Shown: positions 1 to 64,000 of the stretch, one piece after another
Position numbering within the stretch: the first letter of the stretch is position 1
How the letters are laid out: each line of letters begins with the position of its first letter
Source of the DNA: Arcicella aurantiaca
GTDB lineage: Bacteria; Bacteroidota; Bacteroidia; Cytophagales; Spirosomataceae
Direction: 5' to 3'
DNA length: 64,000 bases
Assembly (NCBI RefSeq): GCF_003148625.1
Contig: NZ_QGGO01000006.1
Span: 1-64,000, forward strand
Notes under the pieces: model-generated
Told to the model about the DNA's origin: nothing
Databases searched by the model: none
What the model saw: only the letters and a program-made list of their open reading frames with translations
Program-made: the position numbers and the translations under genes

Positions 1-258
1 TGGTGGATTGGGTAATTGGTGGATTGGGTAATTGGTGGATTGGATAATTGGTGGATTGGTTACTGGTAGATTATTGGGTATATACCAATTCCCAATCTAC
101 CAGTACCCAATCCACCAGTAACCAATCGACCAGTAACCAATCGACCAGTACCCAATCTACCAGTACCCAATCTACCAGTACCCAATCCACCAGTAACCAA
201 TCCACCAATACCCAATCTACCAGTACCCAATCCACCAATAACCATTAACTAATTACCA
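1..258. repeat. Long inverted repeat of TTGGTTACTGG-type words (left end cut by window)
   Basis: The left part (1 to about 92) repeats units such as TTGGTGGATTGGGTAA on the + strand. From about 91 onward the complement appears as repeats of CCAATCTACCAGTACC and CCAATCCACCAGTAACC. The arms meet at a small palindrome around 82-98. The arm words are degenerate and vary between TAACC, TACCC, ATCTACC and ATCCACC. The element ends about 25 bases before garD, so it forms most of that gene's leader. The window start truncates the left arm. Confidence 0.9.
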
Positions 259-283
259 ATAACAAAAAGATGTAAATAAAAAA

Positions 284-1804
284 ATGCAAAATATAGTTAT
301 AAAAACAACGCCAAATGATAACGTAGCAATCGTGGCAAATCCAACAGGATTAAAGCGTGGTGCGATAGTTTTAGATAGCGTTGAATTAATAGAAGACGTC
401 CCGATGGGACATAAAGTGGCGTTACAAACACTTCAAGAAGGTGATGCTGTTATTCGTTACAATCAAATAATTGGGTATGCTAATCGTATTATCGAAAAAG
501 GAAGTTGGATAAATGAAAGTAATATCAGTTTGCCACAACCGCCTAATTTAGAGGATATTCCATATATAAAACCAAATCTTCCAGAAGTTGAAGCATTAGA
601 CGGTTTTACCTTTCAAGGCTACAAAAATGCTGATGGAAGTGTAGGTACAAAAAACGTATTGGGAATTACCACAAGCGTACAATGTGTTGCGGGAATTACC
701 AATTTCATCGAAAATAAAATTAGAAAAGAATTACTGCCACTTTATCCAAATGTTGATGATGTTGTAGCTTTTAATCATAGTTACGGTTGTGGAATTGCCA
801 TTGATGCTCCTGCTGCCATAATTCCTATTCGTACCATTAAACACATTGCCCAAAACCCAAATTTCGGTGGTGAAATTATGATTATTGGGTTAGGTTGTGA
901 AAAACTTCGACCAGAACGTCTTTTGCCAGATGACAATAATCAATCTTCTATTCTCTATTTACAGGATGAACGTTTTGAAGGTTTTTACGAAATGGTTGAT
1001 GGTATTATGGAAATGGCGGAAAAACATCTTCAAAAACTCAATCAACGTACAAGACAAACTTGTTCAGCATCAGATTTAGTAGTTGGAATGCAATGTGGCG
1101 GTAGCGATGCGTTTTCGGGATTAACAGGAAATCCTGTTTCGGGTTTTGCCGCTGATTTAATCGTAAAAGCGGGCGGAACGGTTTTCTTTTCAGAAGTTAC
1201 GGAAGTACGAGACGCTATTCATTTACTTGTACCACGTGCAGTTGATGAAGAAGTTGCTCAAAAACTGAAAGATGAAATGGCTTGGTACGACAATTATCTG
1301 AATCTTGGAAAAGCCGACCGCAGTGCCAACACAACTCCGGGAAATAAAGGGGGAGGATTAAGCAATATCGTAGAAAAAGCTCTTGGTTCGGTAGCAAAAT
1401 CAGGGCTTAGTCCGATAGTTGATGTTGTTTCTCCGGGTGAAAAAATACGTAAAAAAGGATTGAATTTCGTGGCAACTCCTGCCAGTGATTTTGCTTGCGG
1501 AACTTTACAATTAGCCGCAGGAATGAATATGCACGTTTTCATTACGGGACGTGGCACGCCTTATGGCTTAAATATGGTTCCTGTTATTAAGGTAAGTTCA
1601 AATTCAAAATTAGCAAACCGTTGGCACGATTTAATTGACTTTGATGCGGGTCCAGTGGCTTTTGGTGCAAAAACTATTGAAGAAATGGGTTGGGAGTTAT
1701 TTCACCTGATTCTCGAAATAGCAAGTGGAAACAAAAAAGTAGCCACTGATAAATTAGGTTTATATAATGATTTAGTGTTATTCAACCCCGGACCATTGAC
1801 GTAA
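284..1804 (+). CDS. garD: Galactarate dehydratase GarD (UxaA/GarD family)
   Basis: Predicted to dehydrate galactarate (mucate) to 5-keto-4-deoxy-D-glucarate in the cytoplasm. The 506 residues match the GarD layout: an N-terminal SAF-like domain (about 8-95), then the large UxaA/GarD catalytic domain. Family landmarks are NADGSVGTKNVLGITTSVQC (about 112-131), NHSYGCGIAIDAPAA, GLGCEKLRPERLLP, MQCGGSDAFSG and GRGTPYGLN. Similarity to enterobacterial GarD runs from end to end, which favours GarD over altronate dehydratase (UxaA). The ATG follows an A-rich leader without a Shine-Dalgarno sequence, as usual in Bacteroidota. It is the first gene of a co-directional aldarate set (gudD, kdgD, aldehyde dehydrogenase). 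A repeat element fills the 437-base gap to gudD. Confidence 0.93.
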   Translation: MQNIVIKTTPNDNVAIVANPTGLKRGAIVLDSVELIEDVPMGHKVALQTLQEGDAVIRYNQIIGYANRIIEKGSWINESNISLPQPPNLEDIPYIKPNLPEVEALDGFTFQGYKNADGSVGTKNVLGITTSVQCVAGITNFIENKIRKELLPLYPNVDDVVAFNHSYGCGIAIDAPAAIIPIRTIKHIAQNPNFGGEIMIIGLGCEKLRPERLLPDDNNQSSILYLQDERFEGFYEMVDGIMEMAEKHLQKLNQRTRQTCSASDLVVGMQCGGSDAFSGLTGNPVSGFAADLIVKAGGTVFFSEVTEVRDAIHLLVPRAVDEEVAQKLKDEMAWYDNYLNLGKADRSANTTPGNKGGGLSNIVEKALGSVAKSGLSPIVDVVSPGEKIRKKGLNFVATPASDFACGTLQLAAGMNMHVFITGRGTPYGLNMVPVIKVSSNSKLANRWHDLIDFDAGPVAFGAKTIEEMGWELFHLILEIASGNKKVATDKLGLYNDLVLFNPGPLT

Positions 1805-2240
1805 GTGGTTATTGGTTACTGGTTATTGGTTACTGGTTGATTGGTTACTGGTTGATTGATTACTGGTTGATTGGTTACTGGTTGATTGGTTACTGGTGGA
1901 TTGGTTACTGGTGGATTGGTTACTGGTTGATTGGTTGATTGGTTATTGGTGGATTGGTTACTGGTTGATTGGTTATTGGTAAATTAGTAATTGGTGGAAA
2001 TGGTATTTTATAATAACCTTTTATCAAAAAAAATTGAACCAATAACCAATCCACCAATCCACCAATAACCAATTAACCAATTAACCAATAACCAATCCAC
2101 CAGTAACCAATCAACCAATAACCAATTAACCAATTAACCAATTAACCAATAACCAATCAACCAATTAACCAATAACCAATTCACCAATAACCAATCCACC
2201 AACTAACCAATAACCAATCAACCAGTAACCAATAACGAAC
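1804..2240. repeat. Giant inverted repeat filling the garD-gudD spacer
   Basis: This 437-base spacer has no credible gene. Its left arm (about 1806-2000) is made of GGTTATT, GGTTACT, GGTTGATT and GGTGGATT units. A short AT-rich centre (about 2001-2035) follows. The right arm (about 2036-2236) is made of the complementary AACCAAT, AACCAATCC and AACCAGT units and runs up to the gudD ATG. Each strand of an arm is strongly skewed: the left is nearly free of C and the right nearly free of G. Transcribed, it could fold into a stem of up to about 200 base pairs with many alternative registers. Confidence 0.93.
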
Positions 2241-2241
2241 C

Positions 2242-3537
2242 ATGAAACTTCCGAAAATTAAAGAATTCCATATCACACCCATTGCGGTAGTTGACCCGCC
2301 TTTACTCAATGCCGCAGGACTTCATGCTCCGTATGCTTTGCGTACTGTGGTGGAACTTGTTACAGAAGATAATATCAGCGGAATTAGTGAAATTCCGGGA
2401 AATATCGAAATTGACAAGGCTCTCGAAAAAAGCAGACAGTTTATCATTGGCAAAGACCCATTTCAGCTCAATCAAATTCGTGATATTTTGGTTGCCAATT
2501 TTGGGATAGATAAAATGTCTGACCGTGGTGATGCTCCTTGGGACCAACGTACTTTGGTACATATTTTTAGTGCCATCGAAGTAGCTTGTTTAGATATTAT
2601 AGGCAAAATTGTCAACCGTCCTGTTGTTGATTTATTGGGAGGAAAAAGACGTGATGCCGTACCATTTTCGGCATATTTGTTTTATAAATACGAAGGTGCA
2701 GGTGGCGAATTAGCGTTTGGAACTGATCCAAATGCCACAGGTTGGGATGCTGCCCGACAAGCAAGTGCCTTGAATCCAACGGAGATTGTGGCACAGGCAA
2801 AAGCCATGTGTAAAGAGTTTGGTTTTCAGTCTATTAAATTGAAAGGAGGAGCTTTTGAACCACGTCAGGAAGTTGATGCTATTTTAGCTTTACACAAAGA
2901 ATTTGGCGAAAACACACCGCTTCGTTTAGACCCAAATGCCCTTTGGACGGTTGAAACTTCCATTAAATACGGTAAAGAAATGGAAGGTATTTTAGAATAT
3001 TTGGAAGACCCATGTCGTGGACAAGAAAACATGGCTACGGTAAGAAAAGCCCTAAAAACACCTTTAGCAACCAATATGTGTACGACTTCTTTTGAGGATA
3101 TTCCAAGAAGTTACACTTTGGGTTCGGAAGATATTATTTTGTCTGACCACCATTTTTGGGGTGGTTTGCAAGACTCTATGAAATTGGCGAGTATTTGCGA
3201 AACTTTTGGAAGAGATTTATCTATGCACTCAAATTCTCACTTGGGAATTTCATTGGCGGCAATGGTTCATTTAGGAGCAGCCATTCCAAATTTCCGTTAT
3301 GCTTTGGATACGCATTACCCTTGGCAATCAGATGAAATTATTGTAGGTGGCAGAATGAAATTTGAAGACGGAGCAGTAGCAGTACCAACGGGAGCAGGTT
3401 TAGGGGTAGAATTAGACAGAGTTGCTTTGGCAAAACTTCATGAAAATTATAAAAAATGTGGTTTGACCAAACGCAATGACGAAATAGAAATGCAAAAAGT
3501 ACAACCAGATTGGAAGTTTAAAGCAACAAGATGGTAG
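2242..3537 (+). CDS. gudD: D-glucarate dehydratase GudD (enolase superfamily)
   Basis: Predicted to convert D-glucarate (and possibly L-idarate) to 5-keto-4-deoxy-D-glucarate using Mg2+. The 431 residues show the enolase-superfamily plan: an N-terminal capping domain, then a TIM barrel. Visible family motifs are the catalytic KxK (SIKLKGG), the metal-binding DPNALW and EDPCRGQ segments, ATNMCTTSF, DHHFWGG, and the catalytic histidine in SMHSNSHLG followed by DTHYPWQ. Together these point to glucarate dehydratase rather than mandelate racemase or galactonate dehydratase. It makes the same product as GarD, so both aldaric acids converge before kdgD. The leader just before the ATG is entirely repeat sequence (ACCAATAACGAACC). 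Confidence 0.92.
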   Translation: MKLPKIKEFHITPIAVVDPPLLNAAGLHAPYALRTVVELVTEDNISGISEIPGNIEIDKALEKSRQFIIGKDPFQLNQIRDILVANFGIDKMSDRGDAPWDQRTLVHIFSAIEVACLDIIGKIVNRPVVDLLGGKRRDAVPFSAYLFYKYEGAGGELAFGTDPNATGWDAARQASALNPTEIVAQAKAMCKEFGFQSIKLKGGAFEPRQEVDAILALHKEFGENTPLRLDPNALWTVETSIKYGKEMEGILEYLEDPCRGQENMATVRKALKTPLATNMCTTSFEDIPRSYTLGSEDIILSDHHFWGGLQDSMKLASICETFGRDLSMHSNSHLGISLAAMVHLGAAIPNFRYALDTHYPWQSDEIIVGGRMKFEDGAVAVPTGAGLGVELDRVALAKLHENYKKCGLTKRNDEIEMQKVQPDWKFKATRW

Positions 3538-3745
3538 GTGGTTATTAGTGAATTGGTTATTGGTAAACTGGTTATTGGTGTATTGGGAATTGGTTATTGG
3601 TCTATTGGTTACCCCAATGACATTTAATAGACCAATAACAAGTAACCAATTTCCAATAACCAATACACCAATAACAAGTAACCAATTTCCAATAACCAAT
3701 AACAAATAACAAATAACCAATAAAAAGTAACCAATTCTCAATTAT
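3538..3745. repeat. Inverted repeat of TTATTGG-type words in the gudD-kdgD spacer
   Basis: The left arm (about 3541-3611) repeats GGTTATTGGTAAACTGG-like units. The right arm (about 3627-3742) carries the complement as CCAATAACAAGTAACC-like units. It belongs to the same word family as the elements at 1-258 and 1804-2240 but has its own variants (TATTGGTCTATTGG against CCAATAGACC), so it is not a simple copy of either. It occupies nearly the whole spacer between two co-directional pathway genes. Confidence 0.88.
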
Positions 3746-3761
3746 AAGTAAAAATTTAAAA

Positions 3762-4667
3762 ATGGAATTATCTAAAATAAAATCATCGCTCGAAGACGGG
3801 CTTCTTTCTTTCCCCATCACAGATTTTAAAGAAAATGGCGAATTTAACGCTGAAACTTTTGCCGACCGTGTAGAATGGTTTGTTAGTCATGACGTTTCTT
3901 CGGTTTTTGTAGCAGGTGGAACAGGTGAATTTTTCTCAATTACAGCCGACGAATATGAGCAAATTGTGAATATTTCTGTAAAAGTTGTTGCAGAACGTGT
4001 TCCTGTTATTTCAAGCGTTGGTAAAAGTGTTTCTGAGGCAATTGCGTTTGCAAAAATTGCTGAAAAAGCAGGTGTTCACGCTCTTTTGCTTTTCCCTCCA
4101 TATTTGACCGAATGCCCACAAGATGGCGTTTTTGAATATGCGAAAGCAATTATGCAAAACACCTCATTACCTGTTATTTATTACAACAGAGCAAACGGTG
4201 TATTATCGGCAGATTATATTAAAAAATTGGCAGAAGTTTGTCCTAATTTTATTGGTTTAAAAGATGGAACAGGCAATATGCAAGAACTCAACGATACGAT
4301 TAAAACGGTCGGGAAACGTCTTTCATATATTGGAGGTGTACCAACTGCTGAAATTATCGCAGAAGCATATTTATCAATCGGCGTAAACACTTATTCATCG
4401 GCAGCCTTTAACTTTGTGCCAGAATTAGCCAATAAATTTTACAAAGCATTACGTGCAGGGGATTCGGCAACGGTCGAAAAAATCACAAAAGATTTTTATA
4501 TCCCATTCGTAAGATTGCGTAGTAAAAAGAATGGTTATGCAGTAAGTCTCATTAAAGCAGGAGCAAAATTAATTGGTAAAAGTGCAGGAAATGTGCGTCC
4601 GCCACTTACAATGCCTACCGATGCCGAAGTAGAGGAACTGAAAAAGATTATTGAGCAAAGTATTTAA
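3762..4667 (+). CDS. kdgD: 5-dehydro-4-deoxyglucarate dehydratase KdgD
   Basis: A DHDPS/NAL-family class I aldolase-type enzyme. KdgD dehydrates and decarboxylates 5-keto-4-deoxyglucarate to 2,5-dioxopentanoate (2-oxoglutarate semialdehyde). The 301 residues match the family length of about 300. Visible are the GGTGEFFS phosphate/carboxylate-type loop (about 48-55), the tyrosine in PVIYYNRANG, and the Schiff-base lysine in FIGLKDGTGN. LSFPITDF at the N-terminus and NVRPPLTMP near the C-terminus are typical of KdgD and separate it from DapA. It lies between gudD and the semialdehyde dehydrogenase (24-base gap), exactly where the pathway needs it. Confidence 0.92.
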   Translation: MELSKIKSSLEDGLLSFPITDFKENGEFNAETFADRVEWFVSHDVSSVFVAGGTGEFFSITADEYEQIVNISVKVVAERVPVISSVGKSVSEAIAFAKIAEKAGVHALLLFPPYLTECPQDGVFEYAKAIMQNTSLPVIYYNRANGVLSADYIKKLAEVCPNFIGLKDGTGNMQELNDTIKTVGKRLSYIGGVPTAEIIAEAYLSIGVNTYSSAAFNFVPELANKFYKALRAGDSATVEKITKDFYIPFVRLRSKKNGYAVSLIKAGAKLIGKSAGNVRPPLTMPTDAEVEELKKIIEQSI

Positions 4668-4691
4668 AAGTCGTTTATTATCCCAACAATT

Positions 4692-6254
4692 ATGTCTCTA
4701 ACAGGTAAAAATATTATCGGATTTGCCAGTTCATCAGAAGGGCAAGTTACCCTCAAAGCTATCAATCCAAGTACAGGAGAAAATCTAAGCACTGATTTTT
4801 TCAAAGCAACCATCAACGAGTTGAACTCTGCCGTTGAAAAAGCTGATAAAGCTTTCCAGATTTATAGAAAAAAATCAGGACAAGAAAAGGCTGCTTTTTT
4901 AGAAAAAATTGCCGAAGAAATTGAAACCTTAGGTGACACGCTTACCGAAAGATACATGGCTGAATCTGGTTTGCCACAAGGTAGAGCCGTAGGTGAAAGA
5001 GGCAGAACGATTGGACAATTAAAACTTTTTGCTCAATTATTAAAAGATGGCTCATGGGTAAATGCTCGCATTGATACCGCTTTGCCCGACCGTCAGCCAT
5101 TGCCAAGAAACGATATTCGTTCAATGGAACGTCCTTTGGGAGCAGTGGGTGTTTTTGGTGCAAGTAATTTTCCATTGGCATTTTCTGTGGCAGGTGGCGA
5201 TACCGCATCTGCTTTAGCCGCAGGTTGTTGTGTGGTTTTCAAGGCACATCCTGCCCATTTGGGAACTTCCGAATTAGTTGGTCTGGCTATTCAAAAAGCG
5301 GCAATTGAAACCAATATGCCCGATGGCGTTTTCTCTTTGCTTTTTGATGATAGTTTTGAAATTGGTCAAGAATTAGTAAAACATCCAAGTATCAAAGCCA
5401 TTGGTTTTACAGGTTCGTACAGAGGTGGAAAAGCTATTTTTGATACGGCAGTTGCTCGTCCAGAGCCGATTCCAGTTTATGCAGAAATGGGAAGCGTAAA
5501 CCCTGTTTTTGTTTTACCAAAAATCATTCAAGAAAAATCTCAGTCGATTGCTCAAAACTATGTGGCTTCGGTTACTTTGGGCGTTGGTCAGTTTTGTACA
5601 AATCCGGGAATGTTATTGTTGGAGAAAAATGCAGATTTCATTTCAGCATTAGAAACTCAAATTCAAGAAGCAAACGGCGGTGTAATGCTAACAACAGGTA
5701 TCAAAGATGCTTACAGAAAAGGCGTTGAAAAATCTGAGAATTTGTCGAAAGTAATCGGAAAAGGTAAAACACCAAGTGGTTTTACTGCCGTTGAACCTGT
5801 GTTATTTCATGCTGATATTGATACATTAATTGCTAATCCGCATTTATCAGAAGAAATTTTTGGACCAACAAGTATTGTTGTAGAAGGAAATTCAAAAGAT
5901 GAATTATTAGCAGTAGCAAAATCACTTGCTGGACATTTGACTGCAACCGTTTTTGGAAATGAAGAAGATTTGAATGAATACCAAGACCTTTTGGAGATTT
6001 TACAACAAAAAGTGGGTCGCCTCATTATCAACGGATTCCCAACTGGTGTAGAAGTTTGTCATGCAATGGTGCATGGTGGACCATTCCCATCAACTACCGA
6101 TTCGAGAAGTACATCGGTTGGCACGGGAAGTATTACCCGTTTTACTCGCCCAGTTTGTTTTCAAGATTTCCCAGATTCTTTATTGCCAGACGAATTAAAA
6201 TCAGGTAATCCATTAAATATTTGGCGTTTAGTAAATGGTCAAAATGAGCAATAG
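4692..6254 (+). CDS. NADP-type aldehyde dehydrogenase, probable 2-oxoglutarate semialdehyde dehydrogenase
   Basis: Predicted to oxidise 2,5-dioxopentanoate from KdgD to 2-oxoglutarate, which enters the TCA cycle. The 520 residues follow the ALDH fold: GASNFPLAFSVAGGDTASAL and FKAHPAH in the cofactor domain, FTGSYRGGKA (the glycine motif), the general-base glutamate in AEMGSVNPVF, and the nucleophilic cysteine in GVGQFCTNPG. The variant AEMGSVNP and the long C-terminus (about 460-520, with TTDSRSTSVG) are typical of the 2,5-dioxovalerate dehydrogenase group in hexarate, pentose and hydroxyproline pathways. It is the last gene of the cluster, and a hairpin at 6357-6389 follows. Confidence 0.87.
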   Translation: MSLTGKNIIGFASSSEGQVTLKAINPSTGENLSTDFFKATINELNSAVEKADKAFQIYRKKSGQEKAAFLEKIAEEIETLGDTLTERYMAESGLPQGRAVGERGRTIGQLKLFAQLLKDGSWVNARIDTALPDRQPLPRNDIRSMERPLGAVGVFGASNFPLAFSVAGGDTASALAAGCCVVFKAHPAHLGTSELVGLAIQKAAIETNMPDGVFSLLFDDSFEIGQELVKHPSIKAIGFTGSYRGGKAIFDTAVARPEPIPVYAEMGSVNPVFVLPKIIQEKSQSIAQNYVASVTLGVGQFCTNPGMLLLEKNADFISALETQIQEANGGVMLTTGIKDAYRKGVEKSENLSKVIGKGKTPSGFTAVEPVLFHADIDTLIANPHLSEEIFGPTSIVVEGNSKDELLAVAKSLAGHLTATVFGNEEDLNEYQDLLEILQQKVGRLIINGFPTGVEVCHAMVHGGPFPSTTDSRSTSVGTGSITRFTRPVCFQDFPDSLLPDELKSGNPLNIWRLVNGQNEQ

Positions 6255-6356
6255 TTAGGTGTTGGGATTTGGGCATTTGGATTTAGGGGTACTATAAAGT
6301 TGACTATCAATGGCGAAAAATCCCAACCCTTAGTTAAGAGATTTGATGTGTACTTT

Positions 6357-6389
6357 ACGGAAGTTGTCGTTCAAAACGACGACTTCCGT
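6357..6389. terminator. Hairpin between converging ALDH and regulator genes
   Basis: A stem of 15 bases (ACGGAAGTTGTCGTT with its complement, one mismatch) around a three-base loop. It lies between the ends of two converging genes (6254 and 6451). No long T-tract follows on either strand, so it could be a bidirectional terminator or another intergenic palindrome of the kind common here. Confidence 0.55.
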
Positions 6390-6450
6390 TGAGACTCAGA
6401 TACGAAATGCCTTTTTTAAATTAGTATTATTGAATCCATCATTGCAATCC

Positions 6451-9369
6451 TCAATTTGTACCTACTTTTTCCAGAAAAACACTTAAACTTTCTTCGTGCG
6501 GTACTAGCAATTTTTTACGAATTTTCAGTCTTGCCGTTTCTACGCCCCTTGCCGAAATATTAAGCAATGGTGAAATCTGCTTATTGCTAAAATTCATTTT
6601 TACAAATGCACAAAGTCGCAATTCACGTTGTGATAATTCAGGACTGATACTTTTGAGTTTTTTAAAGAAATCGTGATTGACTTTTTCAAAATTTACATCA
6701 AAAATTTCAATAAAATCATTCCCAATTTTCTGAGAATTCAGTTTTTTATATATTTCAAATAATTTCTTCTTCGATTCGTCACTTTTGAGCAACGTTTTAA
6801 GTTCCTGCAAATCGACTTTAATCTCTTGAAAAACCTCAGATTTCTGACTTAACATAGAGGTATAATTTGCCAATTCTTTACTCTTAACAATAATATCTCT
6901 GTCCAATTCCTCAGTGTATTTATCTATTTGGGCTTTATCCTCTCGCAGTTTTAATCTTTCAAGTTCTAATTCTACTAATTTTTTAGATTTTTCAATTTCT
7001 ATTCTTGTTTTAATATGCTCATTATCAATGCGTTCTTTGATTGTCAAGTAAAGGTGTCTTAGTCCAAAAAAAGAAACCAAAACGTAAATAAAATACGCAA
7101 AATTCGTTTGATACCATTTGGGTTTAATCACGAAAATCATCGTCATTGGTGCAGCTTCAAGACCAGAAAGGTTTCGTGATTTTACCGAAAATTCATACTT
7201 CCCTGGACTCAGATTGGTATATTCTTTAAAAGGATTTGCAGTCCAATTCGACCAATCTTTTTCATCATTATTTAACTTATAACAATACTGAATTCCAATA
7301 TTTGAAATCAACTGCGGTACACAAAATTCAAGGCGTATTGTTTCAGCACCATTAGGAATTATTACTTCATTATTGCCATTATTGATAGGTAAATCATTCT
7401 CCGTTTGAGCAATAGAATAACACATTCTGCTCAGTTGTGTTAAGGCAGGTTGTAAAGGTTTTGTCTTTTGTGTGTTATATAAAAATAGTCCGTCGTGCGT
7501 ACCTACAAACACTTTTTCGTTCTCAAAGGGTAACACGATTTCCATTCCTTTATTAAATATCCCTTTCAAATTGAGGAATAAATTTTTCTCAAAACTTGAG
7601 CTTTTATCCGTAAAAAAACCTAATTCATCATCTTCGATAGCCCATGTTTTTCCATTTGATTGAAAAATTCTACGTACATTTTTTATTGGATTTAATACTT
7701 TATTGAGTGTTTCAAATGGCGTAAAAGTGTTTGTACTTTCATCAAATTGATAAATACCAGTATTGGTCGTAAAAACGATTCCCCCATTATAATGGTGAAC
7801 ATTGATATTAAATGGAGATTTAAACCCATTGGTATTTGTGTAGTTTTCAATTGACTCAACTCGCTGATAATCATTGTCTATTCTAATTCTGAACACTCCT
7901 TTATAACCATGACAAACCCAATAAGTATTAGGAATTTTATCTGCCACAATATCTCTCGTGGATTCATTGAAACCGTTGATTTTATTTTGAATCAACCAAT
8001 TTTCGCCAATATTCTTCACTAAATAAACGCCGTTGTAATTTGAGCCTAAATACCACCCTGATTTATTTTTGATGGGTGTCAATTTCCAAAAACCAGCTTG
8101 TGTTGATATTTTCTGATAACCATTATCGGTAATTTTCAAAATTCCAATGTTATGTGAAGCGATAATGTCATCCCCAAAACTTTGTACCGCCCAAGCTTGC
8201 CCTTTTAATTTCGGAATAGGTTTAAAATCAAAATTACCACTCATAATATTTTCGGGTAATTGAGAGAAAAATACACCTTGATTGGTTGCCAAATAGATTT
8301 TTTTATTCTTAATCAAAATATCGAAGATGGAAGCTTTATCGTAAATATTTTGATAGGAGGAACGATACGTTAAAAAATTCAAGCCATTATTTTTCAAAAT
8401 CCAAAGGTCACCTTTTGAAGTTTGGAAAAGATTTATAATTGGATTGTTTTTGATAGAATTTTGAAAGTCTGGGTTTTGACTAATCGTATTATTTTTATAG
8501 TCGTACCAAAGCAATTTTGTACTTAATGTGCCTAAAAGATATAAATCGCCATCTTTATGAATGGCACAATTCAGTTGGTCTATTTCACTATCCGAGAAAA
8601 CAGCTTTGAGGAATTTTACTTTCTGAGTTAGCGTATTTCCAGAAAAAATCTTCCCACTCCGAGTAACAATCAAGATTTCATTGGGAACTGTGGTTGGCAA
8701 TATGGCAGATGTAACTTCATCTTGAAAATAATTTGGTGGGAAAACCTGCTCTAATTTTTTGCTGGCAAGATTTAAAGACAAAAAGCCCTTTTCCACATCT
8801 TGAATAAAATAGTTATTACCGATTTGACTACCATAAATAAATGTTTTCGGGGCATTCACGATTGTCGCTACATTTTTATGAATAATTATCAATTCATTAT
8901 ACGACATCAAAATAATGTGTTCTCCAATACTATTGGCTCTCCAAATATTCTCAAAATTTCGATTAGATAATTTCAGTTGATTAACCATTGAATGGAAAGC
9001 ATATTTTCCAAAAACATCTTTTTTGAGTATCCCAAAATCATTATAACCGCCTGCATATATTTCGCCATTGCTTGTTTTTACTAAACTGTAAATAGATGAA
9101 TTATTTGGCAAAAAAATCTTTCGCCAATTATTACCATCATAACTCACGGCTCCATCATAATTGCCAAAAAACATCGTCCCATCATTAGCTTCACAACCGA
9201 TAGTAAAATGAGAATCACTTTTAAAATCATTTTTTGTAAAGCCAATAATCGAAGCTTTTGAGCTTATAGAATTATTGGAAGATGCTGTTGGTTGATACTG
9301 TGCAAAAACTACTGTAACACAAATCAATTGAAAAATAATAAGCTTAATTGTTGATAAAGTTTTTTTCAT
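6451..9369 (-). CDS. Membrane sensor-regulator: reg_prop beta-propeller, Y_Y_Y domain, coiled coil, HTH (no kinase)
   Basis: A 972-residue protein with a signal peptide (about 1-24, ending VVFA). A periplasmic beta-propeller region of two-component-regulator-propeller type follows (about 40-640), then a Y_Y_Y-like domain (about 665-755, YCYKLNNDEKDWS, LSPGKYEFSVKSRN). One membrane segment follows (about 762-782), then a charged coiled coil (about 785-880) and a C-terminal LuxR/GerE-like helix-turn-helix (about 905-960, SQRELRLCAFVKMNFSNKQI). There is no histidine kinase or receiver domain. In Bacteroidota such proteins sense oligosaccharides in the periplasm and act on DNA directly. It is divergent from the SusC/SusD genes and is their likely regulator. 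A TATCTTTG box sits 42 bases upstream of the ATG. Confidence 0.85.
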   Translation of the reverse strand: MKKTLSTIKLIIFQLICVTVVFAQYQPTASSNNSISSKASIIGFTKNDFKSDSHFTIGCEANDGTMFFGNYDGAVSYDGNNWRKIFLPNNSSIYSLVKTSNGEIYAGGYNDFGILKKDVFGKYAFHSMVNQLKLSNRNFENIWRANSIGEHIILMSYNELIIIHKNVATIVNAPKTFIYGSQIGNNYFIQDVEKGFLSLNLASKKLEQVFPPNYFQDEVTSAILPTTVPNEILIVTRSGKIFSGNTLTQKVKFLKAVFSDSEIDQLNCAIHKDGDLYLLGTLSTKLLWYDYKNNTISQNPDFQNSIKNNPIINLFQTSKGDLWILKNNGLNFLTYRSSYQNIYDKASIFDILIKNKKIYLATNQGVFFSQLPENIMSGNFDFKPIPKLKGQAWAVQSFGDDIIASHNIGILKITDNGYQKISTQAGFWKLTPIKNKSGWYLGSNYNGVYLVKNIGENWLIQNKINGFNESTRDIVADKIPNTYWVCHGYKGVFRIRIDNDYQRVESIENYTNTNGFKSPFNINVHHYNGGIVFTTNTGIYQFDESTNTFTPFETLNKVLNPIKNVRRIFQSNGKTWAIEDDELGFFTDKSSSFEKNLFLNLKGIFNKGMEIVLPFENEKVFVGTHDGLFLYNTQKTKPLQPALTQLSRMCYSIAQTENDLPINNGNNEVIIPNGAETIRLEFCVPQLISNIGIQYCYKLNNDEKDWSNWTANPFKEYTNLSPGKYEFSVKSRNLSGLEAAPMTMIFVIKPKWYQTNFAYFIYVLVSFFGLRHLYLTIKERIDNEHIKTRIEIEKSKKLVELELERLKLREDKAQIDKYTEELDRDIIVKSKELANYTSMLSQKSEVFQEIKVDLQELKTLLKSDESKKKLFEIYKKLNSQKIGNDFIEIFDVNFEKVNHDFFKKLKSISPELSQRELRLCAFVKMNFSNKQISPLLNISARGVETARLKIRKKLLVPHEESLSVFLEKVGTN

Positions 9370-9410
9370 GGTGTTTTAACGACAAATAGATTTAATAACC
9401 ATCATGACAA

Positions 9411-9418
9411 CAAAGATA
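9411..9418 (-). promoter_or_regulatory. Candidate -7 element (TATCTTTG) for the sensor-regulator
   Basis: On the minus strand the eight bases read TATCTTTG, an exact match to the Bacteroidota -7 consensus TAnnTTTG. They lie about 42 bases upstream of the regulator ATG. I found no clear TTTG -33 element at the expected spacing, so confidence is moderate. The rest of the divergent spacer (9370-9683, 314 bases) is AT-rich and must also hold the SusC promoter. The best SusC-side candidate is TAATATTG at 9574-9581, one mismatch from consensus. Confidence 0.4.
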
Positions 9419-9683
9419 CAATTTTATATATAAATAGTGACATTGATTAAATTTTGCAATTTGCTGATAATCAATTGATTGAATTTTTTAAGCGTAATTT
9501 TAACGTATAGGTTTTAATGTAAGAACGTAATTGAAGTGTATCTGTTTTTTATCAATAAAGTTACTCTCATATCTAATATTGTTCCCAGTTTTTAAATAAC
9601 TCTCCAAGAGAATTAGACAATGTTTCTTCTTGGGTTTTTGAAAAAGCACAATTTTAATCCAAATTTTTAATCTTAAAAAATTT

Positions 9684-12600
9684 ATGAAATTTAAAAATTA
9701 CTTGTGTTTATTATTGCTGAGTATGAGTACACTTTCTGTTTTTGGGCAGACTGTAGAAGTGCGAGGAAAAGTAATTGATGCCAATTTGAGTATTGGGATT
9801 TCGGGAGTATCTATCTCAATCAAGAACTCCACAAGAGGTACGACAACCAGTGCCTCAGGCGATTATCAGATAAGTGCTTCAGCGAGTGATGTATTAGTTT
9901 TTTCATTTATTGGTTATAAACCTGTTGAAAAAGCAATTGGTAAGGCTTCTGTAATAAATGTAGCTCTCGAAGAAGATGTTAAAGGATTGAATGAAGTGGT
10001 GGTTATTGGTTATGGAACACAGAAAAAAAGCGTTGTAACGGGTGCCATTTCAAGTATTAAAGCCAAAGACCTTGAAAATATTCCGAGTGGTCGGATAGAA
10101 ACGGCTTTACAAGGTCGTGTGTCTGGGGTTACCATTGCTGCTAATGCTGGTCAACCGGGTTCGGCATCAACGGTACGTGTTCGTGGTCTTACTACTTTTG
10201 ATACTTACGGCGGTAATAATCCACTTTGGGTTGTTGACGGTGTGATAATTGATAATGGAGGAATTGGCTTTATTAATCAGTCAGATATTGAATCAATTGA
10301 AGTGCTTAAAGATGCAGCTTCTTTGGCTATTTATGGGGCTCGTGCTGCATCAGGGGTTATTTTAGTTTCTACTAAAAGAGGGAAATCTGGAAAGTTAAGC
10401 GTTAATTATACAGGCTTTGTAGGGAGTTCTTCTCCTGCTAAACAATTGAATTTATTGAACGCAAGCGACTACGGAACTGTCATGAACGAAAAGTCGGTAG
10501 CCGCAGGTGGTAATGTTTTATACCCAAATCCGTCTTCATTAGGTGCGGGTACAGATTGGCAAGGAGCAATTTTTAATAATAATGCACAAAGAGCAAATCA
10601 CGAAATTAGCATCAGTGGGGGCAATGATGTTTCAAGCTTTTTCCTTTCAGCAGGAACACAAAATCAAGATGGTATTGTATTGAAAGATATTTCTGGGTAT
10701 AGAAGAGATAATTTGCGTTTAAACTCTACGCATAAACTTTCAAAGTTGATTTCTATTGGTCAAACATTGGCATACTCTCACCAAAAAACGGTCGGAATTG
10801 GTAACACAAATAGTGAATTTGGAGGACCATTAAGTTCAGCAATAAACTTAGACCCAATAACGCCATTAGTTGTTACTGACCCAACGGCGGCGGCTTCTTC
10901 AATTTATGCAAGCAATCCTGTATTAAGAGATAAAGAAGGCAGACCTTATGGAATTTCTTCAATTGTGGGACAGGAAATGACTAACCCAATTGCATATCAG
11001 CAAATTAGATTAGGAAATTTTGATTGGTCGGATGATTTCGTTGGTAATGCTTTTATTGAAGTATCTCCGCTTTCAAATCTAAAATTCAAAAGTACAGTTG
11101 GAGCAAAACTTTCATATTGGGGAGGCGACTTCTTTACGCCAAAATACTATTTAAGTGCAACGTCGGGAGCTGCTAAAAATACTTTCAGCAGAAGTTCAAA
11201 CACAGGTTTAGGTTGGAATATTGAAAATACCGTTTCTTATAACAAAAGTCTAAACAATCATAATATTGGCGTTTTATTAGGACAAGGTTTATATATTGAC
11301 AACATCACAAGTGGTACAAGTATTACTTATTCTGACTTACCTGTAAACACTTACGACGACGCTTCTTTCAACTTTTCATTGCCTGCCGCTCAACGTACAG
11401 GTAGTGCATACACGGGTGTAGAACATAGAGTTACTTCATTATTTGGACGTTTAACTTATGACTTCAAAGAAAAATATTTGTTCACAGGAATTATCCGTAG
11501 AGATGGTTCATCAAGATTTGGCGGGAATAATAAATTTGGGATTTTCCCTTCATTTTCAGCAGGTTGGGTAGTTTCAAATGAAGATTTTTGGAAAGAAAAT
11601 AATATCGTAAAATCACTTAAAATTAGAAGTGGATATGGTGTAACAGGTAACGATGCGATTCTAAACTTTGGTTATTTATCAACAATTGTAGGTGGAAGAA
11701 ACTATACTTATGGTACAGGTGGCGTAGATATTATTTCTGGATTTAGCCCAAGTGCTCCTTCAAATCCTGATTTGAAATGGGAAGAAACGGCTCAAACTAA
11801 CATTGGTATTGATGCAACTCTATTGAAAAATTTAACCTTAACCTTAGAAGTATATCGTAAAAAGACCTCAGGAATTCTCCAAACAATTACACTTCCAGGT
11901 TATGTTGGAGCAACAAGTAGCCCCGTTGGAAACGTGGCAGACATGGAAAACAGAGGTTTAGAAATTGAACTTGGTTACAGAAAACGCTTTGGAGATTTCA
12001 ACTTTTCAGCAAACGGAAACGTATCATTCTTGAAAAATGAAGTAACCTATTTAGGAAACGGCATTTCATTTATTACTTCTGGAGCAGCAGGTTTTCAGTC
12101 GATGGGGTCAATTACAAGAACACAAGTTGGACAACCTTACAATGCTTTCTTTGGATTGCAAACTGCGGGAATTTTCCAGAATACTGCCGAAATCAACGCT
12201 TATAAAACTGCCGAAGGAAATGTTATTCAACCAAATGCAAAACCTGGAGATTTTAAATGGGTAGATACCGATGGAAACGGAGTAATTAATGATAATGATA
12301 AAACATTTCTTGGAAATGGTTTGCCAAAATACACCATTGGATTAAATGTGGCGATGGATTATAAAAACTTCGATTTTATGTTTTTTGCTCAAGCGTCGGG
12401 TGGAAACAAAATTTTCCAAGGACTTCGTCGCTTAGATATTTTAAATGCTAATTATCAATCAAGTGTATTGAGCCGTTGGACAGGTGAAGGAACTTCAAAT
12501 ACGTACCCAAGATTAACCAATAATGATACAAACGGCAATTTTGGAAAAGCCTCTAATTTTTATTTAGAAGATGGAGATTTCGTAAGATTAAAGATTATTC

Positions 12601-12803
12601 AATTAGGTTACACATTACCAAATGCTATTATTAGTAAAATTGGAGCTCAAAAATTAAGAGTTTTTGTCACTGCTGAAAACTTATTAACACTTACAAAATA
12701 TACAGGTTACGACCCAGAAATTGGGGGAAATGTCTTCGGAATCGACCGTGGTTATTATCCACAAGCTCGTTCAATTCAATTTGGTCTTAACTTAAAATTT
12801 TAA
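9684..12803 (+). CDS. SusC/RagA-type TonB-dependent outer-membrane transporter
   Basis: A 1039-residue outer-membrane importer for oligosaccharides working with the lipoprotein encoded next. It has a signal peptide (1-21, ending VFG), a carboxypeptidase-D-regulatory-like domain (about 24-102, VRGKVIDANL to FIGYKP), the TonB-box/plug region (NEVVVIGYGTQKKSVVTGAI, about 105-125; plug to about 225 with RVRGLTTF and GARAASGVILVSTKRG), then the 22-stranded barrel with family-typical segments (SRFGGNNKFGIFPSFSAGW, NPDLKWEETAQTNIGID) and C-terminal GYYPQARSIQFGLNLKF. Length and motifs are normal. Seventeen bases separate it from the SusD gene. Substrate is unknown; the downstream GH30 suggests a beta-glucan or related glycan. 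Confidence 0.95.
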   Translation: MKFKNYLCLLLLSMSTLSVFGQTVEVRGKVIDANLSIGISGVSISIKNSTRGTTTSASGDYQISASASDVLVFSFIGYKPVEKAIGKASVINVALEEDVKGLNEVVVIGYGTQKKSVVTGAISSIKAKDLENIPSGRIETALQGRVSGVTIAANAGQPGSASTVRVRGLTTFDTYGGNNPLWVVDGVIIDNGGIGFINQSDIESIEVLKDAASLAIYGARAASGVILVSTKRGKSGKLSVNYTGFVGSSSPAKQLNLLNASDYGTVMNEKSVAAGGNVLYPNPSSLGAGTDWQGAIFNNNAQRANHEISISGGNDVSSFFLSAGTQNQDGIVLKDISGYRRDNLRLNSTHKLSKLISIGQTLAYSHQKTVGIGNTNSEFGGPLSSAINLDPITPLVVTDPTAAASSIYASNPVLRDKEGRPYGISSIVGQEMTNPIAYQQIRLGNFDWSDDFVGNAFIEVSPLSNLKFKSTVGAKLSYWGGDFFTPKYYLSATSGAAKNTFSRSSNTGLGWNIENTVSYNKSLNNHNIGVLLGQGLYIDNITSGTSITYSDLPVNTYDDASFNFSLPAAQRTGSAYTGVEHRVTSLFGRLTYDFKEKYLFTGIIRRDGSSRFGGNNKFGIFPSFSAGWVVSNEDFWKENNIVKSLKIRSGYGVTGNDAILNFGYLSTIVGGRNYTYGTGGVDIISGFSPSAPSNPDLKWEETAQTNIGIDATLLKNLTLTLEVYRKKTSGILQTITLPGYVGATSSPVGNVADMENRGLEIELGYRKRFGDFNFSANGNVSFLKNEVTYLGNGISFITSGAAGFQSMGSITRTQVGQPYNAFFGLQTAGIFQNTAEINAYKTAEGNVIQPNAKPGDFKWVDTDGNGVINDNDKTFLGNGLPKYTIGLNVAMDYKNFDFMFFAQASGGNKIFQGLRRLDILNANYQSSVLSRWTGEGTSNTYPRLTNNDTNGNFGKASNFYLEDGDFVRLKIIQLGYTLPNAIISKIGAQKLRVFVTAENLLTLTKYTGYDPEIGGNVFGIDRGYYPQARSIQFGLNLKF

Positions 12804-12820
12804 TGTAAAATTACAAAAAG

Positions 12821-14329
12821 ATGAAACGTAATAAATTCAAATATTCACTCATTGCCATAGCAACTTCTGTATTAGCTTCTTGTAGTTCAAGTTATTTAGA
12901 AGTATTACCCAAAGGCAGTAGTTTAGAAGCAAGTTATTATACAAATCAGTCTGAAGCATTTGCGGGATTGGTGGCAGTATATGACATCATGCGAAAAAAT
13001 TCTGGCGGTTTTGAAAACATGATAACGATGCTCAATGCAGGTTCTGACGACACCGTAGCGGGTGGTGGCGGTGCAACAGATGGCGTTGGACTACAAAGTT
13101 TTTCAAATTATACAATCAGTCCAACCACTGTACCCGCAAGTTATTGGGGCGACCATTATCAAGGTGTTTTTAGAGCTAATTTTTTACTCTCAAAACTTCC
13201 TAATATTCCGATGGATGCAACGCTGAAAGCAAGATATACTGCTGAATCTCAAGCATTAAGAGCTTTGTATTACTTTAACTTGGTTCGTTTATTCAAGAAC
13301 ATTCCATTAATTACAACGCCACTTGCATCAACAGAAATTTACAACGTTGTGCAAGCAGAACCATCTGCCATTTACGCACAAATTGAAAAAGATTTGAACG
13401 ATGCTATTCCTGTTTTACCAATTTCTGTTCCTGCTTCAGATGCAGGACGACTAACCAAGGGAGCAGCACAAGCGTTACTCGGAAAAGTATATTTATATGA
13501 CAATAAGTTGAGCGAAGCAGCAGCACAATTGGCAATTGTCAATGGAACACCAAACGGAGCAAATCCTTATGGATATAAATTGTTAAACAATTTTTCTGAT
13601 TTATGGGTTGTTGCCAATAAATTTAATAGCGAATCTATTTTAGAAGTTACCCATACCTACGCAAGTAATGCGGGTTGGGGCAACTGGGGTTCAGGTACGG
13701 ACGAAGGAAATTCGGTTGTACAAATGATTGGACCAAGAACTTTAACACGTCCAACAGGTTCAACTGCACCTGCTTATTATTCTGGAGGTTGGTCTTTCAA
13801 TCCTGTTACACAAGATTTATACGATGTTTTAAAAAATGACCCCCGTTTTTCAGCAACCATTTTAGACGCAAAAGCTCTAAAAGCGGCTAAGCAAATTAAC
13901 TATATATCTGGTTATCAGGATACTGGATATTTTATCAATAAATTTATGCCAAAGCAATCTGATGTTTCAACGGGCTTGGGTAATATCGAGTTAAATTTTA
14001 GACAAAACTCATATATTATCAGATTGGCAGATTCTTATTTGATGGAAGCAGAGGCATTAGGCGGTACTGGAGCAAGAGCTCAGGCATTATTAGATGCGGT
14101 ACGTTCACGAGTAGGATTACCTTCTATTCCAGTTTCACTAAATGCCATTGCTAATGAACGTCGTTTGGAACTTGCTTGTGAAGGACACCGTTGGTTTGAC
14201 TTAGTAAGAACAGGAAAAGCTGCCACTGTATTATCAAGTAAAGGTTTTAAAGCTGGAAAAAATGAAGCATTGCCTATTCCTTTTAAAGAATTGGAGAATA
14301 CTAAAATCAAGCAAAACCCGAATTATTAA
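12821..14329 (+). CDS. SusD/RagB-family nutrient-binding lipoprotein
   Basis: A 502-residue surface lipoprotein that caps the SusC-type transporter and binds the glycan. The lipobox cysteine is in VLASCSSSYLEV (about residue 21). The N-terminal SusD-like segment (about 20-210, helical TPR-like, TAESQALRALYYFNLVRLF) and the C-terminal SusD/RagB domain are present. The latter ends with the typical RRLELACEGHRWFDLVRTGK and ALPIPFKELENT motifs. It follows the SusC gene by 17 bases, the standard paired arrangement. The 323-base spacer after it holds nested inverted repeats. Confidence 0.95.
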   Translation: MKRNKFKYSLIAIATSVLASCSSSYLEVLPKGSSLEASYYTNQSEAFAGLVAVYDIMRKNSGGFENMITMLNAGSDDTVAGGGGATDGVGLQSFSNYTISPTTVPASYWGDHYQGVFRANFLLSKLPNIPMDATLKARYTAESQALRALYYFNLVRLFKNIPLITTPLASTEIYNVVQAEPSAIYAQIEKDLNDAIPVLPISVPASDAGRLTKGAAQALLGKVYLYDNKLSEAAAQLAIVNGTPNGANPYGYKLLNNFSDLWVVANKFNSESILEVTHTYASNAGWGNWGSGTDEGNSVVQMIGPRTLTRPTGSTAPAYYSGGWSFNPVTQDLYDVLKNDPRFSATILDAKALKAAKQINYISGYQDTGYFINKFMPKQSDVSTGLGNIELNFRQNSYIIRLADSYLMEAEALGGTGARAQALLDAVRSRVGLPSIPVSLNAIANERRLELACEGHRWFDLVRTGKAATVLSSKGFKAGKNEALPIPFKELENTKIKQNPNY

Positions 14330-14354
14330 GTATAAGGTCTAAGTTAATTTTTAG

Positions 14355-14471
14355 AAATTACTTCCAAATCCAATATGGCTTAGGGACAAACTTCCCGAAA
14401 GTTAAAACTTTCGGGAAGTTAATCGGCTTAACGAAACGACATTACTTCCAGTCTCAATTTGGAAGTAATTT
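14355..14471. repeat. Nested inverted repeats in the SusD-GH30 spacer
   Basis: An outer pair of about 15 bases (AAATTACTTCCAAAT at 14355-14369, complement at 14457-14471) encloses the AACTTCCCGAAAGTT hairpin at 14389-14420. A further ATTACTTCC copy is at 14441. The rest of the spacer 14330-14652 is AT-rich, with a weaker inverted pair (AAATTACATTTT / AAAATGTAAT, about 14507-14550) and no obvious promoter match. Confidence 0.75.
14389..14420. repeat. AACTTCCCGAAAGTT palindrome, copy 1
   Basis: Perfect 15-base arms (14389-14403 and 14406-14420) with a two-base loop. The same palindrome recurs at 21696, 29753, 29801 and 42647, always between genes. It has the shape of a REP-type dispersed palindrome and may also serve as a terminator after susD. 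Confidence 0.85.
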
Positions 14472-14652
14472 CCTCACATTTCATCAACAATCACTTGTTT
14501 CTTTTTAAATTACATTTTCAAAGGAAGATTACTTTCTTGAAAAAAATGTAATGCTTATTTCCAAACTCATTACCGATTCAAATTCCAAAATAATCTGTTA
14601 AATATCTAACTATCAATAGGTTAAAATATTTAATTCTATTGACTCTCCAACT

Positions 14653-16095
14653 ATGCGTTCCTTAATATCAACTATTTTTCTCTTTCTGATTTGGGCTTGC
14701 GATGTAAAATCGACAAACTCAAATGTTTCACCACAACAACCGCCCACAACAACGCCAGTTGTTTCTAATAATCCTGTTTTGAGTTATTGGCTCACAACTC
14801 CCGACCAAACTATTTTGTTACAAAAGCAAGGTGACGTTACATTTTATAAAAGCACCAATGCTAATGTTTCTATTGAAGTTGATTCTACCCAAGAATTTCA
14901 AAGCATCGACGGTTTTGGATTTACCTTAACAGGTGGAAGTGCCAAACTTATCAGCCAATTAAGTGCTTCCGAAAAAAGTAATTTATTAAATGAATTGTTT
15001 GGTAAAGAGGCAAAATCAATAGGAATTAGTTATTTAAGAATTAGTGTTGGAGCATCAGATTTAGACGAAAAAGTATTTAGTTACAACGATTTAGAGCTGG
15101 GTCAAAAGGATGAAAACTTAGCAAAATTCAGCTTAGAGCCTGATAAACAATATCTTATTCCAATACTAAAGGAAATTATCAAAATAAATCCTTCGATAAA
15201 AATCATGGGAAGTCCTTGGTCGGCACCAGTTTGGATGAAAACAAATGGCAAGTCAATCGGCGGGAATTTATCGCCAGAATATTACCAAGTATATGCCAAA
15301 TATTTAGCAAAATACATTGCCGAAATGAAAAAAGAAGGCATCACAATTGACGCCCTTACTTTACAAAATGAACCCCAACATGGTGGAAATAACCCAAGTA
15401 TGGTAATGAGTTTCACCGACCAAGCTAACTTTGTGAAGAATAATTTGGGTCCACTTTTTCGTAAAGAAAATATCACAACAAAAATTATTGTTTGGGACCA
15501 TAATTGTGATAATCCCGAATATCCAATCAATGTTTTGAACGATAATGAAGCAAATCAGTATATTGATGGTTCAGCATTTCACTTGTATGCAGGGGACATC
15601 AGTGCTTTATCAAGAGTACATACACTTCATCCAAACAAAAATTTATATTTTACCGAGCAGTGGACTTCATCAAAAGGGGCGTTTGGTGGAGATTTACAAT
15701 GGCACGTTAAAAATGTGGTGATTGGTTCTGTAAGAAATTGGAGTAAAGTTGCTTTAGAATGGAATTTAGCTAATGATGCTAATTTTCAGCCACATACACC
15801 TGGCGGTTGTACAGAATGTAAAGGTGCTTTAACGATTTCAGGTTCAAATATTACTCGAAACGTAAGTTATTACATTATTGCTCACGCTTCTAAATTTGTT
15901 CCAGCAGGGTCAAAACGCATCCAAAGTACCACAAATAGCAATTTGCCAAATGCCGCTTTTATGACTCCCGAAGGGAAAAAAGTTTTGATTCTTGAAAATG
16001 ACAAAACTACCAGTATTGACATCAATGTAAAGCAGTCTGACAAAATTGCTGTAATGACATTACCAGCAGGTTCGGTCGCAACAATAGTTTGGTAA
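14653..16095 (+). CDS. Glycoside hydrolase family 30 lipoprotein
   Basis: A 480-residue secreted, lipid-anchored glycosidase (lipobox cysteine at residue 16, IWACDVKS) with a low-complexity P/T-rich linker (about 23-37). The GH30 (beta/alpha)8 domain starts at SIDGFGFTLTGGSA (about 84-97). The probable acid/base is E240 in TLQNEPQH and the nucleophile E335 in YFTEQWTS; MGSPWSAPVWMKTN is another clan GH-A marker. The C-terminal beta domain is present (about 410-480). GH30 includes glucosylceramidase-like, beta-1,6-glucanase, xylanase and fucosidase activities; sequence alone does not settle which. It follows the SusC/SusD pair and so likely cuts the same glycan at the cell surface. A T-tract terminator follows it. 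Confidence 0.87.
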   Translation: MRSLISTIFLFLIWACDVKSTNSNVSPQQPPTTTPVVSNNPVLSYWLTTPDQTILLQKQGDVTFYKSTNANVSIEVDSTQEFQSIDGFGFTLTGGSAKLISQLSASEKSNLLNELFGKEAKSIGISYLRISVGASDLDEKVFSYNDLELGQKDENLAKFSLEPDKQYLIPILKEIIKINPSIKIMGSPWSAPVWMKTNGKSIGGNLSPEYYQVYAKYLAKYIAEMKKEGITIDALTLQNEPQHGGNNPSMVMSFTDQANFVKNNLGPLFRKENITTKIIVWDHNCDNPEYPINVLNDNEANQYIDGSAFHLYAGDISALSRVHTLHPNKNLYFTEQWTSSKGAFGGDLQWHVKNVVIGSVRNWSKVALEWNLANDANFQPHTPGGCTECKGALTISGSNITRNVSYYIIAHASKFVPAGSKRIQSTTNSNLPNAAFMTPEGKKVLILENDKTTSIDINVKQSDKIAVMTLPAGSVATIVW

Positions 16096-16133
16096 AAAGT
16101 TTGAGTTTAATTTTAGATAAATTTTATGATTTT

Positions 16134-16168
16134 AAAAATGGGTGTCAAATTTTGGCATCCATTTTTTG
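16134..16168 (+). terminator. Rho-independent terminator after the GH30 gene
   Basis: A short A-tract, then a hairpin (ATGGGTGTC..., complement ...GGCATCCAT) and a run of six Ts. It sits about 40 bases past the GH30 stop. It marks the end of the SusC/SusD/GH30 transcription unit and separates it from the integrase. Confidence 0.7.
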
Positions 16169-16220
16169 TTTGTAAATCTTTAGCGATAAATTTTGTAGAA
16201 ATAGATTTTGAGCATTTTTT

Positions 16221-16249
16221 ACTTTTGATAATCTTTAATTATCAAAAGT
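16221..16249. repeat. dif-like inverted repeat upstream of the integrase
   Basis: Perfect 11-base arms ACTTTTGATAA and TTATCAAAAGT are separated by seven bases (TCTTTAA). Tyrosine recombinases of the XerC/XerD type use sites of two 11-base arms around 6-8 bases with inner ends ATAA and TTAT, as here. It lies 28 bases before the integrase ATG and could equally be an operator for that gene. Confidence 0.6.
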
Positions 16250-16252
16250 AAT

Positions 16253-16260
16253 TATATTTG
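16253..16260 (+). promoter_or_regulatory. Candidate -7 element (TATATTTG) for the integrase
   Basis: An exact match to TAnnTTTG, 16 bases before the integrase ATG and four bases after the dif-like palindrome. A TTTG lies about 25 bases upstream, at 16224-16227 inside the palindrome, somewhat farther than the usual -33 spacing. If the promoter is real, the transcript leader is very short and the palindrome overlaps the promoter. Confidence 0.4.
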
Positions 16261-16276
16261 TTAAAAATATAGAAAA

Positions 16277-17245
16277 ATGAACTCAAATCTCGCTATCACA
16301 AAATTAGAATCTTCCAATGAATCAATTTCTCTATCCACAGAATTGAAAGAGAAATTAAACGAATATGGAAGATTAGGTTTACAAGGTGCTTATAATACTC
16401 AAAGAGCCTATAAAGCGGATTTGAAAAATTTTAATGAATGGTGCGATGCCAATGGGCAAGTCGCATTACCTGCTTCTCCAGAAACCTTAGCGGGGTATGT
16501 CGCACATTTAGCGGATAACTGTAAATGGGCAACCATCAACCGTCGATTAGCTGCCATTTCAAAATTACACCAATTACAAAACTTAGAAACGCCAACGCAA
16601 AATAGAGTTTTCAGAACTGTGATGGAAGGTATAAAGCGAGCAAACGGAATTCGTCAAAAGCAAGCACCAGCATTTAAACTCAATAAATTAAAGTCGATGC
16701 TTCGAGAAATTGAAACTGATAGCAATGCAAAATTAAGAGACAAAGCACTATTACTTTTAGGATTTACAGGAGCTTTTCGACGGTCAGAATTGGTAGCATT
16801 AAATGTTGAAGATTTGCAATTTACAGAAGAAGGTTTGATAGTTTCTATGAAAAAATCTAAGACAAACCAATATGGAGATTATGAAGAAAAAGCCATTTTT
16901 TATAGCCCAGAAGCTATTTTATGCCCTATTAGAACATTACAATCTTGGATACAAAGGTTAGAAAAAAATACCGATGCTTTATTTGTAAGAGTACGAAAAG
17001 GTGATAAAATAACGGAAGATAGACTCACAGACAAAACGGTTAATGACTTGGTAAAAACCTACTTGGGAGAAGAGTTTTCTGCACATTCACTTCGAGCATC
17101 TTTCATAACAATTGCTAAAATAAATGGAGCTGATGACTCAGAAATTATGAGACAGTCAAAACATAAAACCTCTGCCATGATTCAACGATACACTCGAATT
17201 GAAGACATAAAACAACATAATGCGGCGATGAAACTGGGTTTATAA
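16277..17245 (+). CDS. Tyrosine recombinase / site-specific integrase
   Basis: A 322-residue DNA strand-exchange enzyme. It has an N-terminal core-binding SAM-like domain (about 22-118, with TQRAYKADLKNFNEWC) and a C-terminal catalytic domain. The active-site set is complete: R168 (GAFRRSEL), a lysine near 192-195 (MKKSKTN), H270 and R273 (SAHSLRAS), H296 (SKHKTSA) and the nucleophile Y305 (QRYTRIED). It is not part of a visible phage or conjugative module: a glycosidase lies on one side and a sugar regulator on the other. The site at 16221-16249 is a candidate recombination core or operator. It is intact and probably functional, but its role is unknown. Confidence 0.88.
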   Translation: MNSNLAITKLESSNESISLSTELKEKLNEYGRLGLQGAYNTQRAYKADLKNFNEWCDANGQVALPASPETLAGYVAHLADNCKWATINRRLAAISKLHQLQNLETPTQNRVFRTVMEGIKRANGIRQKQAPAFKLNKLKSMLREIETDSNAKLRDKALLLLGFTGAFRRSELVALNVEDLQFTEEGLIVSMKKSKTNQYGDYEEKAIFYSPEAILCPIRTLQSWIQRLEKNTDALFVRVRKGDKITEDRLTDKTVNDLVKTYLGEEFSAHSLRASFITIAKINGADDSEIMRQSKHKTSAMIQRYTRIEDIKQHNAAMKLGL

Positions 17246-17611
17246 ACATGATTAGAATTAATTATTTAAGTCCAATCGAGAAGAATTATTTTTTTAACGG
17301 ATTCTCAAGCGATTTGAAATATTAAAAAAACTTCAAATAAAAAACTTAATCTTTCTGAAAATCAACTCATTAGACCTTGAAATTATAGAAAATTATACTT
17401 CAAAAAGCTTATTTATTCAAAACAAAATTACTTTATGATTAATTATTGAACACTATTTATTATTTGTCATTTATTCGTATATTCAATTAGAAATTGTACC
17501 ATACAAAGAGTAAAATTGACTAATCAATGAAATGTTTTCATTTTACTATTTATTATTTTCTTTTATTTATTTTTATTTTCGATTTATTCCTTTTAAATTT
17601 GATTCAACATT
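17246..17611. other. AT-rich spacer without a gene
   Basis: A 366-base stretch between the integrase and the DeoR-type regulator. It is very AT-rich with no credible coding sequence and no long inverted repeat, unlike most spacers here. TAAATTTG at 17594-17601 matches the -7 consensus TAnnTTTG just 10 bases before the regulator ATG, so a near-leaderless transcript is possible. Confidence 0.5.
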
Positions 17612-18382
17612 ATGGCAATACTACCAAATCAGCGACGAGATAAAATTTTAGAACTACTTAAAGAAGACGGTTCAGCCAAAGTGGTTGATTTATCGAGACT
17701 CTTTAAAGTAACGGAAGTCACGATTCGGCAAGACTTAGAAAAGTTAGAAAGCGAAGGCTTAATTATTAAAGAACACGGTGGAGCTTATTTGAAAAATGTT
17801 GAAGACCAAGTAAGAAGTTTTTCATTAGTGCATCAAGACAATCTTGATAAAAAAGAAAGAATTGCTCAAAAATGTTTAGAATTTATTGAAAGTGGCGATA
17901 CTATTATTTTGGATTCGGGAAGTACGACAACTGAAATTGCCAAGAAATTAAAAGGACTTAAAAACCTAACCGTCATTACAAATGCGTTAAATATCGCATT
18001 AATGTTGGGAACGGAGTCTGGGATTGAAGTTATTATGACAGGAGGGGAATTTAAACCACCAACCCTTTCATTAACAGGACAAAAAGCGGCAGATTTTTTT
18101 AAGGGATTGAACGTACAGAAACTATTTTTAGCAACGGCTGGAATCTCCTTAAAATCTGGACTTACATACCCGAGTATCAGCGACTTAGTGGTAAAAAAAG
18201 CAATGATTGATGCCGCAGAAGTTACTTATTTGGTAGCAGATAGTAGCAAAATTGGGAAAAGTGCTTTAGCAAGTTTAGGAGCGTTATCACTCATAGATTA
18301 TATCATTACCGATACAGGAATTGAGGAAAAACATAAGCAAGTTTTTAATGCTAATGAAATAGAATTGATTATTGCTAATTAA
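17612..18382 (+). CDS. DeoR-family transcriptional regulator
   Basis: A 256-residue cytoplasmic sugar-responsive regulator. The DeoR-type helix-turn-helix spans about 6-58 (RRDKILELLKEDGSAKVVDL, VTIRQDLEKLESEGLI), followed by GGAYL. The DeoRC sensor domain (about 75-235) has the typical ILDSGSTTTEIAKKL, VITNALNIA and KLFLATAGIS segments that bind a phosphorylated sugar. It is the first gene of a co-directional set running to 36433 (importer, isomerase, transketolase, kinase) and is the obvious candidate to control it, probably by repression relieved by a sugar phosphate. Confidence 0.9.
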   Translation: MAILPNQRRDKILELLKEDGSAKVVDLSRLFKVTEVTIRQDLEKLESEGLIIKEHGGAYLKNVEDQVRSFSLVHQDNLDKKERIAQKCLEFIESGDTIILDSGSTTTEIAKKLKGLKNLTVITNALNIALMLGTESGIEVIMTGGEFKPPTLSLTGQKAADFFKGLNVQKLFLATAGISLKSGLTYPSISDLVVKKAMIDAAEVTYLVADSSKIGKSALASLGALSLIDYIITDTGIEEKHKQVFNANEIELIIAN

Positions 18383-18386
18383 ATAG

Positions 18387-18544
18387 CCGTAGCCGTCAGG
18401 GAGACTAATTTTTGTGGTTGAAAATCTAAAATAATGTGAGGTCTGTTTATTTAATTCTCTCAAAAAAACTACTGAACTAAACTAAAAAGAGATAATTAAG
18501 TATCTAAATCAAATATTATTTTAATGTTGAACTGACGGCTTCGG
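18387..18544. repeat. Spaced inverted repeat between DeoR and DUF1593 genes
   Basis: CCGTAGCCGTCAG (from 18387) and CTGACGGCTTCGG (to 18544) are imperfect complements about 130 bases apart. The intervening sequence is AT-rich. It may be another intergenic palindromic element with a large centre, or a looped operator for the upstream DeoR regulator. I cannot tell which. Confidence 0.45.
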
Positions 18545-18589
18545 TATTTTTTAAAAGAAATATCCCAAAACAATTTCCATAAATCAATA

Positions 18590-20134
18590 ATGAAAAATAA
18601 GTTACTCTTCGTCTCGTTCTTGGCTGCATTGACGCTTTCTATATCAGATAATTTCGTCTCTGCTCAGGCATCAAATTCAATTATAAAAAAGACGGTTTCT
18701 TCAAAACCACGAACAATCGTTACCACCGATGGAGAATTAGACGATGTAGATTCATTCATTAGATTATTACTTTATTCAAACGAGTTTAATATTGAAGGCT
18801 TAATTATTTCAAGTTCTCAGTGGCATTATAAAGGTGATGGAAAAGGAACAAAATTCACCTCTGAAATGGAAACCACTAAAAAGATTTATGGAGAAAGAAC
18901 AGAATTGCGTTGGCCCGGTACAGACTGGATTTACAATTTGGTGGACGCTTATGGAAAAGTGTATCCAAATTTGAAAAAACACTCTACTGATTATCCTAAA
19001 CCAGAGCATCTGAAAAGTTTAATCAGCATTGGAAATATTGACTTTGAAGGTGAAATGGAGAAAAATACAGATGGCTCTAATTTTATCAAAAAGAAACTAC
19101 TTGATGACGATATGACACCGCTTTATTTGCAAGTTTGGGGTGGTACAAATACCATTGCAAGAGCATTGAAGTCAATCGAAGATGAATACAAAAACACCCC
19201 AAAATGGCAAGAAATTTATGCAAAAGTGTGCAAAAAAGCCATTATTTATGCGATTCTCGACCAAGATGCAACGTATAGAAAATACATAGAACCTAACTGG
19301 AAAGACATCAAGGTTTATTATAATTCAAATCAGTTTTGGAGTTTTGCTTACTTCTGGAAAAGAGCCGTTCCACAAGAACTTCACCCATATTTGGAAGGTA
19401 AGTTTATGAACAATATCATAAATAATCATGGGGCATTAACAAAAATGTATTATAGCTATGGCGATGGAAACCCTCCTGCGGGCGAAATTGACGATATTTA
19501 TAGTAGCATGGAAAAAGCTCAAAAAAATCAGTGGGGAAGTTTTGGGCAATATGATTTTATCTCAGAAGGAGATTCCCCTGCTTACTTGCATTTGGTTGAT
19601 ATTGGTTTAAATAATCTTAACAATCCACAAGATGGTGGTTGGGGCGGACGTTTGGTACAATCAACCAAAACACCAAGCCGTTGGGAAGATGGAGAAGCTG
19701 CCTCAGATTATAATCCATATACTAAAAAAATGGATAAAGCTTATGCACAAACTCGTTGGATTCCTGCCATTCAAAATGATTTTGCTGCTCGTGCTGATTG
19801 GTGTATTAAAGATTATAAAAATGCAAATCACGAACCTAAAATTAAATTAAATACTGCCTCAAAATTAACGGTTGCTCCTAATAGCACCGTAAAATTAAGC
19901 GGAACTGCAAGCGACCCTGACGGCAATACTGTAAATTATCATTGGTGGCAATATGACGAAGTAGATACTTACGGAGGTAAAGTTTCTATTCAAAATGCAG
20001 ATAGTAAAAGTGCGTCATTCAAAATGCCAAGTGACATAAAAAAAGGAGAAACAATACATTTAATATTAGAAGTAAAAGACAATGGAATTCCGCAACTAAC
20101 TCGTTATCAGCGAGTTGTTGTAATGGTAAAATGA
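18590..20134 (+). CDS. Secreted nucleoside-hydrolase-like protein (DUF1593), first paralogue
   Basis: A 514-residue secreted protein (signal peptide 1-26, ending SAQA). The N-terminal domain (about 40-330) resembles DUF1593 / inosine-uridine nucleoside hydrolases; TTDGELDDVDSF (about 45-56) resembles the calcium-binding aspartate cluster of that fold. The C-terminal domain (about 420-514) is an immunoglobulin/cadherin-like segment with GTASDPDGNTVNYHWWQYDE and a final TRYQRVVVMVK. Family members are often annotated cellulose-binding, but their reaction is not established. A second copy lies at 21880-23484, with the isomerase between. The context suggests it releases or processes a sugar imported by the ABC system downstream. 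Confidence 0.8.
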   Translation: MKNKLLFVSFLAALTLSISDNFVSAQASNSIIKKTVSSKPRTIVTTDGELDDVDSFIRLLLYSNEFNIEGLIISSSQWHYKGDGKGTKFTSEMETTKKIYGERTELRWPGTDWIYNLVDAYGKVYPNLKKHSTDYPKPEHLKSLISIGNIDFEGEMEKNTDGSNFIKKKLLDDDMTPLYLQVWGGTNTIARALKSIEDEYKNTPKWQEIYAKVCKKAIIYAILDQDATYRKYIEPNWKDIKVYYNSNQFWSFAYFWKRAVPQELHPYLEGKFMNNIINNHGALTKMYYSYGDGNPPAGEIDDIYSSMEKAQKNQWGSFGQYDFISEGDSPAYLHLVDIGLNNLNNPQDGGWGGRLVQSTKTPSRWEDGEAASDYNPYTKKMDKAYAQTRWIPAIQNDFAARADWCIKDYKNANHEPKIKLNTASKLTVAPNSTVKLSGTASDPDGNTVNYHWWQYDEVDTYGGKVSIQNADSKSASFKMPSDIKKGETIHLILEVKDNGIPQLTRYQRVVVMVK

Positions 20135-20154
20135 ATACTTTGAATGGGGGCAGA

Positions 20155-20230
20155 TGTAACACGGGAATTTCTTCCGTGAAGCAGAGTCAAGTCTATTTGT
20201 AGAATTCACGGGAAAGATTCCCGTGTTACA
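20155..20230. repeat. Inverted repeat of GTAACACGGGAAT words
   Basis: The outer arms TGTAACACGGGAAT (20155-20168) and its near complement ending at 20230 enclose an inner pair (TTCCGTGAA and TTCACGGGAA). It fills the spacer between the first DUF1593 gene and the isomerase. Arms of this kind look like a self-complementary mobile palindrome more than a simple terminator, because there is no T-tract. Confidence 0.8.
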
Positions 20231-20256
20231 AATAATATAAACGATTATTTAAAAAT

Positions 20257-21660
20257 ATGAAACAATTAAGTTTAGGCGTTATCATCGGGAATCGTAATTT
20301 TTTCCCTGATAGTTTAGTTGAATTAGCACGAGTTGAAATCATTGAAGTGCTAACAAAAATGAACATCAAACCAATTTTATTGGATAGTAACGATACAAAA
20401 TTAGGAGGTGTAGAAACATTTGGTGATGCTCAGAAATGTGCTACATTATTCAGACAACACGCCGACGAAATTGTAGGTGTATTGGTGGTACTACCAAACT
20501 TTGGTGATGAAAAAGGGGTTGCAGATACCCTCAAAATGGCAAACTTAAATGTGCCTGTTTTAATTCAAGGTTATCCAGATGATTTAAACAAATTGGATGT
20601 TGCTCGCAGACGTGATTCGTGGTGTGGCAAAATTTCGGTTTGTAATAATTTATACCAATATGGAATTAAATTCTCATTGACATCTCAACACGTTGTTAGA
20701 CCATCTGACGCAAGTTTTCAGCAAGAATTGAAAGATTTTATGGCTGTTTGTAGAGTTGTAAAAGGTCTGAAAAATGTAAGAATTGGAGCAATCGGAGCAA
20801 GACCAACTGCCTTTAATACAGTACGTTACAGTGAAAAAATCTTACAAAGAAACGGTATTTCAGTAGTTACTTGTGACCTTTCTGAAATTCTTGGAAAAGC
20901 TAATAAATTAACAAAAGACGATTCAGTTGTAAAAGAACGTTTAGAGAAAATCACTAATTATGCCAAAACGGGAAAAACGCCAAGTGAAGCGTTAATTCAG
21001 ATTGCCAAATTAGATGTTGTTCTGAATGATTTTATGGCTGAAAACGTACTTGATGCAACGGCTATTCAATGCTGGACTTCATTACAACAAAATTATGGTT
21101 GTAATGTATGTACAAGTATGAGTATGATGTCTGAAAATATGTTGCCAAGTGCTTGTGAAGTTGATGTAACAGGAACGCTGTCAATGTATGCGATGCAATT
21201 AGCGTCTGGTTCGCCAAGTGCTTTGGTAGATTGGAACAACAATTATGCAGATGATGAAAACAAATGCGTTTTATTCCACTGTGGAAACTGGGCAAAATCA
21301 TTCTTACCAGATATTGAAATTAGTAACGCTCCAATTTTAGGAACTACCGTTGGCGTAGAAAATACCTACGGAGCATTAGATGGAAGAACACCAGCCATGC
21401 CTTTAACTTACGGACGTTTAAGCACAGACGATTCAAAAGGAATTATCAAAGCGTATATAGGTGAGGGTGACCTTACTGATGATGCACTAAATACATTTGG
21501 AAACCGTGCCGTTGCCAAAATTCCTGATTTACAGAAATTAATGCAATACGTTTGTAGAAATGGATTTGAACATCACGTAGTAATGAATGCGTCGAAAACA
21601 GCAGGCATTTTGAAAGAAGCATTTGAAAATTATATGGGTTGGGAAGTTTACCAACACTAA
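20257..21660 (+). CDS. L-fucose/L-arabinose isomerase-family sugar isomerase
   Basis: A 467-residue cytoplasmic aldose-ketose isomerase-like protein. The overall plan is that of the L-fucose/L-arabinose isomerase superfamily: N-terminal Rossmann-like segments (VIIGNRNFFPDSL, VLVVLPNFGDE), a middle domain (about 170-290, IGAIGARPTAFNTVR, with NYGCNVCTSMSMMSENMLPS and ACEVDVTG), and a C-terminal barrel domain with HCGNWA. ACEVDVTGTL carries glutamate and aspartate residues expected of the Mn2+ site. It is not close to canonical FucI or AraA, so the substrate is open. With a split transketolase and an FGGY kinase in the same run, an aldose such as D-apiose is a plausible substrate. It lies between two DUF1593 paralogues. 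Confidence 0.78.
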   Translation: MKQLSLGVIIGNRNFFPDSLVELARVEIIEVLTKMNIKPILLDSNDTKLGGVETFGDAQKCATLFRQHADEIVGVLVVLPNFGDEKGVADTLKMANLNVPVLIQGYPDDLNKLDVARRRDSWCGKISVCNNLYQYGIKFSLTSQHVVRPSDASFQQELKDFMAVCRVVKGLKNVRIGAIGARPTAFNTVRYSEKILQRNGISVVTCDLSEILGKANKLTKDDSVVKERLEKITNYAKTGKTPSEALIQIAKLDVVLNDFMAENVLDATAIQCWTSLQQNYGCNVCTSMSMMSENMLPSACEVDVTGTLSMYAMQLASGSPSALVDWNNNYADDENKCVLFHCGNWAKSFLPDIEISNAPILGTTVGVENTYGALDGRTPAMPLTYGRLSTDDSKGIIKAYIGEGDLTDDALNTFGNRAVAKIPDLQKLMQYVCRNGFEHHVVMNASKTAGILKEAFENYMGWEVYQH

Positions 21661-21695
21661 TATTTAGAATAATTGTAAAAATAAGGATACCGTTT

Positions 21696-21729
21696 AACTT
21701 CCCGAAAGTTTTAGAACTTTCGGGAAGTT
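21696..21729. repeat. AACTTCCCGAAAGTT palindrome, copy 2
   Basis: Arms of 15 bases (21696-21710 and 21715-21729) with a four-base loop, after the isomerase gene. Identical arms to the copy at 14389. Confidence 0.85.
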
Positions 21730-21879
21730 CGTCAAAGTCAAACATGGTACGTTTAAATTTACAAATTTCATTAAAAAGAATAGATTTGGAAAAGGTCGAG
21801 ATGGTTTTGTGGTAAAAAGCAAAACCATTCTCAAATTTAATGAACTATTTGGTTGAGGTAAAGTATAAATAATTTCAAG

Positions 21880-23484
21880 ATGAAAAAGCTTACAAATTTC
21901 CTTCATAATTGTACCAAAGCAAACATACTTTTTTGCGTAACAACCATTATCTCAATCGTTTACACAAATAATTTATTGGCTCAAATTACGGATAAAACAA
22001 AACCACGAATTGTAATCACTGCTGACCCAGAATTAGATGATAACAATTCGCTTATTCGTTTTATTTTGTACAGTAGCGACCTCGACGTTGAAGGACTCAT
22101 TTATACAAGTAGTGGTTTTCACTGGAAAGGCGATGGAAAAGGAACAAAATGGTTTGTTCCAGGAAGAGAATATGCTCGTTTTGGCTTAAATGAATGTCCA
22201 TGTACTTCGTGGCGTTGGGCTAAGGATGAACGATTTATCCATGATATTGTAGATGCTTACGAAAAATCATATCCAAATTTAAAAGTTCATAATCCAGAAT
22301 ATCCTGACCCAAAAATATTAAAGTCAAAGATTAAATATGGAAATATTGAATTTGATGGCGAAATATCAAAAAATACCGAAGGCTCAAACTTAATCAAATC
22401 ATTGATTTTAGATAATAAGCCCGGTCAATTGTACATTACTGCTTGGGGCGGACAAAGCACTATTGCAAGAGCTTTAAAATCAATCCAAGAAGATTATGAA
22501 TTTACTGTTGAATGGGAAAATATCAAGAAGAAAATCAACCGAAAAGTTGTCCTTTTACCTTCTGGCGACCAAGACGATACTTATGCAACCTACATTAAAC
22601 CAAATTGGCCAGACATTGAATACAGACAATTTAGTGGCGGACCAAATTATGGATATGGAGCTCAATTAAGAGCTACCAAAGGAGATTCTTTATATTTAAC
22701 AGCATCATGGATGAAAGAAAATGTATCAGACAGAGGAGCTTTGGGTAGTTTATACAGAGTTTGGGGCGATGGAAAACAGATGGTAAAAGGAGATAAATTA
22801 GATTATTTTGGATTGTCGGGACACTCTAACGAAGAACTCAAAAAAATGGGTTATGCGGTTTGGATGCCTGTTCAGCCAAAAGGAACTTGGTTGGGCGAAG
22901 GCGATAATCATACCTTTATGAATATGCTTGGCAATGGTTTACGTGCCTATGAATTAGGCACTTACGGAGGTTGGGGCGGTAGTGTAAATAGCAAAAGAGA
23001 AGCTATCAATTTTGCAACTCCAACGGATACAAGTGCCAATGCAATGGCAAATATGTTAGGTTCGATGAACACGAAAAATGCCGAGGGAATGGCTTATCCA
23101 AACTTTTTTCCACAGGCTCAACAAAGTTTTGCGGCAAGATTAAAATGGGCGGTTACGCCTCAATATACAAATGCCAATCATGAACCCATCGTTAATGTGG
23201 AAGGAACTATGACAGTGATGGCTTCGGCAGGTGAAAAAATTAGATTAAATGGAATGGTGTCTGACCCTGACGGAAATACCGTTACCCCAAAATGGTGGCA
23301 ATTGAATGTTGGAACTTATCTTAACAAAGTGCAAATTTTAACACCAAATGCTTTGCGAACAGAAGTTCAGATTCCGAAAGATGCCGTGGGTGGACAAACA
23401 ATTCATTTGATTTTTGAAGGAACTGACAATGGAACACCGTCGCTAACAAAGTATCAGCGAGTAATCATTCATGTTAGAAAATAA
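21880..23484 (+). CDS. Secreted nucleoside-hydrolase-like protein (DUF1593), second paralogue
   Basis: A 534-residue secreted relative of the protein at 18590-20134. The signal peptide is long (cleavage near 35, NNLLAQ). The nucleoside-hydrolase-like domain carries ITADPELDDNNSLIRF (about 46-61) in place of the TTDGELDDVDS of its paralogue, so the aspartate cluster is kept with changes. The C-terminal Ig-like domain (about 440-534) has GMVSDPDGNTVTPKWWQLNV and ends TKYQRVIIHVRK. Both copies share the WGG(T/Q)(N/S)TIARALKSI segment. Divergence suggests two related substrates rather than a recent duplication. It precedes the transketolase subunits by 69 bases. Confidence 0.8.
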   Translation: MKKLTNFLHNCTKANILFCVTTIISIVYTNNLLAQITDKTKPRIVITADPELDDNNSLIRFILYSSDLDVEGLIYTSSGFHWKGDGKGTKWFVPGREYARFGLNECPCTSWRWAKDERFIHDIVDAYEKSYPNLKVHNPEYPDPKILKSKIKYGNIEFDGEISKNTEGSNLIKSLILDNKPGQLYITAWGGQSTIARALKSIQEDYEFTVEWENIKKKINRKVVLLPSGDQDDTYATYIKPNWPDIEYRQFSGGPNYGYGAQLRATKGDSLYLTASWMKENVSDRGALGSLYRVWGDGKQMVKGDKLDYFGLSGHSNEELKKMGYAVWMPVQPKGTWLGEGDNHTFMNMLGNGLRAYELGTYGGWGGSVNSKREAINFATPTDTSANAMANMLGSMNTKNAEGMAYPNFFPQAQQSFAARLKWAVTPQYTNANHEPIVNVEGTMTVMASAGEKIRLNGMVSDPDGNTVTPKWWQLNVGTYLNKVQILTPNALRTEVQIPKDAVGGQTIHLIFEGTDNGTPSLTKYQRVIIHVRK

Positions 23485-23553
23485 ATAAAATTTGGATTTT
23501 CCATAACAGTAATTTCGGCTTCTGAGCCAGTTTTGGAATAAAACCTAAATAAA

Positions 23554-24360
23554 ATGACAAGTATAGAATTGCAAGAGAAGTCTCGGATTTATAGAAGAAA
23601 AATCCTCGAATACATCTACAAAGCCAAAGCAGGTCACACAGGTGGAAGTTTATCTTGTATCGACATTCTGAATGTATTGTACAACGATACGATGAATGTA
23701 AATCCTGAAAATTTCAAGTCTGGCGACAGAGACAGATATATCCAAAGTAAAGGACACTGCGTTGAAGCCCTTTTTGTGGTTTTGGCAGATAAAGGATTTT
23801 TCCCAGAAACCGACCTTGAAACATTGTGTAAATATAAGTCGCATTATATCGGGCATCCAACTCGTAAAGTCAATGGCGTAGAACAAAATACGGGGGCTTT
23901 GGGTCATGGTTTACCAATTTGTGTTGGTACAGCTTTGGCGGCAAAAATGGACGAAAAATCTTACCGAGTATTTACTTTATTGGGTGATGGAGAATTGCCA
24001 GAGGGTTCAAATTGGGAAGCATTTTTATCAGCATCTCATTATAAGTTAGATAATTTATGTGCCATTTTGGACTACAATAAATTACAAATTACAGGTAAAA
24101 ATGCCGATGTTTTAAATACCGAACCTATTGCTGACAAGCTAAAAAGTTTTGGTTGGGCAGTACGTGAAGTAGATGGAAACGACCCTCAAAAATTAAAAGA
24201 AACATTAGACCAATTACCTTTTGAGGAAGGAAAACCAAGTTTTGTGATTGCTCATACCATCAAAGGGAAGGGTGTAAGTTACATGGAAAATCAATTAAAA
24301 TGGCATCATGGCGTTCCTTCTGCGGAACAATATGAATTGGCAATTTCTGAACTATCTTAA
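23554..24360 (+). CDS. Split transketolase, N-terminal (TPP-binding) subunit
   Basis: A 268-residue subunit corresponding to the first third of transketolase. It shows AGHTGGSLSCIDIL (about 27-40), the thiamine diphosphate motif GDGELPEGSNWEA ... DNLCAILDYNK (about 147-179) and IKGKGVSYME. With the next gene it should make one active alpha2beta2-type enzyme that transfers a two-carbon ketol unit. Split transketolases are known for dedicated sugar pathways (apulose-4-phosphate AptAB, sulfosugar SqwGH) as well as for general use. The gap to the C-terminal subunit is two bases, so the two are translationally linked. Confidence 0.92.
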   Translation: MTSIELQEKSRIYRRKILEYIYKAKAGHTGGSLSCIDILNVLYNDTMNVNPENFKSGDRDRYIQSKGHCVEALFVVLADKGFFPETDLETLCKYKSHYIGHPTRKVNGVEQNTGALGHGLPICVGTALAAKMDEKSYRVFTLLGDGELPEGSNWEAFLSASHYKLDNLCAILDYNKLQITGKNADVLNTEPIADKLKSFGWAVREVDGNDPQKLKETLDQLPFEEGKPSFVIAHTIKGKGVSYMENQLKWHHGVPSAEQYELAISELS

Positions 24361-24362
24361 TA

Positions 24363-25382
24363 ATGAATGATATAAAAATGCCCACGGTAGGGCTTGCAAA
24401 TCTTGAAGTTTTTGCCGCCACACTCGAATCGCTCGCTGCGGTGGATAGAAATATTATTGCTGTAACAAGCGACTCACGAGGTTCTGGTAAATTAACGCCT
24501 TTCGGTCAGAAATTTCCAAAACAAATTGTTGAAGTCGGTATTGCAGAACAAAACTTAGTTGGTGTTGCCGCAGGTTTAGCTTCGGCAGGCAAAACCGTTT
24601 TTGCGGTATCTCCTGCTTGTTTCTTGACGGCAAGAGCCTTAGAACAAATTAAAAATGACGTTGCCTATTCTGATAATGCAGTCGTGTTGGTCGGAATCAG
24701 TGCGGGGGTAAGCTACGGAGCATTGGGTACGACGCATCATAGTTTACATGATTATGCCGTTTTGAGAGCCATTAATAATTTAGTGGTGGTTGCTCCTGCT
24801 GATAATTTTGAAACGGAACAAGCCATTTTACAAGCAGCGGCTCTTAAAAAACCCATTTATTTGAGATTTGGGAAAAAGAATATGCCCGTTGATTTAGTTA
24901 TTAGTGATTGGTCGGGCGGTGTTCCGCAATTGGTTACTGGTGAAAAAACCGATAACCAATCAACCAGTAACCTGTTTCAACTCGGAAAAGGAAGAGTAAT
25001 CAGAGAAGGTTCAGACCTAACTTTTATCGGCACAGGAGAAACTGTTTTACCTGCTTTTGAAGCTGCTGAAAAATTAGCATCTGAACATGGAATCCAAGCA
25101 AAAGTGGTGAGTATGCACACCATTAAACCGCTGGATTATGAATTAATAAATACGATTGCTTCGGAAGGGAAACCGATAATCACAGTTGAAGAACACATGG
25201 TGAATGGAGGTTTAGGTGAAGCGGTTGCATCATATTTAATGCAAAATGCACATCGTAACTCATTCAAAATCATGGGAATTCCTGACGAATATACTGTTAC
25301 GGGTTCACAAAATGAGATTTTCAAGCATTATGAAATCACGGGAGAAGGCATAGCGAAAGAGGCATTAAAATTATTGGCTTAA
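24363..25382 (+). CDS. Split transketolase, C-terminal subunit (carries an in-frame repeat-derived insert)
   Basis: A 339-residue subunit with the pyrimidine-binding domain (about 8-180, VEVGIAEQNLVGVAAGLA with the conserved glutamate, YGALGTTHHSLHDYAVLR) and the C-terminal transketolase domain (about 205-335, TFIGTGETVLPAFEAAEKL, TVEEHMVNGGLGEAV). Between the domains, residues 190-203 (LVTGEKTDNQSTSN) are encoded by a short inverted repeat of the same words that fill the spacers at 1-258 and 1804-2240. The frame is kept and the insert lies in an interdomain linker, so the enzyme is probably still active. The stop overlaps the next ATG (TAATG). Confidence 0.9.
   Translation: MNDIKMPTVGLANLEVFAATLESLAAVDRNIIAVTSDSRGSGKLTPFGQKFPKQIVEVGIAEQNLVGVAAGLASAGKTVFAVSPACFLTARALEQIKNDVAYSDNAVVLVGISAGVSYGALGTTHHSLHDYAVLRAINNLVVVAPADNFETEQAILQAAALKKPIYLRFGKKNMPVDLVISDWSGGVPQLVTGEKTDNQSTSNLFQLGKGRVIREGSDLTFIGTGETVLPAFEAAEKLASEHGIQAKVVSMHTIKPLDYELINTIASEGKPIITVEEHMVNGGLGEAVASYLMQNAHRNSFKIMGIPDEYTVTGSQNEIFKHYEITGEGIAKEALKLLA
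24932..24972. repeat. Intragenic TTGGTTACTGGT palindrome in the transketolase C-subunit gene
   Basis: GGTTACTGGT (24932-24941) and ACCAGTAACC (24963-24972) are perfect complements, with GATAACCAAT between. The words are those of the aldarate-operon elements. The stretch translates as LVTGEKTDNQSTSN. Confidence 0.85.
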
Positions 25383-26998
25383 TGAAAAAATATAAATTTT
25401 CTCTCTGGATACTACTCATTCTAAACTTCATAAACTTTTTTTCTCATGCTCAATCGAAAGTACAGCAATGGGATAGATTTGAAGTAAAACTTGAATATAA
25501 ATCACAGAAAAATAATTTCTCGGAAGTCAATATTTCAGCGATTTTTACAGGAAAAGACACCACTATTTCTGTTCAAGGTTTTTATGACGGCAACAATACT
25601 TTTGTTATTCGATTTATGCCAAACAAAATGGGTATTTGGAAATATAATACCCAAAGTAATGTATCTGAATTGAATAACAAAAAAGGTGAATTTGAATGTG
25701 TAAAAGCAGAAGGTAGCAATCATGGAATGGTGAAAGTCAGCGAAATTTATAATTTCAAATATGCTGATGGAAAACAATATTTTCCGCTCGGAACAACTGC
25801 TTATGCTTGGACACACATGGCAAATGACGTTCAGGAGTTGACGCTTAAAACCTTAAAAAACACAGGTTTTAATAAAATCAGAATGGGCGTTTTTCCTAAA
25901 AATTATGATTTAGTAAAGGAAGAACCAACACTGTACCCTTATCAAATTAAATCAACGAAAAAAGATTCGTTAGGCAAAGAAATTAAAGTTTGGGATTTTA
26001 CACAATTTAACCCTGCCTTTTTTCAACATTTAGAAAAACGAATTGATGAATTAAAAGATTTAGGGATTGAAGCAGATTTAATTATTTTTCATCCTTATGA
26101 TAAAGGACGTTGGGGTTTTGATGAAATGTCAATGGAGGCTAATTTGCAATATATCAAATACTTAACAGCTCGACTATCATCTTTTAGAAATGTTTGGTGG
26201 TCGATGGCGAACGAATATGATTATGTAAAAAGCAAAACCGATGCTGATTGGATTACGCTCACAAAAGCCGTTGTTAAAAATGACCCATACCGACATTTAT
26301 GCTCAATTCATGGAAGTACAGGTAGATATTTTGACTATTGGCGACCAGAATTTACACACGTTTCAATCCAAGACGAAGCCCCTGTGATGAATTATGGTGC
26401 AGCTCCAATTGTGCGAAATATTTATAATAAACCCACCATTTTTGATGAAGTGGGCTATGAAGGGAACCTCAAACATCGTTGGGGAAGATACAGTGGCGAA
26501 GAAATGAACCACCTGATTTGGATGGGCTTAATCGGTGGAACGTATGTTACCCACGGAGAATCTTATATGTTCAAAGACCTCAGAGATACCATATTTTGGG
26601 GAAAAGGAGGAGAATTTAAAGGAACAAGTTGGAAGCGAATCGCTTTTATTCGGAATATTTTAGAAAAAGCCAATGCACCCATTGAACAAGCCGACCTAAG
26701 TAGAGATAGCAAAATTGCGACAACAGGAAAGGGAGTTTATTTTATCTATTTTGGAAAAGATATGAATGAAACTTGGCTGTTCAATTTGCCAAGTAAGAAT
26801 GCCAATTTTGAAAAAGTAAAAAAGGGAAATCGTTATAAAGTAGAAATTATTGATACTTGGGACATGACGATAAAAGAAGTTCCAAGCATTTTTGAAGTCG
26901 GAGAAGTGAACGATTATCGCCTTTATGACAAAGACTTAAAACAGGTTAGATTGCCCCTGAAACCATATATTGCTTTGAGAATTACGAAAATAATTTAA
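25382..26998 (+). CDS. Secreted glycosidase-like protein (DUF5060, TIM barrel, DUF5605)
   Basis: A 538-residue secreted protein (signal peptide about 1-23, FFSHAQ). It has an N-terminal beta-sandwich of DUF5060 type (about 27-95, FYDGNNTFVIRFMP), a (beta/alpha)8 barrel related to DUF4038/apiosidase-like clan GH-A enzymes (about 115-430), and a C-terminal DUF5605-like beta domain (about 450-538). Barrel landmarks are YFPLGTTAYAW, WWSMANEYDYVKSK (probable acid/base glutamate in ANEYD) and PTIFDEVGYEG (probable nucleophile). The start codon overlaps the transketolase stop, so it belongs to that operon. GH140 apiosidase is a related fold, but this is not clearly a GH140 member; the substrate is unproven. 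Confidence 0.75.
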   Translation: MKKYKFSLWILLILNFINFFSHAQSKVQQWDRFEVKLEYKSQKNNFSEVNISAIFTGKDTTISVQGFYDGNNTFVIRFMPNKMGIWKYNTQSNVSELNNKKGEFECVKAEGSNHGMVKVSEIYNFKYADGKQYFPLGTTAYAWTHMANDVQELTLKTLKNTGFNKIRMGVFPKNYDLVKEEPTLYPYQIKSTKKDSLGKEIKVWDFTQFNPAFFQHLEKRIDELKDLGIEADLIIFHPYDKGRWGFDEMSMEANLQYIKYLTARLSSFRNVWWSMANEYDYVKSKTDADWITLTKAVVKNDPYRHLCSIHGSTGRYFDYWRPEFTHVSIQDEAPVMNYGAAPIVRNIYNKPTIFDEVGYEGNLKHRWGRYSGEEMNHLIWMGLIGGTYVTHGESYMFKDLRDTIFWGKGGEFKGTSWKRIAFIRNILEKANAPIEQADLSRDSKIATTGKGVYFIYFGKDMNETWLFNLPSKNANFEKVKKGNRYKVEIIDTWDMTIKEVPSIFEVGEVNDYRLYDKDLKQVRLPLKPYIALRITKII

Positions 26999-27150
26999 TT
27001 AGAAACATGAATATCAATTAAAGATTGTTTCTTAAAATGCGAGCACCAATAATTTTTATGGATATTTCTGCGTATGTTTTTGCGTGAAAATGGATAAATT
27101 TTGAATTATTCGTATAAAATCGAAATTTATGAATATTTTTGAATAAAAAT

Positions 27151-28206
27151 ATGCGTATGAAAAAAACAGAATCTTTAATGCTGACAAAAGAATTCGTCAA
27201 TCTTATGACTGAAATTGACGAATTTAAAGGGGCTTGGTTAGCTTTGGGAAATATTGCACCAGACCGATTGTTACAACTTAGAAAAGTGGCAACGATAGAA
27301 AGCATTGCTTCGAGTACCCGTATTGAAGGAAGTTTATTGACTGACCGACAAGTTGAAAAATTGATTGGTAACCTTCAAATTCAAAAATTTGAGACTCGAG
27401 ATGAGCAAGAAGTGGCAGGGTATGCAGATTTGATGTCAATCGTTTTTGATAATTATAACGATATGCCATTGTCTGAAAATTTCATCAAACAACTTCATGG
27501 TTATTTGATGACGTACAGTGAAAAAGACCAATGGCACAAAGGGCAATATAAAAAATTTCCGAATCACGTTGTCGCCACAGATGGTTTTGGACAAGTTATA
27601 GGTATCGTTTTTGAGACAACAACACCCTTGGAAACACCAGTTAAAATGCAAGAATTGGTGGACTGGACAGTCGAAAATTTGAATAAAAGAGACTGGCATC
27701 CACTGTTAGTGATTGCCTTTTTCACCGTTGTTTTTTTAACCATCCATCCTTTTCAAGATGGAAATGGACGAATTTCAAGAGTTTTGACCACCTTTTTATT
27801 ACTAAAAGCAGGTTATCATTATGTGGCTTATAGTTCTCTTGAAGCAGTGATTGAACAGAGAAAACCCGATTATTATTGGTCATTGAGACAAACACAAACA
27901 TCTCTCAATCAAGATGAACCCAATTGGTCACCGTGGGTTTTGTTTTTTCTAAAATCGCTAAAACAACAAAAAGATAATTTAGAAATTAAGATAAAACGAG
28001 AACGCTTATTACTGACACAATTACCAAATATGTCGCAAACAATTTTGGATTTACTCAGAGAAAATGGCAGAATTACCATCAAAGAATTACAAATCTCGAC
28101 ACAATACAATCGCAATACTTTACAAAAGCATCTTGAAAGTTTAGTCAAAACAAATCAAATTCAACAAAATGGACAAGGTAAAGGCACATGGTATTCGTTG
28201 ATATAA
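27151..28206 (+). CDS. Fic-family AMP-transferase with C-terminal winged helix
   Basis: A protein of 351 residues from the ATG at 27151; the frame opens at a TTG at 27139 and another ATG lies at 27157. The Fic catalytic motif HPFQDGNGRISR is complete (about 199-210; histidine 199). An N-terminal inhibitory motif STRIEG (S55, E59, G60) fits the class in which an upstream helix of the same protein blocks ATP. The C-terminal region (about 290-351) is a winged helix (ILDLLRENGRITIKELQIST), typical of many stand-alone Fic proteins. It likely AMPylates a protein target under self-control. Its position inside a sugar-uptake gene run is unexpected; no antitoxin gene is adjacent. Confidence 0.88.
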   Translation: MRMKKTESLMLTKEFVNLMTEIDEFKGAWLALGNIAPDRLLQLRKVATIESIASSTRIEGSLLTDRQVEKLIGNLQIQKFETRDEQEVAGYADLMSIVFDNYNDMPLSENFIKQLHGYLMTYSEKDQWHKGQYKKFPNHVVATDGFGQVIGIVFETTTPLETPVKMQELVDWTVENLNKRDWHPLLVIAFFTVVFLTIHPFQDGNGRISRVLTTFLLLKAGYHYVAYSSLEAVIEQRKPDYYWSLRQTQTSLNQDEPNWSPWVLFFLKSLKQQKDNLEIKIKRERLLLTQLPNMSQTILDLLRENGRITIKELQISTQYNRNTLQKHLESLVKTNQIQQNGQGKGTWYSLI

Positions 28207-28219
28207 TTAAAATCAAAAT

Positions 28220-29131
28220 ATGAAAAATTATCTCTTTTTAATTTTATTGCTATTAGGCTGTCAGACAAAAACGACTGATAACTCGCCTAAAAAAGTAGCG
28301 GTAATCATTTCAACGCTCAATAATCCTTGGTTTGTAGTGTTGGCGGAAGCCGCTGCTGCAAAAGCAAAAGAATTGGGTTATGAAGCAAAAATATTTGATT
28401 CTCAGAATAATACGGCACTCGAAACTGACCATTTTGATAATGCCATTGCCTCTGGATATGATGCCGTTTTGTTCAATCCTACTGATGCCGATGGTTCAGT
28501 TGTGAATGTAAAAAAGGCGAAAGAAGCAGGTGTAGCAGTATTTTGTATTGACCGAGAAGTGAATTCTGCCGATGCAGCTACTTCGCAAATTCTTTCAGAT
28601 AATTATTCGGGCTGTGTTTCTATCGGAAAATATTTTGTTGAAACGATGAATAAAAAAGGCAAATACGTTGAATTGCTTGGTTTGGTGGGAGATAATAACA
28701 CTTGGAATCGTTCAAAAGGTTTTCATTCGGTAGTTGATAAATTCCCAGAATTGAAAATGGTTGCTCAACAAAGTGCCGATTTTGACCGTAATAAGGGCTT
28801 GGAAGTAATGGAATCAATTTTACAGGCACATCCAGATATTACTGCCGTTTTTTGTGGCAACGATGCGATGGCGATGGGAGCTTTTCAAGCATTAATTTCT
28901 TCTGGAAAAGCCAATCAAGTAAAGGTTTTTGGTTTTGACGGTGCAGACGATGTGTTGAGTTCAATCAAAAGCAAAAAGATTTCAGCGACGTGTTTGCAGT
29001 TTCCAAAATTGATGGCACAAACGGCGGCTATTTTTGCCGACGAATATTTTAATGGTAAACGAGATTTTCCTAAAAAAATGCCCGTAGCCGTTGAATTAGT
29101 TTCACAAAAAAACATCGCCGACTATGAATAA
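28220..29131 (+). CDS. Ribose-type (RbsB-like) sugar-binding lipoprotein
   Basis: A 303-residue periplasmic-binding protein of the Peripla_BP_4 class, lipid-anchored through the cysteine in LLLLGCQTK (about residue 14). Typical segments are VAVIISTLNNPWFVVLAEAA (about 26-45), DAVLFNPTDADGSV, FCIDREVNS, GLVGDNNTWNRSKGFHSV, AVFCGNDAMAMGAFQAL and KVFGFDGADDV. The binding residues (N, R, D, N, D) sit where RbsB/AraF relatives place them, so a pentose or similar monosaccharide is likely. It overlaps the DUF2291 gene by eight bases and works with the ATPase and permease downstream. Confidence 0.9.
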   Translation: MKNYLFLILLLLGCQTKTTDNSPKKVAVIISTLNNPWFVVLAEAAAAKAKELGYEAKIFDSQNNTALETDHFDNAIASGYDAVLFNPTDADGSVVNVKKAKEAGVAVFCIDREVNSADAATSQILSDNYSGCVSIGKYFVETMNKKGKYVELLGLVGDNNTWNRSKGFHSVVDKFPELKMVAQQSADFDRNKGLEVMESILQAHPDITAVFCGNDAMAMGAFQALISSGKANQVKVFGFDGADDVLSSIKSKKISATCLQFPKLMAQTAAIFADEYFNGKRDFPKKMPVAVELVSQKNIADYE

Positions 29132-29741
29132 GATTCTAAAAAATATTCTTGGAATAATCGTTTTAGGAGTTGTTGCTTACAACTCTGTGTATTTTAAAAA
29201 GTTGGACGAAGTTAAAAAAGGTAATGGCAAAAATACATTAGATGCAAAAGCTTATGCAAACAGTTTTTATCAGGATAAAATCTTGCCAAATTCTAATAAA
29301 GCCATCGCAATCAATGAGTTAACTGAAAAATTGAAATCGAATCCCGAAGAAACTTTCAAACAATTTGCACATTCATTGGGTATCGGGAATATTCGTTATT
29401 TTTTGATAAAAGCTACAGGAAATGTTACGAAAATCAACGAAAACACCATTGATATTGAAGTAGATGGAAAACCATATTCAGTAGCTACTGAGTTTATTTT
29501 TGGTAATGCTGTTAGAGATGCTTCTGGAATCATAACGATGACTACTTTTGATAATACAATGGATTTCAACAATGTGTCCTCAGAATTAAATGAGATTATT
29601 CGTAATAAAGTTGTACCAAATTTAAAGAAAAAAGCAACGCTTGGAAGTCAAATTAGTTTGGTTGGAGCAGTAGAATTAAATCAAAAACACTTGAAATTGA
29701 ATGAGATAGAGGTAATACCAGTTTCACTTAATGATAAGTGA
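29124..29741 (+). CDS. DUF2291-family membrane-anchored protein of a sugar ABC system
   Basis: A 205-residue protein with one N-terminal hydrophobic anchor (about 5-24, ILGIIVLGVVAYNSVYF) and a periplasmic remainder (about 30-205). The DUF2291 pattern is visible: DAKAYANSFYQDKILPN, GIGNIRYFLIKATGNV and a C-terminal VVPNLKKKATLGSQISLVGAVEL. Family members regularly accompany ribose-type importers, but their function is not known. The start codon overlaps the end of the binding-protein gene. Two AACTTCCCGAAAGTT palindromes separate it from the ATPase gene. Confidence 0.85.
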   Translation: MNKILKNILGIIVLGVVAYNSVYFKKLDEVKKGNGKNTLDAKAYANSFYQDKILPNSNKAIAINELTEKLKSNPEETFKQFAHSLGIGNIRYFLIKATGNVTKINENTIDIEVDGKPYSVATEFIFGNAVRDASGIITMTTFDNTMDFNNVSSELNEIIRNKVVPNLKKKATLGSQISLVGAVELNQKHLKLNEIEVIPVSLNDK

Positions 29742-29752
29742 TATTCTACTTT

Positions 29753-29786
29753 AACTTCCCGAAAGTTCTTTCACTTTCGGGAAGTT
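29753..29786. repeat. AACTTCCCGAAAGTT palindrome, copy 3
   Basis: Arms 29753-29767 and 29773-29786 with a short loop, directly after the DUF2291 stop. First of a tandem pair. Confidence 0.85.
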
Positions 29787-29800
29787 CTCAATAGGATTCA

Positions 29801-29833
29801 ACTTCCCGAAAGTAGAAATAACTTTCGGGAAGT
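29801..29833. repeat. AACTTCCCGAAAGTT palindrome, copy 4
   Basis: Arms ACTTCCCGAAAGT (29801-29813) and its complement (29821-29833) with a seven-base loop (AGAAATA). Second of the pair between DUF2291 and the ABC ATPase. Both lie inside an operon that must be read through, which argues against strong termination. Confidence 0.85.
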
Positions 29834-29872
29834 GCTAAAAAAATATCATTCATAACTCATCATTCAAAAACC

Positions 29873-31372
29873 ATGATTTTACAAGTCCAAAATATAACCA
29901 AACGTTTCTCTGGTGTTGCGGCACTTGAAAATGTCAATCTTGCCTTCGCAAAAGGAAAAGTTACTGCTGTGTTGGGTGAAAACGGAGCAGGCAAATCAAC
30001 TTTAATGAAAATTTTGTCGGGTGTTTATCCCGATTACGAAGGACAAATTATCTATAAGAATCAATCTGTTCATTTTGCCAATACAAAAGATGCTCAAAAT
30101 GTAGGAATCGCTATTATTCACCAAGAATTAAATTTAATTCCATATCTGAGCATTCAAGAAAATATTTTTCTTGGGCGTGAACTTACCAATTCTTGGGGTG
30201 TACTTGATAAAAAAGCTATGTTAGCAAAAACTTCTGAATTGCTAAATACGCTTAAATTATCGCTCAATCCAGAAACATTAGTTGCTGACCTTAAAATTGG
30301 ACAACAACAAATTATAGAAATTGCCAAAGCTTTATTGCTTGATTCTGAGGTGATTATCATGGACGAACCTACTTCTGCAATATCAGATTCGGAGGTTGAA
30401 GTGCTTTTTAGTATCATCAACGATTTGCTAAATGCTGGGAAATCAATTATTTATATTTCTCACAAATTAGACGAGCTTCGCAAAATTGCTCATAATTATG
30501 TGATTCTTCGAGATGGGAAAAGTATTGATTCGGGAGAATTAAAAGATATGACCCATGATGAACTGATTGCCAAAATGGTGGGTCGGGAAATTAAAATGAT
30601 GCAAAGAAACGTTCCAGATTTCTCCGAAAATAATTTGTTAAAAGTTGAGAACTTATCTTTAAAATCAACACAGAAAAATAAGGATTCAATTCTCAAAGAC
30701 ATCAATTTCCATCTTAAAAAAGGTGAAATTTTAGGAATTTGTGGTTTAATGGGAGCAGGAAGAACCGAACTATTCGAAACGCTTTTTGGCTTACACCCAC
30801 AAAATATTGAAGGTAAAATATCAATAAATGGAAGTGATTGTAAATTCAAAAAACCGTCCGATGCCATTAATGCGGGTTTAGCTTTTGTAACCGAGGACCG
30901 CAAGCACGAAGGTTTAGTCTTAGGAATGTCCGTTAGAGAGAATTTATCAATTACTACCTTAAAAGATTTACAAAAAGGATTTTTTGTTGATGAAAAAGCG
31001 GAAGTAAATTTAACAGCCGACTACATTAAAACGCTGAATATCAAGACATCAAGTCAAGAACAATTTGTAAAAAATTTAAGCGGTGGCAATCAACAGAAAA
31101 TTGTAATAGCCAAATGGTTAGCAACAAAACCGCAGATTTTATTATTGGACGAACCCACCAGAGGCGTTGATATTGGGGCAAAAAATGAAATTTATAAAAC
31201 CATTGTCCAATTAGCAGATGAAGGTTTGGGTATAATTGTCGTTTCATCAGAATTACCTGAAATTATGCTATTAGCTGACCGTATTTTGGTGATGGCAGAG
31301 GGAAAAATCACCGCAGAAATGCGTAAAGAAGAAGCCACAGAAGATAAAATTTTAAAAGCAGCAATTATCTGA
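29873..31372 (+). CDS. Ribose-type sugar ABC transporter ATPase (RbsA-like, two cassettes)
   Basis: A 499-residue cytoplasmic ATPase with two nucleotide-binding domains in tandem. The first has Walker A GENGAGKST (about 36-44), LKIGQQQIIEIAKAL in place of the signature, and Walker B IIMDEPTSA. The second has the degenerate Walker A GLMGAGRTE (about 294-302), signature LSGGNQQKIVIAKWL and Walker B LLLDEPTRGVDIG. A diverged second P-loop is normal in RbsA/XylG/MglA proteins. It powers the permease encoded next. The spacer to the permease gene is a repeat palindrome that begins inside the stop codon. Confidence 0.93.
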   Translation: MILQVQNITKRFSGVAALENVNLAFAKGKVTAVLGENGAGKSTLMKILSGVYPDYEGQIIYKNQSVHFANTKDAQNVGIAIIHQELNLIPYLSIQENIFLGRELTNSWGVLDKKAMLAKTSELLNTLKLSLNPETLVADLKIGQQQIIEIAKALLLDSEVIIMDEPTSAISDSEVEVLFSIINDLLNAGKSIIYISHKLDELRKIAHNYVILRDGKSIDSGELKDMTHDELIAKMVGREIKMMQRNVPDFSENNLLKVENLSLKSTQKNKDSILKDINFHLKKGEILGICGLMGAGRTELFETLFGLHPQNIEGKISINGSDCKFKKPSDAINAGLAFVTEDRKHEGLVLGMSVRENLSITTLKDLQKGFFVDEKAEVNLTADYIKTLNIKTSSQEQFVKNLSGGNQQKIVIAKWLATKPQILLLDEPTRGVDIGAKNEIYKTIVQLADEGLGIIVVSSELPEIMLLADRILVMAEGKITAEMRKEEATEDKILKAAII

Positions 31373-31451
31373 TTTACGATTTACGATTTTAGATTTACGA
31401 ATGGTAAATGGTAAAATGAAATCGTAAATCATAGATTCTTAAATCGTAAAT
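31371..31451. repeat. Inverted repeat of GATTTACGATT words between ATPase and permease genes
   Basis: The left arm (31371 to about 31403) repeats GATTTACGATTTACGATTTT. The right arm (about 31428-31451) carries AATCGTAAATC copies and runs directly into the permease ATG at 31452. GATTTACGATT/AATCGTAAATC also make up the insert inside the kinase gene at 35597-35658. It occupies the whole 79-base spacer. Confidence 0.88.
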
Positions 31452-32408
31452 ATGAAAAATATAGCTAAATTCCAGTCACTTATCGCATTATTTATTTTAT
31501 GCGTTTTGATAAGTTTTTTGTCGGATAAATTTTTGACAGTTAATAATGGGTGGAATGTTTTACGTCAGATTTCAGTCAATATTGTTATTTCTGTGGGCAT
31601 GACATTGGTCGTTCTCACCGCAGGAATTGACCTTTCCGTAGGCTCAATTTTGGCAATTAGTGGAGCTGTCACGGCAGGTTTGCTTAAAAACGGCATTGCC
31701 ATTCCTTCGCTCAATTTGTTCATCGGTTTTTCTTTGTTAGGAGCAATTTTAGCGGGTTTAATCGTTGGGTCGCTATCAGGTTTTTTTAGTGGATTTACCA
31801 TTACTCGTTTCAAAATTCCTCCATTTGTTGCAACGCTCGCCATGCTGACCATCGCTCGTGGTTTGACGATGCTTTATACCGAAGGTTTCCCAATTTCAGA
31901 ATTAGGTGAAAACTTCGCTTTCTTTGGTACAGGCTGGCTTTTAGGCATTCCCGTACCTGTTTGGATATCAGGATTAGTAATTTTAGTAGCCGTTTTAATG
32001 ACTCAAAAAACACGTTTGGGGCGTTACATTTATGCGATTGGTGGCAACGAAAATGCGGCAAGATTATCAGGAATTAACATCAATCAAGTAAAAATATTTG
32101 TGTATTCTGTGGCAGGAATGTTAGCAGCCGTTGGTGGTATTTTGGTAACTTCTCGTTTAGATTCTGCACAACCAAACGCAGGAATTAGTTACGAATTAGA
32201 TGCTATTGCAGCCGTAGTAATTGGCGGAACATCGCTTTCGGGAGGCAGAGGAACAATTATGGGTACAGTTTTGGGTGCAGTTATTATTGGTGTTTTAAAC
32301 AACGGTTTAGTTTTACTTGACGTTTCGCCATTTTGGCAACAAGTGGTAAAAGGATTAGTGATTTTGGTTGCGGTAATTATTGATAAGCAAAACAGTAAGC
32401 AGGATTAA
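31452..32408 (+). CDS. Ribose-type sugar ABC transporter permease (RbsC-like)
   Basis: A 318-residue inner-membrane permease with about eight to ten hydrophobic segments. Family marks are VISVGMTLVVLTAGIDLSVG (about 46-65), FVATLAMLTIARGLTMLYTE, YAIGGNENAARLSGI (the ATPase-contact EAA-like loop), AAVVIGGTSLSGGRGTIMGT (the most conserved RbsC region) and VVKGLVILVAVIID. With the ATPase, binding protein and DUF2291 it forms one complete importer of pentose/ribose type. Length and motifs are normal. Confidence 0.93.
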   Translation: MKNIAKFQSLIALFILCVLISFLSDKFLTVNNGWNVLRQISVNIVISVGMTLVVLTAGIDLSVGSILAISGAVTAGLLKNGIAIPSLNLFIGFSLLGAILAGLIVGSLSGFFSGFTITRFKIPPFVATLAMLTIARGLTMLYTEGFPISELGENFAFFGTGWLLGIPVPVWISGLVILVAVLMTQKTRLGRYIYAIGGNENAARLSGININQVKIFVYSVAGMLAAVGGILVTSRLDSAQPNAGISYELDAIAAVVIGGTSLSGGRGTIMGTVLGAVIIGVLNNGLVLLDVSPFWQQVVKGLVILVAVIIDKQNSKQD

Positions 32409-32436
32409 AGCAGGTTAATATTTTAGGGTAAATACT

Positions 32437-32444
32437 TACATTTG
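32437..32444 (+). promoter_or_regulatory. Candidate -7 element (TACATTTG) before the beta-lactamase/YdjC fusion gene
   Basis: An exact TAnnTTTG match 41 bases before the ATG, in the 76-base spacer after the permease gene. No good -33 TTTG was found. If real, the fusion gene and kinase have their own promoter. An imperfect pair TATTTTAGGGTAAAT / ATTTATCCTAAATA brackets the element. Confidence 0.4.
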
Positions 32445-32484
32445 TTTAAAAACAATCTCAACACAAAATTTATCCTAAATACTA

Positions 32485-34821
32485 ATGAAAAAACTGTTTT
32501 TACTTCTTCTTTTAAGCGTTGAAATATTCGCTCAAAAAAACAATTCACTTCCAAGAAGTACGCCCGAAGCTGAAGGAATTTCTTCCGAAGCAATCAACAA
32601 TTTTATTGATGCAGTTTCAAATAGTAAACACGAACTGCACAGTTTTATGATTGTCCGACATGGAAAAGTTGTCGCTGAAAGTTGGTGGAATCCATATCGT
32701 TCTGATTTAAAACATACCCTTTATTCAACGAGTAAAAGCTTTACGGCAACCGCAATTGGTTTTGCTGTTGCTGAGAAAAAACTTACGGTTGACGACAAAG
32801 TAATTTCGTTTTTTCCCGAAGATTTGCCTGCGAAGGTGAGTCCAAATTTGGCGGAATTAAAAATCAAAGATTTATTGAGCATGAGTGTTGGGCATGAAAA
32901 AGAAAATTCTGCCATTATTGCCACAACCGACAATTGGGTGAAAGGCTTTTTAAATACGCCTATTGCTTATAAACCCGGTACAAAGTTTTTGTATAATTCA
33001 CCCGCAACTTATATGTTATCGGCAATTGTGCAAAAAGTAACGGGACAAAAAGTTATTGATTACCTAAAACCACGATTATTTGAGCCTTTGGGAATTTCGG
33101 GTATGGATTGGGAAGTTGACCCTAAAGGTATCAATACAGGCGGTTGGGGCTTGCGACTCAAAACCGAAGATATGGCAAAATTTGGTCAGTTATTCCTTCA
33201 AAAAGGTATTTGGAATGGCAAACAAATTTTACCTGCTTCATGGATTGAAGAAGCATCAACCATGAAAATCATGCAAAATCCTGATGCTCCACAAGCCAAA
33301 AAAGACTCAAGTGACTGGCTACAAGGTTATTGCTACCAAATGTGGCGTTGTAGAAATAACGGTTTTCGTGCAGACGGAGCGAATGGACAGTATGTAATTG
33401 TGTTACCCGAAAAAGACGTTGTAATTGCCGTAACTGCTGAAACCACTGATATGCAGGGTGAAATCAATTTAATTTGGAAATATCTTTTACCTGCATTTCA
33501 AGCTAAAAAATTGCCCGCAAATAACACTTTGTTTTCAAGTTTAAAGGCAAAAGAAGCAAGTTTAGCCTTAGCAATACCGAGTAAAAATGTTCTTTCTGAG
33601 TCTGAAACAAAAGTTTCTGGTAAAAACTTTGGGATATTTTCAAGCAATAGAAGTTTTGAAACTATTTCATTCGATTTCAACAATGAAACTTGTATCGTAA
33701 ACTTAAAATCTGATTCTACGACGCACAAACTTGCATTTGGTGCGGGAAAATGGGAATTGGGTGAAACAACAAAATTTGGTCCTTATTTGGTAGAACGTGG
33801 CAGAGCAAACCGAGTAGGTTTACCTGCGTTTAAAGTTGCTGGTAGCTATACTTGGAAAAATGCCAAAACCTTAGAATTAACCCTTCGTTACATCGAAAGT
33901 CCACATACTGAAACCATCGTTTGCACTTTTGATGGCGACTATGTGAACATTGATTTCCAAAGTATTTTTAACCAAAAGGCAAAACGTTTTATCTCGAAAG
34001 GTGTTTTAGTAAATAATGTCTCGAATCCTGCGAAATTGATAATTAGAGGTGATGACATGGGTTATTCTCATGCTGGAAATGAGGCACTTATCAAGTCATT
34101 TACGGAAGGAATCGAAACCTCAATTGAAGTAATTGCTCCTTCACCTTGGTTTCCAGAAGCAGTAAAATTATTAGCTCAAACACCAAAAGTGGACGTTGGT
34201 TTGCATTTTGCCATAACCAGCGAATGGGATAATATCAAGTGGAGACCTTTAACAGATGCACCGAGTTTGAGAAACAAAGATGGGTATTTTTACCCGATGC
34301 TTTTCCATAATCCCAATTATCCGAAACAAGCAGTTATTGACAACGATTGGAAAATTGAGGATATTGAAAAAGAATTAAAAGCACAAATTGAATTGGCGTT
34401 AAAATATATTCCTCGACTAAGCCATATTTCTGGACACATGGGAAGTACAGGTTTTACTGAAGAGGTAAAAAATATGGCTCGTCGGGTAGCAAAATCTTAT
34501 AATTTGAAAATGGTTGACGTTGATTCTCAGAAAGATAACGACATTGCTTATGTTGGTTTTGATTTCAACAATAAAACTACCGAAGAAAGAATTCAAGGAT
34601 TTATTGCGATGTTGGACAAATTAGAAAATGGTAAAAACTATGTTTTTGTAGAACATCCCGGACTCGATAACGACGAATTAAAGGCAATTTCTCATATCGG
34701 TTATGAAGACGTTGCACAAGGACGACAAGATGTTACAACCATTTTTACCAACGAAAAAGTAAAAGAAGCAATCCTTAAAAAAGGAATCAAATTGGTGAGT
34801 TATAAAGAGGTTTTTAAATAA
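32485..34821 (+). CDS. Fusion: serine beta-lactamase-fold hydrolase + YdjC/ChbG-like deacetylase
   Basis: A 778-residue secreted protein (signal peptide 1-16, IFAQ) joining two hydrolases. Residues about 25-345 are a class C beta-lactamase/esterase-type domain with SxxK (S81-K84, YSTSKSF) and the YNSPATYML segment. Residues about 370-500 are a beta-rich linker domain of lipocalin type. Residues about 512-778 are a YdjC/ChbG-like domain: LIIRGDDMGYSHAGN (about 516-530) supplies the metal-binding aspartates, with VGLHFAITSEWD and HISGHMGSTGF the histidines. ChbG removes acetyl groups from chito-oligosaccharides; here a deacylase for the imported glycan is possible. The reading frame is open throughout, so the fusion is real in this sequence. 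Confidence 0.85.
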   Translation: MKKLFLLLLLSVEIFAQKNNSLPRSTPEAEGISSEAINNFIDAVSNSKHELHSFMIVRHGKVVAESWWNPYRSDLKHTLYSTSKSFTATAIGFAVAEKKLTVDDKVISFFPEDLPAKVSPNLAELKIKDLLSMSVGHEKENSAIIATTDNWVKGFLNTPIAYKPGTKFLYNSPATYMLSAIVQKVTGQKVIDYLKPRLFEPLGISGMDWEVDPKGINTGGWGLRLKTEDMAKFGQLFLQKGIWNGKQILPASWIEEASTMKIMQNPDAPQAKKDSSDWLQGYCYQMWRCRNNGFRADGANGQYVIVLPEKDVVIAVTAETTDMQGEINLIWKYLLPAFQAKKLPANNTLFSSLKAKEASLALAIPSKNVLSESETKVSGKNFGIFSSNRSFETISFDFNNETCIVNLKSDSTTHKLAFGAGKWELGETTKFGPYLVERGRANRVGLPAFKVAGSYTWKNAKTLELTLRYIESPHTETIVCTFDGDYVNIDFQSIFNQKAKRFISKGVLVNNVSNPAKLIIRGDDMGYSHAGNEALIKSFTEGIETSIEVIAPSPWFPEAVKLLAQTPKVDVGLHFAITSEWDNIKWRPLTDAPSLRNKDGYFYPMLFHNPNYPKQAVIDNDWKIEDIEKELKAQIELALKYIPRLSHISGHMGSTGFTEEVKNMARRVAKSYNLKMVDVDSQKDNDIAYVGFDFNNKTTEERIQGFIAMLDKLENGKNYVFVEHPGLDNDELKAISHIGYEDVAQGRQDVTTIFTNEKVKEAILKKGIKLVSYKEVFK

Positions 34822-34854
34822 GTAAGAAATTTAGAATTGATAAGGTAATCAAAA

Positions 34855-34883
34855 CATAGTCAACTTTTGAAAAGTTGACTATG
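34855..34883. repeat. Palindrome CATAGTCAACTTTT before the kinase gene
   Basis: Perfect 14-base arms (34855-34868 and 34870-34883) around one base. It lies in the 94-base spacer between the fusion gene and the FGGY kinase. A single-arm relative (AAAGTTGACTAT) appears near 6297. It could terminate the upstream gene or be another dispersed palindrome. Confidence 0.8.
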
Positions 34884-34915
34884 CTAAAGTTGAAATAAAA
34901 TTATTAAAATTAAAT

Positions 34916-36433
34916 ATGAAATTCGTTTTAGCTATCGACCAAGGAACAAGCAGTACCAAAACATTGATATTTGACAATGCGGGAAAAGCTGTTGCGAAAG
35001 GTTGTGTTGATTTAAAGACAAATCATTTCGATAATGGTTTTGTGGAACAAGACCCAGAAGGAGTTTATCAAAATGTGTTGGATTCTGTTCAAGAATGTCT
35101 TGAAGATTTTTCGTCAAAAGGATTTGATATTCAAGACATTGCTTCGTGTGGAATTAGTAATCAACGTGAGACTTTTGTACTTTGGGACAAAGCAGGAAAC
35201 GCTCAAAGTCCTGCCGTTGTGTGGGCTTGTAAACGTTCAATTTCTATTTGTGAAGACCTAAAATTGAAAGGTCAAGAGCCATTAATTAAAGAAAAAACAG
35301 GCTTAATCATTGACCCTTATTTTTCGGGAACAAAATTGCTTTGGCTTTTGCAAAATGATTCGGAATTAAAAGCTAAAGTTGAAGCAGGAGAAATATTTTT
35401 TGGAACGGTTGACTGTTGGGTTTTATACAAAATGACCAATGGCAAGTCTTTCAAAACGGATTACACCAACGCTTCAAGAACCTTATTTTTCAATATTCAT
35501 ACCTTAACTTGGGACGCTGATATTTTAAAACTTTGGGGATTAGAAAATCTAAATTTACCAGAAGTATGTCCTTCATCTTCGGATTTTGGAGTATTCGATT
35601 TACGATTGTTAGAACAGACTAATAGTAATCGTAAATCTCAAATCGTAAATCGTAAACTACCCATTACTTCATTAATCGGAGATTCTCATGCGGCTACTTT
35701 TGGAGAAGGTTGTTTTGAACAAGGTACTGCCAAAGTTACTTTAGGAACAGGGAGTTCAATTATGATGAATATTGGCTCGAAACCAGTGACATCTGCCAAT
35801 GGAATGTTAACAACCATTTGTTGGAGTACCGAAAACCGTGTTGATTATGCTTTGGAAGGAGCAATTGTGTCTTGTGGTTCAACGATTGAATGGCTAAAAA
35901 ATGAATTAAATCTATTTCAAAATCCTGCCGAAACCGCTGAAATGGCAAATTCAGTTACGGATAATGCTGGTGTATATTTAATTCCTGCCTTTAGCGGTTT
36001 GGGAGGTCCACATTGGCAAATGAACCGTAGAGCTTCCATTGAAGGAATGACTTTTGGCACGACTAAAAATCATATCGTTCGTGCGGCATTAGAAAGCATT
36101 CCGTATCAAATAAAAGATGTTGTTACCGCAATGGGGCAAGATATGCAAGCTCCTTTGAAGTCAATTTCTGTCAATGGCGGTATGACTCGAAATGAATTTG
36201 TCATTAAGTTTTTAGTTGATTTATTAGGTTTATCACTCAAAAAACAACAAAATGCCGATGTTTCGGCTTTGGGAGCTGCATATTTATCAGGACTAAAAAG
36301 TGGCGTTTACGAAAGCATTGAACAGCTAAAAGCTATTAATCAACGCCAAACAGAAGAAATTTCACCTAATTTGAGCAACCAAATTGTTCATAAAGGCTAT
36401 GAAGGTTGGCAGAAAAAAATCAACTTTCAATAG
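34916..36433 (+). CDS. FGGY-family carbohydrate kinase (glycerol-kinase-like; carries an in-frame repeat-derived insert)
   Basis: A 505-residue cytoplasmic sugar kinase. The N-terminal FGGY domain opens with AIDQGTSSTKTLIFD (phosphate 1 loop) and includes ISNQRETFVLW and IIDPYFSGTKLLWLL; the C-terminal domain includes GAIVSCGSTIEWL, FSGLGGPHW and ISVNGGMTRNEFVIKFLVDL. Overall it is nearest glycerol/xylulose/erythritol-type kinases. Residues about 228-247 (DLRLLEQTNSNRKSQIVNRK) come from a GATTTACGATT inverted repeat and sit just before the conserved LIGDSHAATFGEG, probably as an added surface loop. As the last gene of the sugar run it is a candidate ketose kinase, for example apulose kinase. 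Confidence 0.85.
   Translation: MKFVLAIDQGTSSTKTLIFDNAGKAVAKGCVDLKTNHFDNGFVEQDPEGVYQNVLDSVQECLEDFSSKGFDIQDIASCGISNQRETFVLWDKAGNAQSPAVVWACKRSISICEDLKLKGQEPLIKEKTGLIIDPYFSGTKLLWLLQNDSELKAKVEAGEIFFGTVDCWVLYKMTNGKSFKTDYTNASRTLFFNIHTLTWDADILKLWGLENLNLPEVCPSSSDFGVFDLRLLEQTNSNRKSQIVNRKLPITSLIGDSHAATFGEGCFEQGTAKVTLGTGSSIMMNIGSKPVTSANGMLTTICWSTENRVDYALEGAIVSCGSTIEWLKNELNLFQNPAETAEMANSVTDNAGVYLIPAFSGLGGPHWQMNRRASIEGMTFGTTKNHIVRAALESIPYQIKDVVTAMGQDMQAPLKSISVNGGMTRNEFVIKFLVDLLGLSLKKQQNADVSALGAAYLSGLKSGVYESIEQLKAINQRQTEEISPNLSNQIVHKGYEGWQKKINFQ
35597..35658. repeat. Intragenic GATTTACGATT palindrome in the kinase gene
   Basis: GATTTACGATT (35597-35607) and AATCGTAAATC (35627-35637) are perfect complements 19 bases apart. 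Two further copies of ATCGTAAA follow up to about 35658. The words are the same as those in the spacer 31371-31451, 4 kb upstream. The reading frame continues through it. Confidence 0.87.
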
Positions 36434-36442
36434 ATTTTTGTA

Positions 36443-37741
36443 TCATTCTAAAGGGAAAATTAACCTTCCTGCCCAAAAAATGGGTATAAAGTTTAATTTT
36501 CCCTGAATTCCGAAAGGAGCATTTGAGAAAATAATGGCTGAATCAATATGCGAATTGTGTTCTAATAAATAATGTAAACTCTTTAATGAGCCATTTTTCC
36601 CCGATTTTACTTCAATTGGAAATATTTTTCCTTCACGAACAATCACAAAATCTACTTCTGCACTACTTCCGGGGCTTGTTCTTGCCCAATATGTCAAATC
36701 TTCTTTTTGTGAAGCAATGATTTGTTGAGCCACAAACTGCTCTGCTAACATTCCATTAAATGCCGCAGTAAGATTCTTTTTCAAATAGACATCTTGAAAA
36801 GACAAGTTACTTTTTCTAAGCAAAAGCCCAATATCAAGATGATAAAGTTTGAATTGCTTTCCTGATGGAGTAAGTGGCAAACCTGAGATAGACACATTTT
36901 GAACCGAATTTAATAACCTTGCAGTACGTAAAACTTCAACGCCTTTTTTTATAGTTGGACTCGAAAAACGGTCAGACAAATGTGTATAAACAATTTGATT
37001 ACTTATCAGCAAGGCACTTTTTTCTAAAATATCATTCAATGCGTCGCCATCAACTATTGGTTTGTATTTTTTAAAATCTTGTTCATAAGAGTACAGCAAA
37101 TTGTCTTGAATTTCTTGTACATCTTGAAAATTCTGATTATTAATAAAACTCTGCACACATTCGGGCATCCCTCCTATCACAAAATAATTATTAATTTCTT
37201 CATTCAAAATAGTTGTAGCGATTTCTGGCAAATATCTTGGAGGTTCATTCAAAAGGTTAGCAATAGATTCTTTTCCTTTTGCCAATAAAAACTCATAGAA
37301 AGTCATCGGATTCAAATTCATCACATCCACTCGACCCACTGGAAAAGGTTGATTTCTAAATTCAAAATCTAATAATGAACCTGCTGCAATTAAATGTAAA
37401 GTCTGTTTATCTTCATAAAAATATCGCAAACTTCCCAATGCTTCTGAGCAAGCTTGGATTTCATCAAAAAAAAGAAGGTCGTTTTCTACATCTATTTTTT
37501 GCCCTAAAACAAATTCCAATTCCAATAAAATTCTATTGACATCAAAATTTGTTTTGAAGATGACGTGTAAATCCCGTCTTTTTTCAAAGTTTATTGTAAT
37601 GACTTTCTTATCAAAAAACTCCTCTCCAAATTTTTGCACCAACCACGATTTTCCTACTTGTCTTGCCCCATTTAAAATAAGCGGTTTTCTATTCGGCTTC
37701 AACTTCCAAACAGCCAATTCATTTAATTTTTCTCTATACAT
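36443..37741 (-). CDS. AAA ATPase with DUF4143 domain
   Basis: A 432-residue cytoplasmic protein. The N-terminal AAA_14 domain has Walker A NGARQVGKSW (about 23-32), Walker B LLFFDEIQA (about 88-96) and the following LGSLRYFYED and HLIAAGSLLDFEF sensor segments. The C-terminal DUF4143 domain (about 190-390) resembles a restriction-endonuclease fold, with AEVDFVIVREGKIFPIEVKS as a possible nuclease-like D...ExK motif. Such proteins are common, often laterally exchanged, and their function is unsettled. It converges with the kinase gene (nine bases between stops) and is divergent from a serine recombinase across a large palindrome, so this block may have been inserted. Confidence 0.88.
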   Translation of the reverse strand: MYREKLNELAVWKLKPNRKPLILNGARQVGKSWLVQKFGEEFFDKKVITINFEKRRDLHVIFKTNFDVNRILLELEFVLGQKIDVENDLLFFDEIQACSEALGSLRYFYEDKQTLHLIAAGSLLDFEFRNQPFPVGRVDVMNLNPMTFYEFLLAKGKESIANLLNEPPRYLPEIATTILNEEINNYFVIGGMPECVQSFINNQNFQDVQEIQDNLLYSYEQDFKKYKPIVDGDALNDILEKSALLISNQIVYTHLSDRFSSPTIKKGVEVLRTARLLNSVQNVSISGLPLTPSGKQFKLYHLDIGLLLRKSNLSFQDVYLKKNLTAAFNGMLAEQFVAQQIIASQKEDLTYWARTSPGSSAEVDFVIVREGKIFPIEVKSGKNGSLKSLHYLLEHNSHIDSAIIFSNAPFGIQGKLNFIPIFWAGRLIFPLE

Positions 37742-37775
37742 AAAATCTTATATTTTAATGATACAAATATAAGAA

Positions 37776-37836
37776 ATTTAGAATAATGGTTATTATTTTA
37801 AACTATTGATTTAAAATAATAACCATTATTCTAAAT
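37776..37836. repeat. 27-bp perfect palindrome between the ATPase and serine recombinase genes
   Basis: ATTTAGAATAATGGTTATTA (first 20 of 27 bases, 37776-37802) pairs perfectly with 37810-37836 around a seven-base loop (CTATTGA). It lies 35 bases upstream of the ATPase start codon, inside its probable leader, and 160 bases before the recombinase. The arms contain no T-tract suited to termination. Confidence 0.88.
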
Positions 37837-37996
37837 CATCAGTTTAAAATTTTAGGAAAACGACAAATAAATATTACTCTTCCAATTTATTCTACTAAAC
37901 AATATCGCCTCCTTACAGTAACAGAACATAAAAATTGTTATTAAATCAAATTACATTTTACTATCTTCACAAAAGGTAAAATAAAATTCGATAAAT

Positions 37997-38599
37997 ATGA
38001 AAATAGGATATGTAAGAGTGTCAAAAGAAGAACAAAACGAAGAACTTCAATTAGATGCTCTAAAAAAATATGGTTGTGATAAAATATTTCAAGAGAAAGT
38101 TTCGGGCGTTTCAAAGTTAAGACCCGAATTTGAACGAATGAAAGATATTTTGAGAACGGGTGACGAATTAGTAGTTTGGGATATTGACCGATTAGGCAGA
38201 ACCACACTCGAATTGATTATTTTAGTCGATGATTTAAACCAAAAAGGAATATTATTTAAAAGTCTTTCTCAGTCATTAATTGATACAACAACCGAAACGG
38301 GCGAATTTATTTTCAAGCTATTCGCATTATTGGCTGAACATGAACGAAAAAGATTAATTCGCAGAACAAAAGCGGGACAAGAAGCCGCAAGAGCCAGAGG
38401 AAGAATGGGTGGAAGACCGAAAGGTTTATCACCACGCTATCAGGAAATTGCTCCAATGGTAATAAGTGCTTATAAGGAACAAAGAAGTATTCGAGAGATA
38501 ATGAAGGCATTTTCTATTCCTTCCACTACTACGGTCTATAAAATTCTGACTGATAATAACGTTCCTTTTCAAGTGTATAATAAGAAAGAAGAAAATTAG
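37997..38599 (+). CDS. Serine recombinase of resolvase/invertase type
   Basis: A 200-residue site-specific recombinase. The catalytic domain (about 1-135) opens with MKIGYVRVSKEEQNEEL (nucleophile S9, R7 nearby) and contains VVWDIDRLGRTTLELI and LFALLAEHERKRLIRRT, the conserved arginines and E-helix start. GRMGGRPKGL leads into a C-terminal helix-turn-helix (about 147-190, SIREIMKAFSIPSTTTVYKI). Length and motifs are those of an active resolvase or invertase. No transposase is adjacent. A short inverted pair (ATTTTAC 37955-37961, GTAAAAT 37976-37982) lies just before the start and might be an operator or half-site. Confidence 0.9.
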   Translation: MKIGYVRVSKEEQNEELQLDALKKYGCDKIFQEKVSGVSKLRPEFERMKDILRTGDELVVWDIDRLGRTTLELIILVDDLNQKGILFKSLSQSLIDTTTETGEFIFKLFALLAEHERKRLIRRTKAGQEAARARGRMGGRPKGLSPRYQEIAPMVISAYKEQRSIREIMKAFSIPSTTTVYKILTDNNVPFQVYNKKEEN

Positions 38600-38640
38600 T
38601 GCCTAATCATATTTTCTTACGTTGAAACGACTTTATTAGG

Positions 38641-38667
38641 GTTGCTATCGTTCTGAATGATAGCAAC
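38641..38667. terminator. Hairpin between converging recombinase and esterase genes
   Basis: GTTGCTATC and GATAGCAAC form a nine-base stem around a nine-base centre, between converging genes ending at 38599 and 38686. It probably terminates both, though T-tracts are weak. Confidence 0.55.
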
Positions 38668-38685
38668 TCTATTACTGCCAATAAA

Positions 38686-41349
38686 CTATTTTTTCAAATT
38701 CTTTATATGCTCGGCAACATTGAGCATAGTATCAACATAAATCTCATTTTCATGTTCTTTCAAATAGTGAACTAATTGACTGTGAGCCTCTTTTGAAACA
38801 TTCAGACCATGTTCACCGCCTACGCCATGAAAAAGAAATACTAACATTTTTCCAGTATTTTGAGCTTGTTTCACTAACTCAATCATCTTCTCGCCCGATG
38901 TTCCTTCCATACTGTAACAGTCAACATCCAAAAGATTTTGCTCCTCAAAACTGTGCATTTGACTTCTCACGGCACGTGCAGCTACAAATTCACTGGCAAG
39001 AGACTGTATAAATTCACCTTCAATTACCTTTTTATGCCCACAAGTGAAAGCAAAAGTGCGTTTAGTTTTATCATCAATAGCGTTGAGATAAGTATTACAC
39101 ATTTTGATTTCATCTTGAATTTTTCTCAAACTGTATTTACTTAAATCGTACTCAGGTTTTACCCAACTCATGCCCTCTCTGGTTGCATCGCAGGGATGAT
39201 AAAGTGTATGATTTCCTAATTCATGTCCGTTCTGAGCAATTTTTCGCCAATCATTCACCCGTTTTGTCCCCGCATCAGAAGAGGCAGTTAGATAAAATGT
39301 TCCTTTCAAATTCAAAGAATCCAAAACTGGAGCTACAATATCAAGATGTACATTCAAGGCATCATCATACGTCAAAACGACGGAGCATTTTTTCCCTTTC
39401 CACGGTTTGGAATCGTCTAAATTTTCAGCATCAGTTCTAAAAGGCGAAGCAGGCAAATTTGCTGAATTATAAAAATTTACCCCTTCTGGATTATCTTGCC
39501 AAGCATAACGAACATATTTAGGCGTTTTTACTGTCTCGTTCGATAATTCAATTTTATCTTTCCCAACAATTCGGGCTTTTGCCCAAACGAATTTCTTGTC
39601 GTAATCAGCAATTGAAAACCAACGTAATTCTTCATTATCTTTTGAAACAATGCCCTCTCCTACGTTCTCAAAAGTTAAAATAATTTTATCATTTTCAATC
39701 TCTTGGCTTTTAAATGTAGGTCCAGCATAAACTACCGATTGGTCATGATAAGCGATATTTTGAGCCGCCAAAGCCAATCGTTTAGCAATATCTTTTTTGT
39801 TTAAAGGATGAATATCGTTCCATTCTCCTAAATCAATGGTTGTGGTTACAGCAGTATTTTGTAGTGTCAAAGCCTTATTTTGAGCTTCTCTCATTCTTGC
39901 CCAATTGCTTTCGGTTGGCGTATAATTTACTTCCTGATAATTAGCTAATTGCACGACAAAAAAAGGCTTTTTATCATCATTCCAAAGTCTTCTCCAATCC
40001 GAAATCAACGTTGTAATTAAACCATCATATTTCTCTGGAAAAGCCGTATTACTTTCACCTTGATACCATAAAAAACCCTTCACAGAAGTTTGTAAAACTG
40101 GGGAAATCATAGCGTTAAATAAAGCTGTTGGTTGATTTTGTTTTACCAAACCGCCACTAATTGTATTTTGATTTGTAGGCTGATAAACTTCTCCAACTTT
40201 GTATTGCCATGTTCCTTTTAAATCAATTTCTTCGCCATTGGTAGTCATAAAATACGGTTTATCTGGAACAAAACCGCCTTTTCCTGCCGTGTTAGTTACT
40301 CGGATTACAAAAGTATTTTTACCTTCTTTAAGCAAATCAGCAGGAATTTCGTAACGTCTTGGTGGATATTGATAGGTGATATTGCCAATCTTTTTTCCAT
40401 TTACATACATTTCGTCAGCATCTACAATTCTTCCCATGTAAAGTTTCACCGACTTTCCAAGCCAACTTTTAGGAATTTCAAATGCTCGTCTGAACCAAAC
40501 AACGCCGTTCAAATCCTTTACCCCTTGGTCTTCCCAATATCCAGGAATATTAAAATTTCGCCATCCTTTTTCTTGATAAGTTGGGTTTTCCCAATGTTCA
40601 ATACTACCCAAATCTTTCACGGCAACCTGATTTTTTACCATAGAACGCCGATTCTGAGAATTTACGTAGCTACTATCTTTATTTTGATTGATAGTTTTCT
40701 GTATGTCTTCCATTTTTTTAAAACCACCTTCACTTATCCAAGCCTCAATGGGCGTACCTCCTACCGAACTATTAATCATACCAATGGGTACTTGATATTT
40801 TTCGTAAAGGTCACGAGCAAAATAGTATGAAATCGCCCCGATAGATAAAATATTATTGGTGGTTGCCGTTTTCCATTCGCCTTGAGGGAAATCATCTTTT
40901 GGGGAGTTTAGGTCGGTAAGCGTTGGCACAAAAAAGTAACGGATAGCAGGATAATTTGCCGAAGTAATATCTTCTGGGAAACGTTCTTTGATACGCTCCA
41001 TCGTAATGGTCATATTACTTTGCCCACTACAAAGCCAAACATCACCAAAAGCAATATTTTTGAGGGTTATCTCATTTTTTCCTTTCAAAATCATATCAAA
41101 GCCAGTTCCAGCCGATTGTGGAGACAAAAGAATTTCCCATTTTCCTGCATCTGTTGCAACCGTTTTAAGATTTTTATTCTTAAAAACAAGCATGATTTTT
41201 TCTTTGGGAGAAGCCCAACCCCAAATTTTAATCGTTTGGTCACGTTGCAAAACCATATTATCAGAAATGAGTTTTGGTAAACGAATTTGTGCCAAAGTGA
41301 CAGTACAATTGGTAATAAAAAAAAGCAGAAGTAGTTTAAATAATCTCAT
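38686..41349 (-). CDS. Fusion: sialate-O-acetylesterase-like SGNH esterase + NodB-type polysaccharide deacetylase
   Basis: The frame opens at a TTG (41364), but the ATG at 41349 starts a clean signal peptide (MRLFKLLLLFFITNCTVTLA), so I use it: 887 residues. About 20-630 is a SASA-type carbohydrate esterase with the SGNH block WLCSGQSNMTI (serine near 111) and an inserted jelly-roll domain (about 250-380), as in CE6/sialate acetylesterases; KGFLWYQGESN is a second block. About 640-887 is a polysaccharide-deacetylase domain: VLTYDDAL, HELGNHTLYHPCD and LFHGVGGEHG supply metal ligands. Both halves would remove acetyl groups. Its place next to GH43, GH10 and GH67-like genes suggests acetylated xylan. 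Confidence 0.87.
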   Translation of the reverse strand: MRLFKLLLLFFITNCTVTLAQIRLPKLISDNMVLQRDQTIKIWGWASPKEKIMLVFKNKNLKTVATDAGKWEILLSPQSAGTGFDMILKGKNEITLKNIAFGDVWLCSGQSNMTITMERIKERFPEDITSANYPAIRYFFVPTLTDLNSPKDDFPQGEWKTATTNNILSIGAISYYFARDLYEKYQVPIGMINSSVGGTPIEAWISEGGFKKMEDIQKTINQNKDSSYVNSQNRRSMVKNQVAVKDLGSIEHWENPTYQEKGWRNFNIPGYWEDQGVKDLNGVVWFRRAFEIPKSWLGKSVKLYMGRIVDADEMYVNGKKIGNITYQYPPRRYEIPADLLKEGKNTFVIRVTNTAGKGGFVPDKPYFMTTNGEEIDLKGTWQYKVGEVYQPTNQNTISGGLVKQNQPTALFNAMISPVLQTSVKGFLWYQGESNTAFPEKYDGLITTLISDWRRLWNDDKKPFFVVQLANYQEVNYTPTESNWARMREAQNKALTLQNTAVTTTIDLGEWNDIHPLNKKDIAKRLALAAQNIAYHDQSVVYAGPTFKSQEIENDKIILTFENVGEGIVSKDNEELRWFSIADYDKKFVWAKARIVGKDKIELSNETVKTPKYVRYAWQDNPEGVNFYNSANLPASPFRTDAENLDDSKPWKGKKCSVVLTYDDALNVHLDIVAPVLDSLNLKGTFYLTASSDAGTKRVNDWRKIAQNGHELGNHTLYHPCDATREGMSWVKPEYDLSKYSLRKIQDEIKMCNTYLNAIDDKTKRTFAFTCGHKKVIEGEFIQSLASEFVAARAVRSQMHSFEEQNLLDVDCYSMEGTSGEKMIELVKQAQNTGKMLVFLFHGVGGEHGLNVSKEAHSQLVHYLKEHENEIYVDTMLNVAEHIKNLKK

Positions 41350-41390
41350 GGCTGAGTTACGCAAGGGTTAAGAAAAATTCTTATAAAACA

Positions 41391-41420
41391 GAATAACCAA
41401 CTTTTAAAGGTTGGTTATTC
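41391..41420. repeat. Palindrome GAATAACCAAC between esterase and GH43 genes
   Basis: Eleven-base arms (41391-41401 and 41410-41420) around TTTTAAAG, in the spacer between two co-directional minus-strand genes. Confidence 0.75.
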
Positions 41421-41443
41421 TCCAATTTCTAATGAAAATCATT

Positions 41444-42460
41444 TTACCGATACGGTTCAATGGTTTGTATTTTCCCATCAGCATCATACTGAATTTCAGT
41501 TACTTTGATGCTACGCAAATGGGTTATGCCTTCCGACAAACTTGAATCGTGATAGAATAAATACCATTTTCCTGATACCTCACAAATGGAATGGTGCGTC
41601 GTCCAACCAACCACAGGATTCATAATTCTTCCTTGATATGTGAATGGGCCATAAGGATTATCACCTGTTGCATAACATAGAAAATGGGTATCGCCCGTTG
41701 AGTATGAAAAATAATATTTCCCTTCATAAAAGTGCATCCAAGATGCCTCAAAAAAACGACGGTCGTTATCACCTGCTAAAAGCTCGTTCCCGTTTTCATC
41801 CAAAATTAAAATCGCTTTTGGTTCTTCGGAAAATTGAAGCATATTATCAGTCAATTTTGCCACCAAAGGACAAAGGGCTGGCTCGTCTGCCGAAGGTTCT
41901 TGATTACTTTCAGCATAAATATTATTCCGATAACTTTGAAGTTGTCCGCCCCAAAGTCCACCAAAATACATATAATACGAACCGTCTTTATCTTCAAATA
42001 CCGCTGGGTCAATCGAATAACTTCCCTCAATTGCCAAAGGCTCAGCTTTGAAAGGACCAACGGGAGAATCTCCAACGGCTACTCCAATTTGGAAAATTCC
42101 ATCTGCTCTTTTGGCAGGAAAATACAAATAATATTTCCCATCTTTTTGGGCTGCATCAGGAGCCCACATTTGGCGTTCTGCCCATGCAACATCACTTACA
42201 TGAAGGGCTACCCCATTATCAACTGCCTCACTATCAACAGAATTCATCGAAATGACGTGGTAGTCTTCCATCGCAAAATGACTTCCTAAATCATCAAATG
42301 GAATACCTGCCTCAATGTCGTGTGAAGGATAAATGTAAATTTTACCCTCAAAAACATGAGCTGAGGGGTCAGCCGTATAAATATGTTTGACAAGCGGTTG
42401 TGAAATCGCTCGACTGTTTAAATCTTGAAAATCAATGTGTTCTACGCTTACTTCTGGCAT
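41444..42460 (-). CDS. Glycoside hydrolase family 43 enzyme, cytoplasmic
   Basis: A 338-residue protein without a signal peptide. The five-bladed GH43 propeller is recognisable: YTADPSAHVFEGKIYIYPSH (general-base aspartate near 31), MWAPDAAQKDGKYYLYFPAK, YSIDPAVFEDKDGSYYMYFGG (pKa-modulating aspartate) and FFEASWMHFYEGKYYFSYST (general-acid glutamate). The family contains beta-xylosidases and alpha-L-arabinofuranosidases. A cytoplasmic location next to a GPH symporter and a secreted xylanase suggests it cleaves imported xylo- or arabinoxylo-oligosaccharides. The exact linkage cannot be read from sequence. Confidence 0.88.
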   Translation of the reverse strand: MPEVSVEHIDFQDLNSRAISQPLVKHIYTADPSAHVFEGKIYIYPSHDIEAGIPFDDLGSHFAMEDYHVISMNSVDSEAVDNGVALHVSDVAWAERQMWAPDAAQKDGKYYLYFPAKRADGIFQIGVAVGDSPVGPFKAEPLAIEGSYSIDPAVFEDKDGSYYMYFGGLWGGQLQSYRNNIYAESNQEPSADEPALCPLVAKLTDNMLQFSEEPKAILILDENGNELLAGDNDRRFFEASWMHFYEGKYYFSYSTGDTHFLCYATGDNPYGPFTYQGRIMNPVVGWTTHHSICEVSGKWYLFYHDSSLSEGITHLRSIKVTEIQYDADGKIQTIEPYR

Positions 42461-42514
42461 TTTTATGATGATTAATTTCTAAATAAGTATTTGGAATAAA
42501 TAAATTGATATTGT

Positions 42515-42576
42515 GTAGGAGCGGTATCGCATACGCCCACATCTCGACTTTTTGGGCGTATGCGATACGCCCCTAC
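42515..42576. repeat. Palindrome GTAGGAGCGGTATCGCATAC in the GH43-symporter spacer
   Basis: The left arm 42515-42539 (GTAGGAGCGGTATCGCATAC...) and right arm 42553-42576 (...ATGCGATACGCCCCTAC) are near-perfect complements. The form (GTAGGGGCG...CGCCCCTAC) resembles REP-type palindromes that I recall from many unrelated environmental bacteria. Confidence 0.85.
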
Positions 42577-42646
42577 GTCATGATGACAATATTTAATATT
42601 ATTAATTAATTTGTTATTCTTACTTTCACTGTTTATAAGTTATCTC

Positions 42647-42694
42647 AACTTCCCGAAAGTTATTTACCCGCAATGGATATTGTTTCGGGAAGTT
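42647..42694. repeat. AACTTCCCGAAAGTT palindrome, copy 5 (expanded loop)
   Basis: AACTTCCCGAAAGT (42647-42660) and TTTCGGGAAGTT (42683-42694) with a loop of about 22 bases. The widened, C/G-bearing loop makes it a diverged or interrupted member of the family. It ends 13 bases before the symporter stop. Confidence 0.8.
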
Positions 42695-42706
42695 CACTAC
42701 CCCAAA

Positions 42707-44170
42707 CTACTTTCTTCTTTCTTTCAATTCTCTTTCAAGTTTCAATTCCATCGCTTTGTCAATTTCATAGCCAATCACTAAAATTGCTCCGAGAATAAAA
42801 ATGATTCCGGGATAAATACTCACAGACATTTTAATCCCCGAGACTGCTTCTGCCGTTTGGTTCGCTTGTTCTGCCACATAACCATAGTTTGAAAGTAAAG
42901 CTGCACCGATTGCTCCACCAATACTCAAACCTGCTTTTAAACCAAAAATCATGGCTGAGAAAATAATGGCAGTTGCCCGACGATTATTTTTCCATTCGCT
43001 ATAATCAGCCACATCCGCAATCATTGCCCAAAGTAGTGGAATCGTTACGCCATAGGTAAATCCGTGTAAAATTTGGGTGATGAAAACGATGTCGATTGAA
43101 TCCGTTGCATAGAAATTAAACATGATTAAACACAAGGCTGAAAGCGTCAAGAAAATGCCAAAAATGTTACGTTTTCCGAATTTATCAGCCAAAGGTTTTG
43201 AGAACATAATACCCACAATCATGAAGATAATTCCACCTGCATTGAACAAACTATTGGCTGAAGTTGGGGCATCTTCTGGCCATTCAAATTTCCCTAAACC
43301 TAAACCTGTGATGGTTTCGTTCAAGCCAACAATGAAGCGATTAAAACCAATGCTCTCCAAAAATGTGGCTTGTGCTTCGGGATTCAAATAATACTTGAAA
43401 TAGTAAATGTACATTCCTCCTTTCAAGGATAAAGTAATGAAAACCAAAATGGTAAGCAAAAGCATAATCACCCATGGACGGTTTTTTACTAAATCGGAAA
43501 GGTCTTGTGAGATACTGTTTTTCTCGGTGACAGGCGGTACAATTCTTTCTTTGGTGGTAAGAAAAGTAATGATAAAGCAAATAACCCCTACGACTGCAAA
43601 AAAGAGCATAACTTTCTCAAAACCAACGGCTTTATCGCCATGACCCAAAGAAAGTGCCAAAGGTAAAAGTAAAGATTGAATGATGAATTGAGCCACCATT
43701 ACCGCCACAAATCGGTAAGAAGATAGACTATTTCGGTCAGACATATCGCCCGTCATCACCCCACTGAGGGCAGAATAAGGAAGATTATTGGCTGAATAAA
43801 CCAATACCAAAGATAGATAAGTGATTAATGCGTAAATGACTTTTCCCGTTTCGCTGAAATCGGGCGTTGAGAAAGCCAAAAGGGAAATCACACCAAAAGG
43901 AATAGATGTCCAAAGTAACCAAGGGCGGAATTTTCCCCAACGAGTAGAAGTTCTATCGGCAATAATTCCCATCAAAACATTGAAAAATGCTCCAATAATT
44001 CCACCCGTAAAGATGATTAAACTGGCTTTTCCTGCGGGAATTTTATACACATCAGTATAAAAATAGGCTAAAAAAGTCATTAGGGTTTGGAAGATTAAAT
44101 TGGCGGCTAAATCGCCAAGACTGTAACCAATCTTTTCTAAAACAGATAATTTTTGAGATGTTTGATTCAT
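42707..44170 (-). CDS. GPH-family (glycoside-pentoside-hexuronide:cation) symporter
   Basis: A 487-residue inner-membrane carrier with about twelve hydrophobic segments. Family features are EKIGYSLGDLAANLIFQTLM at the N-terminus, GIIADRTSTRWGKFRPWLLW (the MFS/GPH loop 2-3 motif), SANNLPYSALSGVMTGD and IADVADYSEWKNNRRATAI. It imports glycosides or pentosides with Na+ or H+. Between GH43 and GH10 xylanase genes, with 19 bases to the latter, it most likely takes up xylo-oligosaccharides, as XynT-type proteins do. Confidence 0.9.
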   Translation of the reverse strand: MNQTSQKLSVLEKIGYSLGDLAANLIFQTLMTFLAYFYTDVYKIPAGKASLIIFTGGIIGAFFNVLMGIIADRTSTRWGKFRPWLLWTSIPFGVISLLAFSTPDFSETGKVIYALITYLSLVLVYSANNLPYSALSGVMTGDMSDRNSLSSYRFVAVMVAQFIIQSLLLPLALSLGHGDKAVGFEKVMLFFAVVGVICFIITFLTTKERIVPPVTEKNSISQDLSDLVKNRPWVIMLLLTILVFITLSLKGGMYIYYFKYYLNPEAQATFLESIGFNRFIVGLNETITGLGLGKFEWPEDAPTSANSLFNAGGIIFMIVGIMFSKPLADKFGKRNIFGIFLTLSALCLIMFNFYATDSIDIVFITQILHGFTYGVTIPLLWAMIADVADYSEWKNNRRATAIIFSAMIFGLKAGLSIGGAIGAALLSNYGYVAEQANQTAEAVSGIKMSVSIYPGIIFILGAILVIGYEIDKAMELKLERELKERRK

Positions 44171-44189
44171 AATTTTGGGTTTGGATAAA

Positions 44190-45317
44190 TTAATTCGTGG
44201 TTGTTTTCTTTAAGTTGATAAGTGAATGATAGGCTTTTTTGCCCTCAAAAGTTCTGTCGAAAAGTAAAGGATAATTTGTGCGGTTTTTGATTGGCCAACC
44301 ATTCAACCAAGAATGACTGTCATTTACTCCCCAAAATGTCACTCGACTTATTTTATCTTTATGCTTTAAGAATATTTTAAACAAATTTTCGTAGCGATTG
44401 GCAAGTTTATTTTGAACAGAATCAGGCAAAGAGTCTTTGTACGGATTCATTTTAGGGTTTTCTTCAAAACGTTGGTTCACGTCAGCACCTTTCAAATCCC
44501 AAGGATTGGGCAAAACCGTATAATCCAATTCTGTAAAAGCTACTTTTATTCCTAATTGAGAAAACTCAATAATGGCATCTTCAATATCTTTTAGGTTCTC
44601 ACTATTAATACTCCAATGTCCTTGAATACCCACTCCATTTATTTTTGTGCCACTGGCTTGAAGTTTTTTGATAAGTTCAATTGCCCCTTTGCGTTTTGCG
44701 GGTTGTTCAATGTTATAATCATTGTAATAAAGTTCAGCTTTAGGGTCAGTTTTAGCGGCTAAATCAAAGGCTTCTTTAATGTAATTTTCACCAAATTTAT
44801 TCAGAAATACAGATTTTCGTAATGTTCCATCGTCATTAAGTGCCTCATTTACAACGTCCCAGCTATTAATTTTCCCTGCATATCTACCCGCCACCGATTT
44901 GATGTGTTCAGTCATAAATAACCGCAAAGAATCAGCACTGTTGATTTTGCTCACAAAAGCAGGCAATTGAGAATGCCAAACCAAAGTATGCCCGACGATA
45001 TACATTTTATTTTTCTGTCCAAACTCAACAAATTTATCAGCTTCAGCAAAATTATATTGGTTAAATTCGGGATGAATAATTTGAGATTTCATGATATTTT
45101 CAGGCGTAATAGCATTGAATTCTTGTTTGATTAGCTCATTTGCTTTAGCATCTTTTTCATAAATATGCTCTACGCCCAAAGCTGTACCAATCAGGAAATC
45201 ATCATGAAAAGCTATTTTTAGCGAATGAGAATTTTTCTGTCCCAAAACCATATTTGAAACCAAAAAGCTAATAATTAGACCTTTGAAAATTGTTTTTTTA
45301 ATACGCTGATTATCCAT
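44190..45317 (-). CDS. Glycoside hydrolase family 10 endo-1,4-beta-xylanase
   Basis: A 375-residue secreted xylanase with signal peptide/anchor (about 1-26, SNMVLGQ). The GH10 barrel shows GTALGVEHIYE, NAITPENIMKSQII, GHTLVWHSQLPAF, the acid/base glutamate E158 in NSWDVVNEALNDDG and the nucleophile E263 in VAFTELDYTV; GIQGHWSIN and WGVNDSHSW complete the active site. Domain length is normal and no carbohydrate-binding module is attached. It hydrolyses xylan backbone; products would enter through the symporter encoded just after it in the operon. Confidence 0.94.
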   Translation of the reverse strand: MDNQRIKKTIFKGLIISFLVSNMVLGQKNSHSLKIAFHDDFLIGTALGVEHIYEKDAKANELIKQEFNAITPENIMKSQIIHPEFNQYNFAEADKFVEFGQKNKMYIVGHTLVWHSQLPAFVSKINSADSLRLFMTEHIKSVAGRYAGKINSWDVVNEALNDDGTLRKSVFLNKFGENYIKEAFDLAAKTDPKAELYYNDYNIEQPAKRKGAIELIKKLQASGTKINGVGIQGHWSINSENLKDIEDAIIEFSQLGIKVAFTELDYTVLPNPWDLKGADVNQRFEENPKMNPYKDSLPDSVQNKLANRYENLFKIFLKHKDKISRVTFWGVNDSHSWLNGWPIKNRTNYPLLFDRTFEGKKAYHSLINLKKTTTN

Positions 45318-45901
45318 AGTTTATAACTTGTTTACTTTTTTATAAAAATCCTCAAGCCAAATTATCTGGTATTGGCTAAGGTTGAACCCAAAATCATTGG
45401 CTTATTCTTTAAAGACAAAGCACTAACAATTTATGGTCATACTTACAAGTCTAAAATTGTGACCACTACCGCAAAGGTGAAAGTTTTTTTTTATTAAAAT
45501 ATTCAAATTAGAAATAAAAATACTGCTATTCCTCAATAATTACATATTAGAAATGCTTAGTTAATCTCGTAAAAACTTCCTGTTTTGAGAAATAAGTATT
45601 GTATTTTGAAGTATTTGAAGTGAAATTTTAAAGGATAACAGAGCAAGGGGAATGCTCATTTTGAAAAGATTTTGGTAAAATTGTGGATATACAAGAATAT
45701 AAATAGGGATTAGAATTTATACCAGTTTTAAATATTCGGAGCGTATTTTACGGAACTCATACACGCAATATCTTTTTAAAATTAGTATTAGTTATTGGGT
45801 GAGAATAATCAAACTCATGAAAACTTAAAAGACATAGTTTTTAGCAGTTCGAAAGAGAAAATTTGAATAGGTGCATAACTTAAAACTATCTTATGTGTGG
45901 A
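45318..45901. other. 584-base AT-rich spacer without a gene
   Basis: The largest gene-free gap on the minus side. It must contain the promoter of the xylanase-symporter-GH43 unit. I found no exact TAnnTTTG on the minus strand; the nearest is TATTCTTG (45692-45699), one mismatch. No long inverted repeat and no ORF of note, in contrast to most spacers here. Confidence 0.5.
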
Positions 45902-47461
45902 TTACATCTTCACCAAAACCTTCTTCAATTTTCCAGCATGACAAATTTCTTTTCCGTCTAAATATATCCTAAATCCTTTCCCTTTTTGATATTTTTTGCC
46001 TGTTTTATCCCAAAGAATTGTTAGGTTTTTCCCGTGATATTGTACTTTATCTAAACAAAACCAGTCCCATTGTTGGGCAGTAATGATGGGCGAAACTTCT
46101 AAGATATTGTCTTCTCGTGGCTTTAAACCGACTAAATCATTAATTATCAAATCGGCAAAACCTGAGTGATTGTAGAATTTACTTCGAGGATTATCGCCTT
46201 TCAACCATTCGCCATTTTTCTCATCTTGATATTCTCCTAAATACAATTTTCCATTCATTTGATGTGAATTGGCGTATTTCCAAAGTTCATCATAAAAAAG
46301 CTGTTTACTCGCCTTTCCATGATTTTTGTAATTATTCAAAACATTAGACAAACCTTTGAGTGTCTGGGTAGTAGCAAAAGGCCAAACCGCTCCGTCCCAC
46401 TCGCAACTATGTCCCGAACCATGTGTTCTGAACAAAGGATGACGACGCTCTGCCGTAGTAATGCCCCATTTGGCATTAAACCCCAATGTATCTGATAAAT
46501 GATTCCATTGACTTGCATAATTGGCTTTATCATCGGGCAAATTAAAATACCAAGGAATAAAACCAAGTGCCTCACGAGCATTGCAAAGTGTATTTCCTTT
46601 TTCTAATTTTACCTTAAAAAAAGTTGCTTTTTCGTCCCAAAGAGAATCCATTACCGCTTTTTTTAAGAAAATTGCTTTTTGAATATATTTAGAAAAGATG
46701 CTGTCGTTCTTCGCAATTTTTGCCATTTTTGAAAGTGCCAAAGCATTTCCGTACATATAACTGTTGATGGTCGGGCGAATATTTTTATCCTTTCTTCCCC
46801 CACTGATAGATTCTTCCATCGCATCTTTTACATCAAATTGATAGAACATTCCATTGTGTAATTGCTTTTCAGTTTCCCAAAGTTTATAGTCGTTTGAGAG
46901 CGTAATTAGATTTTTTTCGATGAAAGATTTGTCCAAATTGACCAAATAACGATTGTAAACGGCATCATCAATCCAACTGCTAAAACCATGAAATCGTTGA
47001 ACGTTATGTTTAGGGTCGATGTGTAACCAAAAATTGATATAATCGTCTGCTATTTTTTGATTGTGCAACCAACGAGCTTCGTAAATATGATGCCCCAAAG
47101 CACTACTGATGGCATTATGCTTGCCTGCGTGTTTGGCAGGTGTGATAAATTCTGTGAAAATAAAGCCATCGAAAGTTTGTTTTAAGTGCTTTCGCATTGC
47201 CCACCAACGATAATAATATACGGTCTGAATCACCGAATCAGGACATTCAAAAAGGGGGATATTTTCTGATAACCATTTGAAAGATTCTTTGTTTGGAATA
47301 TAATTTACAACGGCTTCTTCGCTATCCAATGCGTTGAATTGCGTTACATATTTGGCTAATTTTTCATCATTCAATACGGTACTTTTCTGACTAAATGACG
47401 TATTAAATGACAAAAAGTAAATCAAAAATAGTAAGTAATTGCATTTTCCTATAATTTTCAT
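45902..47461 (-). CDS. Secreted (alpha/alpha)6 glycosidase, MGH1/GH63-like
   Basis: A 519-residue secreted protein (signal peptide about 1-24, NTSFSQ). The sequence is helical and tryptophan-rich, as in (alpha/alpha)6 toroids: YYYRWWAMRKHL, HAGKHNAISSALGHHIYEAR, FHGFSSWIDDAVYNR, HSCEWDGAVWPFATTQTLKG and FYNHSGFADLIINDLVGLKP. The last two motifs are characteristic of the MGH1-like/GH63-related domain. A short C-terminal beta segment follows (about 465-519). The acid is probably the aspartate in EWDGAVWP or nearby, but I cannot fix the substrate. It sits between the xylanase and GH67-like genes and may trim side chains. Confidence 0.7.
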   Translation of the reverse strand: MKIIGKCNYLLFLIYFLSFNTSFSQKSTVLNDEKLAKYVTQFNALDSEEAVVNYIPNKESFKWLSENIPLFECPDSVIQTVYYYRWWAMRKHLKQTFDGFIFTEFITPAKHAGKHNAISSALGHHIYEARWLHNQKIADDYINFWLHIDPKHNVQRFHGFSSWIDDAVYNRYLVNLDKSFIEKNLITLSNDYKLWETEKQLHNGMFYQFDVKDAMEESISGGRKDKNIRPTINSYMYGNALALSKMAKIAKNDSIFSKYIQKAIFLKKAVMDSLWDEKATFFKVKLEKGNTLCNAREALGFIPWYFNLPDDKANYASQWNHLSDTLGFNAKWGITTAERRHPLFRTHGSGHSCEWDGAVWPFATTQTLKGLSNVLNNYKNHGKASKQLFYDELWKYANSHQMNGKLYLGEYQDEKNGEWLKGDNPRSKFYNHSGFADLIINDLVGLKPREDNILEVSPIITAQQWDWFCLDKVQYHGKNLTILWDKTGKKYQKGKGFRIYLDGKEICHAGKLKKVLVKM

Positions 47462-47486
47462 TTTCAGCTAATATTTAGTAAAATTA

Positions 47487-47641
47487 AAGGTTAAGCTTCT
47501 CCGAAGCTGTTGGAATTTCCCATTTTTTTCTACAAATGTTATACTTCTCCGAAGTAATATTAAGATTAATTACTTCGGAGAAGTATGACCTTTGTAGTAA
47601 GTTATAGAATGTTCAACACAGCTTCAGAGAAGCTTAACCTT
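47487..47641. repeat. Nested palindromes of CTTCTCCGAAG words
   Basis: The outer arms AAGGTTAAGCTTCTCCGAAG (from 47487) and its complement (to 47641) enclose a second inverted pair (TACAAATGTTATACTTCTCC near 47531 and its imperfect complement to 47596), itself closing on ATTAAGATTAAT. It fills most of the spacer between the MGH1-like and GH67-like genes. The nested arrangement looks like one palindromic element inside another. Confidence 0.83.
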
Positions 47642-47710
47642 AATTGTTTTTTAAAATTTTATGGGATAATTTACGAACATCCCATTTCCTAATAGTACTT
47701 AAAACAGTGT

Positions 47711-50455
47711 TTACTCAAACAACCAATCTATATTTTTGGCATTTCCTGCCAAACCTGCATCGAATACTTTTAGGTCTTGTTTTCCTTCCACAAAACCCAA
47801 AACTAAGGCAACACCTTTGCCCAAAGTCAGCGTATTTGCTCCTGCCTCAAAAGTGTAAGTATGGATATTCACAGAACCCCAATTTCCTGCCAAAAGAGCA
47901 TTCGTAATTTTAGCTTCCGACTGTCCATAATTATTGGCAGAAGCATCTATTTCAAGTTGTGGTTTAGGCAAGAAAATACTCTTTTTTGCACTATACATTT
48001 GCTGACTTTCATTGAAATATCCCACTAAAACTTTCACAGGTATTTTGCATGAAAATTCCAATTTTGTGCCTTCCAATATTTGTTTATTTTTAGAGAACTG
48101 AACGCCTTTTAAAAACTTCAATTCAGGAGCTATTTCATTAATAATCAAAGATGTATCTGACAAAAGTGTTTGTCCTTTTTCTGATAAATATTGTCCATCA
48201 ATTTTAGAAATGAAAGAAATTTCAGCAGGTTTAAGATATTGTATTTCAGCCTTTTTGTCTGATTTTACATGATGCAAAGAATCAATACAAAACTTAAAAC
48301 GATTTAATTCTTTCTGGAAAACGGGCAACATTTCTTTCCAATGAATAAAAGTTGCATCAACGCCACGCATCGGGATTTTGCGTTGCTTAGTTTGCATACT
48401 GTTGGCGTACAAATAGGCGTCTTTTGTAAGGTTTGTCAAGGTTGAATAATGTTTCACACTCTCTTCCAAACGTGGTAAAGCCTTTTCTAAATCATGCACA
48501 TTATTACTGTATTTAAACCGTAAAATATCCAATGAAGCCAATGCTTTTTCGGCATAAAAATTAGCCATTGCATGATAACAACGAACATCATTTTTCAATC
48601 TTTCAAATTCAGCTTTATCTTTAACCGACTGACTATCAATGGAATTAATAGCATCAAGAGCTTTTTGAGCGTGTTTTTTCACTTCTTCGGCAATTTGCAA
48701 GGGAGTTTCTCCAATATGTTTTTCGCCTTTCCAATCTTTTTCGGCATAATCAATAATTTTCTCACCTTCGGGAGCTTCTGATTCGTACAATAAATTCAGT
48801 AAACTATAACGATACGGATTTATTAATTGGGTCATTAACATTCCCAAAGTCAAAGTCTGACGATTGCCGTCTGTAATGCCGTATCTACGAAGCAGTTTAG
48901 GAGCAATTTCGCCTGTTTCTTCATAAGCCAAAAGCACTTTTTTTGCTTGATTTTCATTCAACCCAAACTTTTTTGCAATATGATTTTGCCAAAAAACTTC
49001 TTCCTCATTTCGTTCACGATTTGACTTCCAAGCATATCTCGCCCATGTTTTATACCACATTTCATCACGGTCGAGTTGCAAAATTCGTTGAGACGTTTTG
49101 TCGGCTGTATAAGGCCAATCCCAATACGAAGCCTGTGGATACAAATGCAAAGCGTTCGCCTCATACACATTGTGCATTGCCTGTACCGATTTCTGAATAA
49201 AGTCGGGTGAACTATATCGGAAAGGCTCTAAATTTGACAATAAATGGACATTTTCAACATGAACCGTTCCAATTCTGCTCAATTTTCGGTGCAATTCTGC
49301 CCATGAACCTCTTGGTGTATAGGTCGTCAGAGCTTCACCATTATACTTTGCCATTGTATATAAATTTTTGTACAAAGGCAAAGCATCTTTCATCACTCTT
49401 GGAGCGTCAGAATCATGAGCTCGTAAAACAATGGGCGGTTCGTTGTTACTATGAATCGCTTTCAAACCATCTTGTACTCCCGGAATAATCGTTTTCGTAA
49501 ACCAATCGACATCGTCTTGTCCTGCTCCTTCCATCGCTTCGCCGAGTGTAATTAATAAGCCAACATTTGGATATTTCTCCACAAAAGCAGCAATTGATTT
49601 ACGAGTATAATCCGCAATCAATGGGATTATCGGGCGATTTCTGTCTTGTGTCTTAATTTTATGATGCTCTGCAAAAGGCTTTGAAACGATGATATTATAA
49701 AACATTTGAATCACCCAAATACCTCTTTTGTCGGCTTCTTGCGTTAAAAAACGATACATTTCTTCATTTTTCTGGAAGGTTGCTTCGTCAACCTCTACCG
49801 CATACGGATAATCTTTTAGTTTTACCAAAGACGCAAACGGATGCCCATTCCACAGATAAAGCGAATTGTAACGATTCTCAACCATCATGTCTAAATACTT
49901 CAACCACAATGCTTTATCATAAAACCAAGGAAACGACTCGGGTGTATATGGATACTCGTAAACTTCACGGTCGGGTAAAAGTTTTGGTTTTTGAAGACCA
50001 ACACAAGTGCCACGCAAAACCATTTCGGGAACTTCTGTAACAGAGAGTTCTTGTGGAATTTTCTTGTTCTCTTTGATTCTATTAGCTAAGTCTAAACAAG
50101 CGTACAAAACGCCAGAATCATCTTTCCCGATAAGCTGAAACGGTTTTTTATCTGTTTTCTGAATCAAATAGCTTTCTTTCTTTTTAATTAACAAAGTATC
50201 TGCTGAATAGATTTTCAGCAGATTTTCGCCATTTTTTCTAATGACAATATCATTATTTTGAGCTTGCGAAAAATCATTTGTAGAAATTTTTATTTGATAA
50301 CCGAATGAGCGTAAAGATTCACTCAGTTTTTCAATTCCAAAGGCTTGTCGCACACCTGATTTTCCATCCGTATAAATGGTAATTTTGTTTGATTTTTGAG
50401 CGATTAATGGCGTGAAAATCAAGCAGAAGAAGAATATTTTTAATATCTTGTTCAT
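47711..50455 (-). CDS. Secreted GH67/GH20-like glycosidase (alpha-glucuronidase-type)
   Basis: The frame extends to an ATG at 50476, but the ATG at 50455 begins a proper signal peptide (MNKILKIFFFCLIFTPLIAQ), giving 914 residues. An N-terminal alpha/beta domain of the GH20/GH67 N-terminal type (about 25-140) precedes a barrel with LKYLDMMVENRYNSLYLWNG, DKRGIWVIQMFYNIIV and LLITLGEAMEGAGQDDVDWF (acidic residues in the GEAMEG region). A helical region follows (about 560-720) and a C-terminal beta domain (about 740-914). It resembles proteins annotated alpha-glucuronidase or alpha-galacturonidase; no assay-level motif decides. The cluster would fit glucuronoxylan side-chain removal. Confidence 0.62.
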   Translation of the reverse strand: MNKILKIFFFCLIFTPLIAQKSNKITIYTDGKSGVRQAFGIEKLSESLRSFGYQIKISTNDFSQAQNNDIVIRKNGENLLKIYSADTLLIKKKESYLIQKTDKKPFQLIGKDDSGVLYACLDLANRIKENKKIPQELSVTEVPEMVLRGTCVGLQKPKLLPDREVYEYPYTPESFPWFYDKALWLKYLDMMVENRYNSLYLWNGHPFASLVKLKDYPYAVEVDEATFQKNEEMYRFLTQEADKRGIWVIQMFYNIIVSKPFAEHHKIKTQDRNRPIIPLIADYTRKSIAAFVEKYPNVGLLITLGEAMEGAGQDDVDWFTKTIIPGVQDGLKAIHSNNEPPIVLRAHDSDAPRVMKDALPLYKNLYTMAKYNGEALTTYTPRGSWAELHRKLSRIGTVHVENVHLLSNLEPFRYSSPDFIQKSVQAMHNVYEANALHLYPQASYWDWPYTADKTSQRILQLDRDEMWYKTWARYAWKSNRERNEEEVFWQNHIAKKFGLNENQAKKVLLAYEETGEIAPKLLRRYGITDGNRQTLTLGMLMTQLINPYRYSLLNLLYESEAPEGEKIIDYAEKDWKGEKHIGETPLQIAEEVKKHAQKALDAINSIDSQSVKDKAEFERLKNDVRCYHAMANFYAEKALASLDILRFKYSNNVHDLEKALPRLEESVKHYSTLTNLTKDAYLYANSMQTKQRKIPMRGVDATFIHWKEMLPVFQKELNRFKFCIDSLHHVKSDKKAEIQYLKPAEISFISKIDGQYLSEKGQTLLSDTSLIINEIAPELKFLKGVQFSKNKQILEGTKLEFSCKIPVKVLVGYFNESQQMYSAKKSIFLPKPQLEIDASANNYGQSEAKITNALLAGNWGSVNIHTYTFEAGANTLTLGKGVALVLGFVEGKQDLKVFDAGLAGNAKNIDWLFE

Positions 50456-50510
50456 TTGGAGACAGGATTGAATCATCTTGTTTGAGATTAGAAACTAATA
50501 TAGAGATTTA

Positions 50511-50602
50511 AACCTCACCCCCAACCCCCTCTCCAAAAAAGAGGGGGCTTTTCCCTCAGAGTAATCTCCCCTCTCTTGCGGAGAGGGGTTGGGGGTGAGG
50601 TT
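50511..50602. repeat. G/C-rich palindrome AACCTCACCCCCAACCCCCT
   Basis: The outer arm AACCTCACCCCCAACCCC (from 50511) pairs with GGTTGGGGGTGAGGTT (to about 50602). Inner pairs CCCCCTCTCC.../GAGGGGG and CTCCCCTCTC/GAGAGGGG form sub-hairpins. Its base composition is far above that of the neighbouring AT-rich DNA, which points to an acquired element. Similar CCTCACCCCCAACCCCCTCT words are, from memory, widespread in unrelated genomes. Confidence 0.85.
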
Positions 50603-50605
50603 TTT

Positions 50606-51463
50606 CTACTGAAAAATACTTTTCAAATATGCCGTATTTGCTCCGTAATTTCCTTTTACGTCACGTGGTTTTGTGGCATCTCTTGACCTTTCAATTACCA
50701 ACCACCCAGACCATTTCATTTTATCCAATGTCTTTTTGATTTTTTTCATGTCAATTTCGGGGTCATTTTGTAGCCAAACACCATCTTTATTGGTGCAGTG
50801 CATCATGCTAATACGTTGTTTACCGAGCGTTTTCAATTCTTTGTACAAATCTCGTCCTTCTTTTAAAGGCGTTGAGAAATTGAAATAAATTTTAATGGCT
50901 GGACTACCAATTTCTGCTAATAACTTTACTTCTTCGTTAGCACTCAGAGCCGTTTCAATAGCGATGGTTACGCCTGCTTTTTCTGCTAATTTCCCTGCAA
51001 TTTTCAGCCTATTTACCACCGAATCACGAACACTTGGATTTTGTTTTAAATCGCACTGAACGCCCATTGGCAAAAAACCAACTTTTACATTCATCAATTG
51101 CATCGTTTTTATACAATCTTCAATGGATTTTAGGTATTCTTCTCTTCCGCAAAATGACTGAGCATAATAACCTGTCATGGCTAATGAACAAAATTCAATA
51201 TTTTGCTCTTTGGCTTTGTCAATAAACTGTTTTCGGATAGAATCAACGGCTAACTGATTTTCAAAAGTTGGGCGTTTTCCTAATCCGCCCATATCAAGTT
51301 CTAAACCGTCTGCACCTATTTGTTTGGCAAGTGTAATTGCTCCTAATTTTTGTCTTTTCAACAACATTAAATCTATCACCGCAATTTTGTATCGTTGATT
51401 ATTTTGGGCATATAAACTTCCAAAGGAAATAATCATGCAAAGAAGTATAAGTATCTTTTTCAT
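50606..51463 (-). CDS. Secreted xylose-isomerase-like TIM-barrel protein
   Basis: A 285-residue protein of the sugar phosphate isomerase/epimerase (AP_endonuc_2) fold with a signal peptide (about 1-19, GSLYAQ). Barrel features are ADGLELDMGGLGKRP, VTIAIETALSANE (metal glutamate), KIYFNFSTPLKEG (asparagine where many relatives have aspartate), RISMMHCTNKDG and WLVIERSRDATKPR (metal histidine and glutamate). Secretion rules out a cytoplasmic sugar-phosphate substrate. In Bacteroidota, exported members often accompany Gfo/Idh/MocA oxidoreductases in 3-keto-sugar chemistry, and such an oxidoreductase lies at the window end. The reaction is unproven. Confidence 0.78.
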   Translation of the reverse strand: MKKILILLCMIISFGSLYAQNNQRYKIAVIDLMLLKRQKLGAITLAKQIGADGLELDMGGLGKRPTFENQLAVDSIRKQFIDKAKEQNIEFCSLAMTGYYAQSFCGREEYLKSIEDCIKTMQLMNVKVGFLPMGVQCDLKQNPSVRDSVVNRLKIAGKLAEKAGVTIAIETALSANEEVKLLAEIGSPAIKIYFNFSTPLKEGRDLYKELKTLGKQRISMMHCTNKDGVWLQNDPEIDMKKIKKTLDKMKWSGWLVIERSRDATKPRDVKGNYGANTAYLKSIFQ

Positions 51464-51474
51464 AGGTTCTTTTT

Positions 51475-51529
51475 AGTAACACAGACTTTAGTCTGTAAAT
51501 TTTACGAACAGACTGAAGTCTGTGTTACT
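51475..51529. repeat. Palindrome AGTAACACAGACTTTAGTCT
   Basis: Arms AGTAACACAGACTTTAGTCT... (51475-51496) and ACAGACTGAAGTCTGTGTTA... (51508-51529) with one or two mismatches. Inside each arm AGACTTTAGTCT / GACTGAAGTC is itself a palindrome. It sits one base from the stop of the next gene on the minus strand. Confidence 0.83.
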
Positions 51530-51530
51530 T

Positions 51531-52886
51531 TTAATTCGGAATAACTTTGATAGCATTTGCAGGCAAATTCTCACCTTTTTCACCAAAAACATACATGGCT
51601 GGATATTTTTCAATCGTACAAGTTGATTCGTCAATTTTGCCTGTTTTGTCTTGTACTTTTTTCAAATCTAAATTGAAATGTTTGGCTAAAAAATCATATA
51701 AAGCCAAGCGTTTGCTGATTCCGTAATCGTGTCCTTCTTTGGCAAGATGTACGTTTTCTACATTATCTGTTTTCTGATAAAATCCATAGATATTTTTCAA
51801 AAATGGAAATTCTGTTTCGGGAACGTGTTGCGTCCAATCTTGACCGTCTGATAAAATTAATTGTGGTTTTGGAGCTGCCATTGCCGCAATTTCTACATTA
51901 TTTGTGCCTTCTCCGCATAAGTGAACGCCCTTTCCACTTTCGCATGGACAACCACCGCTATGATAAGAAGAGAACATCACAACAGGAACGGATAACGTAA
52001 TTCTATCGTCGATGGCAGACATCAGCATCGTTTGACTTCCACCGCCTGAGCCACCTGTAATTCCTACTCGTTTTGGGTCGGCTTCTTTCATACTTAAAAG
52101 CCAATCTAAAATTCTGATTCCGTTCAAAATCTGGATTTTTTGAGCAAAACTTGTACGATGGTCTTCCGTCTTGAATTGTAAATTTGACTCTCCCCAAGCA
52201 AATAAATCATAACTAAAAGCCATTGCTCCCATTTTGGCTTGCATGGCACAACGTAACTGACAATCAGCACGATAACGTCCATCGCCAAAATGCCCATCAG
52301 GATTCAACATTACAGGCACTAATCCTTTCATTTTCAAAGGTTTGTACAATGAGCCACAAACATAAATTCCTGACATTGTTTCAATTGCAACGTTCTCAAC
52401 AGTATAACCATCAAAGGTTCTTTTATTGGTGATAATCGGTTGAGAATTTGGTTTTGCAGGCAAAGGAGACAAGCCCAATGAAGTCATAAAACAGCTTTTG
52501 AGGGCGATTTTTCGCTTGTTCCATGAGGCGGTATCTTTATAAAGTGTTGCTAAATATGCTAATTGCAATTTGCCTTCTTCGGGTGTTTTTAGATGATATT
52601 GATAGGCTTGCAATTTGTATTTTCGTTCACCTTCTTTGGTAAAAGTAATATCTTGAGAAGCAAAAATATTCGTCATTGTTTTCTCTAAATCTGGACGAAA
52701 ACGCCAATTGGCATAAGTAACAATTTTGTCTTTTACCAATGCTTCTGGATAGCGAATTTTAACTTGAAAACGAGTTTCTATTTCTACAATTACGTCTTTC
52801 AAAGGACGTTTAAAAGCATCTTCTGAATTTTGTCCAATCGAAACAAAACTCAATAATAAACAGTAAAGAATGATTATTTTTTTCAT
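51531..52886 (-). CDS. STN-domain + alpha/beta-hydrolase fusion (acetyl-xylan-esterase-like)
   Basis: A 451-residue secreted protein (signal peptide 1-18, VSIGQ). Residues about 20-85 look like an STN domain (secretin/TonB short N-terminal): FKRPLKDVIVEIETRF, VKIRYPEALVKDKIV, then LEKTMTNIFASQDITFTKEG. The rest (about 90-430) is an alpha/beta hydrolase with the nucleophile elbow GITGGSGGGSQTM (about 272-284), DGRYRADCQLRCAMQAKMGA and the histidine in LAKEGHDYGISKRL. It is similar to acetylxylan-esterase/dienelactone-hydrolase proteins of Bacteroidota PULs. An STN domain is usual in SusC-type receptors or FecR partners, not in esterases, so its role here is unclear. Confidence 0.75.
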   Translation of the reverse strand: MKKIIILYCLLLSFVSIGQNSEDAFKRPLKDVIVEIETRFQVKIRYPEALVKDKIVTYANWRFRPDLEKTMTNIFASQDITFTKEGERKYKLQAYQYHLKTPEEGKLQLAYLATLYKDTASWNKRKIALKSCFMTSLGLSPLPAKPNSQPIITNKRTFDGYTVENVAIETMSGIYVCGSLYKPLKMKGLVPVMLNPDGHFGDGRYRADCQLRCAMQAKMGAMAFSYDLFAWGESNLQFKTEDHRTSFAQKIQILNGIRILDWLLSMKEADPKRVGITGGSGGGSQTMLMSAIDDRITLSVPVVMFSSYHSGGCPCESGKGVHLCGEGTNNVEIAAMAAPKPQLILSDGQDWTQHVPETEFPFLKNIYGFYQKTDNVENVHLAKEGHDYGISKRLALYDFLAKHFNLDLKKVQDKTGKIDESTCTIEKYPAMYVFGEKGENLPANAIKVIPN

Positions 52887-52898
52887 GATTGTTTTGGA

Positions 52899-52975
52899 GT
52901 ATTAAGTACAAAGTATTATGTATTAAGAAGTTAGTATCTGATAAAGCTTAATACATTGTACCTAATACTTAATAC
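52899..52975. repeat. Palindrome of TATTAAGTA words that supplies a stop codon
   Basis: Arms of 29 bases (52899-52927 and 52947-52975) agree at about 24 positions. The words GTATTAAG, TATTATG and TACAATG recur. The right arm overlaps the 3' end of the symporter gene and encodes its last four residues (SIKY) and TAG stop. Confidence 0.83.
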
Positions 52976-54521
52976 TTTTTTGCTCTTTCCACCAATTACT
53001 AAATAATAAATTTTGGTCAATTTCTGGTTTTGGGAAGAATAAACTTGCCAAATATCCAACCACAATCACCACAATATGGCTATACACGCCAAGCATTAAT
53101 TTATGATGTGGAAAATTGAATTTTCCTAAGTCGAGTAGCAACGTTTTTTCATCTCCAAGTCCAATTTCGGTTGAGGTTAGAAAAGCATACGCAGTGAAGA
53201 AAATACAGACGGCAATCCCAATATTTACCCCTTGCGTATTGGCACGGTCGCTGAATAAGCCCAATAGAAAAATACCCACGATTCCGCCTGAGAAAATGGC
53301 GTAAAGTGTAAATACAATTCCTAAAACGCCTTCGCTACCTGCTTGTAAATAGAAAAATCCGATTAATAAAGACACCACTCCCGACAAAACCACGATTAAT
53401 TTGCTCATTTTCAGATATTCTTCATCGGATTTATTGGGGCGAAGTTTTTTGTAATAATCTTCTACTCCAACGGCTGCCAAAGCATTCAAATCGGCACTGA
53501 GACTACAAATTGCGGCTGAAATAAGGGCTGAAAGGATAAAACCAACAATACCCGTTGGCAATTGGGTCATCATAAAATAGGGAAAAACGGCATCGGTATG
53601 AACACTTTCGGGGAGAGGATTTTGTTGATAAAAAACAAACAAAAGCGTTCCGATAAACATAAACATCATCCAAACAGGAACAGTCAAGAATATACCCATC
53701 AAGGAAGCACGAATGGCAGATTTATCCGTTTTTGCGGTTAAATAACGTTGCACAACGGTTTGGTCTGTTCCATATTTTTGAATGGCATAAAATGCTCCAT
53801 TTATCACCATAACGATAAAAGTCAGCTTTGAGAAATCTAAATCATAAGGTCCAAAACCTGTATGGTTATTGGCTGAGGCAACTTTCCAAGCTTCTGGCAA
53901 ACCACCTTTTATCCCAAAAATCAAAAGCCCCAAACACACAAATCCACTCAATAAAAGCATAAAACCTTGAAAAACATCTAACCAAATAACCGCTTCGATA
54001 CCTCCTTTCAAGTTTACCATAATAATAATGCCACCGATAATAAACATAATCAAAGCAGCATTTCCGCCTGTGAGGTTGCTCAATGCAACAGCCATTAGAA
54101 AAAGTACCGTTCCCATCGAAGAAAATTGTCGAAGAATGAATGACGAAGAGCTGTAATAGCGAGCAAAACCGCCAAAGCGTTTTTCAAAATATTCGTAGGT
54201 ACTTAATCCGATTACTTTACGAAAAATGGGTACGATAAACCAAATGGAAAAAAGCAAAACCAAAGGAACCATCAAGCCTTGAACAAGCAAAATCCAATTG
54301 GAAGAATAGCCTTCTCCCGGATAGCCCAAAAAAGTTACGCTACTGATAAGCGTTGCCAACAACGACATTCCGATTGCCCAAGATGGGACTTTACCTTTTG
54401 CTAAAAAATAGGTTTGGGTAGTTTTTTGTTTCTTGGCAAACAAAAAACCAAAATAGAGCGTCAAGCCCAAGAAAAATAATATAATGCCATAGTCGATGGC
54501 GTGTAAAGTGCTGTGATTCAT
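52962..54521 (-). CDS. Sodium:solute symporter (SSS family)
   Basis: A 519-residue inner-membrane carrier with about thirteen to fourteen hydrophobic segments. SSS signatures are FGFLFAKKQKTTQTYFLAKG, IGMSLLATLISSVTFLGYPG, IYKV-like GIEAVIWLDVFQGFMLL, and ISAAICSLSADLNALAAVGVEDYYK, which carries the Na2 sodium-site serines. Typical substrates in PULs are monosaccharides, uronates or acid sugars. It is transcribed with the DUF1537 kinase and PdxA2 genes (21 bases away), so it may import the product of the extracellular enzymes of this cluster. The last residues derive from a palindromic repeat. Confidence 0.9.
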   Translation of the reverse strand: MNHSTLHAIDYGIILFFLGLTLYFGFLFAKKQKTTQTYFLAKGKVPSWAIGMSLLATLISSVTFLGYPGEGYSSNWILLVQGLMVPLVLLFSIWFIVPIFRKVIGLSTYEYFEKRFGGFARYYSSSSFILRQFSSMGTVLFLMAVALSNLTGGNAALIMFIIGGIIIMVNLKGGIEAVIWLDVFQGFMLLLSGFVCLGLLIFGIKGGLPEAWKVASANNHTGFGPYDLDFSKLTFIVMVINGAFYAIQKYGTDQTVVQRYLTAKTDKSAIRASLMGIFLTVPVWMMFMFIGTLLFVFYQQNPLPESVHTDAVFPYFMMTQLPTGIVGFILSALISAAICSLSADLNALAAVGVEDYYKKLRPNKSDEEYLKMSKLIVVLSGVVSLLIGFFYLQAGSEGVLGIVFTLYAIFSGGIVGIFLLGLFSDRANTQGVNIGIAVCIFFTAYAFLTSTEIGLGDEKTLLLDLGKFNFPHHKLMLGVYSHIVVIVVGYLASLFFPKPEIDQNLLFSNWWKEQKSIKY

Positions 54522-54542
54522 TTGTTTGCGTTATTTGCAAAT

Positions 54543-55703
54543 TCAGAACTGCCAAATTTTACTTGGCCATTCGTAACTACCCGGTTTTATGGTAATACTA
54601 ATTTTTTGATTTTCCTGAGGTTTCAAACAAATAACTCCTTGCGAAAACTCGTTGGTGGGTATAAAACTTTTATAAGATAATGTTGCCAAAATTGCCGCCG
54701 CAGTTGCTCCCCCCTCAATTAAAAATTGGTCGATTTGACATTTTTCTGAGACTGTTTTTACGACTAAGCTCATCCATTTTGCCAGTTGTTGGGGCAAAAC
54801 TTTGACATCTGCCAAATCGCCAATCGCAATAATTATTGTTGGTTTTGTTTCAAATAATACTAATATTTCTTTCGCCCATTTTTCAAGAGCAAATTCTGTT
54901 GGTTTTTCTATAAATAACTTAATTGGCAAGTAACTAACTGCTTCATTTTTAAGATACTTTTCTTTTATTGCCACAACACTTTTTTGATAAGTTGTTCCGC
55001 TGATATACAAGGTTTTAGGCTTATCAGAAAGTGGTTTTAATTCCTTGATTTCTAATTTTTGTTGCTTGAAACTCCTTGCTAAAATGGCATCAAAAAAATC
55101 AGCAGCACCTACTAATAAAGTATCTTTTGTAAGGACAGAAGCCCAAAAATCAACATCTTGTTTAGAGCTTGCTTCACAAATAAAAATTCCATTTTGTGAT
55201 ACTTTTTCGGCTGGTTTTATAAACTTTACTTCATTATTTTCAGCCCGAATCATGCTCAAAACATTTGCATCACGAATGGCAAATTCTGGGTCATTTGCAA
55301 AAGATGTTTCTTCAATTGAAATGCCATTTACAAAATACTTTCCTTCAATAATTGTTCTTCCCAGCGATGGATTTGCGGGAAGAATCAACGTTTTTTCAAA
55401 AGGATTTTTCGTTAAAATTTCATTGATTTCTGTTAAAATATGTCCTCTTAAAACAGAATCTATTTTCTTGAATATAAATTGAGGTTTGGTTTTCGCAATT
55501 TGTTCTGCTAAAATTCTGGTTTTCTCCTGAGCTTCTAATGCTGACAAAGACCTTGTATTGGCAGAAATTACTACTAAATCTGCTTGGAAATCAAGGTTTA
55601 AGGTCGTTAAAATTTCGACATTTAATCCATATCTCAAACCAATTCCTGCAATTTCTGCCGCTCCCGTTAGGTCGTCTGCAATGACAATTATAGGAGATTT
55701 CAT
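54543..55703 (-). CDS. Four-carbon acid sugar kinase family protein (DUF1537)
   Basis: A 386-residue cytoplasmic kinase. The N-terminal domain has IVIADDLTGAAEIAGIGLRY (about 5-24, DDxTGA motif), ISANTRSL and FKKIDSVLRGHI. The C-terminal nucleotide-binding domain has LYISGTTYQKSV and FLIEGGATAAAIL (glycine-rich). Characterised members phosphorylate threonate, erythronate or oxo-tetronate (DtnK, LtnK, OtnK) or 3-oxoisoapionate (OiaK). Its start codon directly follows the PdxA2 stop (TAGATG). With PdxA2 it should convert a four-carbon acid sugar to its 4-phosphate. Confidence 0.87.
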   Translation of the reverse strand: MKSPIIVIADDLTGAAEIAGIGLRYGLNVEILTTLNLDFQADLVVISANTRSLSALEAQEKTRILAEQIAKTKPQFIFKKIDSVLRGHILTEINEILTKNPFEKTLILPANPSLGRTIIEGKYFVNGISIEETSFANDPEFAIRDANVLSMIRAENNEVKFIKPAEKVSQNGIFICEASSKQDVDFWASVLTKDTLLVGAADFFDAILARSFKQQKLEIKELKPLSDKPKTLYISGTTYQKSVVAIKEKYLKNEAVSYLPIKLFIEKPTEFALEKWAKEILVLFETKPTIIIAIGDLADVKVLPQQLAKWMSLVVKTVSEKCQIDQFLIEGGATAAAILATLSYKSFIPTNEFSQGVICLKPQENQKISITIKPGSYEWPSKIWQF

Positions 55704-56747
55704 CTAAACGGCTACACTTTTACGATACTTACTCAACTGAACTGCTGATTCTATCGCCAAAACCATTGCATCTTCGCTGGCGATGCCTTTTCCTGCAATT
55801 TCAAAAGCCGTTCCGTGGTCAACAGAAGTACGAATAATTGGTAAACCCATTGTAATATTTACGCCTTTTACGCTATCCATTTGGTTTTTCTCGGCATTCC
55901 ATTTAAAACCTGTCAACTTAAAAGGAATATGTCCTTGGTCGTGATACATTGCCACTACACCTCCATAATAACCCGTTGCGGCTTTGGCAAACATGGTATC
56001 TGGCGGAACAGGGCCTTCTACATCATAACCTAATTTTATAGCTTCTTCCACCGCAGGTAAAATTTCTTCGGCTTCTTCTGTTCCAAATAATCCCGAATCT
56101 CCTGCGTGCGGGTTTAGTCCTGCAATACCGATTTTCAGGTTGGTTTCTCCCAACGAAATCATACCATTATGTAGCAATTCTACGACTTGCAAAATGCGTT
56201 CTTTTTTCACCAAATCACAAGCCTGACGCAATGAAACGTGCGTAGAAACGTGAATTACCTTCATTTTATCTTCCACCAAAAGCATTGCATATTTTTTTGT
56301 ATCGGTATAATGTGCATAAATTTCTGTATGTCCTGCAAAATGATGACCCGCTTCGTTGATAGATTTTTTATTGATTGGCCCTGTTACGGTTGCATCAATT
56401 TCATTGTTTAAAGCTAAATCAATTACTGTTTTTACTGATTGAAAAGAAGCTTCTCCACACATCGCAGAAATTTCTCCGAACTGCAATTTTTCAATCTCCA
56501 CATTTTTTAAATCATAAACATCAATAACGCCAAATTCAAACTTGGCATCTGCTACTTTCGAGATAGCGTTAATTTGAACATTAAGATTGAGTTTTTGTTG
56601 GATATTCTTGAAAACATCGGCACTACCAGCAATTAAAGGGCGACAGATTTGATATAAGTCTTGGTGCAAAAGTGCTTTTATTGCTATTTCGGGACCAATA
56701 CTTGCTGGGTCGCCCATGGTAATTCCTATGATTGGTAATAATGACAT
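55704..56747 (-). CDS. pdxA2: 4-phospho-acid-sugar oxidative decarboxylase PdxA2
   Basis: A 347-residue NAD-dependent dehydrogenase of the PdxA family. Key segments are GITMGDPASIGPEIAIKAL (about 7-25), VTGPINKKSINEAGHHFAGH with the metal-binding histidine, LNPHAGDSGLFG, and MYHDQGHIPFKLTGF with further histidines. Because it is fused operonically to a DUF1537 kinase, with no other vitamin B6 gene, the PdxA2 assignment is preferred over PdxA. PdxA2 oxidises and decarboxylates 4-phospho-D-threonate or -erythronate to dihydroxyacetone phosphate. Confidence 0.87.
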   Translation of the reverse strand: MSLLPIIGITMGDPASIGPEIAIKALLHQDLYQICRPLIAGSADVFKNIQQKLNLNVQINAISKVADAKFEFGVIDVYDLKNVEIEKLQFGEISAMCGEASFQSVKTVIDLALNNEIDATVTGPINKKSINEAGHHFAGHTEIYAHYTDTKKYAMLLVEDKMKVIHVSTHVSLRQACDLVKKERILQVVELLHNGMISLGETNLKIGIAGLNPHAGDSGLFGTEEAEEILPAVEEAIKLGYDVEGPVPPDTMFAKAATGYYGGVVAMYHDQGHIPFKLTGFKWNAEKNQMDSVKGVNITMGLPIIRTSVDHGTAFEIAGKGIASEDAMVLAIESAVQLSKYRKSVAV

Positions 56748-56819
56748 GATTTTGTTGGTAATGTTGTTAAATGCAAAGCATTTGATTTTTATATGATAGA
56801 GTTTAAGTGTTTTGCTTCT

Positions 56820-57746
56820 TTAAGCCGACTGAAAAGCCATTTTGCTAAAATCGCTTTGATTAAATTTTTCTAACAGTAAAAATAATTCTTGCTCAGGCAG
56901 GGCTTGTAATGGTGGCATCACAATTGGTTTACACAAACCACATTCGTTCATCAAAACTTTTAACGCCCAAAGTGATTCCCCGAGAGTACGTCCTCCTTGA
57001 TAAATATTCCCGAAAAAGTCAGAATGTTTTTGCATTTCTTTGGCTTTCTCGACATTTCCTTCAATGATGGCATTTTGCATTTCTTGATAAATGGCAGGCA
57101 TAAAATTTCCTGTACTCGGAATAATTCCGTCACTACCCAAAAGCAATGCTTCGGCAGAAAGGGCTGCCCAACCCATAAAATGACTAAAATCTTGTCTGGT
57201 TTTCCAAAACTTAATCGACTGATATAATCTTTCTACGTTTCTTTCAGAATCTTTCAATCCAACAATATTTTCATGAAAACTCAACTCGTTTACCATTTCT
57301 AAGGGTAAAGAAACGTGGGTTGTTGCAGGAATATTATAAATGATTAGCGGAATAGGAATGGCATCAGCTAATTGTTCAAAATACTTATAAATCTGCTTGT
57401 TGGTTAATGGATAATAAGATGGCGTTGTTACTGCAACCACATCAATACCACAATCAGAAGCTTCTTTGGCATATTCAATTGATTCTTCTAAGCAGTTTGA
57501 AGAAATACCTGCGTAAAGAATTGTTCCTTGTTTTTTTGAAAGTCCAGCCTGCTTCAAATACGCTGATTTCACAGAGTTTGATAACGAAGCACCTTCACCC
57601 GTTGTACCCAAAATAAATGGCAATGTATTGTTTTGATAAAAGTTATCAAACATTATTTCTACCGATTCATGGTCGAGTTTATAGTCCTCAGTGAGTGGTG
57701 TGATTGCAGGAATTACGATTCCACTATATTTTTTTTGTATTATCAT
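56820..57746 (-). CDS. Dihydrodipicolinate-synthase-family aldolase
   Basis: A 308-residue class I aldolase-type TIM barrel. Visible are FILGTTGEGASLS (about 40-52), the proton-relay tyrosine in PLIIYNIPATTH, and the Schiff-base lysine in IVGLKDSERN. It differs clearly from the KdgD at 3762-4667. The family includes lysine DapA and many aldolases/dehydratases of 2-keto-3-deoxy sugar acids, N-acetylneuraminate lyase and related enzymes. The neighbourhood (acid-sugar kinase, PdxA2, alcohol dehydrogenase) favours splitting or dehydrating a keto-deoxy acid rather than lysine biosynthesis. Confidence 0.82.
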   Translation of the reverse strand: MIIQKKYSGIVIPAITPLTEDYKLDHESVEIMFDNFYQNNTLPFILGTTGEGASLSNSVKSAYLKQAGLSKKQGTILYAGISSNCLEESIEYAKEASDCGIDVVAVTTPSYYPLTNKQIYKYFEQLADAIPIPLIIYNIPATTHVSLPLEMVNELSFHENIVGLKDSERNVERLYQSIKFWKTRQDFSHFMGWAALSAEALLLGSDGIIPSTGNFMPAIYQEMQNAIIEGNVEKAKEMQKHSDFFGNIYQGGRTLGESLWALKVLMNECGLCKPIVMPPLQALPEQELFLLLEKFNQSDFSKMAFQSA

Positions 57747-57799
57747 CAGGTTGCATTATTACAGGAAAATTCCTGAGTTTTTATCTATTTGAGGTTTCA

Positions 57800-57882
57800 G
57801 TTTAATTTTTAATATATTGTGAGCGAAAAGCGATTTGGGTCCGACACTAAACCCTAATACCTAAATCCCAATCCCTACTAAA
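57800..57882. repeat. Single-arm GGGATTTAGGT-type words
   Basis: The spacer before the aldolase start (57747-57882) contains ACCCTAATACCTAAATCCC and CCCAATCCCTAC. On the other strand these words (GGGATTTGGG, GGATTTAGG) match those at 6258-6290 after the ALDH gene. Only one arm is clear in each place, so these may be decayed elements. Confidence 0.45.
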
Positions 57883-59037
57883 TCAATAGGCTGAATTGAA
57901 AATATCAATTGCGTCTTGTTCTTCAATTAATCGAGGATTATTTTTCAATAATCGTTGTATTTTCATGGCATCTTTTGCCATTTGTGGGATACTTTCTTTA
58001 CGCACACCCACTTCGCTTAATGTAGCAGGAATACCGCATTCCTTGATAATTTCTCTGATTTTGGAAACACCTCTGTATGCCGTTTCTAAGAATGTGGGAG
58101 CTTCCTCACAACCCAAAGCAATGGCAACTTTGGCATATCTTTCTGCCGATGCAGGAATATTATAATTCATCAAATAAGGCAAAAGAAGAGCGTTTGATAG
58201 TCCGTGTGGCAAATGATATTCACTACCCAACGGATATGAAAGTGCATGAACGCCTGCTGTATTGACAGGCCCTAAACAAAAACCGCCCAAAATACTTCCC
58301 ATCGCTACATTGATACGAGCATTTTCATTTGAACCATCTTTTACGGCATCTACAATATTTTCAGCAATCAAACGCATTCCTTCGTAAGCATACATGTCAA
58401 TAAACATATTGGCAAATTTGTTTGTATATGCTTCCAAACAGTGCGTAAGGGCATCTAAACCTGTTGCTGCGGTAATGCTTGCGGGCAAACTCAATGTTAA
58501 AAGTGGGTCTGCATAAACCATATCTGGCACTAAAAATGGACTAATAATTCCTTTCTTTTGATTGTCAGAATCATCAACTAAAATAGCATTTGGTGATACT
58601 TCACTGCCTGTTCCTGAGGTAGTTGGCACACAAATCAATTTCTTTTTACGTCCATTTAACAAACCAATTCCAACATAATCTGTCAATTTTTGCTCGTTTT
58701 CTAATTGTGCAGCTACCAATTTGGCAATATCCAAAACGCTTCCACCACCAATTCCAATGACAACATCTGGGTTTTGAGGTGCAACTCTTTCCATTAATTT
58801 GTAGAAATCGGCAAAACTTGGTTCATTCAAAATACTCGTATCAAAAGCAACTACTATATTTTTTTGTGTTAGTGTTTCAGCAAATCCTTCTAACGATTTT
58901 AAAAGCGGTTCGATAGTTACGATTAAAACACTTTTTGCTTTTAAAGCAAATATTTCGTCGGGTAATTGTTTTAAAACGTCTTTCCCGAAAACCAACTTAC
59001 TCGGAAAATGTATGCTTACTTGTTGTAATGATTGCAT
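57883..59037 (-). CDS. Iron-containing alcohol dehydrogenase
   Basis: A 384-residue cytoplasmic NAD(P)-dependent oxidoreductase of the Fe-ADH type. The Rossmann-like domain has VVIGIGGGSVLDIAKLVAAQ (about 95-114) and CVPTTSGTGSEVSPNAILVD (about 135-154). The metal-binding part has GLDALTHCLEAYTN and ALSYPLGSEYHLPHGLSNAL with the conserved histidines. The substrate may be an aldehyde or ketose from the DHDPS-family aldolase, such as glycolaldehyde or lactaldehyde. It lies 22 bases from the sialidase-fold gene, in the same operon. Confidence 0.9.
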   Translation of the reverse strand: MQSLQQVSIHFPSKLVFGKDVLKQLPDEIFALKAKSVLIVTIEPLLKSLEGFAETLTQKNIVVAFDTSILNEPSFADFYKLMERVAPQNPDVVIGIGGGSVLDIAKLVAAQLENEQKLTDYVGIGLLNGRKKKLICVPTTSGTGSEVSPNAILVDDSDNQKKGIISPFLVPDMVYADPLLTLSLPASITAATGLDALTHCLEAYTNKFANMFIDMYAYEGMRLIAENIVDAVKDGSNENARINVAMGSILGGFCLGPVNTAGVHALSYPLGSEYHLPHGLSNALLLPYLMNYNIPASAERYAKVAIALGCEEAPTFLETAYRGVSKIREIIKECGIPATLSEVGVRKESIPQMAKDAMKIQRLLKNNPRLIEEQDAIDIFNSAY

Positions 59038-59058
59038 GATTTTTATTTGATTCTCTAC

Positions 59059-60186
59059 TTAGACTTCCTTCGTTATTTCAGCACCAGTTGGAGCAATATA
59101 GCCTTTCATTGCAGGCCAAATTCCTTCTTTTATTTTCTTGGTTTTAAACTTTTTAGGGTCTAAAATCGAATGTTTAATTTTTTGTCTTCTCCAAGTATAA
59201 ATCACGTGAATTAACCCGTCTGAACTTTGAATAATTGACGGATAAGAATACTGACTGATGGGTGAATCTTCAATAATGACTGCCCCAGACCAATTAATTC
59301 CGTCTTTTGAAACTGAAAGATTTAAAGGTGTTCGAGGACCTTTCGCTAAATTATTCGGTGGCAAAACATGGTTATAGACCAATACGTGCAAACCATTTTT
59401 AAGCGTTACGGCATCTGTTCCAGAGTTATTATTGGGCAGATTTGTCTTGGCTAAGGGTGTCCATGTTTCTCCGTTATCAGTTGACCATGATTCTAAAATA
59501 GCTCGGTTTTTACTTCTTGCCACAATTTGTAATTTGCCATTTCCATGTTGTAAAATACTCGGCTGAATCGCTCCAAATGCTTTATCTGCGGTAATTGCCC
59601 CTACTGTACGCCAAGTTTTTCCGAAATCTGATGTTACTTCAAAATGGATTCTCCAGCCTTTTTCTCCTTCTGTGCTACTCGGACAAAACAAATTTCCGTT
59701 GCTCAATAAAACGGGTTTATTTTTCACAGGTCCAATATAACCTTCGGGCAAAGCTTTGGCGTTCGACCATGTAACGCCATTATCTGATGATGTTTTCAAC
59801 CAACCTTTCCATTTGGCTGGACTGGGCCCTATTTTATAAAAAAGCATTAAATCGCCATTCGGAATTTGGTATAAAACAGGATTCCAACAAGCGTAACGAA
59901 GGGTGTCATTTACAATTCCGTTTGCTACGTTTTGAGGAGCTAACCATTTGCCATTTTCTTGACGACTCACCCAAATACACACATCTGGATTTCGCTCTTT
60001 TGTTCCTCCAAACCACGCAGCGACCATTCCTTTTTTTGATTCAGCAATAGTCGCTGCATGGCTTTCGGGAAATGGAGGATTTTCAACCACGAATTCATCC
60101 AATAAAAGACCCGATTTCCATTTTTGTGCAACAGAAATATTCAGGGTTAAACAACTGATTATTAATATTTTGAAAATGTTTTTCAT
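59059..60186 (-). CDS. Secreted sialidase-fold (BNR/Asp-box) protein
   Basis: A 375-residue secreted beta-propeller (signal peptide 1-20, NISVAQ). BNR/Asp-box-like repeats are visible: SSDNGVTWSNAK (about 132-143), TSDFGKTWRTVG and STDNGETWTPLA. FPESHAATIAESKKGMVAAW and YPSIIQSSDGLIHVIYTWRR are typical of exo-alpha-sialidase-annotated family BNR_2. The classical arginine triad of GH33 is not clear to me, and no sialic acid genes are nearby. With a GH78 rhamnosidase next door, a GH145-like or lyase-like role on plant rhamnosides or glucuronates is a reasonable alternative. Confidence 0.7.
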   Translation of the reverse strand: MKNIFKILIISCLTLNISVAQKWKSGLLLDEFVVENPPFPESHAATIAESKKGMVAAWFGGTKERNPDVCIWVSRQENGKWLAPQNVANGIVNDTLRYACWNPVLYQIPNGDLMLFYKIGPSPAKWKGWLKTSSDNGVTWSNAKALPEGYIGPVKNKPVLLSNGNLFCPSSTEGEKGWRIHFEVTSDFGKTWRTVGAITADKAFGAIQPSILQHGNGKLQIVARSKNRAILESWSTDNGETWTPLAKTNLPNNNSGTDAVTLKNGLHVLVYNHVLPPNNLAKGPRTPLNLSVSKDGINWSGAVIIEDSPISQYSYPSIIQSSDGLIHVIYTWRRQKIKHSILDPKKFKTKKIKEGIWPAMKGYIAPTGAEITKEV

Positions 60187-60218
60187 GTATTTTTTTGGGT
60201 CAGATGACTTTTTTTATG

Positions 60219-60284
60219 GTAGGAACGAATAGCATTCGTCCACTGTGTTATTTGAGGGAGTGGACGAATGCTATTCGTCCCTAC
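60219..60284. repeat. Palindrome GTAGGAACGAATAGCATTCG between sialidase-fold and rhamnosidase genes
   Basis: Left arm from 60219 (GTAGGAACGAATAGCATTCG...) and right arm 60260-60284 (GTGGACGAATGCTATTCGTC...) are nearly perfect complements. The form is the same as the palindrome at 42515 (GTAGG...CCTAC ends) with different core bases, suggesting one REP-like superfamily. Confidence 0.85.
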
Positions 60285-60331
60285 ATCAACAATTTCATAA
60301 AACTGTCAGATAACCGCTTTTAATGCTTAAA

Positions 60332-63076
60332 TTAATTCACTACAAACTCAAACTGACCAGATTCCACTTCTAAAACAGCTTTATTATCTTCAATTTTTAA
60401 GAATTTGATTGATTTATTTTGACTTACTTTTTGATTACTTTCCTTAATATTTTTCACTGAATTGGTCGGCAAATAAACATGAGCTTTTGTGTTTGGAGGA
60501 ATCGTTATTTTCCATGTAAATTGTCCTGCTTGCTTTTTCCATTCCGACGAAACTTCACCTCGAATACTATGATAATTGGCTTTTACACCATTCAATTTTT
60601 CAATAATTTCGGGCTTCATGATAATCGTTTTGAAAGCATTTGATTCTGATTTTATACCTGCTAAATTTTCATAATACCAGACAATTAAATCTCCCAAAAG
60701 CATTACATGATTTGCCGAATTCATTTCTGGATTGGCAGTATTTCCATTCCACAATTCCCATATCGTAGTCGCTCCATTTTCTGCCATATAACCCCAACTT
60801 GGATAGTCGGTATTGGTGGCTAATTGGTAAGCAATATCTGCACGTCCATTTTGAGTTAAACCTCTCATTAACCACTGCGTACCAATCACGCCTGTGCTGA
60901 TATGTCCATTATTTTCTACTAAAATTTTATCTAACAAAGCATTCAAAACAGCCTTTTTGTTTTCTTTTGGCACAATATCATACACAATTGGCAGAAGATT
61001 CGCCGTTACTGTGCCGTTACTATATTTGGTTTTATCATCCTTTAAAAATTGTTGATTAAATGCTTTTTGCATGGTTCTCGACAAATTTTCAAAGCTTGAT
61101 TTATCTTCGTGTTTTGTTAGTAATTGAGCAAATTTTTGCATCGTTCCTAACATTTTAATGTAGGTTGCTGCCGCAATCAATTTACCGTCTGTAATTCTGT
61201 TGGTGTCTTTTGCATGAATCAACTCTTTCGACTCAGGTGGTACGCACCAATCACCATATTTATCTTTCGTAACGATACCATTTTCGGTGTATTTTTCAGC
61301 CATGTAATCCATCCATTTTTTCATAGAAGGATAATGTTTTTTGATAACCTCCTTATCGCCAAATTGCGAATACAACATTTCAGCAATGGTAATATAAGTA
61401 GAAGCCCAAGTAACGTTGTCGCCATAATATCTCCAGAATGCAGGAGCAACATCGGGAATACTTCCATCCGCTTTTTGAGATTGTTCAATATCGTCCAACC
61501 ATTTTGCATATAGTGTATGATTATCAAAAATGAAACTTTCGCCGTAAGCTCCCGTAGTGCGGTCGCCGAGCCACGGCTGACGCTCATTTCGTTGCGGACA
61601 GTCAACTGGCATTCCTTTATAATTGCTTCTAATGCCCCAATAAGCGTTTTTAAAAACCTGATTTATGGTTTTATTTGAGGTTGAAAAACTGCCAACAGTT
61701 TCCATTTCATCATATACAACCCGACCATCAAAATCGTCAACGGTAGGTTCAGAAGGAAAACCCGAAATCTCCACATAACGAAAGCCATGATAAACAAAAG
61801 TAGGCTCCCAAGTTTCCGTTCCTTCTCCACTCAAAATATAATTATCCTCAGATTTGGCATCTCTCAAATTACGTACATATAATTCCCCATTTGCCTGTAA
61901 ACTTTCTCCAAATCTTAATTTCACTTTATCACCTCTTTTCCCATGAACACGCATACGAAGCCAACCCGCCATATTTTGTCCCATGTCAAGAATGTAGGTA
62001 TTTTCTTTAATTTTCTTGATTGAAATGGGCTTTATTGTCTCCATAACTTTCATATTTTCAGTCATTTGAGCTTCATAACTCCCACCTGCTTCTTGTACCA
62101 GTTGAGCTTTCAACCAGCTTTTATCGTCGTAACCAACATTATTCCAACCCTTTAACTCTTTGGTTGCATCATAATCTTCTCCGTCATATTCGTTATTGGT
62201 ACGGATAGCACCATCAGCAGTTACTTTCCATGAATCATCACTTACAATCGTTGATTTTGAGCCATCTGCATATTCAATATCTAAATTGAAAAGCATTTTT
62301 GGATACCCAAAAGTCTTGATTTTATAAGGTTTATAATCTTGACGCATAGCATAAAATCGTCCATTCCCTAAGATTGTCCCAATTGCATTATTCCCTGATT
62401 TCAATAAAGTAGTTACGTCAAAACTATTGTACTTTACGCCCTTATTATAGTCGGTTGGTACGGGAGCAAGCACCTGATTCCCAACTTTTTGACCATTGAA
62501 ATATAATTCGTACAAACCCAAGCCAATGATATTAGCAGTAGCACGTTTGATTTCTTTATTGACAACAAATTCTTTTCTGAAATAGCGGGCAGATAATTTT
62601 GCAAACTGACTTTCATCGTCCCAAGCAAAGGAGCGGTCAAGCCCTATCCAACGCCCTTTCCAATCGACATAATTGCGTAAACCAATTGAAAATGAAGCGT
62701 TTTCTGACCATTGACTTTCACCTTTATTTGTCCATATTTTCACCTTCCAAAAACACGCTTGGCGACTTTTCAAGGCTTTTCCTGCATAACGATTATTGAT
62801 AGTTTCATCAGAAATCACTTTTCCAGAATCCCATAAATCACCTTCATTACGTGCTAACTTTTCTGAACTTGAAGCCACCAATATTTGATAAGCCGTTTGT
62901 TCAACACTTCTAAAATTCGCTTTAATTTCCCAACTTAATCGAGGATTTAAAACATCTATTCCGACAGGATTAACCAAAAATTCACAACGTAAATGCGTTA
63001 AAGTAATGGCTTTTTCGTCTTGCTTAAAAGACAAAAAGAGTAAGGCAATCAGAAAATATGAAAGTTTTTTTATCAT
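60332..63076 (-). CDS. Glycoside hydrolase family 78 alpha-L-rhamnosidase
   Basis: A 914-residue secreted enzyme (signal peptide about 1-18). The GH78 domain order is present: N-terminal beta domains (about 25-340, with GLGLYELYFNGQKVG and LGNGRFYAMRQDY), a concanavalin-like domain, the (alpha/alpha)6 catalytic domain (about 470-830), and a C-terminal beta-sandwich (about 835-914). The signature VDCPQRNERQPWLGDRT and the acidic ATTIWELWNGNT carry the candidate general acid and base. It releases terminal L-rhamnose from pectic rhamnogalacturonan or plant glycosides. The Gfo/Idh gene upstream overlaps it by four bases (ATGA). Confidence 0.94.
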   Translation of the reverse strand: MIKKLSYFLIALLFLSFKQDEKAITLTHLRCEFLVNPVGIDVLNPRLSWEIKANFRSVEQTAYQILVASSSEKLARNEGDLWDSGKVISDETINNRYAGKALKSRQACFWKVKIWTNKGESQWSENASFSIGLRNYVDWKGRWIGLDRSFAWDDESQFAKLSARYFRKEFVVNKEIKRATANIIGLGLYELYFNGQKVGNQVLAPVPTDYNKGVKYNSFDVTTLLKSGNNAIGTILGNGRFYAMRQDYKPYKIKTFGYPKMLFNLDIEYADGSKSTIVSDDSWKVTADGAIRTNNEYDGEDYDATKELKGWNNVGYDDKSWLKAQLVQEAGGSYEAQMTENMKVMETIKPISIKKIKENTYILDMGQNMAGWLRMRVHGKRGDKVKLRFGESLQANGELYVRNLRDAKSEDNYILSGEGTETWEPTFVYHGFRYVEISGFPSEPTVDDFDGRVVYDEMETVGSFSTSNKTINQVFKNAYWGIRSNYKGMPVDCPQRNERQPWLGDRTTGAYGESFIFDNHTLYAKWLDDIEQSQKADGSIPDVAPAFWRYYGDNVTWASTYITIAEMLYSQFGDKEVIKKHYPSMKKWMDYMAEKYTENGIVTKDKYGDWCVPPESKELIHAKDTNRITDGKLIAAATYIKMLGTMQKFAQLLTKHEDKSSFENLSRTMQKAFNQQFLKDDKTKYSNGTVTANLLPIVYDIVPKENKKAVLNALLDKILVENNGHISTGVIGTQWLMRGLTQNGRADIAYQLATNTDYPSWGYMAENGATTIWELWNGNTANPEMNSANHVMLLGDLIVWYYENLAGIKSESNAFKTIIMKPEIIEKLNGVKANYHSIRGEVSSEWKKQAGQFTWKITIPPNTKAHVYLPTNSVKNIKESNQKVSQNKSIKFLKIEDNKAVLEVESGQFEFVVN

Positions 63077-64000
63077 GAATTTGTATCTTGAAAACTTAGT
63101 CCATATTCATTTAAAATATCAGCGACTTTTACGGGCAAACCCGTTGTTAGTGAAATATCCATCGCTTGTAAAAGTGCTACCGTGCCAATGCCTTCTTGAA
63201 TATCTGGATAAGCAGTTTTATCATTTTCAATGCAATCGACAAAATATTCCAAATAATTTTGATATTCGCCTGCATGATGGCTTTGCCCCTCAAAACGGAA
63301 ATAATGTTTAAGATATTTATCGCCAAATGCTACGACACGTTCTTCGCCTGTTTTATCGGTAATGGCGTATCTGAGTTCGTGATAATCTGCTTGCGAAGCC
63401 CCTTCTGTTCCTCTCAAAATACAGCTCATGCCACTATCACGCATAGTTGGTTGTGTTGGTCCAGTATAACAACCACTTACCCGAGCAATTTTCCCATCGG
63501 TTGATTTGAATATAAAGTGCATCGTATCTGCATTTTTCAAACCATTTTTTACCCCATTGGCACTTAACATTCCGTAACCCATCACCTCTTGAATATTGGG
63601 CATATACCAACGAATAAAATCAACAGGGTGACTTAAACCACCATACAACCATTTAAAGGCATTTTCTAATGACCAACTTTTTTCTAAAAACCAACGGTGG
63701 TCGGCGTGATAATGTCCTTCAATGGTAATCAAATCGCCTATTAATCCATTTTCAAAGTCAGCTCGTTGTCGCATAGCGGGTTCAAAAAAACGAGAACTCT
63801 GCCCTACAAAAACCTTTTTGCCCGATTGTACACATAGTTGAATAATCTCTTTGGCATCTGCCAAATTATCAATCAACGGCTTCGTACAAACTACGTGTTT
63901 GCCGTGAAGCAAAGCTTGTTTTATGTGTGTTGCATGAAATTTATCAGGTGTATAAATCGCAATTATATCAATTCTGGAATCGTCCAAAAGGTCTTGATAT
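63073..64000 (-). CDS. Gfo/Idh/MocA-family oxidoreductase (5' end outside window)
   Basis: The first in-window ATG (63987) is internal, because the nucleotide-binding glycine motif is missing; translation continues beyond 64000. What is seen (at least 304 residues) begins in the Rossmann fold (DSRIDIIAIYTPDKFHATHI, VVCTKPLIDNL with the catalytic EKP/CKP-type lysine) and continues through the C-terminal sheet domain (GGLSHPVDFIRWYMPNIQEV with a candidate catalytic aspartate/histidine). Such enzymes oxidise sugars or sugar glycosides with NAD(P). The stop overlaps the rhamnosidase start, so the two are co-translated. Confidence 0.88.
   Translation of the reverse strand, partial: YQDLLDDSRIDIIAIYTPDKFHATHIKQALLHGKHVVCTKPLIDNLADAKEIIQLCVQSGKKVFVGQSSRFFEPAMRQRADFENGLIGDLITIEGHYHADHRWFLEKSWSLENAFKWLYGGLSHPVDFIRWYMPNIQEVMGYGMLSANGVKNGLKNADTMHFIFKSTDGKIARVSGCYTGPTQPTMRDSGMSCILRGTEGASQADYHELRYAITDKTGEERVVAFGDKYLKHYFRFEGQSHHAGEYQNYLEYFVDCIENDKTAYPDIQEGIGTVALLQAMDISLTTGLPVKVADILNEYGLSFQDTNS

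Follow-up and report, generated by a model that had tools for sequence, protein, structure and literature searches.

A conserved operon of Arcicella aurantiaca with the predicted parts of a D-apiose utilisation pathway

Plant cell walls contain apiose, a branched sugar that occurs in rhamnogalacturonan II (RG-II), on which BT1012, BT1020, GH141 and GH106 enzymes act; we take PDB 5ibq to be a structure holding apiose. The chemistry of a non-oxidative D-apiose pathway, with ApsI, AptK and AptA/AptB, was reportedly described by Carter et al. in 2018. According to the accessible part of PMC13001218, natural E. coli carriers of the Apt cluster grow on D-apiose, which is a correlation and not a knockout result; this was the only article found in the literature for an apiose isomerase. 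Keyword matches on apulose, DUF2291, split transketolase and DUF1593 returned none, a zero that is weak evidence because the match on split transketolase missed PMC7661550, where, in the accessible part, a quotation mark and the word 'gene' divide the phrase.

We examined a window (the whole analysed stretch, 64,000 nucleotides of A. aurantiaca DNA) for which a first-pass annotation had listed the genes of a candidate apiose locus. Open reading frame and Pfam checks bore out that list, every named gene being present at the coordinates below; a Fic gene and a beta-lactamase/YdjC fusion gene are additions to it.

17612..18382, + strand: DeoR-family regulator (Pfam DeoRC, 171 bits)
18590..20134, + strand: DUF1593/Sde182 nucleoside-hydrolase-like protein, candidate secreted apiose-releasing enzyme (PF07632, 237 bits)
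20257..21660, + strand: ISO, L-fucose/L-arabinose isomerase fold, proposed D-apiose isomerase (PF02952)
21880..23484, + strand: second DUF1593 protein (PF07632, 199 bits)
23554..24360, + strand: AptA-like N subunit (ThDP) of the split transketolase (49% identity with AptA of E. coli SE15; tree)
24363..25382, + strand: AptB-like transketolase C subunit (38% to E. coli SE15 AptB)
25382..26998, + strand: DUF5060/PF13204/DUF5605 glycoside hydrolase relative (PF13204, 64.5 bits; PDB 4n0r, 701 bits)
27139-28206: Fic gene
28220..29131, + strand: sugar-binding protein (SBP) with ribose-type pocket (tmRBP 2fn8, 363 bits)
29124..29741, + strand: DUF2291 protein (PF10054, 189 bits)
29873..31372, + strand: ABC importer ATPase (PF00005, two stretches)
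31452..32408, + strand: ABC importer permease (PF02653)
32485-34821: beta-lactamase/YdjC fusion
34916..36433, + strand: AptK-like kinase, proposed apulose kinase (FGGY, GlpK subfamily; signature REWYDSS)
45902..47461, - strand: glycoside hydrolase (50% to the gene after the kinase in 4 of 6 RG-II-type Chitinophagales loci)
60332..63076, - strand: alpha-L-rhamnosidase, edge of a pectin-type gene run

What sequence comparison established directly is which genes the operon contains, how conserved they are, how they are related and which residues occupy their sites. Across the best 80 ISO loci, where ISO identity was 79-97%, called open reading frames included the transketolase N half in 77/80 and the C half in 75/80, followed by the SBP (67/80), DUF2291 (65/80), the ATPase and the kinase (62/80 each) and the permease (61/80); several of these loci are truncated by contig ends. 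A DeoR homologue was present in 61 of the 80 related loci. The Fic gene had zero matches in the 80 other loci (E 1e-15), and the beta-lactamase/YdjC fusion was matched in one. The gene set is thus conserved as an operon in Bacteroidota and is not a chance assembly.

When E. coli AptA was compared with 149 Bacteroidia genomes, the top four matches were linked to ISO (265-249 bits) and the next match scored 226. The genome has its own housekeeping transketolase pair, separate from the operon pair. A transketolase tree, proposed as a check in the first-pass annotation, contained no SqwGH rows and placed the operon transketolase apart from the housekeeping enzymes and on the AptA side, with support of just 86/86 (not a starred node); the wider group, supported at 100/100, also contains genes of O-antigen-type clusters. 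The tree and the Bacteroidia search together ruled out a housekeeping transketolase. Another AptA cluster in Bacteroidales-type genomes was likewise considered and rejected: the next-best relatives (L104, L105 and L107, 48-50% identical to the window's) sit in O-antigen-type clusters where checked, the check covering seven L164 proteins and one L163 protein and leaving out L165.

The kinase, initially described as FGGY, is present and belongs more precisely to the glycerol-kinase subfamily of that family. It is 35% identical to E. coli SE15 AptK, falls below the cut-off of the TIGR01311 GlpK model (542 vs 590 bits) and passes the broader NCBIfam GlpK model NF000756 (531 vs 498 bits), which does not separate AptK-type kinases from GlpK. 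The operon kinase retains R83, E84, W103, Y135 and D245 of GlpK. S246 and S270 are found in 66/66 operon-type kinase rows, Listeria and Monoglobus included, and in 5/5 enterobacterial AptK, and Q246 and F270 in 24/24 GlpK rows covering all sites, so that a two-residue signature tells AptK-type kinases from glycerol kinases. The changes Q246S and F270S would fit a substrate larger than glycerol or dihydroxyacetone. In the kinase tree, the GlpK rows lie on their own side (98/99) with the operon kinase outside it, a support that does not extend to a single origin of operon kinase and AptK. Because the genome encodes a separate GlpK (at C46) and both site residues differ, we rejected the glycerol reading of the kinase, the one broad GlpK model notwithstanding.

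ISO is single copy in the genome, has Fucose_iso_C as its sole Pfam domain and gave no meaningful match to PDB by sequence. Foldseek on a predicted model indicated an AraA/FucI fold; since the model is of moderate quality (mean pLDDT 72, low at 269-302 and 342-375, around the putative site), it was used for the fold only. The first-pass annotation had regarded an isomerase of this type as a variant, which is probably wrong. In the Rahnella, Sodalis and Klebsiella INF102 clusters, whose AptA (78-79%), AptB (73-76%) and AptK (70-72%) are close to those of SE15, a homologue 53-54% identical to ISO is encoded between AptB and the kinase, suggesting that the fucose/arabinose-type enzyme is probably the usual D-apiose isomerase.

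The first-pass annotation also held that a binding protein preferring a common pentose would speak against apiose, and in part this is what we observed. The SBP pocket, NWFDRRFNDQ, is that of Thermotoga RBP at 10/10 positions and is ribose-type at all ten in 67/67 Bacteroidota rows; the SBP is 58% identical to the Thermotoga SBP over the aligned model. The ATPase, permease and SBP are 42%, 43% and 36% identical to those of the SE15 apiose importer, whereas the ATPase is nearer to E. coli RbsA (45%) and the permease to RbsC (52%). The SBPs of the close enterobacterial AptA/B/K clusters have an RbsB-like pocket, NFFDRRWNDQ, so a ribose-type pocket does not exclude apiose. DUF2291 is also annotated in the SE15 apiose cluster, and a BLAST comparison of the window and SE15 DUF2291 proteins gave no match.

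The gene at 25382..26998 had been described as an apiosidase-related gene coupled to the transketolase. Its start does coincide with the transketolase gene's final base, but the product is a DUF5060/PF13204/DUF5605 relative in which Pfam found no PF12904, and thus not of the GH140 architecture (PF13204 + PF12904). It is 43% identical to the protein adjoining the same genes in Monoglobus. A GH140-architecture gene lies on the same contig at C6 68190-69635, 32 kb past the operon; it belongs to the pectin-type run that continues beyond the window, together with genes for a GH141-domain protein and GH106. In six Chitinophagales loci, ISO and both transketolase halves lie in one run that also holds, ahead of them, an apiosidase gene of GH140 type and a gene resembling BT_1020. 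The set has a PF13204 gene behind it in Listeria (313 bits) as well as in Monoglobus (60 bits). Among 43 genomes of the window's family, PF13204 occurs within 20 kb of ISO in 5 (0.39 expected) and within 10 kb in the window alone, whose weak match was added by hand, the weak matches of other genomes not being listed. This proximity is modest in the window's family, and the case for an apiosidase is therefore drawn from other families and phyla.

The two secreted-type DUF1593 proteins of the first-pass annotation were confirmed; both are Sde182_NH-like with signal-like N termini, and the genome has just two PF07632 matches, of which the protein at 18590..20134 is one. D47, D51 and D52 are kept in 52/53 DUF1593 rows. 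A DUF1593 gene lies within 10 kb of ISO in 33/43 genomes of the window's family (0.3 expected), and one member is fused to DUF5060, a domain also present on the operon's apiosidase-like enzyme. DUF1593 is absent from the six loci with a GH140-type gene close to ISO; in two other loci, L035 and L042, both are present. In L059, L060 and L068, an IU_nuc_hydro-cluster gene lies between the transketolase halves (Pfam was run on L060). We tentatively suggest, as a possibility less likely than not, that the DUF1593/Sde182_NH-like proteins could be secreted apiofuranosidases, new as a family and built on the nucleoside-hydrolase fold, which feed the operon by cleaving pectic or flavonoid beta-D-apiofuranosides as nucleoside hydrolases cleave beta-D-ribofuranosides. 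DUF1593 is thereby flagged as a testable new sugar-releasing family.

Taken together, the AptA/AptB/AptK relatives, the common kinase signature, the occurrence of an ISO homologue within closely related Apt clusters of enterobacteria, and the location of PF13204 genes next to the set in Listeria and Monoglobus as well as in Bacteroidota support the apiose route originally proposed. The operon is likely to serve D-apiose utilisation of the non-oxidative AptK/AptAB kind, and A. aurantiaca very probably imports and uses apiose by means of it. The identity of the sugar, every reaction and the regulation of the operon are read from sequence. The secreted DUF5060-type hydrolase and the GH140-type enzyme farther along the contig, perhaps with the DUF1593 proteins, would release apiose from plant material, and the importer (SBP, DUF2291, ATPase and permease) would take it up. 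ISO would convert D-apiose to D-apulose, the GlpK-like kinase would phosphorylate one arm of the C(OH)(CH2OH)2 end of apulose, which resembles glycerol, to give apulose 4-phosphate, and the split transketolase would transfer a ketol unit to glyceraldehyde 3-phosphate, yielding DHAP and xylulose 5-phosphate. DeoR would be the controller of the operon. On this assignment, a widespread, highly conserved Bacteroidota operon, the parts of which are scored by family libraries as genes for ribose, fucose or glycerol, would belong to an RG-II sugar.

The same genes might instead form a D-ribose/D-arabinose operon in which DUF1593 frees ribose, the ribose-type importer brings it into the cell, ISO forms D-ribulose, the kinase forms ribulose 5-phosphate and the transketolase leads into the pentose phosphate pathway. 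The RbsA/RbsC-like importer parts, the nucleoside-hydrolase-like DUF1593 and the IU_nuc_hydro-cluster gene inside three operons are consistent with this, as is the SBP pocket, the ribose contacts of which are given for tmRBP in the accessible part of PMC2630998. The accessible part of PMC3750489 describes a ribose operon of Thermotoga that also encodes a transketolase and two enzymes of this kind; it was assigned to ribose/D-arabinose and rises on ribose and xylose. However, a dedicated transketolase is not needed for a ribose route, and E. coli ribokinase and RbsD were unmatched in the window and 80 loci (E 1e-3), whereas the RbsB control matched in 70. Another part of the genome gave a ribokinase-family match over cut-off, in a frame that contains one stop. 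The GH140- and BT_1020-type neighbours also argue against ribose, as does the ISO homologue in close AptA/B/K clusters, whose own SBPs have the RbsB-like pocket, and we consider a D-ribose or D-arabinose operon unlikely.

Sulfosugar transketolases act on an unphosphorylated ketose, and apiose could by analogy be used in another order of steps, the transketolase splitting unphosphorylated apulose to dihydroxyacetone and the kinase then phosphorylating the latter. The GlpK-like character of the kinase and its five retained GlpK residues would suit this order, but the GlpK contacts lost at 246 and 270 are lost in AptK as well and suggest a larger substrate, making it very unlikely. Split transketolases also occur in the sulfosugar route itself, and ISO shows a weak similarity, at 98 bits, to a model for sulfoquinovose isomerase whose cut-off is 700. 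Against this route stand the ribose-type importer, the ISO homologue in close AptA/B/K clusters and zero GH31 among the Pfam matches of the 40 window proteins scanned, and we give it almost no credence.

The known systems closest to the window compare with it as follows. Like the non-oxidative D-apiose pathway, the window has an isomerase, a kinase, a split transketolase and a CUT2-type importer; it differs in its DeoR regulator and DUF1593 partners, the Apt enzymes compared being those of E. coli SE15 only. In the cluster of E. coli SE15 and Klebsiella pKLP00155_2, AptA/B/K, SBP, ATPase and permease are homologous to the window's and DUF2291 is annotated, whereas two SDR genes are present, an isomerase-family gene is lacking, and an annotated 'sugar-binding' regulator stands where the window has DeoR. 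The Rahnella, Sodalis and Klebsiella INF102 (plasmid) clusters have all core parts, the ISO homologue included, but differ in gene order and regulator, with no DUF1593 or PF13204 annotated in the stretch. The Thermotoga maritima rbs operon, as described in the accessible part of PMC3750489, resembles the window in its close SBP, transketolase and two predicted D-arabinose enzymes, and differs in containing a ribokinase. The Listeria and Monoglobus sets have the same enzymes in the same order (ISO, transketolase N, transketolase C, kinase), a PF13204 gene and the kinase signature, but their ISO is only 25-26% identical to the window's; the Listeria run has a PTS-type transporter gene, and in Monoglobus an importer of the rbs type lies upstream, a few kb away. 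The core pathway is already known, and the DUF1593 family travelling with it may provide new apiose-releasing enzymes.

The gene list of the first-pass annotation was borne out in the window (C6:1-64000 of a 5.93-Mb genome in 70 contigs). On the + strand, the operon runs in the order DeoR regulator, DUF1593 protein, fucose/arabinose-fold isomerase (ISO), DUF1593 protein, transketolase N half, transketolase C half, a DUF5060/PF13204/DUF5605 hydrolase sharing its first base with the end of the transketolase gene, Fic-family protein, sugar-binding protein (SBP), DUF2291 protein, ATPase, permease, beta-lactamase/YdjC fusion, and FGGY kinase. The genes discussed individually below are as follows.

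18590-20134, +, DUF1593 protein (PF07632)
20257-21660, +, ISO
21880-23484, +, DUF1593 protein (PF07632)
27139-28206, +, Fic-family gene with a TTG start, between the hydrolase and SBP
32485-34821, +, beta-lactamase-fold and YdjC fusion protein, inside the operon

The annotation had proposed this set as a candidate locus for use of apiose or another unusual pentose. We keep that reading as very probable, on the basis of kinship with the apiose cluster of E. coli SE15, enterobacterial clusters that carry ISO, the substrate site of the kinase, and sugar-releasing neighbours.

At least 570 stretches of the genome collection contain relatives of ISO. The best 80 loci of these, used here, show 78-97% identity to the window ISO, and the organisms named for all 80 are, we take it, Bacteroidota. 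Called open reading frames among them included the transketolase N half in 77, the C half in 75, SBP in 67, DUF2291 in 65, ATPase in 62, kinase in 62, permease in 61, and DeoR in 59 (61 by tblastn), and the prevailing order was DeoR, ISO, N half, C half, SBP, DUF2291, ATPase, permease, kinase. In six loci (L037, L039, L041, L076, L077, L080) the run consists of isomerase, transketolase and kinase alone, the importer genes being absent from it. Within the family of the source organism, 43 of 121 genomes have ISO. At E 1e-15 none of the 80 other loci matched the Fic gene, which thus looks like an insertion into the operon, and the beta-lactamase/YdjC fusion has a homologue in L007 only (73%), where it also adjoins the permease. 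An IU_nuc_hydro-cluster gene separates the transketolase halves in L059, L060 and L068 (Pfam checked for L060 alone). A phage-type integrase (16277-17245) and a serine resolvase (37997-38599) lie one on each side of the operon, which may reflect past mobility. A second catabolic run (50606-57746) encodes xylose-isomerase-like TIM barrel, esterase-like, SSF transporter, SBD_N/NBD_C kinase, PdxA and DHDPS-family proteins; genes from some of these Pfam families also lie near ISO in L039 and L076.

The predicted structure of ISO adopts the fold of AraA and FucI (best Foldseek E 3e-16). Five aligned sequences, drawn from Bacteroidota, Enterobacterales, Listeria and Monoglobus, all keep E301, D325, H341 and H440; E301 and D325 are 24 positions apart, as are E337 and D361 of E. 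coli FucI, residues that we take to have a metal role. ISO matched 15 records of the plasmid collection, three at 54-55% and the remaining ones below 30%. These three, from Rahnella, Sodalis and Klebsiella INF102 (53-54% over whole proteins), have the order SBP-DUF2291-ATPase-permease, regulator, aptA-aptB-ISO-kinase, and resemble SE15 at 78-79% in AptA, 73-76% in AptB, 70-72% in AptK and 72-76% in the regulator. The SDR pair of SE15 is found in the Klebsiella record L134 at 94% for one and 76% over the part present for the other. Neither SDR matched within the 11.6 kb of INF102; Sodalis has one match (25-27%) about 6.5 kb beyond the kinase, and Rahnella has two (29-35%). The three ISO-bearing clusters therefore lack the SDR pair proper, a conclusion qualified by the one Rahnella SDR gene that lies directly upstream of the SBP gene. 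The simplest reading of these gene contents is that ISO would carry out apiose isomerisation, a step assigned in E. coli to the SDR pair, and that it would correspond to the ApsI mentioned for Pectobacterium in PMC13001218.

When E. coli AptA was compared with 149 Bacteroidia genomes, the top four matches were ISO-linked (265, 264, 260 and 249 bits) and the next were at 226 and below; the two other N halves of the source genome scored 182 and 171 bits. A 54-row tree of N halves sampled one in four of the 73 from operons and left out L108 and L120 of the class search because of their ORF length. ISO-linked Bacteroidota rows formed one group (100/100), which joined AptA and the Bacillota rows on one side (86/86, unstarred). 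A wider 100/100 group additionally contained three O-antigen-type cluster genes and a further gene of the source genome. The loci checked among L104, L105 and L107 (L163-L165) place their AptA-like pairs in O-antigen-type clusters, alongside genes for sugar transferase, methyltransferase and aminotransferase, where the pairs perhaps serve synthesis of an unusual sugar. Matches to AptA occurred in 133 of the 149 genomes, usually as a separate N-sized frame of roughly 275-400 aa, whereas PMC7661550 restricts split-gene transketolases to archaea and some thermophilic bacteria.

The kinase scored 542 bits with the GlpK model TIGR01311, below its cut-off of 590, and 531 bits with the broader NF000756, above its cut-off of 498. 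We compared seven positions, which we take to be GlpK substrate sites (E. coli numbering). They read REWYDSS in 66 kinases (the window, 62 operon kinases of the 80 loci, L160, Listeria and Monoglobus), REWLDSS in five enterobacterial AptK-type kinases, and REWYDQF in 24 GlpK sequences, one truncated GlpK having DQF where letters exist; XylB and FucK were unlike all others. A 56-row tree that included every third operon kinase, and that flagged long branches, put the 24 GlpK on one side (98/99) and the operon kinases, AptK and two Bacillota rows outside it in no fixed order. Because the end of apulose, C(OH)(CH2OH)2, is glycerol with one added substituent, widening the site of a GlpK-like kinase would make chemical sense for apulose.

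Genes that could release the sugar lie nearby. Six Chitinophagales loci (L041, L064, L067, L073, L075, L080) carry a one-strand run of DUF6298, GH140-type, GH43-like (Pfam basis, the L064 copy), BT_1020-like, ISO and both transketolase halves, with an additional gene in L073, L075 and L080. The L073 run matched PF13204 (372 bits) with PF12904, and PF24067; its BT_1020-like protein matched PDB 5mqr at 752 bits, and identity to the L073 copies is 57-65% for the other GH140-type proteins and 72-79% for the other BT_1020-like ones. BT1012/BT1020-type enzymes act on rhamnogalacturonan II. A PF13204 gene closes the ISO-transketolase-kinase run in Listeria (313 bits, after a transporter gene) and in Monoglobus (60 bits). 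Both PF13204 matches of the source genome are on the window's contig, which past 64,000 encodes a GH141-domain protein, a GH140-architecture protein (370 bits plus PF12904), DUF6298, GH2 and GH106. By tblastn the window's DUF5060-type hydrolase matched in 7 of the 80 loci, six as whole ORFs and L060 weakly.

The only two PF07632 matches of the source genome are the DUF1593 genes of the operon. Members of this cluster number 57 ORFs (fragments counted) in 36 of the 80 loci, 27 of them between core genes. In 33 of 43 family genomes a listed copy is no more than 10 kb from ISO (0.29 expected), and in 37 of 43 no more than 20 kb (0.57 expected); expectations use listed copies and genome size, and since the genomes are related the tail value is not a true probability. 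DUF1593 was present in 41/43 family genomes with ISO and 56/78 without (Fisher p 0.0016), so the family also occurs in genomes that lack ISO. Among 53 sequences longer than 380 aa, D47, D51 and D52 are kept in 52 and D328 in all; one member (L006) carries DUF5060. DUF1593 had no match in the six Chitinophagales loci, and L035 and L042 have both DUF1593 and a GH140-type relative (29-31%). A role in releasing the sugar fits these data.

A nucleosidase role for DUF1593 would suit a D-ribose/D-arabinose operon, a reading that we consider improbable. The ten ribose-contact residues of the Thermotoga ribose-binding protein, as given in PMC2630998, are identical in 67/67 Bacteroidota SBPs (the window and 66 of 67 called, a 119-residue fragment left out), and the importer is closer to RbsA/RbsC than to that of SE15. 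According to PMC3750489, a ribose operon of Thermotoga that includes a transketolase and two predicted D-arabinose enzymes is induced 14-92-fold by ribose and nearly as strongly by xylose, which counts against apiose. However, an RbsB-like pocket also occurs in the ISO-bearing clusters of Rahnella, Sodalis and INF102, differing from RbsB only by F164W, and is retained in Rhizobium etli 4ry0/5ibq by alignment; 5ibq was reportedly crystallised with apiose. SBPs of the SDR-type clusters (E. coli, Klebsiella) are further from RbsB (NYYNRRGNDL). Moreover, ribokinase and RbsD matched neither in the window nor in the 80 loci, whereas the RbsB control matched in 70/81. The T. maritima control genome itself has a PF13204 match, so its ribose operon may deserve a second look.

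An apiose operon thus remains very probable. According to PMC13001218, growth on D-apiose is seen in strains of E. coli, E. fergusonii and Pectobacterium that have the apiose cluster but not in K-12; aptA, aptB and the kinase are named for SE15, and Escherichia has two putative oxidoreductases in place of apsI. The SE15 cluster also contains SBP, DUF2291, ATPase and permease. DUF2291 is shared with the window by family annotation, with no BLAST match between the two, and the other window proteins match SE15 at 49% (transketolase N half), 38% (C half), 35% (kinase), 36% (SBP), 42% (ATPase) and 43% (permease). The core apiose pathway is already known from such systems, and DUF1593 is the new lead.
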